NCBI GenBank assembly: GCA_030524705.1 | Contig: JAUNGD010000029.1 | Location: 1-41,208, forward strand | From: Lachnospiraceae bacterium | GTDB taxonomy: Bacteria; Bacillota; Clostridia; Lachnospirales; Lachnospiraceae | Direction: 5' to 3' | Length of the DNA: 41,208 bases | Shown: positions 1 to 41,208 of the stretch, one piece after another | Position numbering within the stretch: position 1 is the stretch's first letter | Layout: each line of letters starts with the position of its first letter | The notes under the pieces: model-generated | Told to the model about the DNA's origin: nothing | The model's database searches: none | The model's input: only the letters and a program-made list of their open reading frames with translations | Position numbers and translations under genes: made by a program

Positions 1-7
1 GAAAACC

Positions 8-36
8 TTGACAAACCAGATATATCATTATATAAA
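8..36 (+). promoter_or_regulatory. SigA-type promoter of hup
   Basis: TTGACA at 8-13 and TATAAA at 31-36 are separated by exactly 17 bp, a near-consensus vegetative promoter. Transcription would start near 43, leaving a leader of about 95 nt before the HU gene. The strength fits an abundant nucleoid protein. Confidence 0.75.
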
Positions 37-137
37 TATTAGCAGGGCCATATTTTTAGTGGAACAGATTCACGACAACAGGAACTGCAGACAGACAAAA
101 GATATGCTGCAGTCTAAACCCAGAGGAGGAAATTACT

Positions 138-410
138 ATGAATAAAACAGAATTAATTGCTGCTATTGCAGAGAAAACAGAATTATCTAAGAAGGATGCA
201 GAGAAAGCGCTGAAGGCTTTTACAGACGTAGTTGCTGAACAGCTGAAGAACGGTGAAAAGGTACAGTTGGTTGGCTTTGGTACATTTGAAGTATCTGAGC
301 GTGCAGCCAGAGAAGGCAGAAATCCTCTGACTGGTGAGGCAATGCAGATCAAGGCATCCAGGTCTCCGAAGTTTAAGGCAGGAAAGGCTCTGAAGGATCA
401 GTTGAACTAA
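138..410 (+). CDS. hup: HU family DNA-binding protein
   Basis: This 90-residue protein has the usual HU length and the family signature at the start of the DNA-binding arm (GRNPLTGE, about residues 60-67), followed by the basic [11 protein letters not shown] tail. HU forms dimers that bend and compact DNA without strong sequence preference and act in the nucleoid in replication, repair and transcription. The start is set by an AGAGGAGG ribosome site about 8 bp upstream. The gene has its own strong promoter (8-36), and a hairpin at 450-483 separates it from rqcP, so it is probably mostly monocistronic. Nothing is unusual about it. Assignment to HU rather than IHF rests on the bacterial class and the sequence. 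Confidence 0.97.
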
Positions 411-449
411 TTCAGCTTAGTCAGTTTCGATTACAGGGATGACGATAAA

Positions 450-483
450 GACCCCGGAATTTCCAGTGCGAAGTTCCGGGGTT
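450..483 (+). terminator. Hairpin between hup and rqcP, probable partial terminator
   Basis: CCCCGGAA (452-459) pairs perfectly with TTCCGGGG (474-481), and A451/T482 extend the stem. The loop is 14 nt. The following bases are TTATGTG rather than a solid T tract, so termination is probably incomplete and rqcP may receive read-through from the hup promoter. Confidence 0.5.
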
Positions 484-505
484 ATGTGTTATAAGGAGGA
501 ATGAT

Positions 506-745
506 ATGCGTCTTGATAAATATCTGAAGGTATCCAGGCTGATCAAGCGCCGGACCGTGGCAAACGAGGCCTGCGATGCAGGCAGAGTTCTGATAAACGG
601 GAAGCCGGCTAAAGCATCTGCTGCTGTGAAGGAAGGCGACCAGATCGAGATTCAGTTTGGGAGCAGAACCGTGAAGGTTGAGGTGGTCTCTGTACAGGAG
701 ACGGTGAAGAAGGAAGCGGCAGCAGAGATGTACCGGTATTTGTAG
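506..745 (+). CDS. rqcP: S4-domain RNA-binding protein RqcP (YabO)
   Basis: This 79-residue protein is essentially one S4 RNA-binding domain (MRLDKYLKVSRLIKRRTVA, then the VLINGKPAKAS loop). RqcP is known in Firmicutes as a ribosome-quality-control factor that works with RqcH on stalled 50S subunits during alanine tailing; older annotations call it YabO or an Hsp15-like protein. An AGGAGGA ribosome site lies just before the ATG. Its position directly upstream of yabP-yabQ-divIC is the same as in Bacillus subtilis, which supports orthology. A paralogous heat-shock S4 protein is the only alternative and is less likely in this context. Confidence 0.9.
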   Translation: MRLDKYLKVSRLIKRRTVANEACDAGRVLINGKPAKASAAVKEGDQIEIQFGSRTVKVEVVSVQETVKKEAAAEMYRYL

Positions 746-799
746 AAGAATATCCCGGCAAAACAGGCTTTTGCCGTAATGGAAAATGTGTTTTATTCT

Positions 800-828
800 G
801 CATATCACATAGGTTCAGTTCATACAAT
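800..828 (+). promoter_or_regulatory. SigE-like sporulation promoter of yabPQ
   Basis: GCATATC (800-806), a 14-bp spacer and CATACAAT (821-828) match the mother-cell SigE consensus (-35 KMATATT, 14-15 bp, -10 CATACANT) very closely. It sits 29 bp before the yabP start, and B. subtilis yabP is known to be SigE-controlled. The match is seen directly; its use in this organism is inferred. Confidence 0.65.
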
Positions 829-857
829 GGAGTGATGGCTGAGCAGCGGAGTGTGGC

Positions 858-1139
858 ATGGAAGAAAAAAGAAATGTTGTGAAACCGCACACTGTAATGT
901 GGAAGGACAGAAAACAGGGCAGTGTGACCGGAGTGACGGATGTCCTTTCTTTTGATGAAAACTGTATCGTTTTGGAAACAGAGCTTGGAATGCTTACGGT
1001 AAAAGGAAAGAACCTGCATGTGGGTCGGCTTACTCTGGAGCAGGGGGAAGTTGATCTGGAAGGGGAGATGGACAGCATCGTCTATTCGGGGCACAGTCCG
1101 GCGCGTAAAGGAAGCCTGATCAGGAGGATGTTCCGATGA
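858..1139 (+). CDS. yabP: Sporulation protein YabP
   Basis: This 93-residue protein has YabP hallmarks: a short beta-rich domain with a DVLSFDENCIVLETELG segment and a LHVGRLTLEQGEVDLEG segment, as seen in the YabP/YqfC family. YabP is needed for normal spore cortex formation in the mother cell, but its biochemical activity is unknown. The gene is translationally coupled to yabQ (4-bp overlap) and preceded by a SigE-like promoter at 800-828. The YabP/YqfC family has two members in most spore formers; the linkage to yabQ, divIC and spoIIE selects YabP. Confidence 0.92.
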   Translation: MEEKRNVVKPHTVMWKDRKQGSVTGVTDVLSFDENCIVLETELGMLTVKGKNLHVGRLTLEQGEVDLEGEMDSIVYSGHSPARKGSLIRRMFR

Positions 1140-1621
1140 TGAGCGACGTGATCCATCAGGAAACGATGGTGTTTTTTCTGTCTGTGCTTCATGGGGCGGC
1201 ACTGACCTTTGGTTATGATATGCTCCGTTCTCTGCGGAGGGTATTCAGACACAGCGTTGCGGCAGTTTCTCTGGAGGATTTTTTGTTTTGGCTCACAGCA
1301 GGTTTCCTGACCTTTTGTCTTGCCTTTTTTCGGACAGACGGGGTGATTCGGGGATATGTGGCGGCGGGGATGGCAATTGGAGCCGTTCTGTACCACTTTA
1401 CACTCAGCGCTTGGGTGCTTTACGTATTTTCAGGCCTGCTACGCGGAGGAAAAAAGATTGTTTTACGGGTGTTTCGGATTTTGCAAAAGCCTGTCCAAAA
1501 ATTTTGCTCGCTGCTGAAGAAAATAATTGAATTTATGGGAAAAAGAGGTTACAATGAAGCCAAGAAAAAAATAAGGGGAAATTGTTATGGCAAAAGGAAA
1601 AAGGCGGCCAAGCAGAAGTAA
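1136..1621 (+). CDS. yabQ: Spore cortex biosynthesis membrane protein YabQ
   Basis: The 161-residue product has an N-terminal QETMVFFLSVLHGAALTFGYD segment typical of YabQ and about three hydrophobic helices (roughly residues 10-30, 45-65 and 75-105), followed by a lysine/arginine-rich tail. YabQ localises to the outer forespore membrane and is needed for cortex synthesis in B. subtilis. It overlaps yabP by 4 bp at its start and divIC by 35 bp at its end, so the three genes form one transcription unit. Its basic C-terminal end lies within the overlap with divIC and is probably poorly conserved. Confidence 0.9.
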   Translation: MMSDVIHQETMVFFLSVLHGAALTFGYDMLRSLRRVFRHSVAAVSLEDFLFWLTAGFLTFCLAFFRTDGVIRGYVAAGMAIGAVLYHFTLSAWVLYVFSGLLRGGKKIVLRVFRILQKPVQKFCSLLKKIIEFMGKRGYNEAKKKIRGNCYGKRKKAAKQK

Positions 1622-1889
1622 CCGCAGGGGAATGATTGCGATCGCAGCGGTTGTTATGGTTCTGCTGGTGGGGCTGCTTGTGCAGAGCCAGAAGCTCAGT
1701 ACTCAGAATGAGAAGTATACGGCACAGAAGGCTGAACTGGAGCAGCAGATAAAGGACGAGGAGATGCGGACTGAGGAGATCGAGAATCTGAAAGATTATG
1801 TGAACTCCACAGAGTATATAGAGAAGATTGCCAGAGACAAGCTGGGGCTTGTGTACAAGGATGAAATTTTGTTTCAGGCAGAAGGTTAA
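1587..1889 (+). CDS. divIC: Septum formation initiator DivIC/FtsB
   Basis: This 100-residue bitopic protein has a short basic cytoplasmic start, one membrane helix (about residues 15-33), a heptad-rich coiled coil (about 36-72) and the family C-terminal motif EYIEKIARDKLGLVYKDE. DivIC/FtsB works with FtsL and DivIB/FtsQ in the divisome and controls septal peptidoglycan synthesis. The start lies inside the end of yabQ, preceded by a GGGGAAATTGTT ribosome site. The position between yabQ and spoIIE matches B. subtilis, except that the S1-domain gene yabR is absent. Confidence 0.92.
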   Translation: MAKGKRRPSRSNRRGMIAIAAVVMVLLVGLLVQSQKLSTQNEKYTAQKAELEQQIKDEEMRTEEIENLKDYVNSTEYIEKIARDKLGLVYKDEILFQAEG

Positions 1890-1939
1890 GGATATTGCAG
1901 AGCAGTATCCTTTTACTTTTTTCAGGGGCGCTGCTTTGT

Positions 1940-1973
1940 TTTGACAGATATCGCAATCCCGATGATGTATAGT
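1940..1973 (+). promoter_or_regulatory. Spo0A-type SigA promoter of spoIIE with 21-bp spacing
   Basis: TTGACA (1941-1946) and TATAGT (1968-1973) are separated by 21 bp instead of 17. B. subtilis spoIIE and spoIIG promoters are known for such long spacing and are activated by phosphorylated Spo0A bound over the -35 region. TTTGACAGA (1940-1948) matches the reverse complement of the 0A box (TTTGTCRAA) at 8 of 9 positions and overlaps the -35 here too. Elements are seen directly; Spo0A control is inferred. Confidence 0.6.
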
Positions 1974-2067
1974 GGAGAATGAGTCATGTGAATCCGGTGA
2001 GAAACAGTAAGGTTCGTATACCGGGAGTTCCATGGCGTATTTCGAAGAATCATGGGGAGGATTTGAT

Positions 2068-3549
2068 ATGGGTGAATTACTGGGATCTGTGTTACATGCG
2101 GGAGACCTGTGGGAAAGCGGGCTGCGCATTTTTGGAGGAAGAGAGACGGCAGAGAAGAACAGAGGCAGTGGAATATATCCCAGTCCGGAAAAGGAGCAGC
2201 TGGAGCGTTATGCAGATGCCTTTTACGGGCTGTCAAAGCTCTTTCAGAAAATGCCGTGTCAGAAGGAACGACTGGGGGATGATGACCTGGAGGCGCTTTT
2301 TGGCAGTGTGCAGGAGAGGGTCTGTGCGGGCTGCAAAATGGCGCAGAGCTGTTGGAGCAATAATTATTTTCAAAGCTGCAGGATGCTGTATGAAATGGTG
2401 ACGGAGCTGGAATATGACGGGGCGGTTTCTCAGGAAATGGAAGATCGCCTGCGGCTGCAGTGCGGTGCCCCGGAAATGGTGATACAGGTTTTGAAGGAAG
2501 AATATGGACAGGCCAGAAAAAACCTTATGTGGAATAACCGGATGATGGAGCAGCGGATGGCAGCGGGCGAACAGATTTTTCAGACAGCGGAACTGCTGCG
2601 GCATACTGCCGCTGGATTTGCTGATGCGCCGGAGCAGGAACAAAGGATATGGAAGAAACTGAGACGGGAGCTTCGGTTCTTGAATATTGAACTGAATGGT
2701 ATTCGGGTATTTGTTTGTGAAGAGGAGCGCACCGAGATCTATCTTTCTCTTCGTGCCGGGAGAAAAGCCTGTGTATCGGCAAAAACGATTGCAGAGGTGC
2801 TTTCAGAGTGCTGTGGTCAGAAAATGCGGCCGGCCTGGAATTGCCGGGCGGCAGTTTGCGCGGAACCGGGCAGCTTTCATTTTGTCCCGGACACGAAATA
2901 TCAGATATTCTGTGGGATTTCCAAAATTACAAAGGCGGGGGAGCTGGTTTCAGGAGATAATTATGCTTTCCTTCAGAAAGATACCGGAAAGGTAGTTATG
3001 AGCCTGGCCGATGGAATGGGCTCCGGGGCGGAGGCGTGTCAGGAGAGTGAAAAGGTAATCGAGCTGCTTGAACAGTTCCTGGATGCCGGATTTCCCCAGG
3101 AGACAGCAGTGCGGATGATCAATTCCTGCATGCTGCTTCAGAACCGGCAGCAGATGTTTTCTACGATTGATCTGTGCATGATCAATTTATATAATGCGAA
3201 ATGTGATATAATCAAGTCAGGTGCGGTGTCCACGTTTATCCGCCGTGAGAATGAAATAGAAGTGATCGGAGCGAATGCTTTTCCGGCGGGAGTCATGCAG
3301 CAGTCAGATTATGAGAGTATGCATCGGCAGCTTGGGTCCGGAAGTACGGTAATCATGATGACGGATGGTGTGCTGGAGGCATTGCCGGAGGAGAACCGTG
3401 AACAGCTTATGGTGGAGCTGATCGGGAGGACCGCCACAAGGAATGCAAAGGAGTATGCCAGAAGGCTGATGGAAAAGGTATATCTGATGCAGAAGCTGCA
3501 TGCACGGGATGATATGACGATACTTGTAGGAAATATCTGGGAGAAATAG
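2068..3549 (+). CDS. spoIIE: SpoIIE-type PP2C phosphatase lacking the membrane domain
   Basis: The C-terminal part is a PP2C/SpoIIE phosphatase domain (about residues 280-493) with the metal-binding aspartates in LADGMGSG (D315), MTDGVLE (D433) and ARDDMTIL (D481). The upstream part resembles the SpoIIE linker, with a cysteine motif CAGCKMAQSCW. SpoIIE dephosphorylates SpoIIAA to release SigF in the forespore and interacts with FtsZ. The usual protein is about 800 residues, with ten N-terminal membrane helices; this one has about 493 and no hydrophobic N-terminus. Only 178 bp separate it from divIC, so the membrane part is not encoded here. The chosen ATG has GGGGAGG 7 bp upstream; an in-frame ATG at 2032 would add 12 residues. 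The context (divIC, tilS, Spo0A-like promoter) supports SpoIIE rather than a generic RsbU-like phosphatase. Confidence 0.85.
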   Translation: MGELLGSVLHAGDLWESGLRIFGGRETAEKNRGSGIYPSPEKEQLERYADAFYGLSKLFQKMPCQKERLGDDDLEALFGSVQERVCAGCKMAQSCWSNNYFQSCRMLYEMVTELEYDGAVSQEMEDRLRLQCGAPEMVIQVLKEEYGQARKNLMWNNRMMEQRMAAGEQIFQTAELLRHTAAGFADAPEQEQRIWKKLRRELRFLNIELNGIRVFVCEEERTEIYLSLRAGRKACVSAKTIAEVLSECCGQKMRPAWNCRAAVCAEPGSFHFVPDTKYQIFCGISKITKAGELVSGDNYAFLQKDTGKVVMSLADGMGSGAEACQESEKVIELLEQFLDAGFPQETAVRMINSCMLLQNRQQMFSTIDLCMINLYNAKCDIIKSGAVSTFIRRENEIEVIGANAFPAGVMQQSDYESMHRQLGSGSTVIMMTDGVLEALPEENREQLMVELIGRTATRNAKEYARRLMEKVYLMQKLHARDDMTILVGNIWEK

Positions 3550-3660
3550 TGTTGAAAATAATGATGCAGTGATAAGAATTTTTCTATGAGATGCATTGAA
3601 TGATACAGAAAAAACATGGGATTTTACAGATATGCAGAGCAAAAGAGAAAGGAGTACGGA

Positions 3661-5106
3661 ATGCGCAGAATTTTTGATGTGATAGAAGCGTATCATATGA
3701 TAGAGCCGGGCATGCATGTAATCGCAGGAGTTTCCGGAGGGGCAGATTCCGTATGCCTTTTGTATGTCCTGAACGAATATCGGCGGAAGGTTCCTTTTAT
3801 GCTGACCGCGGTACATGTGGAACACGGACTGCGGGGAGAGGAAAGCCTGGAGGATGCGCAGTTTACCAGCCGGCTTTGCGGGGAGATGGGGCTTCCGTTC
3901 CGGCTGGCGCATGCCTGCGTAAAACAGCTTGCCGGGGAAAAAGGGATGTCTATAGAGGAAGCAGGACGGGTGGAACGGTACAGGATATTTGAAGAGATTC
4001 GAAAGGAGCTTGGGGCGCAGAAGATCGCGGTGGCCCATAACAGGAACGACCAGGCGGAAACAGTACTGCATCACCTGGTTCGGGGAAGCGGGCTGAAGGG
4101 ACTGGGCGGCATCTGCCCGGTCCGGGGAGCGATTATCCGGCCGCTGCTGTTTACAGAGAGAAGAGAAATAGAAGAGATTTTGGTGAAGGCGAATGTTCCA
4201 TGGCGGGTGGACCGGACAAATCTTGAACAGGAATATACGAGAAATAAAATCCGTTTGTCGATTTTACCCCAGATGGAGCGGGAGCTGAACGAACGGGCAG
4301 TGGAACATATCGCACAGGCAGCGGAGCGGCTTCAGCAGGTGCAGTCATATCTGGAGCAGGTTACCGACCGTGCGGCGCAAAAATGCATATTTATCCCAGG
4401 AGAGTCTGGCAAAACGGTTTTGCCCGCGGAGCGCGAATTCAGGAACAGACAAACGGATAGGGGCTCCGTTTGTATTTTGCTTCCATCTTTTTTTGAAGAA
4501 GATGATTTGATCCGGCAGGAATTGATACGGAGAGCGCTGGCGATGTGCGGAGGGCTCCGGGATGTTGGAGCGGTTCACGTTAATGCACTCATGAAGCTGG
4601 CCGAAATGGATTGCGGACGTGAGCTCAGCCTTCCAGGGGGCATACGGGCGGTCCGGGAAAACCAGATGATCCGTTTCGCACGGCAGAGCAGGCCGGAGCA
4701 TGCGGAGCAGGAGGTGCTTGTTTTGGAAGAGCCGGGGCATTACTGGACGGAGGACTGGGAGATTACCGTAGAGCTTATGGAAAACAGCGAAGTATTGTAT
4801 ACACAAATAATCGCAGAAAAAAAGTATACGAAATGGTTTTCATATGATACAATAAAAAGTAATGTTCTGTTTCGAACAAGGCGTACCGGGGATTATCTGG
4901 TAGTGAATGCCCAGGGAGGCCGAAAGAAGCTGAAGGATTATCTGATTGACTGTAAGATACCAAAAGACAGAAGGGATCAGATATGGCTGCTGGCGGAGGG
5001 CTCCCATGTGCTGTGGGTGCCGGGATACCGTATCAGCGAGGCTGCAAAAGTCACAAAAACGACAAAAAAAGTGATGAAAATACAGTTGGAGGAGAGAAGT
5101 AAATGA
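3661..5106 (+). CDS. tilS: tRNA(Ile)-lysidine synthase TilS
   Basis: The N-terminal PP-loop ATPase motif SGGADS (residues 25-30) and the family segments VEHGLRGEES and VAHNRNDQAETVLHHLVRGSGLKGLGG are clear. A C-terminal TilS domain follows (FRTRRTGDYLV, GGRKKLKDYLIDCKIPKDRRD). TilS adds lysine to C34 of tRNA-Ile2 so that it reads AUA as isoleucine; it is essential in most bacteria. I chose the ATG at 3661 because AAAGGAG lies 6 bp upstream; an in-frame ATG at 3616 has no such site. At 481 residues it is of normal length. Its TGA stop overlaps the hpt start (ATGA), so the two are translationally coupled as in B. subtilis. Confidence 0.95.
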   Translation: MRRIFDVIEAYHMIEPGMHVIAGVSGGADSVCLLYVLNEYRRKVPFMLTAVHVEHGLRGEESLEDAQFTSRLCGEMGLPFRLAHACVKQLAGEKGMSIEEAGRVERYRIFEEIRKELGAQKIAVAHNRNDQAETVLHHLVRGSGLKGLGGICPVRGAIIRPLLFTERREIEEILVKANVPWRVDRTNLEQEYTRNKIRLSILPQMERELNERAVEHIAQAAERLQQVQSYLEQVTDRAAQKCIFIPGESGKTVLPAEREFRNRQTDRGSVCILLPSFFEEDDLIRQELIRRALAMCGGLRDVGAVHVNALMKLAEMDCGRELSLPGGIRAVRENQMIRFARQSRPEHAEQEVLVLEEPGHYWTEDWEITVELMENSEVLYTQIIAEKKYTKWFSYDTIKSNVLFRTRRTGDYLVVNAQGGRKKLKDYLIDCKIPKDRRDQIWLLAEGSHVLWVPGYRISEAAKVTKTTKKVMKIQLEERSK

Positions 5107-5633
5107 AAGAAAAAGTAAGGATTTTTTTGCAGGAGCAGGAAGTAAACGAGCGGATTGCTGAAATCGCAAAACAGATCAGTGATGATTATGCGGGAAAAAC
5201 AGTCCATCTGATCTGCGTTTTGAAGGGCAGTGTTTTTTTTATGTGTGAGCTTGCAAAGAGGATCACAGTTCCGGTGACCATGGATTTCATGTCTGTAACG
5301 AGCTATGGGAATGACACAAAATCCAGCGGCGTGGTCAGAATTGTCAAAGATCTCGATGAGCCTCTGGATGGCAAGGATGTGCTGATTGTGGAGGATATTA
5401 TTGATTCTGGCCGTACGCTCAGCTACCTGATTGAAATTCTTGGCAGGAGGAATCCGAAGTCTCTGCGTCTGTGTACCTTACTTGACAAACCGGAACGCCG
5501 GGTGACCCAGGTGGAGGTTGATTATACGTGTTTTAATATTCCTGATGAATTTGTGGTGGGATACGGTCTTGATTATGCTCAGAGGTACCGCAATCTTCCC
5601 TTCATCGGTATTGTAGAATTTGTAGAAGAATAA
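5103..5633 (+). CDS. hpt: Hypoxanthine phosphoribosyltransferase
   Basis: This 176-residue enzyme has the PRPP-binding motif VLIVEDIIDSGRT (about residues 93-105), the LKGSVFFMCEL loop and the C-terminal DEFVVGYGLDYAQRYRNLP segment of HGPRT. It transfers phosphoribose from PRPP to hypoxanthine or guanine in cytoplasmic purine salvage. It follows tilS with an ATGA overlap and precedes ftsH, an order conserved in Firmicutes. It is ordinary in length and has all key motifs. In an organism that also catabolises allantoin it is only a general salvage enzyme; I see no link to the allantoin cluster 20 kb away. Confidence 0.95.
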   Translation: MKEKVRIFLQEQEVNERIAEIAKQISDDYAGKTVHLICVLKGSVFFMCELAKRITVPVTMDFMSVTSYGNDTKSSGVVRIVKDLDEPLDGKDVLIVEDIIDSGRTLSYLIEILGRRNPKSLRLCTLLDKPERRVTQVEVDYTCFNIPDEFVVGYGLDYAQRYRNLPFIGIVEFVEE

Positions 5634-5694
5634 GACCGTATTTGAAAAACGGAGAAGAAATATACGAAAAGTGAAGAGGGAAAGGAGATATAAA

Positions 5695-7506
5695 TTGAAC
5701 AGAAATGCGAAAGGACTGGTCTTCTATCTTGTGGGAATTCTCATGATCTTTCTTCTGGTAGCAACGTTCCGTGACAGGCTGGAGGCCAGCCAGACCTGGA
5801 ATTACCGCCAGTTTGAGGAAGCCCTGGACCAGGGGGAAGTAGTCAAGGTTGCTATTACACAGAATCAGGAGGTGCCTACCGGTGTACTGCGGGTAACTAC
5901 ATTATCCGGTGAGATTAAGATCGTAAATGTTACGGATGTGAAAGAAGCAGAGCAGCAGCTGAATAAGCATACAGACGTGGATGTAGAAGTCAGCGACGTG
6001 ATACACGACAGTGTATTCCTGACAACGATTCTTCCGGTACTGCTGATGGGAGTTCTGATTATTTTTATTTTTGGCATGATGAACCGTCAGGCAGGGGGAA
6101 GCAATGCCAAGATGATGAATTTTGGAAAAAGCCGTGCCAGAATGCTCAGTCCGGATGCAAAGCGGGTGACATTCCAGGATGTAGCAGGTCTTCAGGAAGA
6201 AAAGGAGGATCTGGAAGAAATCGTATCCTTTTTAAAAGAACCTTCAAAATTTGTTCAGGTGGGAGCCAGGATTCCCAAGGGGGTGATACTGGTAGGCCCT
6301 CCGGGAACCGGTAAGACACTGTTGGCAAAGGCAATCGCCGGAGAAGCAGGAGTGCCGTTTTTCAGTATTTCGGGTTCAGATTTTGTAGAGATGTTCGTCG
6401 GTGTCGGCGCTTCCAGAGTCAGGGATCTTTTTGAGGAGGCCAAAAAACATCAGCCCTGTATCGTATTTATTGATGAGATTGATGCGGTTGCCAGACGCAG
6501 AGGTACAGGAATGGGCGGCGGGCATGATGAGAGGGAGCAGACTTTGAATCAGCTTCTTGTAGAGATGGATGGCTTCGGCGTAAATGAAGGAATTATCGTT
6601 ATGGCGGCTACCAACCGGGTGGATATTCTCGACCCGGCGATTTTGAGGCCGGGACGTTTCGACCGTCAGGTGGCTGTGGGACGTCCGGATGTGAAGGGCA
6701 GGGAGGAGATCCTGCAGGTTCATTCCAAGGGGAAGCCTCTGGCAGATGATGTGGATCTGGAGGAGGTGGCCCGAACCACCGCCGGCTTTACCGGGGCAGA
6801 TCTGGAGAACCTGATGAATGAGGCGGCGATCCTGGCGGCTAAGGAGCAGAGGGTCTATATCAAACAGGCAGATATTAATCGCGCCTTTGTTAAGGTCGGG
6901 ATCGGTGCTGAAAAGAAAAGCCGTGTGATTTCTGAAAAGGAAAAACGCATCACGGCATACCATGAGGCGGGGCATGCGATCCTGTTTCATCTCCTGCCGG
7001 ATGTCGGACCGGTGCATACGATCTCTATTATCCCGACGGGCCGGGGGGCTGCGGGCTACACGATGCCGCTGCCGGAGCGGGATGAAATGTTCAATACGAA
7101 GGGCAAGATGATGCAGAATATTATCGTCAGTCTCGGCGGACGTGTTGCGGAGGAGCTGGTGATTGGTGACGTAACGACAGGAGCCTCCCAGGATATCAAG
7201 CAGGCCACCAGCATCGCGAAGGCCATGGTGACAAAGTTTGGTATGTCCGATAAGATCGGTCTGATAAATTATGACAACGATGATGAAGAGGTGTTTATCG
7301 GACGTGATCTGGCCCATACCAGGGCGTATGGAGAGGGAGTAGCTGCATTGATCGATCAGGAGGTAAAGCGCATCATTGACGAGGCACATGCAAAGGCCAG
7401 AGAGATGGTATCCGAGCATGAAAATGTGCTGCATGCGTGCGCACAGCTTTTGATTCAGAAAGAAAAAATAGGCAGAGAAGAATTCGAAGCATTGTTCTCT
7501 GCGTAG
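5695..7506 (+). CDS. ftsH: ATP-dependent zinc metalloprotease FtsH
   Basis: The order is: membrane helix (about residues 5-22), an extracytoplasmic domain (about 25-105), a second helix (about 107-127), an AAA+ module with Walker A GPPGTGKT (201-208), Walker B IVFIDEID and the SRH arginines, then an M41 peptidase domain with zinc motif HEAGH (423-427). FtsH hexamers extract and degrade membrane and regulatory proteins at the inner face of the membrane. The best start is the TTG at 5695 because AAAGGAG lies 8 bp upstream; a GTG at 5671 in the same frame would place that site inside the gene. About 603 residues is typical for a Clostridia FtsH. It ends the conserved tilS-hpt-ftsH run. Confidence 0.96.
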
Positions 7507-7579
7507 AGGATAAACAAAATAACGAAAATATATTGCAGGGCGGTGCGATTTTTGACAGGGCAAAAACCTGACATACAAA

Positions 7580-7620
7580 GTGCACAAAAACGAAAAACCA
7601 TTTTTGTGAAGTTTGTGCAC
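7580..7620. repeat. Interleaved inverted repeats GTGCACAAA / CACAAAAA
   Basis: GTGCACAAA (7580-7588) is repeated inverted as TTTGTGCAC (7612-7620), and CACAAAAA (7583-7590) as TTTTTGTG (7601-7608). The two pairs overlap, so the region can fold in alternative hairpins or offer several TTTGTG half-sites to a dimeric regulator. It lies 20 bp upstream of the TATAAT at 7641. Confidence 0.6.
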
Positions 7621-7652
7621 ACTTATTTAGAGGCCGATGCTATAATTACCAT

Positions 7653-7746
7653 CGTAAAACCCCCCAATACATTATATAGTTTTTGCTACACCCCAATTAG
7701 AAGAAATACCTTCTCCAAAAAAGGCAGCCGGATGGCTGCCTTTTTT
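7653..7746 (+). ncRNA. Candidate orphan small RNA of about 94 nt
   Basis: TATAAT (7641-7646) predicts a start near 7653; no good -35 is present (TTGTGC at 7613-7618 is too far), so an activator may be needed. The transcript would carry a small hairpin (AGAAG / CTTCT, about 7700-7715) and end at the strong terminator 7717-7746. No protein of useful size is encoded. It may equally be just the ftsH 3' untranslated region. Confidence 0.3.
7717..7746 (+). terminator. Intrinsic terminator downstream of ftsH
   Basis: GGCAGCC (7723-7729) and GGCTGCC (7734-7740) form a perfect 7-bp GC-rich stem with a 4-nt loop, preceded by six A and followed by six T. The A/T flanks make it potentially bidirectional. 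It ends the tilS-hpt-ftsH transcript or the short RNA started near 7653. Confidence 0.9.
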
Positions 7747-7788
7747 CGTACCACCGGAAATACGCAGAATTTCCTGTGGTACGAAAAA
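7742..7788. repeat. Palindrome with 13-bp perfect arms overlapping the terminator
   Basis: TTTTTCGTACCAC (7742-7754) pairs with GTGGTACGAAAAA (7776-7788); inside it GGAAAT (7756-7761) pairs with ATTTCC (7769-7774). The 5' arm uses the T tract of the preceding terminator. The shape (T-rich start, A-rich end) is not a terminator on either strand and resembles a mobile small palindrome or a cruciform site. Confidence 0.6.
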
Positions 7789-7933
7789 CTCCGGCAGGCA
7801 GTTCCTTTCCCGTAATACCGGCAAATGGGAGAAGTTTCAAGGTACGGTTGTGTAAAATTAGAAAGTGTTATAAAATGTAAAGACAGCGTGCCTGAATGTA
7901 CCAGGTATAAAATATTTAACCCAGGAGGAAGTC

Positions 7934-10153
7934 ATGGATCAACAAGTGAAAGCTCTGATACGGAAATTGAAATATATTCTGCTCATGAGGCCCGTTTTTA
8001 ATATGGACGCGCTGTTTAGTGATGAGACAGAAAATTATGTTTCACCTATGGAACCGAAGCCCGGGGATATGGTGAAGATTCGTATCCGTACACAAAAAGA
8101 TAATGTGGACTGCGTTTATTTTATCAGCGGCGCCCTGAAGAAAGAGATGAAACTTGAATTCAGCGAGGGCCGTTTCGATTATTATATGATTGAAATTGAG
8201 GCAGGTACGGAGCCGATTTATTATTACTTTGAGGTTCAGGATGGACAGGCCAGATGCTTCTATAATAAATGCGGTGTATCCAGGGACCTTCAAAAGAGCA
8301 AATCTTTTTGTATTATGCCGGGATTTTCTACTCCGGGATGGGCGAAGGGAGCGGTTATGTATCAGATTTTTACGGACCGCTTTTATAATGGAGACACGGC
8401 TAATGATGTGTTGGACAAAGAGTATATTTATATCGGAGAACCCACCAGCCAGGTAAAGGACTGGAATAAACCTCCGGCTGTAATGGGCGTGCGCGAATTC
8501 TACGGCGGCGATCTGCAGGGAGTCATGGACAAGCTGGATTATCTTCAGGAGCTTGGGGTAGAGGTCCTCTATTTTAACCCGCTTTTTGTTTCGCCGTCGA
8601 ACCATAAGTATGATATTCAGGATTACGATTATATCGACCCGCATTACGGAAAGATTGTCCGGGATGAAGGAGAGCTGGTGTGGGACGGGGCCCATGACAA
8701 CAAAAGGGCGACGCGTTATATCAACCGCGTGACGGGGCTTGACAATCTGCAGGCGAGCAATGAGCTGTTTATCGCTCTGGTGGAAGAACTGCACCGAAGG
8801 GGCATGAAGGTGATTCTGGACGGCGTTTTCAATCACTGTGGTTCCTTCAATAAATGGATGGACCGGGAATGCATTTACGAGCATCAGAACGGATATAAAA
8901 AGGGCGCGTATATTACGGGAGACAGTCCTTACCGTTGTTTTTTCAAATTTCAGAATGAACATGAGTGGCCGTACAATCCATTTTACGACGGCTGGTGGGG
9001 GCATGATACACTGCCGAAACTGAATTACGAAGATTCTCCCAAGCTGGAAACGTATATTTTGGAAATTGCCAGAAAATGGGTCTCTCCACCTTATAATGTG
9101 GACGGCTGGCGTCTGGATGTGGCGGCGGACCTGGGTTTCAGCCCGGAATATAATCATGAATTCTGGCGTAAGTTCCGGAATGTAGTGAAGGACGCAAATC
9201 CTGAGGCGATCATCCTGGCGGAACATTATGGGGACGCCTCCAGCTGGCTGAGGGGGGATCAGTGGGATACGGTGATGAACTATGATGCATTCATGGAACC
9301 GCTGACCTGGTTTTTTACCGGAATGGAAAAGCACAGTGATGAGTATCAGGCCGGTATGCTGGGGAATGCCGACAGCTTTATGGGAGCCATGACGTACCAT
9401 ATGGCCAGTTTGATGGCTCCATCCCTGCAGGTGGCGATGAATGAGCTTTCCAACCATGATCATTCCAGATTTCTCACAAGGACGAATGGAAAAGTAGGAA
9501 GAGTCGGGACGCTTGGAAGCGAGGCGGCAAGCCAGAATGTAAAACCGGAGGTCATGCGGGAGGCCGTTGTAATGCAGATGACATGGCCGGGAGCGCCTAC
9601 GATTTATTATGGTGATGAAGCAGGCGTATGTGGTTTTACTGATCCGGATAACCGCAGGACATATCCCTGGGGAAGAGAAGACCTGCAGATGCTGGCATTT
9701 CATAAGCGGGCGATCGCTATGCACAAAAGGTATCCGGTACTGACACACGGCTCTTTGAAATTTCTGTACGGATCCTACAATTGTCTGGCATACGGGAGAT
9801 TCAGCCGGGAGTGCCAGATTGCGGTGATTTTCAACAATAATGTGCATGAGCATGAGATACGCGTACCGGTGTGGCAGATCGGTGTCACAAATCATCACGT
9901 GATGCGGCTGATATTTAAGACGGATGCGGAGGGCTTTACGGAGGAACCGGCGGTTTATCCGGTTCATTCTGGAGAAGTGACGGTGCGGATGCAGGGCACT
10001 TCCGCCGTGGTTTTACTTGCGGAGAAGGATTCTTTGCCTTCAAAAGAAGAGGAAAGTGCAATGCGAAGGGAAGAAGAGGCGCTGCAGCGGCCTCAGCCTT
10101 TTCACTGGAAGCGGAACCAGCAGTGCTGCGAAACAGAGAAATACGATATTTAA
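7934..10153 (+). CDS. GH13 alpha-glucan hydrolase (neopullulanase/cyclomaltodextrinase-like)
   Basis: The protein has 739 residues. An N-terminal beta-sandwich-like domain (about 20-130) resembles the CBM34 type of neopullulanases, followed by a GH13 barrel from about 140 (MYQIFTDRFYNGD). The catalytic triad is visible: nucleophile D395 in DGWRLDVA, acid/base E430 in LAEHYGD and D509 in NHDHSR, plus the conserved DGVFNHCG strand. A beta-rich C-terminal domain follows, then a charged tail. There is no signal peptide, so it probably acts in the cytoplasm on imported maltodextrins, cyclodextrins or glycogen-derived chains. It stands alone between the ftsH gap and ldt, with AGGAGG before its ATG. 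Exact substrate and product (hydrolysis versus transglycosylation) cannot be told from sequence. Confidence 0.87.
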   Translation: MDQQVKALIRKLKYILLMRPVFNMDALFSDETENYVSPMEPKPGDMVKIRIRTQKDNVDCVYFISGALKKEMKLEFSEGRFDYYMIEIEAGTEPIYYYFEVQDGQARCFYNKCGVSRDLQKSKSFCIMPGFSTPGWAKGAVMYQIFTDRFYNGDTANDVLDKEYIYIGEPTSQVKDWNKPPAVMGVREFYGGDLQGVMDKLDYLQELGVEVLYFNPLFVSPSNHKYDIQDYDYIDPHYGKIVRDEGELVWDGAHDNKRATRYINRVTGLDNLQASNELFIALVEELHRRGMKVILDGVFNHCGSFNKWMDRECIYEHQNGYKKGAYITGDSPYRCFFKFQNEHEWPYNPFYDGWWGHDTLPKLNYEDSPKLETYILEIARKWVSPPYNVDGWRLDVAADLGFSPEYNHEFWRKFRNVVKDANPEAIILAEHYGDASSWLRGDQWDTVMNYDAFMEPLTWFFTGMEKHSDEYQAGMLGNADSFMGAMTYHMASLMAPSLQVAMNELSNHDHSRFLTRTNGKVGRVGTLGSEAASQNVKPEVMREAVVMQMTWPGAPTIYYGDEAGVCGFTDPDNRRTYPWGREDLQMLAFHKRAIAMHKRYPVLTHGSLKFLYGSYNCLAYGRFSRECQIAVIFNNNVHEHEIRVPVWQIGVTNHHVMRLIFKTDAEGFTEEPAVYPVHSGEVTVRMQGTSAVVLLAEKDSLPSKEEESAMRREEEALQRPQPFHWKRNQQCCETEKYDI

Positions 10154-10268
10154 GAAAAAAACAAGATTGTTTTAACCGGGGCTTTCTTTTATTTTCGGCA
10201 TATCTGATTTAAACTGTAGCTCAGAACGGCGTTTTTATTTAAGAAAGCAAAGGGGAGACAGAAAACAT

Positions 10269-11915
10269 ATGAGAAAACGGACAATGGGAATTCTGGTAGT
10301 AATCATTATTCTGCTTTTAGGAGTTGCAGGAGCATATATTGCTATTGGAACACATTATAAGACACACTTTTTTGAGAATGTAAGAATTAACGGAATTGAT
10401 GTCTCGGATCTGACTGCAGGCGAGGCGGAGCAGCTGATCGCGGAACAGGCTGAGGACTACCGTGTGAAGGTCAGAACGAAGGAAGGTACGCAGGAAGTGA
10501 TCGACGGCGCGAGCATAGGATATCGTTTTGTTTCGGGCGGAGAGGTGCAGGGTTTCCTGGAGCAGCAGAACTTTCTGGCATGGCTGCCGGCGTATCTTGG
10601 AGAAGGAAGCGAGTACACCATGAAAGCCTCTGTGACCTATGATGAGGCGAAGCTTTCTGCGGCTGCAGCGGAGCTCTCCTGTATGAAGGCGGAGCAGGTG
10701 ACGGCACCTCAGGATGCGCATCTGACCCAGCAGGAGGATGGTACATATGTGATCACGCCGGAGACGGAGGGAAATCAGCTTGATGCGGAAAAGGTTGAAA
10801 AGCTTCTGAATGAAGCCGTGAGAAACGGCAATGAGACGGTGGATCTGGCGGCGGGAGACTGTTATCTGAAGCCTGCGGTCTATGCGGATGATGCGGAGCT
10901 GAAGGCAGAGGCAGACGTGCGGAATCGTTATGGCTCCATTACCGTGACGTATCAGATGGGCGGCGGTATCACGGAGATACTGGATAAAGCTACGATCTCT
11001 TCCTGGTTTTCTCTGGATGAGAATAAGCAGCCGGTCTTTGACCGGGAAGCAGTGGCTGTCTGGGTGAACCAGCTGGCGGATAATTATGACACGATCGGGG
11101 CATTTCTGCCCTTTGTCACATCGAATGGCGAGACGGTATATCCGGAATCCAGGACGTATGGATGGCAGATGGACCGGGAGACTGAGACAGAAGAACTGTA
11201 TCAGTTGCTTCTGGCAGGGGAGTCAGCGGAGCGTAGCCCCGTATGGTCGGAGGGGGCCTGGACCCGCGGCGAGAATGATATTGGAAATACATATGTAGAA
11301 ATAGATTACACAAACCAGAGAATGTGGTATTATAAGGATGGTGTACTGCTGGTGGAGACTTCGGTGGTGACCGGGAATGTCAGCGCAGATATGGCTTCCC
11401 CGGAGGGAGTTTTCTGTCTGGTCGGAAAAGAAGAAAATGCGATACTGGTGGGCGAGGACTACAAGACGCCGGTAAGCTATTGGATGCCGTTTTACGGCGG
11501 CGTCGGAATTCACGATGCGGACACCTGGAGAACTGCGTACGGCGGAGACATTTATATGTGGAGCGGTTCACATGGATGTATCAATACACCCACCGCTCAG
11601 GCAGCGGTTATTTTTCAGAATATTGAAGTCGGCACACCGATCGTCTGCTACAGTTCAGGTATCAATTACGGATACGGACAAATGGGCAGCAGCGGCGGCG
11701 GCGCGGCAAACAGCGAAAGTGCAGATGTTGTTATTGTAGATGGCGCAGATTATTCGGAGGCAGCCGGTACAGGAGATGCCTCCGGTGTGATAGACGAAAA
11801 CTGGGCGGACGAATCTGCCTATTATGGAAGTACAGGACAGGCGGAATTTCCGATTACGATTGAGGATGAGTGGTCGGGAGAATCTGCCGATTATGGCGAG
11901 CAGGTAATTTATTAG
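10269..11915 (+). CDS. L,D-transpeptidase with PG-binding-4 domains (first copy)
   Basis: A single N-terminal membrane helix (about residues 5-26) anchors a 548-residue protein. The middle (about 30-330) is a PG_binding_4-type region, with FENVRINGIDVSDLTAGEAEQLI as the clearest repeat start. The YkuD catalytic domain (about 335-465) contains the HxxCxN-type motif SHGCINTP with nucleophile C437. YkuD enzymes form 3-3 cross-links in peptidoglycan or attach proteins to it, outside the membrane. A 75-residue tail rich in Ser, Gly, Asp and Glu follows. It starts a run with ddl (10 bp gap), murF, pth and mfd, so it sits with enzymes that make the peptide stem. A paralogue lies at 20428-21975. Confidence 0.92.
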   Translation: MRKRTMGILVVIIILLLGVAGAYIAIGTHYKTHFFENVRINGIDVSDLTAGEAEQLIAEQAEDYRVKVRTKEGTQEVIDGASIGYRFVSGGEVQGFLEQQNFLAWLPAYLGEGSEYTMKASVTYDEAKLSAAAAELSCMKAEQVTAPQDAHLTQQEDGTYVITPETEGNQLDAEKVEKLLNEAVRNGNETVDLAAGDCYLKPAVYADDAELKAEADVRNRYGSITVTYQMGGGITEILDKATISSWFSLDENKQPVFDREAVAVWVNQLADNYDTIGAFLPFVTSNGETVYPESRTYGWQMDRETETEELYQLLLAGESAERSPVWSEGAWTRGENDIGNTYVEIDYTNQRMWYYKDGVLLVETSVVTGNVSADMASPEGVFCLVGKEENAILVGEDYKTPVSYWMPFYGGVGIHDADTWRTAYGGDIYMWSGSHGCINTPTAQAAVIFQNIEVGTPIVCYSSGINYGYGQMGSSGGGAANSESADVVIVDGADYSEAAGTGDASGVIDENWADESAYYGSTGQAEFPITIEDEWSGESADYGEQVIY

Positions 11916-11925
11916 GAGGCAGTTT

Positions 11926-12972
11926 ATGAAAATAGTGGTTTTGGCCGGAGGTATCAGTACAGAGCGGGAGGTCTCTATTGTGTCAGGGACCATGGTATGC
12001 AGGGCGCTGAGGGAAAAAGGGCATCAGGCAATATTGGTGGATGTTTTCTGCGGAGATGCGGGAAGATCGGTATCAGACTTTGGGGACCCGGAGAGGCTGT
12101 TCCCCGCAACATATAAAGTAGAGGACGCGGCGGCCTACATGCGTTCTTTCGATGGACGGATCGATGAGATGAAAAAAACGCGAAAGCAGTTTTTCGGACC
12201 GAATGTGCTGGAGCTTTGCCAGATCGCTGATGTCGTATTTATGGCATTGCACGGAGAAGATGGAGAAGGCGGCAAGGTTCAGGCTGTTTTTGACCTGATG
12301 GGGATCAAATATACCGGTTCCGGTCCTCTTGGAAGCGCAGTGGCGATGGATAAGGGCCTTTCCCGGAAAATTTTCGCAGCGGAGGGCGTGCCGACTGCGG
12401 CGGGCATGGTGCTGAAGCGCACGGATGAGAGGGCTGCAGCCGGTGAAAACAGCGTTGGCCTGCCCTGTGTTGTGAAGCCCTGTTGCGGAGGTTCCAGCGT
12501 GGGCGTGGAGATCGCCCGTACGGAGGAGGAATATGCCCATGCGTTGGAGGTGGCCTTCGGTTACGAGGAAGAGGTCGTTGTAGAGCAGTATATTGAAGGA
12601 CGGGAGTTTTCTGTGGGAGTCGTAGAGGGGCATGCGTATCCGATCATCGAGATCGCTCCCCTGGTGGGATTTTATGATTACAAAAATAAATATCAGGCGG
12701 GTTCCACGATAGAGACGTGTCCGGCAGAGCTTTCGGCAGAAAAGACTGCAGAGATGCAGCGGTATGCTGAACTGGCATACCGGGCGCTGAAGCTGGAATG
12801 CTACGCACGTATAGATTTTATGATGGCAAAAGACGGAAGCCTGTATTGTCTGGAAGCAAATACACTGCCGGGAATGACACCTACGAGTCTGCTTCCTCAG
12901 GAGGCGGCAGCGTTGGGAATCGGATTCCCGGAGCTGTGTGAGCATTTGATTCAGGTATCGGTGCGGGAATAA
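11926..12972 (+). CDS. ddl: D-alanine--D-alanine ligase
   Basis: This 348-residue ATP-grasp enzyme has the N-terminal GGISTEREVSIVSG motif, the ATP-binding segment VVKPCCGGSSVGVEIA and the EQYIEGREFSVGV strand. Further on are the YDYKNKYQAGST substrate loop and the C-terminal EANTLPGMTPTSLLPQEA metal and D-Ala site. It makes D-Ala-D-Ala, the end of the peptidoglycan stem peptide, in the cytoplasm. The next gene, murF, adds this dipeptide to UDP-MurNAc-tripeptide, so the pair encodes consecutive steps. It has an AGGAGG site 8 bp upstream. I see no sign of a D-Ala-D-Lac (vancomycin-resistance) ligase or of van genes nearby. Confidence 0.95.
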   Translation: MKIVVLAGGISTEREVSIVSGTMVCRALREKGHQAILVDVFCGDAGRSVSDFGDPERLFPATYKVEDAAAYMRSFDGRIDEMKKTRKQFFGPNVLELCQIADVVFMALHGEDGEGGKVQAVFDLMGIKYTGSGPLGSAVAMDKGLSRKIFAAEGVPTAAGMVLKRTDERAAAGENSVGLPCVVKPCCGGSSVGVEIARTEEEYAHALEVAFGYEEEVVVEQYIEGREFSVGVVEGHAYPIIEIAPLVGFYDYKNKYQAGSTIETCPAELSAEKTAEMQRYAELAYRALKLECYARIDFMMAKDGSLYCLEANTLPGMTPTSLLPQEAAALGIGFPELCEHLIQVSVRE

Positions 12973-13007
12973 ATGAATTAGAAGCGCCGAAGGAAGGGGA
13001 GCAGGGC

Positions 13008-14375
13008 ATGAAAGGATTAACACTGAGACGTATCGCAGAGGTCTGCGGCGGCAGCTATGTGGGAAAGACAGAGGATGCGGACCGGGAAGTGGTCTCCATC
13101 ACGACGGACAGCCGGAAGGCGGAGCCGGGCGGTCTGTTTGCCGCTATCAGGGGCGAGAGAGTGGATGGACATGATTACATTCCATCAGTATTTGAGAAGG
13201 GAGCCCTCTGCGTAATCTCTGAACACGAATTGCCGGAGGCTGCGGGAAATTATATTCAGGTGGAGTCTACCCTGGATGCGCTGAAGGCTATTGCAGAGGA
13301 ATATCTGGAGCAGCTTAAAATTCCCGTGGTTGGGATTACGGGAAGTGTAGGCAAGACAAGTACGAAGGAAATGATTGCCGCGGTATTGGCACAGAAATAC
13401 AAGGTGCTCAAGACGGCGGGCAATTTTAATAATGAGCTGGGGCTTCCGCTGACGGTTTTCCGTCTGCGGGAGGGTGATGAGATTGCGGTGCTGGAGATGG
13501 GGATCAGCGATTTTGGAGAGATGCACCGGCTGGCAAAAATCGCAAAGCCGGATACGTGTGTGATTACGAATATCGGACAATGCCATCTGGAATTTCTGGG
13601 AGACCGGGACGGCGTGCTGCGGGCAAAATCCGAAATTTTTGATTTTCTGCGCCCGAACGGACATATTATATTAAACGGGGACGATGACAAGCTGGAAACA
13701 ATCACCGAGGTCAAGGGGATCACTCCTGTATTTTTCGGCATTGGAAAGGAAAATGCAGTGTATGCGGACCGGATCGAGAAGAAGGGACTTGACGGTATTT
13801 CCTGCCGTATTCATACGGAAAAGGGCAGCTTTGCGGCGCTGATCCCAATACCGGGGATCCATATGGTACTGAATGCGCTGGCAGGAACGGCGGTGGGGCT
13901 GCACTACGGACTGACGCTGGCACAGATTCGGGCAGGGATCGAGAGTCTGCAGCCGGTGAGCGGCAGGTTTAATATCCTTCATACGGAGAAGTATACGATT
14001 GTCGATGACTGCTACAATGCAAATCCTGTTTCCATGAAAGCATCTCTTGGTATCCTGCAGGATGGGCTTGGGAGGAAAGTGGCGATCCTGGGAGATATGG
14101 GAGAGCTTGGACCGGAGGAAGCAATGCTGCACCGCGGCGTCGGGGAATATGCGGGAGGTCTGGACATCGATTGCTGTATCTGTGTTGGCCCGCTGTGTAA
14201 AAATCTGGCGGAGGGGATTGCATCCGTGAATCAGCAGATACAGGTGGTTCACCTGGAAAACCTGCAGCAGCTTTTACAGCAGCTTTTTCATTTCGTTCAG
14301 AAAGGCGATACGGTTCTGGTCAAGGCATCGCATTTTATGCATTTTGAGAAAGTTGTGGAAAAACTTTCAGAATAA
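13008..14375 (+). CDS. murF: UDP-N-acetylmuramoyl-tripeptide--D-alanyl-D-alanine ligase
   Basis: The 455-residue protein has the Mur ligase layout: N-terminal UDP-binding domain (TDSRKAEPGGLFAAIRGERVDGHDYI), central ATPase domain with P-loop GITGSVGKTSTKEM (about residues 109-122), NFNNELGLPLT, and C-terminal domain with VDDCYNANPVSMKASL. MurF joins D-Ala-D-Ala to the UDP-MurNAc tripeptide in the cytoplasm, the last soluble precursor step. It follows ddl after 35 bp, and pth starts 12 bp downstream, so these genes are likely cotranscribed. Length and motifs are normal. Confidence 0.96.
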   Translation: MKGLTLRRIAEVCGGSYVGKTEDADREVVSITTDSRKAEPGGLFAAIRGERVDGHDYIPSVFEKGALCVISEHELPEAAGNYIQVESTLDALKAIAEEYLEQLKIPVVGITGSVGKTSTKEMIAAVLAQKYKVLKTAGNFNNELGLPLTVFRLREGDEIAVLEMGISDFGEMHRLAKIAKPDTCVITNIGQCHLEFLGDRDGVLRAKSEIFDFLRPNGHIILNGDDDKLETITEVKGITPVFFGIGKENAVYADRIEKKGLDGISCRIHTEKGSFAALIPIPGIHMVLNALAGTAVGLHYGLTLAQIRAGIESLQPVSGRFNILHTEKYTIVDDCYNANPVSMKASLGILQDGLGRKVAILGDMGELGPEEAMLHRGVGEYAGGLDIDCCICVGPLCKNLAEGIASVNQQIQVVHLENLQQLLQQLFHFVQKGDTVLVKASHFMHFEKVVEKLSE

Positions 14376-14387
14376 GGGAGAAGAATT

Positions 14388-14975
14388 ATGTATATTATAG
14401 CAGGGCTTGGAAATCCCGGCAGCAAATATGCGCATACACGACACAATGCAGGCTTTGAATCCATTGAGCGTCTGGCAGATAAATACAGGATTGATATCAG
14501 TACGAAAAAATTTCAGGCCCTTTGCGGAAGCGGTGTTATTGAGGGACAGAAAGTGCTTCTTTTGAAACCGCAGACTTATATGAATCTCAGCGGTGAGAGC
14601 CTGCGGGCGGCATGTGATTTTTACAAGATCGATCCGGAGGAAGAACTGATCGTACTGTATGACGATATCAGCCTGGAGCCAGGGCAGCTGCGCATCCGGA
14701 AAAAGGGAAGCGCCGGGGGACACAACGGGATAAAGAGTATTATTCAGCATTTGGGAACCCAGGTATTTAAGCGGGTCAAGATTGGTGTCGGAGAAAAGCC
14801 GGCCGGATACGATCTGGCGGATTACGTTCTGGGACACTTTTCAAAAGATGAATGGGAGGAGATGGCCGGGGCTTTTGAACGGGCGGCTGTGGCAGCGGCC
14901 CGGCTTGTGGCTGAGGACGCTGAACATGTTATGAATGAATTTAACACGCGCAAGGTAAAGGAAAATAATTCATGA
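14388..14975 (+). CDS. pth: Peptidyl-tRNA hydrolase
   Basis: This 195-residue protein starts with the family signature GLGNPGSKYAHTRHNAGF, with catalytic H19, and contains LKPQTYMNLSGES, the YDDISLEPGQLRIRKKGSAGGHNGIKSI block and VLGHFS. Pth releases peptides from peptidyl-tRNAs that drop off ribosomes and recycles the tRNA. Its TGA stop overlaps the mfd start (ATGA); the pth-mfd pair is a conserved Firmicute arrangement. Nothing is unusual. Confidence 0.96.
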   Translation: MYIIAGLGNPGSKYAHTRHNAGFESIERLADKYRIDISTKKFQALCGSGVIEGQKVLLLKPQTYMNLSGESLRAACDFYKIDPEEELIVLYDDISLEPGQLRIRKKGSAGGHNGIKSIIQHLGTQVFKRVKIGVGEKPAGYDLADYVLGHFSKDEWEEMAGAFERAAVAAARLVAEDAEHVMNEFNTRKVKENNS

Positions 14976-17900
14976 AAGCATTTTTGACACCCATGCAGCA
15001 GCTGGGAGAGTTTGAAGAAATAAGCAGAAAGATAGCCGGCAATCGGGGGATGCTCCAGGTTACCGGCTGCATTGATTCTCAGAAGCCGCATTTTATTTAC
15101 TGTGCGGGAGAACAATTCAAGCGAATAGCCCTGACGGGGAAGAAAAGCGGTCTTTCTTCCGGCAACCGGAGTCTGGGAACAGGCGGAAATGAACAGCCGC
15201 GGTTTGCTGCTTTGATCATTGCGAACAATGATCTGCGGGCGAAGGAACTATACGAGAACTACAGATTTTTTGACCGGGATGTAATGTATTTTCCAGCGAA
15301 GGATCTGATTTTTTTTCAGGCGGATATTCACAGCAATCTGCTGGAACAACAGAGGATCTCCGTTTTAAAAGCATTGGTGGAGAGAAGGCAGGTCACGGTA
15401 GTGACCACGATAGCGGCCTGTATGAATCACCTTGTTCCCTTTGATGAGTGGACGGACCATATCATGGTTATTGATAACGGCTGTGAGCTGGATACGGAGG
15501 AATTGAAAAAAGAGCTGATCATGCTGGGGTATGAGCGCACCGGGCAGGTGGAAGGCCCGGGGCAGTTTGCCATCCGTGGAGGTATTATAGATATCTTTCC
15601 GCTGACCGAGGAAAACCCGATTCGTATCGAGCTTTGGGGGGAAGAAGTAGACTCACTCCGCAGTTTTGATGTGGAAAGCCAGCGTTCGATTGAAAACCTG
15701 GAATCCGTGTGCATTTATCCGGCAGCGGAGCTGATTCCAGGGACGGGACAGAGAAAAAAGGCGCTGGAGCGGATCGAAAAAGAGGCAAATAAGGCAGAGG
15801 CAGTCTTTCGAAAGGCCGGGAAAATGGAGGAGGCTTCAAGAGTCCGCAGCTATCTGCAGGACTGCCGGGATCAGATCGAGGAATTTGGCGAGCCTCTTTC
15901 CATGGAAGGTTTTATTGATTATTTTGTAGAAAAAAAGACAACATTTCTTGATTATTTTGATATGGACAGTACCCTGCTGTTCCTGGATGAGCCGAACCGG
16001 ATTCTGGAGGCCGGCGATGCAGTGGAGCTGGAATTTCGGGAAAGTATGCAGCACAGGTTAGAAAAAGGATACGTTCTGGCAGGACAGACGGGGCTTTTGT
16101 TCTCCCATCAGGAGCTTGCGGCAGCCATCTGTGAGAGAAATGCGGTGGGACTTTGTACCCTGGAAAACGCCCGGGCGCCCTTTACCGTTTCCGGGAAATT
16201 CAGCCTGACGGTACATTCGGTAAATCCGTACAACAACAGCTTTGAGTTTCTGGTCAAGGATCTGAAGCGATGGAAGAAGGAAGGATACCGGGTGATCCTG
16301 ATGTCCGCTTCCAGGACGAGGGGCAACCGCCTTGCGGGAGACCTGCTGGCGGAGGGACTGACCAGCTATTACACGGAGGATCCGGAGCGGGAGGTCATGC
16401 CTGGTGAAATTTTGATCACCTATGGAAATACGAAGCGGGGCTATGAGTATCCGCTGATTAAATTTGTCGTAATTGCTGAGAGCGATATTTTCGGTCAGGA
16501 ACAGAAAAAAAAGAAAAAACGAAAACGTTACGAGGGAAGAAAGATCAATAGCTTCACGGAATTATCTGTGGGGGATTTTGTTGTGCATGAGAATCACGGC
16601 CTCGGCGTCTACAAGGGCATCGAGAAGGTGGAAGTGGATAAGGTTACAAAGGATTATATGAAGATCGAGTACGCCGGCGGCAGCAGCCTTTATGTACCGG
16701 CGACACAGCTTGATGTGATCCAGAAATATGCGGACGGCGACGCAAAGCCTCCGAAGCTGAATAAACTGGGGACCCAGGAATGGAACCGCACGAAGACCCG
16801 GGTCCGCAGCGCGGTCCGGGTGGTGGCTCAGGACCTTGTGAAGCTGTATGCAGACCGCCAGCGCAAGGAAGGCTTCGTGTACAGTGAGGACACTGTCTGG
16901 CAGAAGGAATTCGAGGAAATGTTCCCCTTTGAAGAGACGGAGGACCAGCTTCTGGCCATCGAGGCGGTGAAACAGGATATGCAGAGCACGAAGATTATGG
17001 ACCGGCTGGTCTGCGGGGACGTCGGATACGGCAAGACGGAGATTGCGATCCGGGCGGCGTTTAAGGCGGTGCAGGACGGTAAGCAGGTGGCTTACCTTGT
17101 ACCGACTACAATTCTGGCGCAGCAGCATTATAATACCTTTGTACAGCGTATGAAAGATTTTCCGGTGCGGGTGGATCTGATGTGCCGTTTCCGCTCCGCA
17201 GCGGAGCAGAAAAAAACGATAACAGATCTGAAAAAGGGTATGGTGGATATTGTTATAGGCACCCACCGTTTACTGTCGAAGGATGTGGAATACAAAAATC
17301 TGGGACTGCTGGTGATTGACGAGGAGCAGCGCTTCGGAGTGACACACAAGGAAAAGATCAAGCAGCTCAAAAACGATATTGACGTTCTGACCCTGACGGC
17401 GACGCCGATCCCTCGGACGCTGCATATGAGTCTCATCGGTATCCGGGATATGAGTGTGCTGGAAGAAGCGCCCCAGGAGAGGGTACCGATCCAGACCTAC
17501 GTTATGGAATACAACGAAGAGATGGTGCGGGAGGCGGTCAGCCGGGAGCTGGCCCGGGGCGGTCAGGTTTATTACGTTTACAACCGTGTCAATACCATTG
17601 TGGAGATGACCAATACCATTGCTAATCTCGTGCCCCAGGCGCAGGTGGCCTTTGCCCACGGCCAGATGAAGGAGCGGGAGCTGGAAAAGATCATGTATGA
17701 TTTTATCAACGGCGATATTGATGTGCTGGTTACTACCACCATCATTGAGACCGGCCTGGATATTTCCAACGTCAATACAATGATCATTCACGACGCCGAC
17801 AATATGGGGCTGTCCCAGCTTTATCAGCTGAGGGGCCGTGTCGGACGTTCCAACCGGACGGCATATGCGTTTTTGATGTACCGACGCAACAAAATGCTGA

Positions 17901-18601
17901 AGGAGATTGCGGAGAAACGTCTCTCAGCGATCCGGGAATTTACGGAGCTGGGAAGCGGATTCAAGATCGCGATGCGGGACCTGGAGATCCGCGGGGCCGG
18001 AAATCTGCTGGGCAGCGAGCAGCACGGCCATATGGAGGCTGTGGGATATGACCTTTACTGCAAGCTTTTGAATGAGTCCGTCAAGGAGCTGCAGGGACAG
18101 ACTGCGCCCCAGGAGGAGTACGAGACGGTCATTGATATGGATATTGACGCCTTTATACCGGAGCGTTACATTAAAAATGAGTACCAGAAGCTGGATATTT
18201 ATAAGCGTATCGCGGGAATTCAGACGGAAGAGGAGTATGACGACATGCTGGAGGAGCTTATGGACCGCTTTGGCGAACCGCCGCGTTCCGTCCAGAATCT
18301 GCTGATGATCGCCCGGCTGCGGGCAATGGCCCACGAGGCGTATATCACAGAGCTGACGCAGAAGGGGGACGAGATCAGAATCGTCATGTTTGAGAAAGCA
18401 CGGATCGATACGACGAAGATCGACGGCCTTCTGAAATATTACAAGGGAAAACTGAAATTTAAGGTTGATACAAGTCCGTATTTCATCTATGCGAGGCCAA
18501 AGGTGAGCAAAAAGGAAAATGAAAATGTGATACAGACGGTGAAGGAGCTGGTGGCATCGGTACAGACTCTGAGCAGCTCTGAAAAAAATGTTGCGGTATA
18601 A
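14972..18601 (+). CDS. mfd: Transcription-repair coupling factor Mfd
   Basis: At 1209 residues this is full length. In order: a UvrB-like N-terminal module (about 60-300); a lysine-rich linker (about 510-522); a CarD-like RNA-polymerase interaction domain from about 526 (SVGDFVVHENHGLGVYKGIE); a RecG-like translocase with Walker A GYGKT (about 685-689) and DEEQ box (783-786); and the TRCF C-terminal domain (EERYIKNEYQKLDIYKRI region). Mfd removes RNA polymerase stalled at lesions and recruits UvrA. It is translationally coupled to pth. A TATAAT-containing promoter for the next gene overlaps its stop codon. Confidence 0.97.
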   Translation: MKAFLTPMQQLGEFEEISRKIAGNRGMLQVTGCIDSQKPHFIYCAGEQFKRIALTGKKSGLSSGNRSLGTGGNEQPRFAALIIANNDLRAKELYENYRFFDRDVMYFPAKDLIFFQADIHSNLLEQQRISVLKALVERRQVTVVTTIAACMNHLVPFDEWTDHIMVIDNGCELDTEELKKELIMLGYERTGQVEGPGQFAIRGGIIDIFPLTEENPIRIELWGEEVDSLRSFDVESQRSIENLESVCIYPAAELIPGTGQRKKALERIEKEANKAEAVFRKAGKMEEASRVRSYLQDCRDQIEEFGEPLSMEGFIDYFVEKKTTFLDYFDMDSTLLFLDEPNRILEAGDAVELEFRESMQHRLEKGYVLAGQTGLLFSHQELAAAICERNAVGLCTLENARAPFTVSGKFSLTVHSVNPYNNSFEFLVKDLKRWKKEGYRVILMSASRTRGNRLAGDLLAEGLTSYYTEDPEREVMPGEILITYGNTKRGYEYPLIKFVVIAESDIFGQEQKKKKKRKRYEGRKINSFTELSVGDFVVHENHGLGVYKGIEKVEVDKVTKDYMKIEYAGGSSLYVPATQLDVIQKYADGDAKPPKLNKLGTQEWNRTKTRVRSAVRVVAQDLVKLYADRQRKEGFVYSEDTVWQKEFEEMFPFEETEDQLLAIEAVKQDMQSTKIMDRLVCGDVGYGKTEIAIRAAFKAVQDGKQVAYLVPTTILAQQHYNTFVQRMKDFPVRVDLMCRFRSAAEQKKTITDLKKGMVDIVIGTHRLLSKDVEYKNLGLLVIDEEQRFGVTHKEKIKQLKNDIDVLTLTATPIPRTLHMSLIGIRDMSVLEEAPQERVPIQTYVMEYNEEMVREAVSRELARGGQVYYVYNRVNTIVEMTNTIANLVPQAQVAFAHGQMKERELEKIMYDFINGDIDVLVTTTIIETGLDISNVNTMIIHDADNMGLSQLYQLRGRVGRSNRTAYAFLMYRRNKMLKEIAEKRLSAIREFTELGSGFKIAMRDLEIRGAGNLLGSEQHGHMEAVGYDLYCKLLNESVKELQGQTAPQEEYETVIDMDIDAFIPERYIKNEYQKLDIYKRIAGIQTEEEYDDMLEELMDRFGEPPRSVQNLLMIARLRAMAHEAYITELTQKGDEIRIVMFEKARIDTTKIDGLLKYYKGKLKFKVDTSPYFIYARPKVSKKENENVIQTVKELVASVQTLSSSEKNVAV

Positions 18602-18619
18602 GGAAAAAAAGATTATAAT
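18591..18619 (+). promoter_or_regulatory. Possible SigA promoter of the PrsA-like gene
   Basis: A perfect TATAAT (18614-18619) lies 17 bp after TTGCGG (18591-18596), which overlaps the end of mfd. The -35 keeps only the TTG, so the promoter may be weak or rely on the -10. It would give a leader of about 120 nt. Confidence 0.45.
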
Positions 18620-18747
18620 GAGACAATGAGTGTAGCTGTTTGGACAGTTAAAATAAGCTTAGTACAGAAGGATGCGCCGGGCGGAAAACGTAACAACGGC
18701 AGATCATTCTGTTTGCACCATATAAGGGGCGAAGAATGGAGGAAATC

Positions 18748-20259
18748 ATGAAGAAAGGTTTAAAGAAGGCAGCCGTTTTCGGTCTGGGCGCCAGTCTTGC
18801 TCTGACATCCCTGGCAGGCTGCTCCAAAAAAGAAAAATTTGACACAGAGGCAGCGGCGATTACAGTAAATGACGATACTGTTTCAGCCGGCGTAGTGAAT
18901 TTTGCAGTCCGTTACAATCAGGCAGGGTATGAGTCTCTGTACATGTCTCTTGGACTGACAGACCCGTTCAGCCAGGATCTGTACGGCTACGGTACTACGC
19001 TGGGCGATGATGTGAAGTCCCAGCTTGCCACGCAGCTCAGCCATGCGCTGCTGGCAGAGCAGAAGATGGGAGACTATGATGTTTCCCTTTCCGATGAAGA
19101 TAAAGAGAAGATTTCGGCGGCAGCGGCAGCTTTTGTTGCGGCAAATGACGCAGAGGTTCTGGAAAATATCGGAATTACCCAGGCCAGCGTTGAGCGTTAT
19201 CTGGAGCTGACTGTGATCCAGGACAGAGTAGAAGCGGGAATGTCAGCCGATGTGGATACAGAGGTATCCGATGAGGAAGCCGCACAGAGAAAGATTCAGT
19301 ATGTGCTGTTCACACCGGAATCTGAAACAGAGGAGTCTGAGACGGAGGAAGGCTCAGAGGCCGAGACGGCAGAGGAGACGACGGAAGCCTCCAAGACTGA
19401 TGCGGCAGAGGAGACGGAGGAAGAGACTGCCGGCGAGACAAAAGAGGATGCCGCAGCTGAGACCGAATCCGAGACCGCTGTTCTGACAGAGAACGGTACG
19501 ACAAAGACACAGGCGGCACAGGAAACAGAGACCGAGGCTGCTGACACAAAGGCAGAGGAGACCGAGGAAGTAACGGAAGCTGCTGATACAGAGGAAACAG
19601 AAGAGGTATCTGAGGCTGCCGATACAGAGGCCGATACAGAAGAGGAGACCGAGACGGAGACAGAGGATCCGGAAACGGCAGCAGCCAAGGAGAGAGCCCG
19701 GGTACATGCGGAGGAGCTGCTGGAGAAGCTTCAGGCCGGAGAAGCATTTGAGGATGCGGCGGAGGAAGTTGGCAAGACTGTGAATACGACGACCTTTGGC
19801 TCTGACTATTCCATCACAGAGCTTGTAGAGGCTACGGACGGCCTGGCAGATGATACCCTGATCGAGACTCCGGTGGAGACAGCGAACGGCTATTACGTAG
19901 TTAAGCTGGTTTCACAGCTTGACCGGGATGCGACAGACAACAAGAAAGAAACAATCGTAAATCAGCGCAAGCAGGAGCGTATTTCCGAGCTGTATACGGA
20001 GTGGGAAGAAGCAGGAGAAGTCTCCGTAGATTCAGAGGTAATGGCGACGATTACCTTTGACTATCATCTGGTACAGCCGACGGAAGCTGAGACTGACACA
20101 GCCCAGACAGAGAGTGCGGAGATAGAAACAGAGTCTGAGACGGGGGCAGCTGAGACGGAGGAAGAAGTATCAGAAACGGAAACTGAGGCAGTGGAAACAG
20201 AGGTTTTGACAGAAGCGTCAGAAACAGAAGCAGCAGAGAGCGAGACTGCGGAGGAATAA
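18748..20259 (+). CDS. PrsA/SurA-like foldase lipoprotein with acidic insertion in the PPIase domain
   Basis: The N-terminus is a lipoprotein signal ending in the lipobox LAGC (C25). A SurA_N-like helical region follows (about 30-165), with NDDTVSAGVVNFAVRYNQ resembling the PrsA/SurA start. The parvulin domain is recognisable but split: its first strand (KIQYVLF, about 180-186) is separated from the next helix (ARVHAEELLEKLQAGEAFEDAAEEV, from about 315) by some 120 residues of Glu, Thr and Ala repeats. The end (NGYYVVKLVSQL) is normal, then another Glu/Thr-rich tail. PrsA proteins fold exported proteins outside the membrane. The ATG at 18748 has GGAGG 5 bp upstream; an in-frame ATG at 18736 is less likely. 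The enzyme call rests on fold and context; activity is unproven given the insertion. Confidence 0.8.
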   Translation: MKKGLKKAAVFGLGASLALTSLAGCSKKEKFDTEAAAITVNDDTVSAGVVNFAVRYNQAGYESLYMSLGLTDPFSQDLYGYGTTLGDDVKSQLATQLSHALLAEQKMGDYDVSLSDEDKEKISAAAAAFVAANDAEVLENIGITQASVERYLELTVIQDRVEAGMSADVDTEVSDEEAAQRKIQYVLFTPESETEESETEEGSEAETAEETTEASKTDAAEETEEETAGETKEDAAAETESETAVLTENGTTKTQAAQETETEAADTKAEETEEVTEAADTEETEEVSEAADTEADTEEETETETEDPETAAAKERARVHAEELLEKLQAGEAFEDAAEEVGKTVNTTTFGSDYSITELVEATDGLADDTLIETPVETANGYYVVKLVSQLDRDATDNKKETIVNQRKQERISELYTEWEEAGEVSVDSEVMATITFDYHLVQPTEAETDTAQTESAEIETESETGAAETEEEVSETETEAVETEVLTEASETEAAESETAEE

Positions 20260-20275
20260 AAAGTATATAGCAAAG

Positions 20276-20314
20276 ATAGCCGCAGATTCAAAAATGAATT
20301 TGCGGCTATTGTTA
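20276..20314 (+). terminator. Terminator after the PrsA-like gene
   Basis: ATAGCCGCA (20276-20284) pairs perfectly with TGCGGCTAT (20301-20309), and ATTC/GAAT extend the stem inside. A short T-rich stretch (TGTTAT) follows. The hairpin lies 17 bp after the stop codon. Confidence 0.75.
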
Positions 20315-20345
20315 TACTGCAGGAAAGTTCCGGCCGCTGGCGCTA

Positions 20346-20374
20346 TTGCCATACGATAGAAAATCCTTTATAAT
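20346..20374 (+). promoter_or_regulatory. SigA promoter of the second L,D-transpeptidase
   Basis: TTGCCA (20346-20351), a 17-bp spacer and TATAAT (20369-20374) form a good vegetative promoter, 53 bp upstream of the chosen ATG at 20428. Confidence 0.75.
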
Positions 20375-20427
20375 CAGTGTATGGCCGGAAGGCCTGTATC
20401 TTGGTATATGTTTTTGGGGAGAATATA

Positions 20428-21975
20428 ATGGAAGAAACAGAGAAAGTACCAGAGAAGAAAATCCGCCGTCCTAAGGTTTATTCCGGTGAAGGATACGTTC
20501 CAGGAGAAAAATCTGCGTCGCGGAGACAGCGCAGACCGGAGGAGAAAAGCGCTGCGCCGAAGACTTTGCATTCTTCCAGCCTGCAGGAAAAGCTGGAGCT
20601 GCGCCGAAAAAGAAAAGTGAGACGTGTTTTTTATTGCCTGGGGGCGGTATTTGCAGCTGCATATATAGCGGTAGCTGTTTATTTCAGCTTTCATTTTTAT
20701 AATGACACGTATGTCTATGGGATTGACTGCAGTCATAAAACAGTTTCTGAGGTGAAAGCTGAGGTTGAGAATAAGCTGAGCGGCTACGTGTTGGAGATCC
20801 AGGAGCGTCAGGAAAAAACAGAGACGATATCGGCGTCGCAGATTGATCTTCGGTATGTGGATAATGGCGGGATAGACCGGACAATGAAAGAGCAGAAGGC
20901 GTATATCTGGCCGGTTATGATGCTGTTGGAACCGGGACAGGGGGATTCTGTTTTTTTTTCTTATGACCGGAGCCTTGCGCAGTCCAGGATCAATGCGTTG
21001 GAATGTATGAACAGTGTGCTTGCGATCGCTCCAAGGAACGCTTACATTGAGGCAACAGATACCGGATTCGAAGTTGCCAGCGAAATAATGGGTACAACGC
21101 TGGATCAGGAAAAGACAAAAGAGACCGTATTGTCTGCGCTGGACAGAGGGGCAGTTCGTGTTTCTCTTGACGAGGAGAAATGCTATATTGACCCGGAAAT
21201 TTACCAGGATAATGAAGAGCTTCAAAGCGATGCGGCAGCCATGAGCGAGCTTGCAAAAGCGAGCATCATATATACATTCGGGGATGAGAGGGAAATTGTG
21301 AATGCAGCACTGATCCGTGACTGGATCGTAGAGCTGACAGATGGCTCTTTTGTTATTGATGATATGTGCGTGACCAATTATGTGGAATCTCTTGCGGCAA
21401 AGTATGATACCTTTGGCCTGCCTCTGGATTTTTATACCTCGATTGGGACTACAGTTACCCTGGCCGGAGGAGATTATGGATGGTGCATTGATCAGGATGC
21501 CACGGTGGTGGAGCTTTTGAATGCTCTGGCCAGCGGATATCGTGGGGAAATGGAGCCGGTATATCTGTATTCTGCCATGAGCCATGATAATCAGGGAATA
21601 GGGTATACGTATGTGGAGATCTGTATTTCACAGCAGCGTATGTGGTGTTATCAGGACGGGAACCTGATTGTAGATACTCCCGTGGTCACCGGCAATCCGA
21701 ATAAAGGAAATGCAACGCCCTCCGGCGGCGTATGGGCCATTGATGCGAAAAAGCGCGATGCGATCCTGACCGGAGAGGGATATACTTCCCCAGTGGATTA
21801 CTGGATGCCTTTTAATGGAGATGTTGGAATTCACGATATGCAGCAGAGAGCGTATTTTGGAGGAAGCATATATTTGACGAATGGTTCTCATGGCTGCGTT
21901 AATACACCATATGATCAGGTACAGATAATTTACAATGCAGTATCGATCGGAACTCCTGTGATTGTATATGAGTAA
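20428..21975 (+). CDS. L,D-transpeptidase with PG-binding-4 domains (second copy)
   Basis: This 515-residue paralogue of the protein at 10269-11915 has a long basic cytoplasmic N-terminus (about 70 residues rich in Lys, Arg and Glu), one membrane helix (about 72-93), a PG_binding_4-type region (about 95-375) and a YkuD domain with SHGCVNTP, nucleophile C490. It lacks the Ser/Gly tail of the first copy and ends right after the catalytic domain. It probably forms 3-3 cross-links in the wall. The start at 20428 has GGGGAG 6 bp upstream; an ATG at 20377 lies too close to the promoter to be used. It stands as a single gene between a terminator and the arsR promoter. Confidence 0.92.
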   Translation: MEETEKVPEKKIRRPKVYSGEGYVPGEKSASRRQRRPEEKSAAPKTLHSSSLQEKLELRRKRKVRRVFYCLGAVFAAAYIAVAVYFSFHFYNDTYVYGIDCSHKTVSEVKAEVENKLSGYVLEIQERQEKTETISASQIDLRYVDNGGIDRTMKEQKAYIWPVMMLLEPGQGDSVFFSYDRSLAQSRINALECMNSVLAIAPRNAYIEATDTGFEVASEIMGTTLDQEKTKETVLSALDRGAVRVSLDEEKCYIDPEIYQDNEELQSDAAAMSELAKASIIYTFGDEREIVNAALIRDWIVELTDGSFVIDDMCVTNYVESLAAKYDTFGLPLDFYTSIGTTVTLAGGDYGWCIDQDATVVELLNALASGYRGEMEPVYLYSAMSHDNQGIGYTYVEICISQQRMWCYQDGNLIVDTPVVTGNPNKGNATPSGGVWAIDAKKRDAILTGEGYTSPVDYWMPFNGDVGIHDMQQRAYFGGSIYLTNGSHGCVNTPYDQVQIIYNAVSIGTPVIVYE

Positions 21976-21999
21976 GAACAGGGAGCGGCGATTTAACAC

Positions 22000-22028
22000 T
22001 TTACTGGGGGAAAATATCATGCTATAAT
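22000..22028 (+). promoter_or_regulatory. SigA promoter of the arsR-like/YARHG operon
   Basis: TTTACT (22000-22005), a 17-bp spacer and TATAAT (22023-22028) lie 32 bp upstream of the ATG of the ArsR-type gene. Confidence 0.6.
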
Positions 22029-22060
22029 CAAAAAATATTTGAGGTATTGGGGAAAGGATA

Positions 22061-22525
22061 ATGGGGAAGAAGAAAAAGCAGGAAAAGGAAAAGAAGCGTA
22101 AAGACAAGGGAGAGAAGCTGCTGAAACCAGATAAAAAAGGAAAATTTCCTAAAGAAGAAAAACAGTCAAGGCCGGAAAAACAGCCAAAGTTGGAAAAACA
22201 GTCAAAGCCGGAGCAGAGTTTACAGCCGGAAAAGCAATTACGCTCTGATATGGAATTAACTGCCGGTGAGGTTTCTCCGGAAGTATTTCGGGCGCTTGGC
22301 GATGAAAGCCGCATGCAGATTCTTGAGCTTTTGAAGGACAGAGAGGTGTGCGCCGGCGATTTGCTGCAATCCCTGAATATTGTGCAGTCTACCTTATCCC
22401 ACCATATGAAGATTCTGGTGGAGACAGGCATCGTGCGGTGCAGAAAGCAGGGAAAAAGATCCTGTTATTCGATTGATAAGGACATGCTGAGAAAAATCAG
22501 TGCATACATCATGAAGTGGAGCTGA
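22061..22525 (+). CDS. ArsR/SmtB-type regulator with a lysine-rich N-terminal extension
   Basis: Residues about 66-152 form an ArsR winged helix (FRALGDESRMQILELLKDREVCAGDLLQSLNIVQSTLSHHMKIL and the wing CRKQGKRSCYSID). Before it lies an unusual 60-residue stretch dominated by Lys, Glu, Gln and Pro, which looks disordered and has a repeating xxPEKQ pattern. The CxxD-like segment VCAGDL in helix alpha-3 could hint at a metal site (compare the ArsR CVCDL motif), but only one cysteine is there, so metal sensing is doubtful. Its stop lies 4 bp before the next gene, so the two form an operon. Regulator role is likely; the inducer is unknown. Confidence 0.82.
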   Translation: MGKKKKQEKEKKRKDKGEKLLKPDKKGKFPKEEKQSRPEKQPKLEKQSKPEQSLQPEKQLRSDMELTAGEVSPEVFRALGDESRMQILELLKDREVCAGDLLQSLNIVQSTLSHHMKILVETGIVRCRKQGKRSCYSIDKDMLRKISAYIMKWS

Positions 22526-22529
22526 AAAA

Positions 22530-23777
22530 ATGAGCAGAATCAGATATTGTGAAAACTGTGGGAGCCCTTTGCAGCCGGGGGTAAGATTTTGTGAGAATTG
22601 CGGCGCTCCGGTTTTGCCGGAAAAAGGTCAGGGACAGGTTAAAAATCCGCAGGTTCAGGATAGACCTCAGAGAAGCCGGCAGCCGCAGACATCCCCAGCA
22701 CATCAGCAGGAAGAAGAGCGGAGAAGAAGATACCGACAGGAAAGGCTTGAGAGTGACTGGCAGCAGTCCTGGGACCGGGAGCCTCCGGAGGAGGATGAAA
22801 AGGCCATTACTCCGGTTCAGTACGTTTTGATCGGTCTTGCAGTGGTTTTGCTGATCGCTCTGATCGTATTTGGAATTTTCTGGGTGACGGGAAGAAGTAC
22901 GAATAAGAGTGACAGAGACCGGAATGCCGGTCAGACGGCGGCTGTTCAGTCGGAAAAGCTGGAAAGCGAGAGCGAAGGCCCTATTGTGATCCAGGACGGC
23001 GCAGGGACAGCAAAGCAAACGGAGACGCAAAAGCAGTCCGAGACTTCGCCCCAGACAGAGGCGGACATTGTTTTGAATTATCCTGAGTTTACCGTGACGC
23101 TGCCGGGAAGCTGGAAGGGAAAATACGGTATCACCCAGGGAGCTGATTACTATACCTTCTATCAGCAGGCCTCTAAGGCGAAGGGAAGCGCAGGAGCGCT
23201 GTTTACGATTTCCCGATACAAGGATACTTCCTATAAGGAGCTGCCGAATTATGAGGTGCTCGGGACAGGAAACGGCGCTGCATTTGTTTTCCGCAAGCCG
23301 ACGGATGTGCAGTTTGCGGCGGATGATGCCGCTGTTACCCAGGAGTATCAGTCGATGGCCCAGGATGTGGATACGATAAAGGCCGGTATCAAAATACTGG
23401 TATCCGGCGATGGGCCGGCAGAAACTGAAGCGGTTCAGATACAGACCCAGGCGCAAACTCAGCCGCAGACCCAGCCGGAGACTCAGCCTCAAACAGAAGC
23501 CCAGGCGGCTTCCGGCGGATATATCCCCGAGAGTTCTCAAAGAGCGGTGACAGAGTCAGACGTTTCGAATATGAGCTATGATGATCTGCAGATGGCGATC
23601 AACGAAATTTATGCAAGGCATGGAAGAAAGTTTAACGATCCGGATATACAGGCTTATTTCAACAGCCAGCCGTGGTATCAGGGTATCATAGATCCGGATG
23701 ATTTCAGTGACAGCGTATTCAGCGCGACTGAAAGTCAGAACATCCAGTATCTTTTGAAGAAGATGGGATTACAATAG
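22530..23777 (+). CDS. Zinc-ribbon, single-pass membrane protein with YARHG domain
   Basis: The 415-residue protein starts with a double zinc ribbon (C7, C10, C21, C24), then a Pro/Gln/Arg-rich cytoplasmic stretch and one membrane helix (about 98-121). An extracytoplasmic part follows with a folded segment (about 178-290; VLNYPEFTVTLPGSWKGKYG) and a Gln/Thr-rich linker (about 295-325). It ends in a YARHG domain (NEIYARHGRKFNDPDIQAYFNSQPWYQG, about 350-380). YARHG domains are extracellular modules of unknown function common in Clostridia. The zinc ribbon inside and YARHG outside suggest a membrane-spanning sensor or envelope factor. It is coupled to the ArsR-type gene, which probably controls it. 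Function is not known. Confidence 0.75.
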   Translation: MSRIRYCENCGSPLQPGVRFCENCGAPVLPEKGQGQVKNPQVQDRPQRSRQPQTSPAHQQEEERRRRYRQERLESDWQQSWDREPPEEDEKAITPVQYVLIGLAVVLLIALIVFGIFWVTGRSTNKSDRDRNAGQTAAVQSEKLESESEGPIVIQDGAGTAKQTETQKQSETSPQTEADIVLNYPEFTVTLPGSWKGKYGITQGADYYTFYQQASKAKGSAGALFTISRYKDTSYKELPNYEVLGTGNGAAFVFRKPTDVQFAADDAAVTQEYQSMAQDVDTIKAGIKILVSGDGPAETEAVQIQTQAQTQPQTQPETQPQTEAQAASGGYIPESSQRAVTESDVSNMSYDDLQMAINEIYARHGRKFNDPDIQAYFNSQPWYQGIIDPDDFSDSVFSATESQNIQYLLKKMGLQ

Positions 23778-23796
23778 GAATCAGGCATTTGTTCAC

Positions 23797-23834
23797 AAGG
23801 GAGTGAGAGAGCAGGATCATTCCCTTTGAATTTT
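23797..23834 (+). terminator. Terminator after the YARHG gene
   Basis: AAGGGAGTGA (23797-23806) pairs with TCATTCCCTT (23817-23826) with one G-T pair and a 10-nt loop, followed by TGAATTTT. It separates this operon from citrate synthase. Confidence 0.6.
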
Positions 23835-23885
23835 GCATGGGGAATTCCGGGAGTCTCCATTGCCGAAAAAGAGAGGAGAATTATT

Positions 23886-25253
23886 ATGATACAAAGTGAC
23901 GTAGACAGAAAAATAAGAGACATCAGGCTGGCAGAGCTGGTAAAGTACTGTATGATTTCCGGCGCTCTGGATCTGAACCTGTATGAGGAGTACGATGTCA
24001 AACGCGGACTGCGTGAGTCAGACGGAAAGGGCGTCCTGACGGGACTTACAGAGATATCAGACGTCGTTGCTTTTAAAACAGAAAACGGAAAAAAAGTACC
24101 TCAGGAGGGCCAGCTTTTTTATCAGGGCTATAATATCATGGAGCTGAAGGAGGGCTTTTCAAAACGGAAGTTTAATTACGAGGAGATCACGTATCTGCTG
24201 CTTTTTGGGGCCCTGCCCAACCGCCAGCAGCTGGATTCCTTTATCGAGATACTCAGCCAGTACCGCGAGCTGCCGAACAAATTTGTCCGGGATGTTATCA
24301 TGAAGGCGCCGAGTATGGATATCATGAATGCATTGCAGAGAAGCGTGCTGACGCTGTATTCCTACGATGAGAATCCAGATGACATCTCAATACCGAACGT
24401 ATTGAAGCAGTGCCTGTCGCTGATCGCTACGTTCCCTCTGATTTCCGTGTATGCGTATCATGCGTACCAGCATTATCATAATGATAAGAGCCTCGTGATC
24501 CGTTATCCGAAGCCGGAGCTTTCCACAGCGGAAAATATTCTTCGGATTCTGAGAACCGACGGGCAGTATACCGAGCTGGAGGCCAGAGTATTGGATATTG
24601 CACTGGTGATTCATGCAGAGCACGGCGGCGGTAATAACTCCACCTTTACGACTCATGTCGTATCCTCCACCGGTACGGATACATATTCGGCTGTCGCTTC
24701 TTCTCTGGGTTCTCTGAAGGGGCCGAAGCACGGCGGTGCGAATCTGAAGGTCGAGAATATGTTTGCGGATATTAAAGAGCACGTCCGCAACTGGGGAAAT
24801 GATGATGCGATCCGGGATTATCTGACAAAGATTATCAATAAGGAAGCCTTCGATCAAAGCGGTCTGATATATGGAATGGGACATGCAGTTTACACGCTGT
24901 CCGATCCCCGGGCGGTTATCCTGAAGGAATATGCGAAGTCACTTTCCATCGAGAAGGGCAGAACGGACGAATTTGAGCTCTATGAAAAGGTAGAGCGAAT
25001 CGCTTCCGAAATGCTGACCAGCAGAAAGAATCTGCATAAGCCGATCTGCTGCAACGTCGATTTTTACAGCGGATTTGTATATTCCATGCTGGGCATCCCG
25101 AAGCAGATGTTCACTCCGATCTTTGCGATTTCCCGTATTGCAGGGTGGAGCGCCCACCGTATCGAAGAGCTGGTAAACGCGGGAAAGATCATACGTCCGG
25201 CTTACAAATACGTGGGACATCACAGGCCATATGTGGATCTGGATGAGAGATAA
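23886..25253 (+). CDS. Citrate synthase
   Basis: The 455-residue protein has the citrate synthase signature and catalytic residues: HAEHGGGNNSTF (H243/H246 region), GMGHAVYTLSDPR (H333) and CNVDFYSG (D392). The N-terminal 40 residues (DIRLAELVKYCMISGALDLNLYEEYDVKRGLRE) are an extension typical of the longer citrate synthases of Lachnospiraceae. It condenses oxaloacetate and acetyl-CoA, feeding the short oxidative branch to 2-oxoglutarate and glutamate in anaerobes. The ATG at 23886 has GAGGAGAA upstream; an in-frame TTG at 23826 falls inside the preceding terminator. No aconitase or isocitrate dehydrogenase is adjacent. 2-Methylcitrate synthase activity cannot be excluded. Confidence 0.92.
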   Translation: MIQSDVDRKIRDIRLAELVKYCMISGALDLNLYEEYDVKRGLRESDGKGVLTGLTEISDVVAFKTENGKKVPQEGQLFYQGYNIMELKEGFSKRKFNYEEITYLLLFGALPNRQQLDSFIEILSQYRELPNKFVRDVIMKAPSMDIMNALQRSVLTLYSYDENPDDISIPNVLKQCLSLIATFPLISVYAYHAYQHYHNDKSLVIRYPKPELSTAENILRILRTDGQYTELEARVLDIALVIHAEHGGGNNSTFTTHVVSSTGTDTYSAVASSLGSLKGPKHGGANLKVENMFADIKEHVRNWGNDDAIRDYLTKIINKEAFDQSGLIYGMGHAVYTLSDPRAVILKEYAKSLSIEKGRTDEFELYEKVERIASEMLTSRKNLHKPICCNVDFYSGFVYSMLGIPKQMFTPIFAISRIAGWSAHRIEELVNAGKIIRPAYKYVGHHRPYVDLDER

Positions 25254-25282
25254 CTATTTATAAATACTCTTATAAAAATAAT

Positions 25283-25362
25283 AAGCTGAGCATAGAAAAA
25301 CTAAGAGTAAAAAAAGCTGAGCATAGAAAAAGTTAAGAATAGCAAAAGCTAGGAACAAAAAG
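25283..25362. repeat. Short tandem repeat, about 2.5 copies with period 31-32
   Basis: The 18-mer AAGCTGAGCATAGAAAAA occurs identically at 25283-25300 and 25314-25331, and a degraded third copy (AAGCTAGGAACAAAAAG) begins at 25346. The interunit sequences are related (CTAAGAGTA, GTTAAGAATA). The block is A-rich and lies between citrate synthase and its terminator. Confidence 0.7.
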
Positions 25363-25404
25363 CCTCGAGGCAATGCAGAAAGGACTGCATCCCCGGGGCT
25401 TTTA
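25355..25404. terminator. Bidirectional terminator between citrate synthase and allH
   Basis: GCCTCGAGG (25362-25370) pairs with CCCCGGGGC (25391-25399) with one mismatch and one wobble pair, and an inner ATGCAG (25373-25378) pairs with CTGCAT (25385-25390). Five A precede and four T follow the stem, so it can end citrate synthase on + and allH on -. Confidence 0.75.
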
Positions 25405-25427
25405 TATCTACTGAAGGAGGCCATGCC

Positions 25428-25514
25428 ATGAAAGCTTCCTGTCTCCCAAAGGACTTATATACCAGAGGCTTTTTGAATCAGAAATTTTCCGGGGACAGAA
25501 AGCGGACGCACTGA
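25428..25514 (+). CDS. Candidate 28-residue peptide or gene remnant
   Basis: An ATG at 25428 with a very good GAAGGAGG site 7 bp upstream opens 28 codons (MKASCLPKDLYTRGFLNQKF then a short basic end) before TGA. Its last 37 bp overlap the 3' end of allH on the other strand. The product is basic, has no membrane helix and is not recognised. It may be the surviving 5' end of a gene lost when the allantoin island was joined here, or a chance match. No promoter is evident after the terminator. Confidence 0.25.
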   Translation: MKASCLPKDLYTRGFLNQKFSGDRKRTH

Positions 25515-26365
25515 AGCGCATAGTAAATTCCGCAGAGCGTATCCGTCCCGGAGGAATGGCCGATTTTACAGAAGAGGGCCAGCATTTCGGAGGCGGAGGG
25601 GAGAGCGGTGAGCCGGTTTACCGCAAGGCTGAACTGCCCCTGAAGCGCGCAGCGCAGGAACGCGGCGCTGATGTCGTTCGTATCCCCCAGATGACCTTTT
25701 ATCTGTGCCGACAGCGTCAGGGCAAAGGGGTGAGCGCGGTATCCTGCCAGAATAAGTCCGGCGAGGACTCCGCAGAGAAAATCATCACCGCCGGGGGTCA
25801 GCCCCAGGCCGAGGCCGATCAGGCGGCACAGGACGGCGGCGGCATCCTCCCAGCAGCAGCCCTGAAGCAGACGGTCCGCATCAGAGAGCCGTCTTTGCGC
25901 GGCGGCGAGAAAGGGGATGCTCTCTGCGCGGGCTCTGTCTGTGAAAAGAAGCTCAAAGCTTCCGGCGTCCCGCAGGCTCAGCGCATGAAATATTTCCTTT
26001 TGCAGGTAAGTGCAGGCTTCGCTGGAGAGATCTTTGGACAGCCCGAGATTATGTATAGAGGCCGTTTGCAGGTCAAAAAGGCAAGTGCCGTTTGTGCCGT
26101 TTACCAGAATGACGTGGTCCTGTACCAGGACGGAGGCTCCGGGGCTTAATGCCAGGGCGTTGATCTCCCCGGCAGTCAAATTGGTGATAAGGCTGATGGG
26201 AGACAGAGGTGATCCGGCAGCCTGAAGCGCCAGCAGCTCCCCCTCCAGAGCGAGATTGACTGTTTTGCGGTAAACAGAATGAACGATTCCGTATATAGAA
26301 GGCTTTCTCAGCAGTCCGACGGCATAGTCGGAGGCGGTTGTAACGGCATATTTCACAGGATTCAT
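25478..26365 (-). CDS. allH: DUF2877 protein AllH, subunit of oxamate carbamoyltransferase
   Basis: This 295-residue protein carries the DUF2877 signature GLGLTPGGDDFLCG (about residues 184-199) and a second glycine motif GHSSGTD (269-275). In E. coli the DUF2877 protein YlbF (AllH) forms the oxamate carbamoyltransferase together with FdrA (AllF) and YlbE (AllG); the enzyme phosphorolyses oxalurate to oxamate and carbamoyl phosphate. Here the AllF and AllG parts are one gene 6 kb away (32704-35706), and allH is alone on the opposite strand, divergent from allB. Length matches the E. coli protein (about 271) with a slightly longer N-terminus. The ribosome site (AAAGGAA) is about 11 bp from the ATG, so translation may be weaker than for the operon. 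Confidence 0.85.
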   Translation of the reverse strand: MNPVKYAVTTASDYAVGLLRKPSIYGIVHSVYRKTVNLALEGELLALQAAGSPLSPISLITNLTAGEINALALSPGASVLVQDHVILVNGTNGTCLFDLQTASIHNLGLSKDLSSEACTYLQKEIFHALSLRDAGSFELLFTDRARAESIPFLAAAQRRLSDADRLLQGCCWEDAAAVLCRLIGLGLGLTPGGDDFLCGVLAGLILAGYRAHPFALTLSAQIKGHLGDTNDISAAFLRCALQGQFSLAVNRLTALPSASEMLALFCKIGHSSGTDTLCGIYYALQCVRFLSPENF

Positions 26366-26695
26366 AATGGCAGGTTCCTTTCACAAATATTAATGGTATG
26401 GTATCAAAAAAGGAGAGGAGAGACAATGGAAAAATGATTAAAATGCTAAAAACCAGTTTTTAATTTTTAAAGCAAAATTTTAAAACGTACAAATAGCCAA
26501 ATTTTCCGGATGATATGAAAAAATTAAAATTGACAGGAAAATAACAAAGGTTATCTATACAATATGCACAAAAAACGGGATGGAAATTCTATATTCCAGT
26601 GTATTGTGTTTTTGTATAAATTCAAGTACAATCAAAATCAGCAATAAAAAAAGGTTGACCGGAACTAAAAAAATTGCACAAGGAGGAAAAGAAGT
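26366..26695. promoter_or_regulatory. Divergent control region between allH and allB
   Basis: This 330-bp AT-rich stretch has no gene. Towards allB, TTGTGT (26604-26609), 17 bp and TACAAT (26627-26632) form a plausible promoter; an upstream TTGACA (26530-26535) with TATACAAT (26556-26563) has too long a spacing to be convincing. GGTTGACC (26653-26660) lies 20 bp after the first -10 box and is also the core of the palindrome before allE. Near allH, GGTATGGTAT (26395-26404) is a direct repeat of GGTAT that may be a site for - strand control. Confidence 0.5.
26653..26660. promoter_or_regulatory. Probable operator core GGTTGACC before allB
   Basis: This self-complementary-type GGTTGACC (GGT and ACC arms around TG) is identical to the centre of the 16-bp palindrome at 30723-30738 and sits at a similar distance after a predicted -10 box. 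The flanks here are not palindromic, so binding would be weaker. The likely partner is the GntR/FCD regulator at 40077-41081. Confidence 0.45.
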
Positions 26696-28069
26696 ATGTA
26701 TGATGTATTAGTGAAGAACGGCAGGATCGTTACAGCTGATGCAGTAACGGAGGGGAATATTGCTGTCAAGGACGGAAAGATCGCAGCAATACTTGCATCA
26801 GGTGTGGAGCCGGAAGCATCCAGAGTGATCGACGCAGCAGGAAAATATGTATTTCCGGGCGCCATCGATACCCATGCACATCTGAATGATCCGGGGTATG
26901 AGTGGCGTGAGGACTATGAGCACGGCACGGCGGCGGCAGCGGCAGGCGGATACACCACGATCATTGACATGCCGCTTCAGAATGAGCCGGCCCTGACCAA
27001 TGCGGACCTGTTTGACAAGAAGGTGGCGGCAGTGGATGCGAACGCATATGTGGATTACTGTTTTTGGGGCGGACTGGTACCGGACAATTTCGATGACCTG
27101 AAGGGCCTGCATGACAAAGGCTGTGTGGCGTTCAAATCCTTTATCGGACCGGTGTCTCCAGATTACAGCTCCCTGAGCTATGGACAGGCATACGAAGCCA
27201 TGGAGAGGATCAAGGAGTTCGGCGGACGCGCGGGGTTCCACTGCGAGGATTTTTCCATGATCAAGTGGCAGGAGCAGCGCATGATAAAGGAAGGCCGTCT
27301 CGACTGGCAGGGCTTCCTGGATTCCAGACCGGTACTGGCAGAGATGCTGGCTACGGTGGATATCATTGAGATCGCCAAGGCTACGGGATGCAAGGCACAC
27401 ATTTGCCATGTCAGCAGTCCGGATGTGGCGCAGAAAATTAAAGAGGCCCAGCAGGAGGGCTATGACATTACCGCAGAGACCTGCTCTCATTATCTCAGCA
27501 TGACGGACAAGGACGTGATCGCGAACGGACCGCTGTTTAAGTGCGCGCCGCCGCTTCGCTCCCAGGAGGAAGTGGACCGGCTGTGGTCCTATGTAGAGGA
27601 CGGCACCTTCAGTGGTATTGCCAGCGACCATTCACCGTGCTCCTACGATGAGAAATTCAACGAGATCCTCGGGAACAAGATTACCAATGTATTCGAGGTG
27701 TGGGGCGGCATCAGCGGTATCCAGAGCGGTTTCCAGGTGGCATTCCATGAGGGCTGTGTGAAGCGCGGCGTATGTCCTTCTGTGCTGGCAAACGCTATGG
27801 TGGTCCAGCCGGCGAAGGCCTTTGGTATTTATGGCAGAAAGGGCGACTTAAAGCCTGGCTTCGATGCGGATCTTGTCATCATTGATCCGGAAAGAGAGTG
27901 GGAGATCACCAGCGAGTCCCTGCATTATGTAAATAAGATTTCTGCATTTGTAGGCATGAAGGGCAAGGGACTTCCGGTGGTTACGATGATCCGCGGAAGC
28001 GTCGTTGCAGAAGACGGCAAAATAACAGGTGAAAAGGGGTATGGAAGCCTGATCACAAGAATTGACTGA
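26696..28069 (+). CDS. allB: Allantoinase
   Basis: The 457-residue amidohydrolase has the binuclear metal ligands of cyclic amidohydrolases: DTHAH (H60, H62), carboxylated lysine K147 in AFKSFIG, H182 in HCED, H238 in HICHVSSPD and D311 in SDHSPC. E. coli AllB has K146 at the matching place and is 453 residues long. Segments GTAAAAAGGYTTIIDMPL and WGGISGIQS are typical of allantoinase rather than dihydropyrimidinase or D-hydantoinase. The enzyme opens the hydantoin ring of allantoin to give allantoate, the first pathway step. AAGGAGG precedes the ATG. It forms a two-gene unit with the permease. The surrounding allC, allD and allE genes strongly support the substrate. Confidence 0.95.
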   Translation: MYDVLVKNGRIVTADAVTEGNIAVKDGKIAAILASGVEPEASRVIDAAGKYVFPGAIDTHAHLNDPGYEWREDYEHGTAAAAAGGYTTIIDMPLQNEPALTNADLFDKKVAAVDANAYVDYCFWGGLVPDNFDDLKGLHDKGCVAFKSFIGPVSPDYSSLSYGQAYEAMERIKEFGGRAGFHCEDFSMIKWQEQRMIKEGRLDWQGFLDSRPVLAEMLATVDIIEIAKATGCKAHICHVSSPDVAQKIKEAQQEGYDITAETCSHYLSMTDKDVIANGPLFKCAPPLRSQEEVDRLWSYVEDGTFSGIASDHSPCSYDEKFNEILGNKITNVFEVWGGISGIQSGFQVAFHEGCVKRGVCPSVLANAMVVQPAKAFGIYGRKGDLKPGFDADLVIIDPEREWEITSESLHYVNKISAFVGMKGKGLPVVTMIRGSVVAEDGKITGEKGYGSLITRID

Positions 28070-28106
28070 TTAGAGGGAAATCAGTGTTTTGAAAGGAGAG
28101 CGAAAG

Positions 28107-29465
28107 ATGAGTATAGTTGATAATAAAAATCTGAATCCGGAGCTGGTTAAAAATGTGGATCCGGATCTGCAGCCGACGAAAAAACGTATCATGGGTCCCG
28201 TATCCTATGCGGCAAGCTTTATGGGCGGCTGCGTATCCATCGGTACCTTTTCCATGGGCGCCGGCCTGATCGGCGTGCTGACGGTGGGGCAGGCGATCCT
28301 GGCAATGGTCATCGGATGTCTGGTCATTGCGATTGCCTTGGTATTTATTGGCAACTGCGGCCATAAATACGGTATCCCTTATACGGTACAGCTTCGAAGC
28401 AGCTTCGGTACCACGGGTATCAAGATTCCCGGCCTTCTGCGCGGTGTGCCGGCGATCATCTGGTTCGGTTTTCAGAGCTGGGTAGGCGCGGGCGCGATCA
28501 ACAGCTGCCTGAAGATATTGTTTGGCTTTGACAATCTGCCGGTAATATATGTGCTGTTCACGGCGCTTCAGGTCGCTCTGGCCATCAAGGGCTTCGAGGG
28601 AATCAAATGGATGGAGAACATCTCCTGTGTATTTATTATTGCGATCCTGATTTATATGCTTTACGTTGTCAATACACAGTTCGCGACGGAAATCAATGAC
28701 GTATTCTCCGGAATCAAGGGTACATGGGGCATGCCGTTCTGGGCAGCGACCACATCCTTCCTGGGTATTTATTCGACCATGATCGTAAACGCTTCGGACT
28801 ATGCCCGCAATGTGGAGCACAAGGTAGGGCCGGTCTTCACAGGAAGCATTTACACGGTGGCGATTCTTCCGGTTACTCTGTTCATGGGCCTGATCGGACT
28901 TCTTGTAACGGCAGCTACCGGAAACAGCGACCCGGTGGTGGTATTCTCCACGACCATGGGAAGCAAATTCCTTACCATCGTGACCCTTTTGTTCATTGCA
29001 TTTGCGCAGGTAACGACGAACGTGCTGAACAACATCGTTCCGCCGTCCTATGTATTGATGGAGTCCTTCCATATGAAATGGTCTCACGCGACGGTGCTGG
29101 TGGGCATTCTGTCCGCGTGTTGCATGCCGTGGAAGCTTGTTACGGATGAATCCGCAGCAGGACTGAACCTGTTCACGCAGTTCTACTCTGCATTCTTAGG
29201 GCCGATCTTTGCGGTAATGGTGGTGGACTACTATATTCTCCGGAAGCAGAAGCTGGATATCAACGATATGTATGATAAGGAAGGCGCGTTTAAGGGAATC
29301 AACTGGGCGGCAGTCATTGCCATCATCATCGGTTCTCTGTGCTCGCTGCTGGTGGTACAGCTGTCCTGGTACGTGAGCCTGATCCCCACCGGAGTGGCTT
29401 ATTATTTCCTGATGAAGGTCATGAAGAGCTCCAAATCCTTCCGCAAGGGTACTATTTTTGAATAA
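28107..29465 (+). CDS. NCS1-family permease, probable allantoin transporter
   Basis: This 452-residue protein has about 12 hydrophobic helices and NCS1 hallmarks: an N-terminal DLQPTKKRIMGPVSYAASFMGG segment, a GIPYTVQLRSSFG loop after helix 2, and WFGFQSWVGAGAINSCL. NCS1 carriers move nucleobases and hydantoins with H+ or Na+; E. coli AllW (YbbW) and B. subtilis PucI are allantoin carriers of this family. Here the gene follows allB at 37 bp, so allantoin is the probable substrate; cytosine or uracil are alternatives. The start at 28107 is chosen for GAAAGGAGAG about 5 bp upstream. Transcription seems to end in the hairpins at 29485-29613. Confidence 0.88.
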   Translation: MSIVDNKNLNPELVKNVDPDLQPTKKRIMGPVSYAASFMGGCVSIGTFSMGAGLIGVLTVGQAILAMVIGCLVIAIALVFIGNCGHKYGIPYTVQLRSSFGTTGIKIPGLLRGVPAIIWFGFQSWVGAGAINSCLKILFGFDNLPVIYVLFTALQVALAIKGFEGIKWMENISCVFIIAILIYMLYVVNTQFATEINDVFSGIKGTWGMPFWAATTSFLGIYSTMIVNASDYARNVEHKVGPVFTGSIYTVAILPVTLFMGLIGLLVTAATGNSDPVVVFSTTMGSKFLTIVTLLFIAFAQVTTNVLNNIVPPSYVLMESFHMKWSHATVLVGILSACCMPWKLVTDESAAGLNLFTQFYSAFLGPIFAVMVVDYYILRKQKLDINDMYDKEGAFKGINWAAVIAIIIGSLCSLLVVQLSWYVSLIPTGVAYYFLMKVMKSSKSFRKGTIFE

Positions 29466-29484
29466 TATGATGTTAGAATCAAAA

Positions 29485-29548
29485 GATGCCATGCTAAAAC
29501 CACTTATGTGCAAGCACATCGTGGTTTATGACTTTTGACTCTGGCATC
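29485..29548. terminator. Nested palindrome between convergent genes
   Basis: GATGCC (29485-29490) pairs with GGCATC (29543-29548); inside it AAACCAC (29497-29503) pairs with GTGGTTT (29521-29527) and ATGTGC (29506-29511) with GCACAT (29514-29519) around a 2-nt loop. The inner stem is long and nearly perfect. It lies between the permease (+) and the hydrolase (-), where a terminator is expected, but no strong T tract follows. Confidence 0.5.
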
Positions 29549-29560
29549 ATGATAACGTAC

Positions 29561-29613
29561 GGCAACAGGGCTGGCAGAAACGTATCGAAGGGTTTCTACA
29601 CGGCCCTGTTGCC
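29561..29613. repeat. Second long palindrome, 11-bp perfect arms
   Basis: GGCAACAGGGC (29561-29571) pairs with GCCCTGTTGCC (29603-29613), and inner AGAAAC (29576-29581) pairs with GTTTCT (29592-29597). Together with the preceding structure it fills the intergenic space. Without T tracts it is not a standard terminator; it could stabilise 3' ends or be a protein-binding or mobile palindrome. Confidence 0.6.
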
Positions 29614-29650
29614 ATATATGGAGAATAGCAGGTACGACTTGCTGTGAAAA

Positions 29651-30496
29651 TTATTGTTCTTTAAGAAAGCTCAGGGTAGCTTCCAGAAGCTGACCGGTGA
29701 AGGGATCCTCCGGGTCCCGGTCGAAGTCATGTTCATTTCCGGAGGCGATAAAGCGCACGGCGTGATATTTATTGCAGAGCTCCAGAAATTCTGCGTACGG
29801 CACGTCCGGATCTCCGGTGCTGTGGGCGCAGAACAGAGGGCAGGGCAGTGTATCGCAGGTGCGGAGGGAATAATTCAGATAGAAAAATTTTTCCCGGCCT
29901 GTATAGATGAGCTGCTTCCAGCTGCCGGTCTGCCTTGCATAGACATAGATGCTGTAATGCGTATCAAGACTGCCGTCGGCGTCGGGCGTCTTTGCGGCGT
30001 GGTCCAGGCAGGACTCCTCCACGGGAGGCAGGCTGCAGTACCAGGAAGAGGGCGTGCAGAACCAGTTGTCGCACAAAAATCCGTACCCATAGTAGGAGAG
30101 GATTCCCTTTGGCGGCTGCAGGAGCCGGCCTCCGGCAGCCGCGATCAGACAGAGATATGCGCCGGCGGAACGGCCCCAGAGATAGTAGGGGAGCGTGCTG
30201 TCGGTGTAGGCGGCATCGCTTTCGCAGGCGCTGTTTATGGAATGGCAGACGTCCTCAAGGATCATCTCAAGTCCTGCGGCAGGGGCCAGTGGGTAATCAT
30301 AGGCAATGATATCATATCCGGCTCCGGTCAGAGCGGCGATATGGCCCTCCGGCAGATCGCGCCGGGAGCCGTAGAGCAGCCCGCCGCCGTGAAAATACAG
30401 GATGCGCGCCTTTGTGGGCACGCTGGTATCGGTGTATACTGTGGTCCGTTTGACATACGGTGCATCGGTCAATTGGTAATCTTTTGTTTCAAGCAT
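29651..30496 (-). CDS. Alpha/beta hydrolase of the HSL-like esterase type
   Basis: The 281-residue protein has the oxyanion motif HGGG (36-39), nucleophile elbow GRSAGA with S110, D229 in STGDPDVP and H256 in NEHDFD, a complete alpha/beta-hydrolase triad. The elbow GRSAG instead of GDSAG and the small size resemble bacterial carboxylesterases of the hormone-sensitive-lipase group. There is no signal peptide, so it acts in the cytoplasm. It sits on the - strand inside the allantoin island, divergent from allE, with AAGGAGA before its ATG. No step of the known pathway needs an esterase; it may hydrolyse an unstable amide or ester intermediate, or simply be a passenger. Cysteine content is high for a cytoplasmic enzyme of this size. 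Substrate unknown. Confidence 0.75.
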   Translation of the reverse strand: MLETKDYQLTDAPYVKRTTVYTDTSVPTKARILYFHGGGLLYGSRRDLPEGHIAALTGAGYDIIAYDYPLAPAAGLEMILEDVCHSINSACESDAAYTDSTLPYYLWGRSAGAYLCLIAAAGGRLLQPPKGILSYYGYGFLCDNWFCTPSSWYCSLPPVEESCLDHAAKTPDADGSLDTHYSIYVYARQTGSWKQLIYTGREKFFYLNYSLRTCDTLPCPLFCAHSTGDPDVPYAEFLELCNKYHAVRFIASGNEHDFDRDPEDPFTGQLLEATLSFLKEQ

Positions 30497-30546
30497 AGGC
30501 GTCTCCTTAAAATATGGTTGTCCACATCCGTTTAATATTTGAAATT

Positions 30547-30575
30547 ATTTTAGCAATTAAAAAAGGGTTTTGCAA
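30547..30575 (-). promoter_or_regulatory. SigA promoter of the alpha/beta hydrolase
   Basis: Read on the - strand, TTGCAA (30575-30570), 17 bp and TAAAAT (30552-30547) form a good vegetative promoter, about 50 bp upstream of the hydrolase ATG. It is separate from the allE promoter on the other strand. Confidence 0.6.
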
Positions 30576-30682
30576 GATAAAAATAATATTTGCGGAGGAA
30601 GATCAGGATTTTAAATTGTGGATTTCCGGTATTTAATGCATATTCAACAAAAAAATATTGTGAATTTAGTATAAAAAGTCAA

Positions 30683-30711
30683 TTGAAAAATGCGGAGAAA
30701 ATTGCCATAAT
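30683..30711 (+). promoter_or_regulatory. SigA promoter of the allE-allC operon
   Basis: TTGAAA (30683-30688), 17 bp and CATAAT (30706-30711) each match consensus at 5 of 6 positions. Transcription would start near 30718, just before the palindrome at 30723-30738. Confidence 0.65.
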
Positions 30712-30722
30712 TGAATTATAAA

Positions 30723-30738
30723 AACTGGTTGACCAGTT
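30723..30738. promoter_or_regulatory. Perfect 16-bp operator palindrome before allE
   Basis: AACTGGT-TG-ACCAGTT is a perfect palindrome, with the TGGT/ACCA arms typical of FadR-subfamily GntR operators (usual spacing three bases, here two). It covers about +5 to +20 of the predicted transcript, where a bound repressor would block elongation or promoter clearance. Its core recurs before allB at 26653-26660. The nearby GntR/FCD gene (40077) is the obvious candidate binder. Confidence 0.65.
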
Positions 30739-30796
30739 CAAGAAAAATATGTGAGATATTAAAAACGAAACCACAATAAGAAAGTGAGGAAATGAA

Positions 30797-31588
30797 ATGA
30801 GCTATTTAAACAATCAGATTGGATATCGCGAGGAGCTTCTGGCAACACGTTCCGTAGTAAGAAAAGAGAATTTTGTTTTACTTGAGCCGGACGGACTGGT
30901 AAAGAACAGCATTCCGGGATACGTAAACTGCGATGTGACGATTCTGGGCTCACCTGCCATGGGCGCTTCTTTTGCTGATTATCTTGTAACTGTACATGCA
31001 GGCGGAAAAAATGAAAAATTCGGCGGTGAGGGCCTGGAGTCCTTCCTGTATGTGGTAGAGGGCGAAGTGACGGTAAAGAATGCGGACAAAGAAGCAGTCC
31101 TCACAAAGGGCGGATACATCTACTCCCCGGCCGGAAATCTGGTCTCTTTCGAGAATAAGGGCGAGGCGGATGCGACGCTGTACACCTACAAGCGCAGATA
31201 CGAGAAGGTGGAGGGCTATGAGATGCCGGAAACCATCGTAGGAAATGACAATGACCTTCCGTGGATCTCATATGAAGGCATGGAGAACTGCTACATCAAG
31301 GATTTCCTTCCGGCAGCAGGAGATTTCCGTTTCGACATGAATATGCATATCCTGAAATTCAATCTGGGCGCTTCCCACGGATATATCGAGACCCATGTGC
31401 AGGAGCACGGCATGCTGTTCCTGACCGGAAAGGCAATGTACCGTCTCGATGACGAGTGGATCCCGGTAAAGAAGGGCGACTATGTATTTATGGATGCTTA
31501 CTGCCCGCAGGCATGCTACGCAGTAGGAAAGGATGAGGACCTTACCTACATCTACTCCAAGGACTGCAACAGAGACGTACAGCTTTAA
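30797..31588 (+). CDS. allE: (S)-ureidoglycine aminohydrolase
   Basis: This 263-residue bicupin matches E. coli AllE (261 residues). The C-terminal cupin has the manganese ligand pattern ETHVQEH (E198, H200, H204) and Q238 in CPQAC, as in the plant enzyme UGlyAH. It converts (S)-ureidoglycine to (S)-ureidoglycolate and ammonia, protecting the unstable product of AllC from non-stereospecific decay. It is first in the operon allE-allD-allFG-allK-lctP-orf64-allC, behind the promoter at 30683-30711 and its operator. The start has AAAGTGAGG upstream. The call is firm because both motif and neighbours agree. Confidence 0.95.
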   Translation: MSYLNNQIGYREELLATRSVVRKENFVLLEPDGLVKNSIPGYVNCDVTILGSPAMGASFADYLVTVHAGGKNEKFGGEGLESFLYVVEGEVTVKNADKEAVLTKGGYIYSPAGNLVSFENKGEADATLYTYKRRYEKVEGYEMPETIVGNDNDLPWISYEGMENCYIKDFLPAAGDFRFDMNMHILKFNLGASHGYIETHVQEHGMLFLTGKAMYRLDDEWIPVKKGDYVFMDAYCPQACYAVGKDEDLTYIYSKDCNRDVQL

Positions 31589-31633
31589 TAATAGAAAACA
31601 GAATTGTGGAAAAGAGAAGAAGGAGGTTTTACG

Positions 31634-32692
31634 ATGAAACTTTCACGAGATGAGCTGAAGGGCCTGATGAAAAACAAAATGATGAAAGCAGGACTTCCGG
31701 AGGATCAGGCAGAGATCGTATCCGAGATCCTGACCTGGTCCGACGAGAGAGGCTACCATTCTCACGGAGCAGTCCGTGTGGAGTATTACAGTGAGCGTAT
31801 TGCAAAGGGAGGCTGGACTATCAACCCGGATTTCAAATGGGATGTGACGGGTCCCTGCTCGGCGATTTTTGACGGCGACAACGCCAGCGGCTATGTGGCA
31901 GTGAAATATGCGATGGAAAAGGCCATTGATATGGCAAAGGAAAACGGCGTGGCGATCGTGGGTGTAAAGAATATCGCACACAGCGGTGCCCTTGGCTACT
32001 ATACAGAGATGGCAGCGGATGCCGATATGACGGCGATCACGTTCTGCCAGTCCGATCCGATGGCCGTACCCTACGGCGGAACAGAGCCGTATTACGGGAC
32101 GAACCCGATCTCCTTCGGAGCTCCGACAGCGGACGGCCGCAAGGTGATTTTCGATATGGCGACAACGGTGCAGGCATGGGGTAAGATCCTTGACAAGAGA
32201 GCGAGAAATCTGGAGATCCCCTCCGACTGGGCCGTGGATGAGGAGGGAAATCCCGTTACGGATCCGCACAAAGTAAATGCTCTGATGCCGATCGCAGGCG
32301 CAAAGGGCTATGGCCTGATGATGCTGGTGGATGTATTCTCCGGCGTACTTCTGGGCGTACCCTTCGGTAAGCATGTCAGCTCGATGTACCATGACCTTTC
32401 TGAGGGAAGAGGACTTGGCCAGCTGATTATCGTGATGGACCCGAACCGTTTCGTTGGTCTTGACGCATTCAAACAGAGCATGTCGCAGGTATGTGACGAG
32501 CTTGGCGAGATGAAGCCGGCTCCGGGCTTTGACAAGGTAAATTATCCGGGCGAGCGGGCCGTACAGAGAAAAGAAAAACAGATGGCGACAGGCGGTATCG
32601 ATATTGCAGATGATGTTTACGAATATCTGATCAGCGATAAGGTACACAGCTACAGCAAGAGCTACGACCACAAAAACAGATTTGCAGATTAA
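31634..32692 (+). CDS. allD: (S)-ureidoglycolate dehydrogenase
   Basis: The 352-residue protein belongs to the malate/L-lactate dehydrogenase (Ldh_2) family, with the ERGYHSHGAVRVEYY segment near the N-terminus, NIAHSGALGYY holding the probable catalytic histidine, and YYGTNPISFGAP and AGAKGYGLMMLVD blocks. AllD oxidises ureidoglycolate to oxalurate with NAD+. The start at 31634 has AAGGAGG 7 bp upstream; an in-frame ATG at 31604 would add ten residues without a good site. It is 11 bp from allFG, which uses oxalurate. Other Ldh_2 members act on malate, sulfolactate or 2,3-diketogulonate, but the context fixes the role here. Length is the same as E. coli AllD (349). Confidence 0.94.
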   Translation: MKLSRDELKGLMKNKMMKAGLPEDQAEIVSEILTWSDERGYHSHGAVRVEYYSERIAKGGWTINPDFKWDVTGPCSAIFDGDNASGYVAVKYAMEKAIDMAKENGVAIVGVKNIAHSGALGYYTEMAADADMTAITFCQSDPMAVPYGGTEPYYGTNPISFGAPTADGRKVIFDMATTVQAWGKILDKRARNLEIPSDWAVDEEGNPVTDPHKVNALMPIAGAKGYGLMMLVDVFSGVLLGVPFGKHVSSMYHDLSEGRGLGQLIIVMDPNRFVGLDAFKQSMSQVCDELGEMKPAPGFDKVNYPGERAVQRKEKQMATGGIDIADDVYEYLISDKVHSYSKSYDHKNRFAD

Positions 32693-32703
32693 GGAGAGAA
32701 AAA

Positions 32704-35700
32704 ATGTTAAGAACAGTTGTTAAAAAAGGCAGCTACCATGATTCCGTAGTGCTGATGCTCCTCACAAATCATATTTCCACGATTGAGGGCGTAAAGAAAG
32801 TTTCGATTATGATGGCGACTCCGGCAAATAAGGATATTTTCAAGCAGAGCGGCCTTGATACAGAGGAGTTGATGGCGGCCACAGCCAACGACATGGTAGT
32901 CGTGGCGGATGTGGATGACGAGGGTCTTCTGGATACCATCATGGCAGAGACCGAAGAATTTTTCAAAAAGCAGTCCACCGAGAGCGAAGGAAAGAAAGCC
33001 GCTGAGAGCGTAAAGAACTGGGACAAGGCGCTGAAGAAGATGCCGGATGCGAATCTGGCAGTCATCTCCATCCCGGGCGCATACGCAGCTCTGGAGGCGG
33101 ACCGTGCTCTGGACGAGGGACTGAACGTATTTATGTTCAGCGACAACGTGACCATCGAGGATGAGAAGGCACTGAAGGAAAAGGCTCACAGCAAGGGGCT
33201 TTCCGTGATGGGCCCCGACTGCGGCACGGGAATCATTCAGAGCGTGCCTATCGCATTTACAAATAAAGTAGCTCCTGGCTCCATCGGCATTATCGGGGCT
33301 TCCGGAACAGGTATTCAGGAGCTGACGACGATCATTGACCGTCTGGGCGAAGGCGTGACGAATGCCATTGGTATCGGCGGACGGGACCTGAACGCAGCTA
33401 TCGGCGGTATCACTATGATGGATATGATCGACGCTATGGAGGACGACGATTCCGTTAAGGTGCTGATCATCATCTCCAAGCCGCCTGCAAAGGAAGTAAG
33501 AGACAAGATCTCCGCAAGACTCAGCAGCTTCAGCAAGCCGGTAGTCACCCTGTTCGTGGGCGAGAAGCCGGAGTATCATGAGGAGAATTTCTATCATACC
33601 TATACACTGGATGAGGCGGCGCGTCTCGCAGTCAGCCTCGTAAGAGGAGAAGAGGTGCCGGAGGCGACTGCCGATGTGGACGAGTCCACCTTCTTTAAGG
33701 CAGAAGAAAAGAAGACCATCAAGGCGTACTATTCAGGCGGAACTCTGGCAAATGAGGCCGCTATGCTGATCAAGGACGCGCTGGGCTGCACCGTACCTCC
33801 GGAGGATATTGAGGGATACATGCTGCAGCTTGACGGCAACGTGGTAGTGGATCTGGGCGACGATGCATATACCCAGGGCAAGCCGCATCCGATGATCGAC
33901 CCGGCAAAGAGAATTGAGTGCATGCAGAGCGCAGTGGATGATGAGTCCACCGGCGTTATCCTGTTGGATATCATGCTGGGCTACGGCTCCCATGCAGATA
34001 TGGCAGGAGCTCTCCTTCCGTCCATCATCGAGCTTCGGGACAAGGCAAAGGCACAGGGAAGAAAGGTATTCTTCGTGGCAACGGTCTGCGGAACGAGAAC
34101 AGACTTCCAGGGCTACGATGAGGCAGTAAATAAATTAAAAGAGGCAGGCGTGATCGTATGTGAGAACAACAAGCTCGCATGCCGTACCGCGATCCGGGCC
34201 ATCGGAAGAGATTTTGAGGAGCCGGTAAAGGAGATCCGCCCGAAACAGGTAGTGGAGGTGGAGAAATCAGCGCCGTCCGATAAGCTGCGGGAGCTCCTTT
34301 CCGAGAAGCCGCGGATCATCAACATCGGTCTGAAGAGCTTTGCGGACGTCTGCGAGGAGTTCGGCTGCGAAGTCGTACAGTATGACTGGATGCCTCCTGC
34401 AGGCGGAAACGTGGAGCTGATTAAGGTTCTGAATTTCCTGAGAAATTATGAGGGCATCGACGAGAAGAACCGTGAGGTCATTGCAAAGGTCGTGGCCAGC
34501 CAGCCGATCCTGAAGGATAATGTTCGGGCAAAGGAAGTGATTCCGGAGCTTGCCGAGGGCAAGGTCATCCTTCATGCAGGCCCGCCGGTGGCATATGAGA
34601 ACATGCCGGATCCGATGCAGGGCTCCTGCGTAGGCGCCGTTCTGTTCGAGGAGTGGGCGGATAATGAGGCTGACGCAAGAAAGATGCTGGAGGGCGGAGA
34701 GATCAAATTCATTCCGTGCCATCACTGCAACGCGGTAGGCCCCATGGGAGGTATCACCTCTCCGAACATGGCAGTATTCGTAGTAGAAAATGAGACAGGC
34801 GGCAACAGAGCTTACTGTACGATGAACGAAGGCATCGGCAAGGTGCTCCGCTTCGGCGCATATTCCGAGGAGGTCGTGAACCGTCTTCGCTGGATGAGAG
34901 ACGTTTTGGGTCCGACTCTTGGCAGAGCGCTCCGCTCTATGCCCAACGGCCTGGCGCTGAATCCGCTGATCGCAAAGGCGGTTGCCATGGGCGATGAGTT
35001 TCATCAGAGAAATATTGCGGCATCTCTTGCTTTCCTGAAGGAGATGGCTCCGATTATCACGAAGATGGATATGGATGAGAAGGATCGCTTTGACGTGATC
35101 AAGTTCCTGGCAGATACGGACCAGTTCTTCCTGAACATCATGATGGCTACAGGCAAGGCTGTTATGGATGACGCCCGCAAGGGAACGGACGGCACCATCG
35201 TTACCGCTATGTGCCGCAACGGCTATGAGTTCGGTATCCGCATCGCGGGTATGGGCGACGAGTGGTTCACCGGTCCGGTCAATACGCCTCAGGGCCTGTA
35301 CTTTACGGGATACGATGCAGAGGACGCCTGCAAGGATATGGGCGACTCCGCCATCACAGAGACCTTCGGCGTGGGCGGCATGGCGATGATCGCAGCTCCG
35401 GCTGTTACACGTTTCGTAGGTGCGGGCGGATACGAGGATGCGCTTCGTACCTCTAACGAGATGATGGAGATCTGTATCGACCGCAACCCGAACTTTACGG
35501 TTCCGACCTGGAACTTCCAGGGCATCTGCCTTGGCATCGATGCAAGGCTCGTGGTTGAGAAGCAGATCACCCCGGTCATCAATACGGGTATCGCTCACCG
35601 CATCGCAGGCTACGGCCAGGTGGGAGCAGGTACGGTACATCCGCCGATCGAATGCTTTGAGAAGGCAATCACGGCGTATGCAAAGAAATTGGGATATCAA

Positions 35701-35706
35701 GGTTAA
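32704..35706 (+). CDS. allFG: AllF-AllG fusion, catalytic part of oxamate carbamoyltransferase
   Basis: This 1000-residue protein joins two proteins that are separate in E. coli. Residues 1 to about 580 match FdrA/AllF: N-terminal KKGSYHDSVVLMLLTNHIS, MATPANKD, KMPDANLAVISIPG, MGPDCGTG, GASGTGIQEL, GIGGRDL, DLGDD and RIINIGLKSFA. Residues about 583-1000 match YlbE/AllG (DUF1116): AGPPVAYENMPDPMQGSCVGA, CHHCNAVGPMGG, NEGIGKVLRFG, RNGYEFGIRIAG and GQVGAGTVHPP. The AllF part has the fold of succinyl-CoA-synthetase alpha subunits. With AllH it converts oxalurate and phosphate to oxamate and carbamoyl phosphate. Reading is continuous with no stop or frameshift at the junction. It lies between allD and allK, enzymes of the previous and next steps. 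Confidence 0.9.
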   Translation: MLRTVVKKGSYHDSVVLMLLTNHISTIEGVKKVSIMMATPANKDIFKQSGLDTEELMAATANDMVVVADVDDEGLLDTIMAETEEFFKKQSTESEGKKAAESVKNWDKALKKMPDANLAVISIPGAYAALEADRALDEGLNVFMFSDNVTIEDEKALKEKAHSKGLSVMGPDCGTGIIQSVPIAFTNKVAPGSIGIIGASGTGIQELTTIIDRLGEGVTNAIGIGGRDLNAAIGGITMMDMIDAMEDDDSVKVLIIISKPPAKEVRDKISARLSSFSKPVVTLFVGEKPEYHEENFYHTYTLDEAARLAVSLVRGEEVPEATADVDESTFFKAEEKKTIKAYYSGGTLANEAAMLIKDALGCTVPPEDIEGYMLQLDGNVVVDLGDDAYTQGKPHPMIDPAKRIECMQSAVDDESTGVILLDIMLGYGSHADMAGALLPSIIELRDKAKAQGRKVFFVATVCGTRTDFQGYDEAVNKLKEAGVIVCENNKLACRTAIRAIGRDFEEPVKEIRPKQVVEVEKSAPSDKLRELLSEKPRIINIGLKSFADVCEEFGCEVVQYDWMPPAGGNVELIKVLNFLRNYEGIDEKNREVIAKVVASQPILKDNVRAKEVIPELAEGKVILHAGPPVAYENMPDPMQGSCVGAVLFEEWADNEADARKMLEGGEIKFIPCHHCNAVGPMGGITSPNMAVFVVENETGGNRAYCTMNEGIGKVLRFGAYSEEVVNRLRWMRDVLGPTLGRALRSMPNGLALNPLIAKAVAMGDEFHQRNIAASLAFLKEMAPIITKMDMDEKDRFDVIKFLADTDQFFLNIMMATGKAVMDDARKGTDGTIVTAMCRNGYEFGIRIAGMGDEWFTGPVNTPQGLYFTGYDAEDACKDMGDSAITETFGVGGMAMIAAPAVTRFVGAGGYEDALRTSNEMMEICIDRNPNFTVPTWNFQGICLGIDARLVVEKQITPVINTGIAHRIAGYGQVGAGTVHPPIECFEKAITAYAKKLGYQG

Positions 35707-35720
35707 CCATTTGTGCCCTC

Positions 35721-35779
35721 TCAGGGACTGACGTTTTCCCGCAAAGGTCAGGAGACTGCTTTTGCGGGAGTCACCCTGA
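35721..35779 (+). other. Large hairpin between allFG and allK
   Basis: TCAGGG (35721-35726) pairs with CCCTGA (35774-35779), and TCCCGCAAA (35737-35745) pairs perfectly with TTTGCGGGA (35761-35769). The structure ends 38 bp before the allK start, with AAACGCC after it rather than T. It lies inside an otherwise tight operon, so a processing site, partial terminator or mRNA-stability element is more likely than a full stop. Confidence 0.55.
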
Positions 35780-35816
35780 AACGCCGCGTGGTGGCTTTTG
35801 TATATAAGGAGGTTTT

Positions 35817-36755
35817 ATGGAAAAGAAAAAGGTTGTTATTGCCCTCGGAGGAAATGCCCTCGGAAAGGATATTGAGGAGCAGAAGGAGGCAGTAGCAAAG
35901 ACGGCGAAGGTGATCGTGGATCTGGCGGAGCAGGGGCTGGATATCATCATCACTCACGGAAACGGTCCGCAGGTGGGGATGATCCAGAAGGCGATGGACA
36001 ATCTGATCTGTGAGTCAGACAATTACAAGCAGGTCCCGCTTCCCACCAGCGTAGCCATGAGCCAGGGATACATCGGTATTGATCTGCAAAATGCGATCAA
36101 GTATGAGCTGTATGCCAGAGGCATTGACGGCAAGGTCTCTACGATCCTTTCACAGGTGGAGGTGGACCCGGAGGACGAGGCATTTCAGAACCCGACGAAG
36201 CCGATCGGCCGTTTCATGACAAAGGAAGAGGCGGAGCAAAATGAGGCAAAAGGCATACGCTGTATGGAGGATGCCGGAAGGGGATACCGCATTGTGGTGG
36301 CCTCTCCGATGCCAAAGCGTATCCGGGAGCTTTTGACCATCAAGACGCTGGTGGGTGCGGGCCATATCGTGATTACCTGCGGCGGCGGCGGAATTCCGGT
36401 CATCAGTGATGAGCAGGGACGCCTTGTGGGGGTCAATGCAGTCATTGACAAGGACAATGCCAGCAGTCTTCTGGCGGCGCAGCTGGGTGCAGATTATCTG
36501 ATCATTCTGACTGCTGTAGAAAAGGTGGCGATCAACTTCGGAAAAGAGAATCAGGAATGGCTCTCTGACCTGACGGTGGAACAGGCGAAGGAATATATTG
36601 CGCAGGATCAGTTCGCAAAGGGCTCCATGCTTCCGAAGATCGAAGCGGCGATCCGTTTTGCGGAATCCGCGCCGGGACGCCGGACCCTGATCACACTGCT
36701 GGATAAGGCGGCGGCCGGAATCGCCGGAGAGACGGGAACCGTCATACACGTATAA
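35817..36755 (+). CDS. allK: Carbamate kinase
   Basis: This 312-residue amino-acid-kinase family protein has the carbamate kinase signatures ALGGNALGKD at the N-terminus, THGNGPQVG, CGGGGIPV and KGSMLPKIEAA. It transfers phosphate from carbamoyl phosphate to ADP, yielding ATP and carbamate, which decays to CO2 and ammonia. In this cluster it harvests the energy of the carbamoyl phosphate made by AllFGH, as AllK (YbcF) does in E. coli. Arginine deiminase or ornithine carbamoyltransferase genes, the usual partners of ArcC, are absent, so the role in allantoin use is well supported. AAGGAGG precedes the ATG. Confidence 0.94.
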   Translation: MEKKKVVIALGGNALGKDIEEQKEAVAKTAKVIVDLAEQGLDIIITHGNGPQVGMIQKAMDNLICESDNYKQVPLPTSVAMSQGYIGIDLQNAIKYELYARGIDGKVSTILSQVEVDPEDEAFQNPTKPIGRFMTKEEAEQNEAKGIRCMEDAGRGYRIVVASPMPKRIRELLTIKTLVGAGHIVITCGGGGIPVISDEQGRLVGVNAVIDKDNASSLLAAQLGADYLIILTAVEKVAINFGKENQEWLSDLTVEQAKEYIAQDQFAKGSMLPKIEAAIRFAESAPGRRTLITLLDKAAAGIAGETGTVIHV

Positions 36756-36783
36756 ATAGTAATGCCTGAAACTGGAGGTAAAT

Positions 36784-38394
36784 ATGAATATACCGGTAAC
36801 TCCATTTATGTGGATCATGGCATTTTTGCCAATCATTGTTCTTCTGGTCCTGATGATAAAATTTAACTGGGGCGCGACGGAGGCGGCGGCAGTCGGCCTT
36901 GTGATCACGGCAGTCACGGGAGTCGCATTCTACAAGGCGGACCTTAAGCTTTTGGCGGTGGAGAGCGCAAAGGGAATCTGGAGCGCTCTTATCATTCTGA
37001 TCATTGTGTGGACCGCCATTTTGATGTATCAGGTAGGGGATGAGGCCAGGGCCTTCCTGGTGATACGGAACGGAATGCGCAAGCTGCTGCCAAATGAGCT
37101 TTTGCTGGTAATTGCAATGGGATGGATCTTTGAGAGCTTCCTGCAGGGCATCACCGGCTTCGGCGTTCCGGTGGCTGTGGGCGCGCCTCTGCTGATCGGT
37201 ATCGGGGTAAGCCCGCTTTGGGCCGTTATCATCCCGCTGTTCGGCCAGGCCTGGGGAAACACCTTTGGTACCTTGGCTGCAGCCTGGGATTCCCTTGCCA
37301 TGTCTGCGGGACTGGCGGTGGGCAGCGATGCGTATCTCAGGACTGCTTTTTGGACGGCACTTTTCCTGCTGCTTTGGAATGCGGTGACGGGGCTGGCGAT
37401 CTGCTGGTTCTACGGCAAGGGAAAAGCGCTGAAAAAGGGACTTCCCGCTGTTCTTGTCATGACGGTGATCCAGGGCGGCGGCGAGCTTTTGCTCAGCCAG
37501 GTGAATACGACGCTTTCCTGTTTCCTTCCGTCCTGTATTTCTCTCGTAGTCATTTTGCTCATGGGCAGAATGAAGATGTATAAAGAGGAGTGGAGCATCA
37601 GTGACAGTGCGATCATGGACCGTTCTGCGAAGGGTGCAGGCGTGGACGAGGCCCCGTCTGATATGACGCTGGTGCAGGCGTTCGTACCGTATTTCCTCCT
37701 GTCCGCGCTGACACTGATCGTACTTCTTGTAAAGCCGATCAACGCCTTCCTGGGGCAGTTTTCCTTTGGACTGGCCTTTCCGGAGACTCAGACCGGGTAT
37801 GGGTACGTGAATGCGGCATCGGACTGCTTTTCTCCGCTGGCGCTGTTCACCCACGCAAGCATGTTCCTGTTTATTTCTTCCATCGTAGGTCTGATCTATT
37901 ACAGAAAGCACCGCTGGATCAAGGACGGCGGCGTGAAGCGGGTTTTCGTGAAATCCGTTTCCATGACGATGCCCTCCGGTATCGCGGTGATCGGTCTGGT
38001 CATTATGTCGAAGCTGATGAGCGGTACGGGGCAGACTGTGGTGCTGGCAAATGGAATTGCCACGGTTCTGGGCAAGGCTTACGTTGTGCTTGCTCCTTTC
38101 GTCGGCCTGCTGGGTACTTTTATGACGGGAAGCAATATGAGCTCCAATATCCTGTTCGGAGATTTCCAGATGACAACGGCCAATCTGCTGAATGTGGATG
38201 CGGCGGCCGTTCTCGGCGCGCAGTCTGCGGGCGGCGCCATCGGAAGCGCGGTCAGCCCCAGCAAGATCATTCTGGGTACGACCACTGCCAACATCCTTGG
38301 ACGCGAGGGAGAGGTTCTGAAAAAGATTCTCAGTATTACCGTACCGGCCACCATCGTAATCGGTGTGATCGTGTTCGTGATGCTGGCATTATAG
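36784..38394 (+). CDS. LctP-family permease, candidate oxamate or oxalurate carrier
   Basis: The 536-residue protein has about 13 membrane helices and LctP (TC 2.A.14) blocks: ESFLQGITGFGVPVAVGAP, a PLFGQAWGNTFG loop and, near the end, FMTGSNMSSNILFG and AQSAGGAIGSAVSPSKI. Known members carry L-lactate, D-lactate or glycolate (LldP, GlcA) with protons. It is 28 bp after allK, inside the operon. Oxamate is a close analogue of pyruvate and lactate and is the excreted end product of allantoin fermentation in E. coli, so export of oxamate, or uptake of a ureido acid, is a reasonable inference. Nothing in the residues proves the substrate. It has no frameshift or truncation. Confidence 0.88.
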   Translation: MNIPVTPFMWIMAFLPIIVLLVLMIKFNWGATEAAAVGLVITAVTGVAFYKADLKLLAVESAKGIWSALIILIIVWTAILMYQVGDEARAFLVIRNGMRKLLPNELLLVIAMGWIFESFLQGITGFGVPVAVGAPLLIGIGVSPLWAVIIPLFGQAWGNTFGTLAAAWDSLAMSAGLAVGSDAYLRTAFWTALFLLLWNAVTGLAICWFYGKGKALKKGLPAVLVMTVIQGGGELLLSQVNTTLSCFLPSCISLVVILLMGRMKMYKEEWSISDSAIMDRSAKGAGVDEAPSDMTLVQAFVPYFLLSALTLIVLLVKPINAFLGQFSFGLAFPETQTGYGYVNAASDCFSPLALFTHASMFLFISSIVGLIYYRKHRWIKDGGVKRVFVKSVSMTMPSGIAVIGLVIMSKLMSGTGQTVVLANGIATVLGKAYVVLAPFVGLLGTFMTGSNMSSNILFGDFQMTTANLLNVDAAAVLGAQSAGGAIGSAVSPSKIILGTTTANILGREGEVLKKILSITVPATIVIGVIVFVMLAL

Positions 38395-38454
38395 CAGGTG
38401 CAGGATACTGCAATTGATGCAGCTGTGTTTCTATGTCATAGTAGAGGTGAGATT

Positions 38455-38649
38455 ATGGAAAATAAAGGATTCTGGGGAACGAAGGCCGGACATCTGACGC
38501 TGGCATTCCTTGTGATCATGGCAGCCTTTGTCCTGATCATGGCAGGGCTGGCGGCGGGCAGCGATGTCCTGTGCGCGGCAGGCTTTCTGATCATTGTCGC
38601 GGCAATGCTTTATTCGCCTGTTGAGGTGTACATATTAAAGAAAAAATAA
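38455..38649 (+). CDS. Two-helix membrane protein of 64 residues
   Basis: I do not recognise this protein. It starts MENKGFWGTKAGHLTLAF and has two hydrophobic helices (about residues 14-34 and 38-57), then a basic end (YILKKK), so both ends should face the cytoplasm. GAGGTGAG lies before its ATG. It sits 60 bp after the LctP-type permease and 27 bp before allC, in the same direction, so it is part of the allantoin operon. Small two-helix proteins next to carriers are sometimes accessory subunits; here it may help the permease. An in-frame upstream extension to 38398 has no ribosome site and is rejected. Confidence 0.65.
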   Translation: MENKGFWGTKAGHLTLAFLVIMAAFVLIMAGLAAGSDVLCAAGFLIIVAAMLYSPVEVYILKKK

Positions 38650-38676
38650 ATCAAAAATGTATTAGGAGGATGAAAC

Positions 38677-39918
38677 ATGGGAATGGAGAAAATCACAGGC
38701 AGGATCGCCACAGATCTTGAGGGGCTGAAGCAGTTTACGGCTACTCCGGGAGACGGATGTACAAGGCTTCCGTTCACAAAAGAAGCGAGGGATGCCGTAG
38801 AGTACCTGAAGGTCGTTATGACCGAGGCAGGACTTGAGGTACATGAGGATGCGGCAGGAAACGTATTCGGTATCATGAAGGGCGAGGATGAAAGCGCACC
38901 CTGCGTTATGATGGGCTCCCACTATGATTCTGTAAGGAACGGCGGAGACTTCGACGGGATCGCTGGCGTTGTCTGCGCCATCGAAGCGGCGAGACAGCTG
39001 AGGGAGCGTGGGATCGCACCGAAGCGCAATTTCGTAGTGGTCGGCTTCTGCGACGAGGAAGGTATGCGTTTCGGTACGGGATATTTTGGCTCCGGCGCTA
39101 TGCTGGGCAACCGTGACGTGGAATACTGTAAAAAGTTCAAGGATACGGACGGAATTTCCATTTATGATGCAATGAAGGGCTACGGCCTTGACCCGGAGAA
39201 GATCATGGATGCAAAATGGCCGGATGGCTCCATCGGCTCTTTCCTGGAGCTGCATATTGAGCAGGGACCGGTTCTTGACGCAGAAAACATTGAGCTCGGA
39301 CTGGTGGATTGCATCGTAGGTATCCAGCGCTACATGGTGACGGTGCACGGAAGAGCGGACCATGCGGGAACGACGCCGATGGACATGCGTCTTGACGCGG
39401 TGGATGCGGCAACGAAGGTCATCTCCAAGATCGCGGACTGGGCCAGAGAAAAGGCGGACGGCACTGTGGCAACGACGGGATATATCAATACCGTTCCGGG
39501 CGGAATGAACATTGTGGCTGAGAAGGTAGAGTTCACCGTTGACATCCGTTCCAGCAACAACGACAATATCAATGATATTACAAGAAGGATCCGTGCAGCC
39601 CTGGATCATGAGACGAAGGAAATGGGCGGAAGCTATGAGATGGACAATAAGCTGACGATCACTCCGGTCATGCTGTCGGAGGAAATGCTTCAGATCATGG
39701 AGGACGACTGCAGGGAGAAGGGCTACAGCTGCAAGCGTCTTGCCAGCGGTGCAGGCCATGATTCTCTGGAGATCGGTCAGGTCATCCCCACGGTCATGCT
39801 GTTCGTGCCGAGTAAGGACGGCAGGAGCCACTGTCCGGTGGAATTCACAAAATACAGTGATTTTGCCAAGGCGTCTGTCATCATGACAGACCTTGCACAG
39901 AAGCTTCTTGAAAGATAA
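38677..39918 (+). CDS. allC: Allantoate amidohydrolase
   Basis: This 413-residue M20-type amidohydrolase (hydantoinase/carbamoylase family) has the metal ligands H82 and D93 in GSHYDSVRNGGDFDG, E127/E128 in CDEEGMRF, H193 in LHIEQGPVL and a late histidine in GAGHDSLEI. E. coli AllC has 411 residues. It hydrolyses allantoate to (S)-ureidoglycine, CO2 and ammonia. The dimerisation domain contains HGRADHAGTTPMDMR. N-carbamoyl-L-amino acid hydrolase (AtzC/HyuC) is the nearest alternative; the other all genes decide for AllC. AGGAGG lies before the ATG. It is the last enzyme of the operon, although it acts second in the pathway. Confidence 0.93.
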   Translation: MGMEKITGRIATDLEGLKQFTATPGDGCTRLPFTKEARDAVEYLKVVMTEAGLEVHEDAAGNVFGIMKGEDESAPCVMMGSHYDSVRNGGDFDGIAGVVCAIEAARQLRERGIAPKRNFVVVGFCDEEGMRFGTGYFGSGAMLGNRDVEYCKKFKDTDGISIYDAMKGYGLDPEKIMDAKWPDGSIGSFLELHIEQGPVLDAENIELGLVDCIVGIQRYMVTVHGRADHAGTTPMDMRLDAVDAATKVISKIADWAREKADGTVATTGYINTVPGGMNIVAEKVEFTVDIRSSNNDNINDITRRIRAALDHETKEMGGSYEMDNKLTITPVMLSEEMLQIMEDDCREKGYSCKRLASGAGHDSLEIGQVIPTVMLFVPSKDGRSHCPVEFTKYSDFAKASVIMTDLAQKLLER

Positions 39919-39942
39919 AATGAGCGGATTTGAGGCGTTTTA

Positions 39943-40032
39943 GGATTGCGGACTGCTTTGGCAGGAGCAATCCGCAGCCTCGGCCCGTTTTCGGGCAACT
40001 CATAAAACACTGGAAGGCATCTTCGCAGATGC
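39943..40032 (+). other. Series of hairpins before the regulator gene
   Basis: Three perfect hairpins follow allC: GGATTGC (39943-39949) with GCAATCC (39967-39973), GCCCG (39983-39987) with CGGGC (39992-39996) across a TTTT-containing loop, and GCATCT (40017-40022) with AGATGC (40027-40032) around four bases. None has a T tract. They would form a structured leader or 3' end between allC and the regulator. Confidence 0.5.
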
Positions 40033-40076
40033 TTTCCCGGACGGTTCGAAGCTGCAGGAACGGAAGGAGGATGTTC

Positions 40077-41081
40077 ATGGGGGAAGAGGAAAGAAATCCA
40101 GCTTATAAGAGAGAAAACATGCGCCTGCTCAGACGTCATCTGGGACTGACGCAGAAGGAATTTATCGACCGGTTTTTGTCGGATGAGAATGGAAAGCCGA
40201 CCATGAGCGTTGCTACATATTCCAATCTGGAATCAAAGGGCGGAGAGAGAGTGAATGAGGTCATTCTGGCTGCTTCCGAAAAGATGGGAGTGGACTCTAT
40301 GATATTTTCCATGGTGCCGGAGGAATTTGCAGTAAAGGCAGACATGCTCCTGCCCAGCAGTATTGACGAGGAAAATTTTCACCAGAATGGGGCGAAAAAG
40401 GGAAACATCGATCAGCTTTTGAACCGGCTGACCATGTATTTTGCGGAACAGATCTTTGAAAAAAAGCTCAAAAAGGGCGATAAGATCGAATCGGACCGGG
40501 TACTGGCTGCTAAGCTGGACGTGGGCCGTTCAGCCATCCGGGAAGCCTTAAAGGTGCTGGATGTTATGGGAATGATCGATATCTGCCCCGGACAGGGAAG
40601 CTACATCAGCAGCAAGGAAGAGAACTTTTTTATCATTCCGCTGTCCTGGTCGCTGTTCCTGAACGGCGGACAGGTGGAGGAGATTCTTGTTGTAAGGAAT
40701 CTTCTGGAGGTAAAGGCGGCAGAGCTTGCAGCAGACTGTAAGAAGGAAGAGAGTCTTGCCAAGCTTTACGATACATTTCACCGGCTGCACAGCACGTACG
40801 TGCAGAAGGATTATAAAGAATTTCTGGAGGAAGATCTTAAGTTTCATCTGTGCATCGCGGAGTGCTCGGGAAATTCCGTGATTTACAGCATGATACAGAC
40901 CATCCGCAACCTGATGAAGCATGTCAGCGGAACAGGTATGGTGGAGGAAAAGCAGCTGAGTGAAATTTATGAAGAACATCAGAAGGTCTATGGCCTTATC
41001 ATTGCCCGGGACGGAAAGGGAGCGGCAGCTGCGATGCGTGAGCATCTGGAAAAAGCAGCGCTGCGGTACAACTTCCAGTAA
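40077..41081 (+). CDS. Regulator with XRE-like HTH, GntR winged helix and FCD domain
   Basis: Three parts are visible in 334 residues. An N-terminal HTH of XRE type (about 13-70; MRLLRRHLGLTQKEFIDRF, SVATYSNLESKG) comes first. A GntR winged helix follows (about 110-178; KLKKGDKIESDRVLAAKLDVGRSAIREALKVLDVMGMI). Last is an FCD ligand domain (about 185-330) with the usual metal-site pattern (D and H in EEDLKFH, then H in EEHQKV and REH). FadR/FCD regulators bind small carboxylates, so oxamate, oxalurate or ureidoglycolate are possible effectors. The extra XRE domain is unusual. The ATG at 40077 has AAGGAGG 6 bp upstream. It is probably the regulator of the cluster and the binder of the GGTTGACC palindrome. 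Confidence 0.85.
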   Translation: MGEEERNPAYKRENMRLLRRHLGLTQKEFIDRFLSDENGKPTMSVATYSNLESKGGERVNEVILAASEKMGVDSMIFSMVPEEFAVKADMLLPSSIDEENFHQNGAKKGNIDQLLNRLTMYFAEQIFEKKLKKGDKIESDRVLAAKLDVGRSAIREALKVLDVMGMIDICPGQGSYISSKEENFFIIPLSWSLFLNGGQVEEILVVRNLLEVKAAELAADCKKEESLAKLYDTFHRLHSTYVQKDYKEFLEEDLKFHLCIAECSGNSVIYSMIQTIRNLMKHVSGTGMVEEKQLSEIYEEHQKVYGLIIARDGKGAAAAMREHLEKAALRYNFQ

Positions 41082-41141
41082 GGGCAGAGTCAAGTGCCCG
41101 GGTAGTATTACAAAACTAGCGATCAAGAAAAGGGAAAACTT

Positions 41142-41208
41142 ATGGAAAAGAAAAAAGGGTTACAAATATCATTAACCACTCAGATTCTGGTTGCCACGGT
41201 AGCCGGTA
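41142..41208 (+). CDS. Start of a probable dicarboxylate/amino acid:cation symporter (cut by window end)
   Basis: Only 22 codons are present: MEKKKGLQISLTTQILVATVAG. The pattern basic start, then LSLTTQILV and a glycine-containing helix is typical of the first helix of DAACS (Na+ or H+:dicarboxylate) carriers. AGGGAAAA precedes the ATG. It lies 60 bp after the regulator in the same direction, so it may be another transport gene of the island. The family call is tentative because so little is visible. Confidence 0.5.
   Translation, partial: MEKKKGLQISLTTQILVATVAG

Follow-up and report, generated by a model that had tools for sequence, protein, structure and literature searches.

A stretch of 41,208 nt from a Lachnospiraceae bacterium (contig JAUNGD010000029.1, hereafter the window) carries a compact cluster at positions 25478-39918 with genes for AllH, AllB, an NCS1 permease, AllE, AllD, a fused AllF-AllG, AllK, an LctP-family permease and AllC. 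We read this island, with high confidence, as a dedicated oxamate-type allantoin catabolic cluster. The route is already known from E. coli; it is the fusion and the extra conserved genes that set the cluster apart. A first-pass annotation, made from the sequence alone, had listed AllB, AllC, AllE, AllD, AllF-AllG, AllH, AllK and two permeases, and all of them are recovered by profiles and E. coli identities, with two amendments: AllF and AllG share one 1000-aa frame, and the second permease belongs to the LctP family and is probably a product exporter rather than an importer. The features are as follows.

25478..26365, minus strand: AllH, third subunit of oxamic transcarbamylase (OXTCase), divergent from AllB (PF11392, identity to E. 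coli AllH, structure model)
26696..28069, plus strand: AllB, allantoinase (TIGR03178, alignment with E. coli AllB)
28089..29465, plus strand: NCS1-family permease, probable allantoin importer (PF02133; PRK11375 below cut-off)
29651..30496, minus strand: alpha/beta hydrolase (ABH), an HSL-type serine hydrolase (PF07859, conservation, structure model)
30726..30735, no strand: inverted repeat TGGTTGACCA, candidate operator 61 bp upstream of AllE (sole TGGTnnACCA in the window)
30797..31588, plus strand: AllE, (S)-ureidoglycine aminohydrolase (TIGR03214, identity to E. coli AllE)
31634..32692, plus strand: AllD, ureidoglycolate dehydrogenase (TIGR03175, identity to E. coli AllD)
32704..35706, plus strand: AllF-AllG fusion, two OXTCase subunits in one chain (E. 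coli alignment, relatives)
35817..36755, plus strand: AllK, carbamate kinase (NF009007)
36784..38394, plus strand: LctP-family permease, proposed oxamate exporter (PF02652)
38455..38649, plus strand: 64-aa protein with two hydrophobic stretches (by eye), proposed LctP partner (co-occurrence with LctP)
38677..39918, plus strand: AllC, allantoate amidohydrolase (NF006771, identity to E. coli AllC)
40077..41081, plus strand: GntR/FCD transcriptional regulator (PF07729, PF00392)

The AllD ORF opens at TTG 31604 and its homology begins at ATG 31634; the regulator ORF (39930-41081) opens at TTG 39930, with a start near 40077 suggested by relatives, and ATG 28107 is the likelier start of the NCS1 permease. 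The conserved ABH, the 64-aa membrane protein, the GntR/FCD regulator and LctP as likely oxamate exporter had been overlooked in the first-pass annotation. As to a foreign origin of the stretch, G+C content (0.522 versus 0.495 in the rest of the window) was uninformative.

Loci of relatives were counted as long from 22.5 kb upwards, and as fused or split according to whether AllF and AllG occupy one frame or separate frames. AllE-AllD-AllF-AllG-AllK-LctP are contiguous in 29 of the 39 long fused loci, so the grouping is not due to chance, and 27 of the 39 hold the full AllB, C, E, D, F, G and K complement. Extibacter muris, Muricomes intestini and Sporofaciens musculi are among the carriers in culture.

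Family calls were made from Pfam and NCBIfam profile scores relative to their cut-offs, and identities from BLASTP against E. coli K-12. Both place AllB, AllC, AllE and AllD together in the island: AllB matches TIGR03178 at 426 bits (cut-off 357.85; 35% identity to E. coli AllB), AllE TIGR03214 at 336.3 bits (cut-off 200; 56%), AllD TIGR03175 at 537.5 bits (cut-off 496.2; 56%) and AllC NF006771 at 446.9 bits (cut-off 399; 34%), the strict AllC model TIGR03176 giving 295.3 bits, under its cut-off of 597.75. AllK scores 330.5 bits with NF009007 (cut-off 266; 38%) and 353.9 bits with TIGR00746, just below the cut-off of 358.25; its start lies 110 bp downstream of AllF-AllG, linking carbamate kinase to AllFGH. 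The NCS1 permease reaches 197.4 bits with PF02133 and 139.9 bits with the NCBIfam allantoin permease PRK11375, under the cut-off of 620, and is 25% identical to its E. coli counterpart.

All three OXTCase subunits are encoded in the island. In the single open frame, the alignment with E. coli AllF covers 32704-34443 and that with AllG 34447-35694 (41% and 59% identity, respectively), the AllF part (residues 1-579) matching NF004760 at 700.8 bits (cut-off 433) and the AllG part (residues 667-882) PF06545 at 319.5 bits; in 61 of 80 relatives, too, AllF and AllG share a frame. The window AllG groups with that of E. coli in a 36-row clade with support of 100/100. E. coli AllG is biochemically proven and AllFGH, which is without similarity to the classical transcarbamylase fold, was shown to be the oxamic transcarbamylase in 2024, as described in PMC11326118, where the optimum of the E. 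coli enzyme is given as pH 9, 30 C and 10 mM Mg2+. AllH matches PF11392 at 82.4 bits (cut-off 25) and E. coli AllH at 30% over 116 aa, with no NCBIfam model matched; its predicted structure is good (pLDDT 95.4) but matched nothing in the PDB at E<=0.001, so the fold gives no help with the mechanism.

By analogy with the E. coli enzymes, allantoin would be imported by the NCS1 permease and its ring opened by AllB to allantoate, from which AllC and AllE would release two NH3 and one CO2 to leave (S)-ureidoglycolate. AllD would convert this to oxalurate, yielding NADH, the fused AllF-AllG with AllH would phosphorolyse oxalurate to oxamate and carbamoyl phosphate, and AllK would turn the latter into ATP, NH3 and CO2. 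The compact oxamate-type cluster with ATP from carbamate kinase that had been proposed is supported. LctP may then carry the oxamate out, possibly together with the 64-aa membrane protein; the roles of exporter, small protein, hydrolase and operator are ones that we infer, whereas the analysis itself shows the identity of the genes, the fusion, the conservation and, as far as the genome was searched, the lack of the glycerate branch. Per allantoin, the route would give three NH3 (of four N) and one ATP, with one NADH left to the general fermentation of the host.

The computed balance, allantoin + 4 H2O -> oxamate + 2 CO2 + 3 NH3 + 2[H], agrees with the earlier remark that the NADH from AllD lacks an obvious sink in the cluster. 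It yields no biomass carbon and leaves one NADH over, and reads as salvage of nitrogen and ATP that accompanies some other fermentation, the case also in E. coli; to call the island a self-standing fermentation module, as had been done, is too strong. Oxamate is a dead-end pyruvate analogue, and its hydrolysis in the manner of HpxW, which we take to be a PF01019 family member, was ruled against by the lack of any PF01019 match in the genome. In E. coli, allantoin serves as sole nitrogen source (PMC11326118), and about 80% of it is converted to oxamate, which is not consumed and which the same account names as an inhibitor of LDH (PMC8550087).

Searches of the window with E. coli AllA, Gcl, GlxR, GlxK and Hyi (tblastn, E 1e-3) gave no hits, bearing out the reported absence of the first four. 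The genome-level search likewise favours a dedicated oxamate route: in this assembly, 88.3% complete, so that absences are not final, the GlxR and glycerate kinase (GlxK) families have no matches and the best Gcl-family match, at 336.5 bits, is below the cut-off of 711.2. Matches to the Gcl family occur in 14 of 14 control genomes and exceed the cut-off only in E. coli; the Gcl-like protein, on contig C15, was rejected as Gcl on its score and is probably an acetolactate synthase. The suggested check for allA or gcl elsewhere in the genome gave no Gcl over the cut-off and, for allA, two weak AllA-fold (PF04115) proteins outside the allantoin loci; among 13 AllFG-bearing relatives, none has Gcl over the cut-off and 12 have no AllA-fold protein.

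The NADH from AllD needs a sink, and one of these two proteins might be a ureidoglycolate lyase, in which case glyoxylate would take up the electrons as it does in other fermenters of allantoin. We consider such a mixed route highly improbable. Although the two exceed the Pfam cut-off of 23 (31.2 and 28 bits), they reach only 43.3 and 25.1 bits with the NCBIfam lyase models (cut-off 160); one shares 26% identity with E. coli AllA across 120 aa, and for the other no match was obtained at E 1e-3. They sit on contigs C20 and C66, neither among allantoin genes, and the near absence of the fold from the relatives argues in the same direction. A hidden glyoxylate branch was judged unlikely from their scores and positions.

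LctP matches PF02652 over its full length (224.6 bits; profile positions 4-521 of 522) and scores 219.7 bits with the curated subfamily TIGR00795, under the cut-off of 341.15; it is thus a distant member of the family. Its context inclines us, by a modest degree, to view it as a putative oxamate exporter, the two permeases probably being one importer and one product exporter. That it is instead an ordinary lactate/glycolate permease, lying in the cluster by chance and not moving oxamate, seems doubtful. Characterised members of the family are permeases for L-lactate and glycolate, and the island protein matches their models in part (95.9 and 87.4 bits, in both cases well short of the cut-off). 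LctP is absent from 17 of the 49 long loci that carry AllD or AllE, seven of these 17 having none of the acid carriers tested, yet it is present in 34 of the 39 long fused loci, is the only family member found in this genome and is placed within the operon, after AllK and before AllC. Other acid carriers lie beside carbamate kinase or AllH in other AllFGH-type loci (SDF in L030, a short-chain fatty acid transporter in L043), again consistent with the exporter reading. The 64-aa ORF accompanies LctP in 44 of the 48 loci that have this permease and does not occur in loci that lack it; its codon-position differences are 0.343/0.253/0.597, and the protein matches no Pfam family over the cut-off.

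The ABH scores 36.2 bits with PF07859 (cut-off 25; predicted structure pLDDT 94.1), and its HGGG, GxSAG serine, Asp and His columns are invariant in 22 sequences. Since it occurs in 38 of the 39 long fused and 10 of the 17 long split loci with its catalytic triad pattern intact, and the E. coli cluster is without it, one may ask whether it hydrolyses oxamate (or oxalurate) to oxalate and a fourth NH3, LctP then exporting oxalate and oxamate not being the end product. This we regard as improbable: the gene is transcribed away from the operon, the energy step is already provided by AllK without it, and no oxamate hydrolase appears among the fold matches listed. Of the best 50 listed, the nearest are the uncharacterised 3h04 and 2qru and the rest esterases, at <=21% identity, and the fold search therefore named no substrate. 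Oxamate remains our preferred end product.

The regulator matches PF07729 (95.8 bits) and PF00392 (31.5 bits) and is weak kin of LldR and GlcC; an XRE-type N-terminal domain suspected by eye gave no Pfam match at E<=10. It probably controls the AllE operon via TGGTTGACCA, a candidate operator judged from sequence, and presence of the half-site GGTnnACC tracks that of the regulator in relatives. For E. coli, PMC12535856 names AllS, AllR and ArcA as allantoin regulators.

E. coli K-12 (NC_000913 532451-551332) has the same enzymes for each of the steps that lead from allantoin to oxamate and ATP. It differs in having allA, gcl, glxR, hyi and glxK beside them and allF and allG separate, whereas in the island these two are fused, the glycerate branch was not found, and LctP, the 64-aa protein, the ABH and the GntR/FCD regulator are added. 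We know of no gene for the oxamic transcarbamylase of Streptococcus allantoicus, from which the same reaction would be expected; the split AllF, AllG loci of Enterococcus caccae and Lactobacillus (L114, L121, L123) are candidates for the genes of its lineage. Unlike the island, the Bacilli loci have neither LctP nor the small ORF (none among 17 long split loci). The S. allantoicus enzymology dates from the 1960s (cited in PMC11326118). Fermentations of the arginine deiminase type and the YgeW/UGTCase modules resemble the island in phosphorolysing a ureido compound to carbamoyl phosphate, with ATP made by carbamate kinase (PMC4016543), but use the classical transcarbamylase fold, to which AllFGH is dissimilar (PMC11326118).

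A second AllFGH set lies in the same genome on contig C112 (L043), in a different AllG group, and perhaps serves an undescribed pathway for another N-acylurea. It is one of the cyclase-linked clusters of Bacillota (L043, L160-L176, L178-L179), which share with the island the AllF/AllG(/AllH) trio and usually carbamate kinase, L043 also an acid transporter, but differ from it in AllG group and in a PF04199 ring-opening "cyclase". Often they hold a molybdenum hydroxylase and a nitrilase-type amidase, and in some there are genes for an MmdA-like carboxyltransferase and a Na+ pump decarboxylase; AllE/AllD were not found in them. We tentatively propose that AllF-AllG-AllH form a family of ATP-conserving N-acylurea phosphorolases, in which the window fusion would act on oxalurate, with its own oxamate exporter (LctP plus the small membrane protein), and the sister group (C112 and many Bacillota) on another N-acylurea. 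Our best guess for the latter is ureidomalonate, formed from barbiturate by the PF04199 cyclase and split to malonamate and carbamoyl phosphate; in some genomes the path might be completed by the molybdenum hydroxylase (uracil to barbiturate), the nitrilase-type amidase, a family III CoA-transferase and a Na+-pumping malonyl- or methylmalonyl-CoA decarboxylase. No molybdenum hydroxylase (PF20256) was found in the present genome, so uracil oxidation by this genome itself was discarded and a pyrimidine fermentation cannot be complete here.

If true, the proposal would mean that some of these genomes encode an anaerobic fermentation of pyrimidines not described before. A second carbamoyl-phosphate-yielding pathway is indicated, directly testable, and it is unsafe to call every PF06545 protein an oxamate carbamoyltransferase. 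The fused OXTCase may prove more tractable than its counterpart in E. coli, which is encoded by three genes, and the cluster supplies gene-level candidates for oxamate export, for a pathway hydrolase and for a small membrane protein that belongs to no known family. Allantoin is the form in which most mammals excrete purine nitrogen (PMC12507026), so clostridial nitrogen salvage from it bears on gut nitrogen cycling, with oxamate, an LDH inhibitor, as a predicted gut metabolite.

Every gene that the first-pass annotation had placed at 25478-39918 was confirmed by the ORF list together with Pfam and NCBIfam. The same sources add that AllF and AllG form a single 1000-codon frame in the window, along with three further genes:

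Between the NCS1 permease and AllE, minus strand: an alpha/beta hydrolase, ABH (ORF list, Pfam/NCBIfam)
Between the LctP-family permease (LctP) and AllC: a 64-aa ORF (ORF list)
After AllC: a GntR/FCD regulator (ORF list, Pfam/NCBIfam)

Intergenic gaps from AllE through AllC span 11 to 110 bp. Identity to the E. coli K-12 counterparts is 56-59% for AllE, AllD and AllG and 30-41% for the remaining enzymes; in the sequence alignment, the His, Lys and acidic residues of AllB and AllC that we presume to bind metal are aligned. A citrate synthase (23826-25253) flanks the cluster here and, at 88% identity, in the Lachnospiraceae MAG locus L070, so the two may share this site.

In the proposed route, AllB would convert allantoin to allantoate, AllC allantoate to ureidoglycine, AllE ureidoglycine to ureidoglycolate and AllD ureidoglycolate to oxalurate with one NADH; AllF-AllG with AllH (together oxamic transcarbamylase, OXTCase) would then yield oxamate and carbamoyl phosphate, from which AllK would form ATP, NH3 and CO2. 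The E. coli enzymes reported for these last steps are AllFGH and AllK (PMC11326118; PMC9843812), the trio having been put forward as candidates in 2012 (PMC3364942). One report states that about 80% of allantoin ended as oxamate in E. coli, describes the bacterium as not using up oxamate and cites oxamate as an LDH inhibitor (PMC8550087). The computed balance is allantoin + 4 H2O = oxamate + 2 CO2 + 3 NH3 + 2[H]. The earlier description as an allantoin fermentation thus holds for the ATP and nitrogen yield but not for a stand-alone fermentation: no carbon is fed into metabolism and one NADH remains, which makes the cluster a means of salvaging nitrogen and ATP alongside some other fermentation.

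The central claim of the first-pass annotation, absence of the lyase/glycerate branch, holds as far as an unfinished genome can show it. The host assembly comprises 3.87 Mb in 145 contigs and is 88.3% complete; in it the GlxR and glycerate kinase families gave zero matches and the best Gcl-family score was 336.5 bits, below the cut-off of 711.2. Two AllA-fold proteins, both encoded away from the allantoin loci, score 31.2 and 28 bits, above the Pfam cut-off of 23; with the NCBIfam lyase model that fits them best they reach 43.3 and 25.1, where the cut-off is 160. The suggested survey for the same gene set without allA/gcl gave Gcl above cut-off in 0 and an AllA-fold protein in 1 (36.3 bits) of 13 AllFG-bearing relatives, which include G253, with a fused AllFG without AllD/AllE, and G243, without them in the fetched 20 kb. 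Across 80 OXTCase-type loci (the best 80 of 533 relatives, genome contigs being scanned with an AllFG alignment), a search with the E. coli proteins at E 1e-5 gave nothing for AllA, Gcl, GlxR or Hyi and a single match for GlxK (L116). The cluster is genuine and conserved, the E. coli pathway in an oxamate-only form to which new parts are added. The search of open-licence literature gave no title dealing with oxamate export, a fused AllF-AllG or an oxamate cluster in clostridia.

Its distribution is patchy, with AllG in 18 of 299 genomes of the family (host counted) and none in G152, a 99% complete genome of the host's genus. Among the best 80 of 533 relatives, AllF-AllG is fused in 61 and split in 19; by title, 18 of the split loci are from Bacilli and one is from Faecalicatena contorta, while a Paenibacillus (L127) has the fusion. 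Gene counts in long loci (at least 22.5 kb) of this set were scored by similarity to the window's own proteins and cover near relatives rather than all OXTCase. The 39 long fused loci contain ABH (38), AllK (38), AllC (37), AllE (35), AllD (35), LctP (34), the small ORF (31), AllB (29), AllH (29), NCS1 (28) and the regulator (21). The 17 long split loci contain AllK (17), AllD (14), AllC (14), AllE (13), ABH (10), AllH (8, surely an undercount of diverged forms given this scoring), LctP (0) and the small ORF (0). A second AllB-NCS1 pair, ~42-47% identical to the window's, accompanies or replaces a closer copy in many relatives (L052, L053, L057, L059, L080-L083 and others), and L065 and L067 have two adjacent AllK-like matches. 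At L108, L122 and L042 (Clostridium nigeriense, Clostridium sp. OS1-26 and G253) the fetched DNA holds a fused AllF-AllG but neither AllD nor AllE. A MAG labelled Lonepinella koalarum (Pasteurellaceae; L098, JAUNED010000018.1) carries the clostridial cluster (AllFG identity 70-80%), through either mis-binning or transfer.

Oxamate resembles pyruvate and lactate, making an LctP carrier a natural exit, and we propose by this analogy that LctP, the only member of its family found in the host genome, may export it. Counting against this, LctP is missing from 17 of the 49 long loci that encode AllD or AllE (among the best 80 of 533 relatives): an MFS carrier is encoded at 10 of the 17, four of them with SDF as well, and at seven none of the tested carrier types was found. 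Among the titles listed in the literature search, none was on oxamate export. In the same 80 loci the small ORF is present at 44 of 48 with LctP and at none without; its differences per codon position (0.343, 0.253, 0.597) follow the pattern of a coding gene, and no Pfam family reached its cut-off.

ABH retains HGGG, a GxSAG serine, two aspartates and one histidine in all 22 sequences, with identities falling to 28% in Bacilli; among solved folds its predicted model (pLDDT 94.1) lies closest to 3h04 and 2qru, both uncharacterised. For AllH (25478-26365; model pLDDT 95.4) neither fold (best E 0.015, TM 0.13) nor sequence matched the PDB at E<=0.001, and solved relatives exist for AllF and AllG (3dmy and 3clq). 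Two AllH loops, one GxGLTPxGDD-like (184-195) and one GHSSGxD-like (269-275), hardly vary across 25 sequences, so AllH would seem to have a real role and a conserved fold that may be new.

Upstream of AllE by 61 bp lies TGGTTGACCA, a candidate operator and the sole TGGTnnACCA in the window. With two mismatches allowed, the 11-mer has 16 matches against 8.8 expected, so it is not rare, and 5 of 100 shuffles reach as many. Where relatives have the spacer between ABH and AllE, GGTnnACC is present at 20 of 24 regulator-bearing loci versus 2 of 12 that cover the regulator's place without it (Fisher 1.9e-4, optimistic since the loci are related; 10 further loci were left out at contig ends).

The host has a second set:

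Host contig C112 (L043), 6903-18355: AllH-AllF-AllG and neighbouring genes

These neighbours are a PF04199 cyclase, an NCS2 permease, carbamate kinase, a short-chain fatty acid transporter and two amidohydrolases resembling cytosine and 8-oxoguanine deaminases. AllG is present in 60 of 398 genomes of a phylum sample. At 20 AllG places picked by hand from those listed there, including one of fused allantoin type (L177), and with gene families typed on representatives, a cyclase occurs at 16, carbamate kinase at 14 (counting L177), a nitrilase-type hydrolase at 10, a molybdenum hydroxylase at 9, an MmdA-like carboxyltransferase at 5, a family III CoA-transferase at 4 and a Na+ pump decarboxylase beta subunit at 3. 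Apart from carbamate kinase, none of these matched at E 1e-5 in the best 80 of 533 relatives, in which carbamate kinase (74) and AllG (80) served as positive controls. In a 61-row AllG tree, E. coli and the window fall in a 36-row OXTCase clade (support 100/100); 18 cyclase-linked rows, C112 included, lie outside it, with one label change needed and low branch support (63/40). The carboxyltransferase stands at cyclase-type loci L163, L168, L170, L172 and L178, some adding the CoA-transferase or the beta subunit, and this gene content suggests a malonate or methylmalonate end there.

Oxalurate and ureidomalonate are both N-acylureas. AllFGH might on that ground be an ATP-conserving N-acylurea phosphorolase family, the window form acting on oxalurate and the cyclase-linked form on ureidomalonate from barbiturate in an anaerobic pyrimidine fermentation; as a whole we hold this tentatively, and rather doubt it. 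Against it stand the failure to find a molybdenum hydroxylase in the host genome search, the four of 20 places without a cyclase and three AllG places (L042, L045, L046) matching neither type; against ureidomalonate in particular, other N-acylureas fit too. The uracil routes named in one report are the oxidative, reductive, Rut and URC routes (PMC12507026), and none of the titles listed in the literature search was on a pyrimidine pathway of this kind. The surprising lead of the whole analysis is this sister AllFGH group, as a candidate for another N-acylurea, possibly ureidomalonate.
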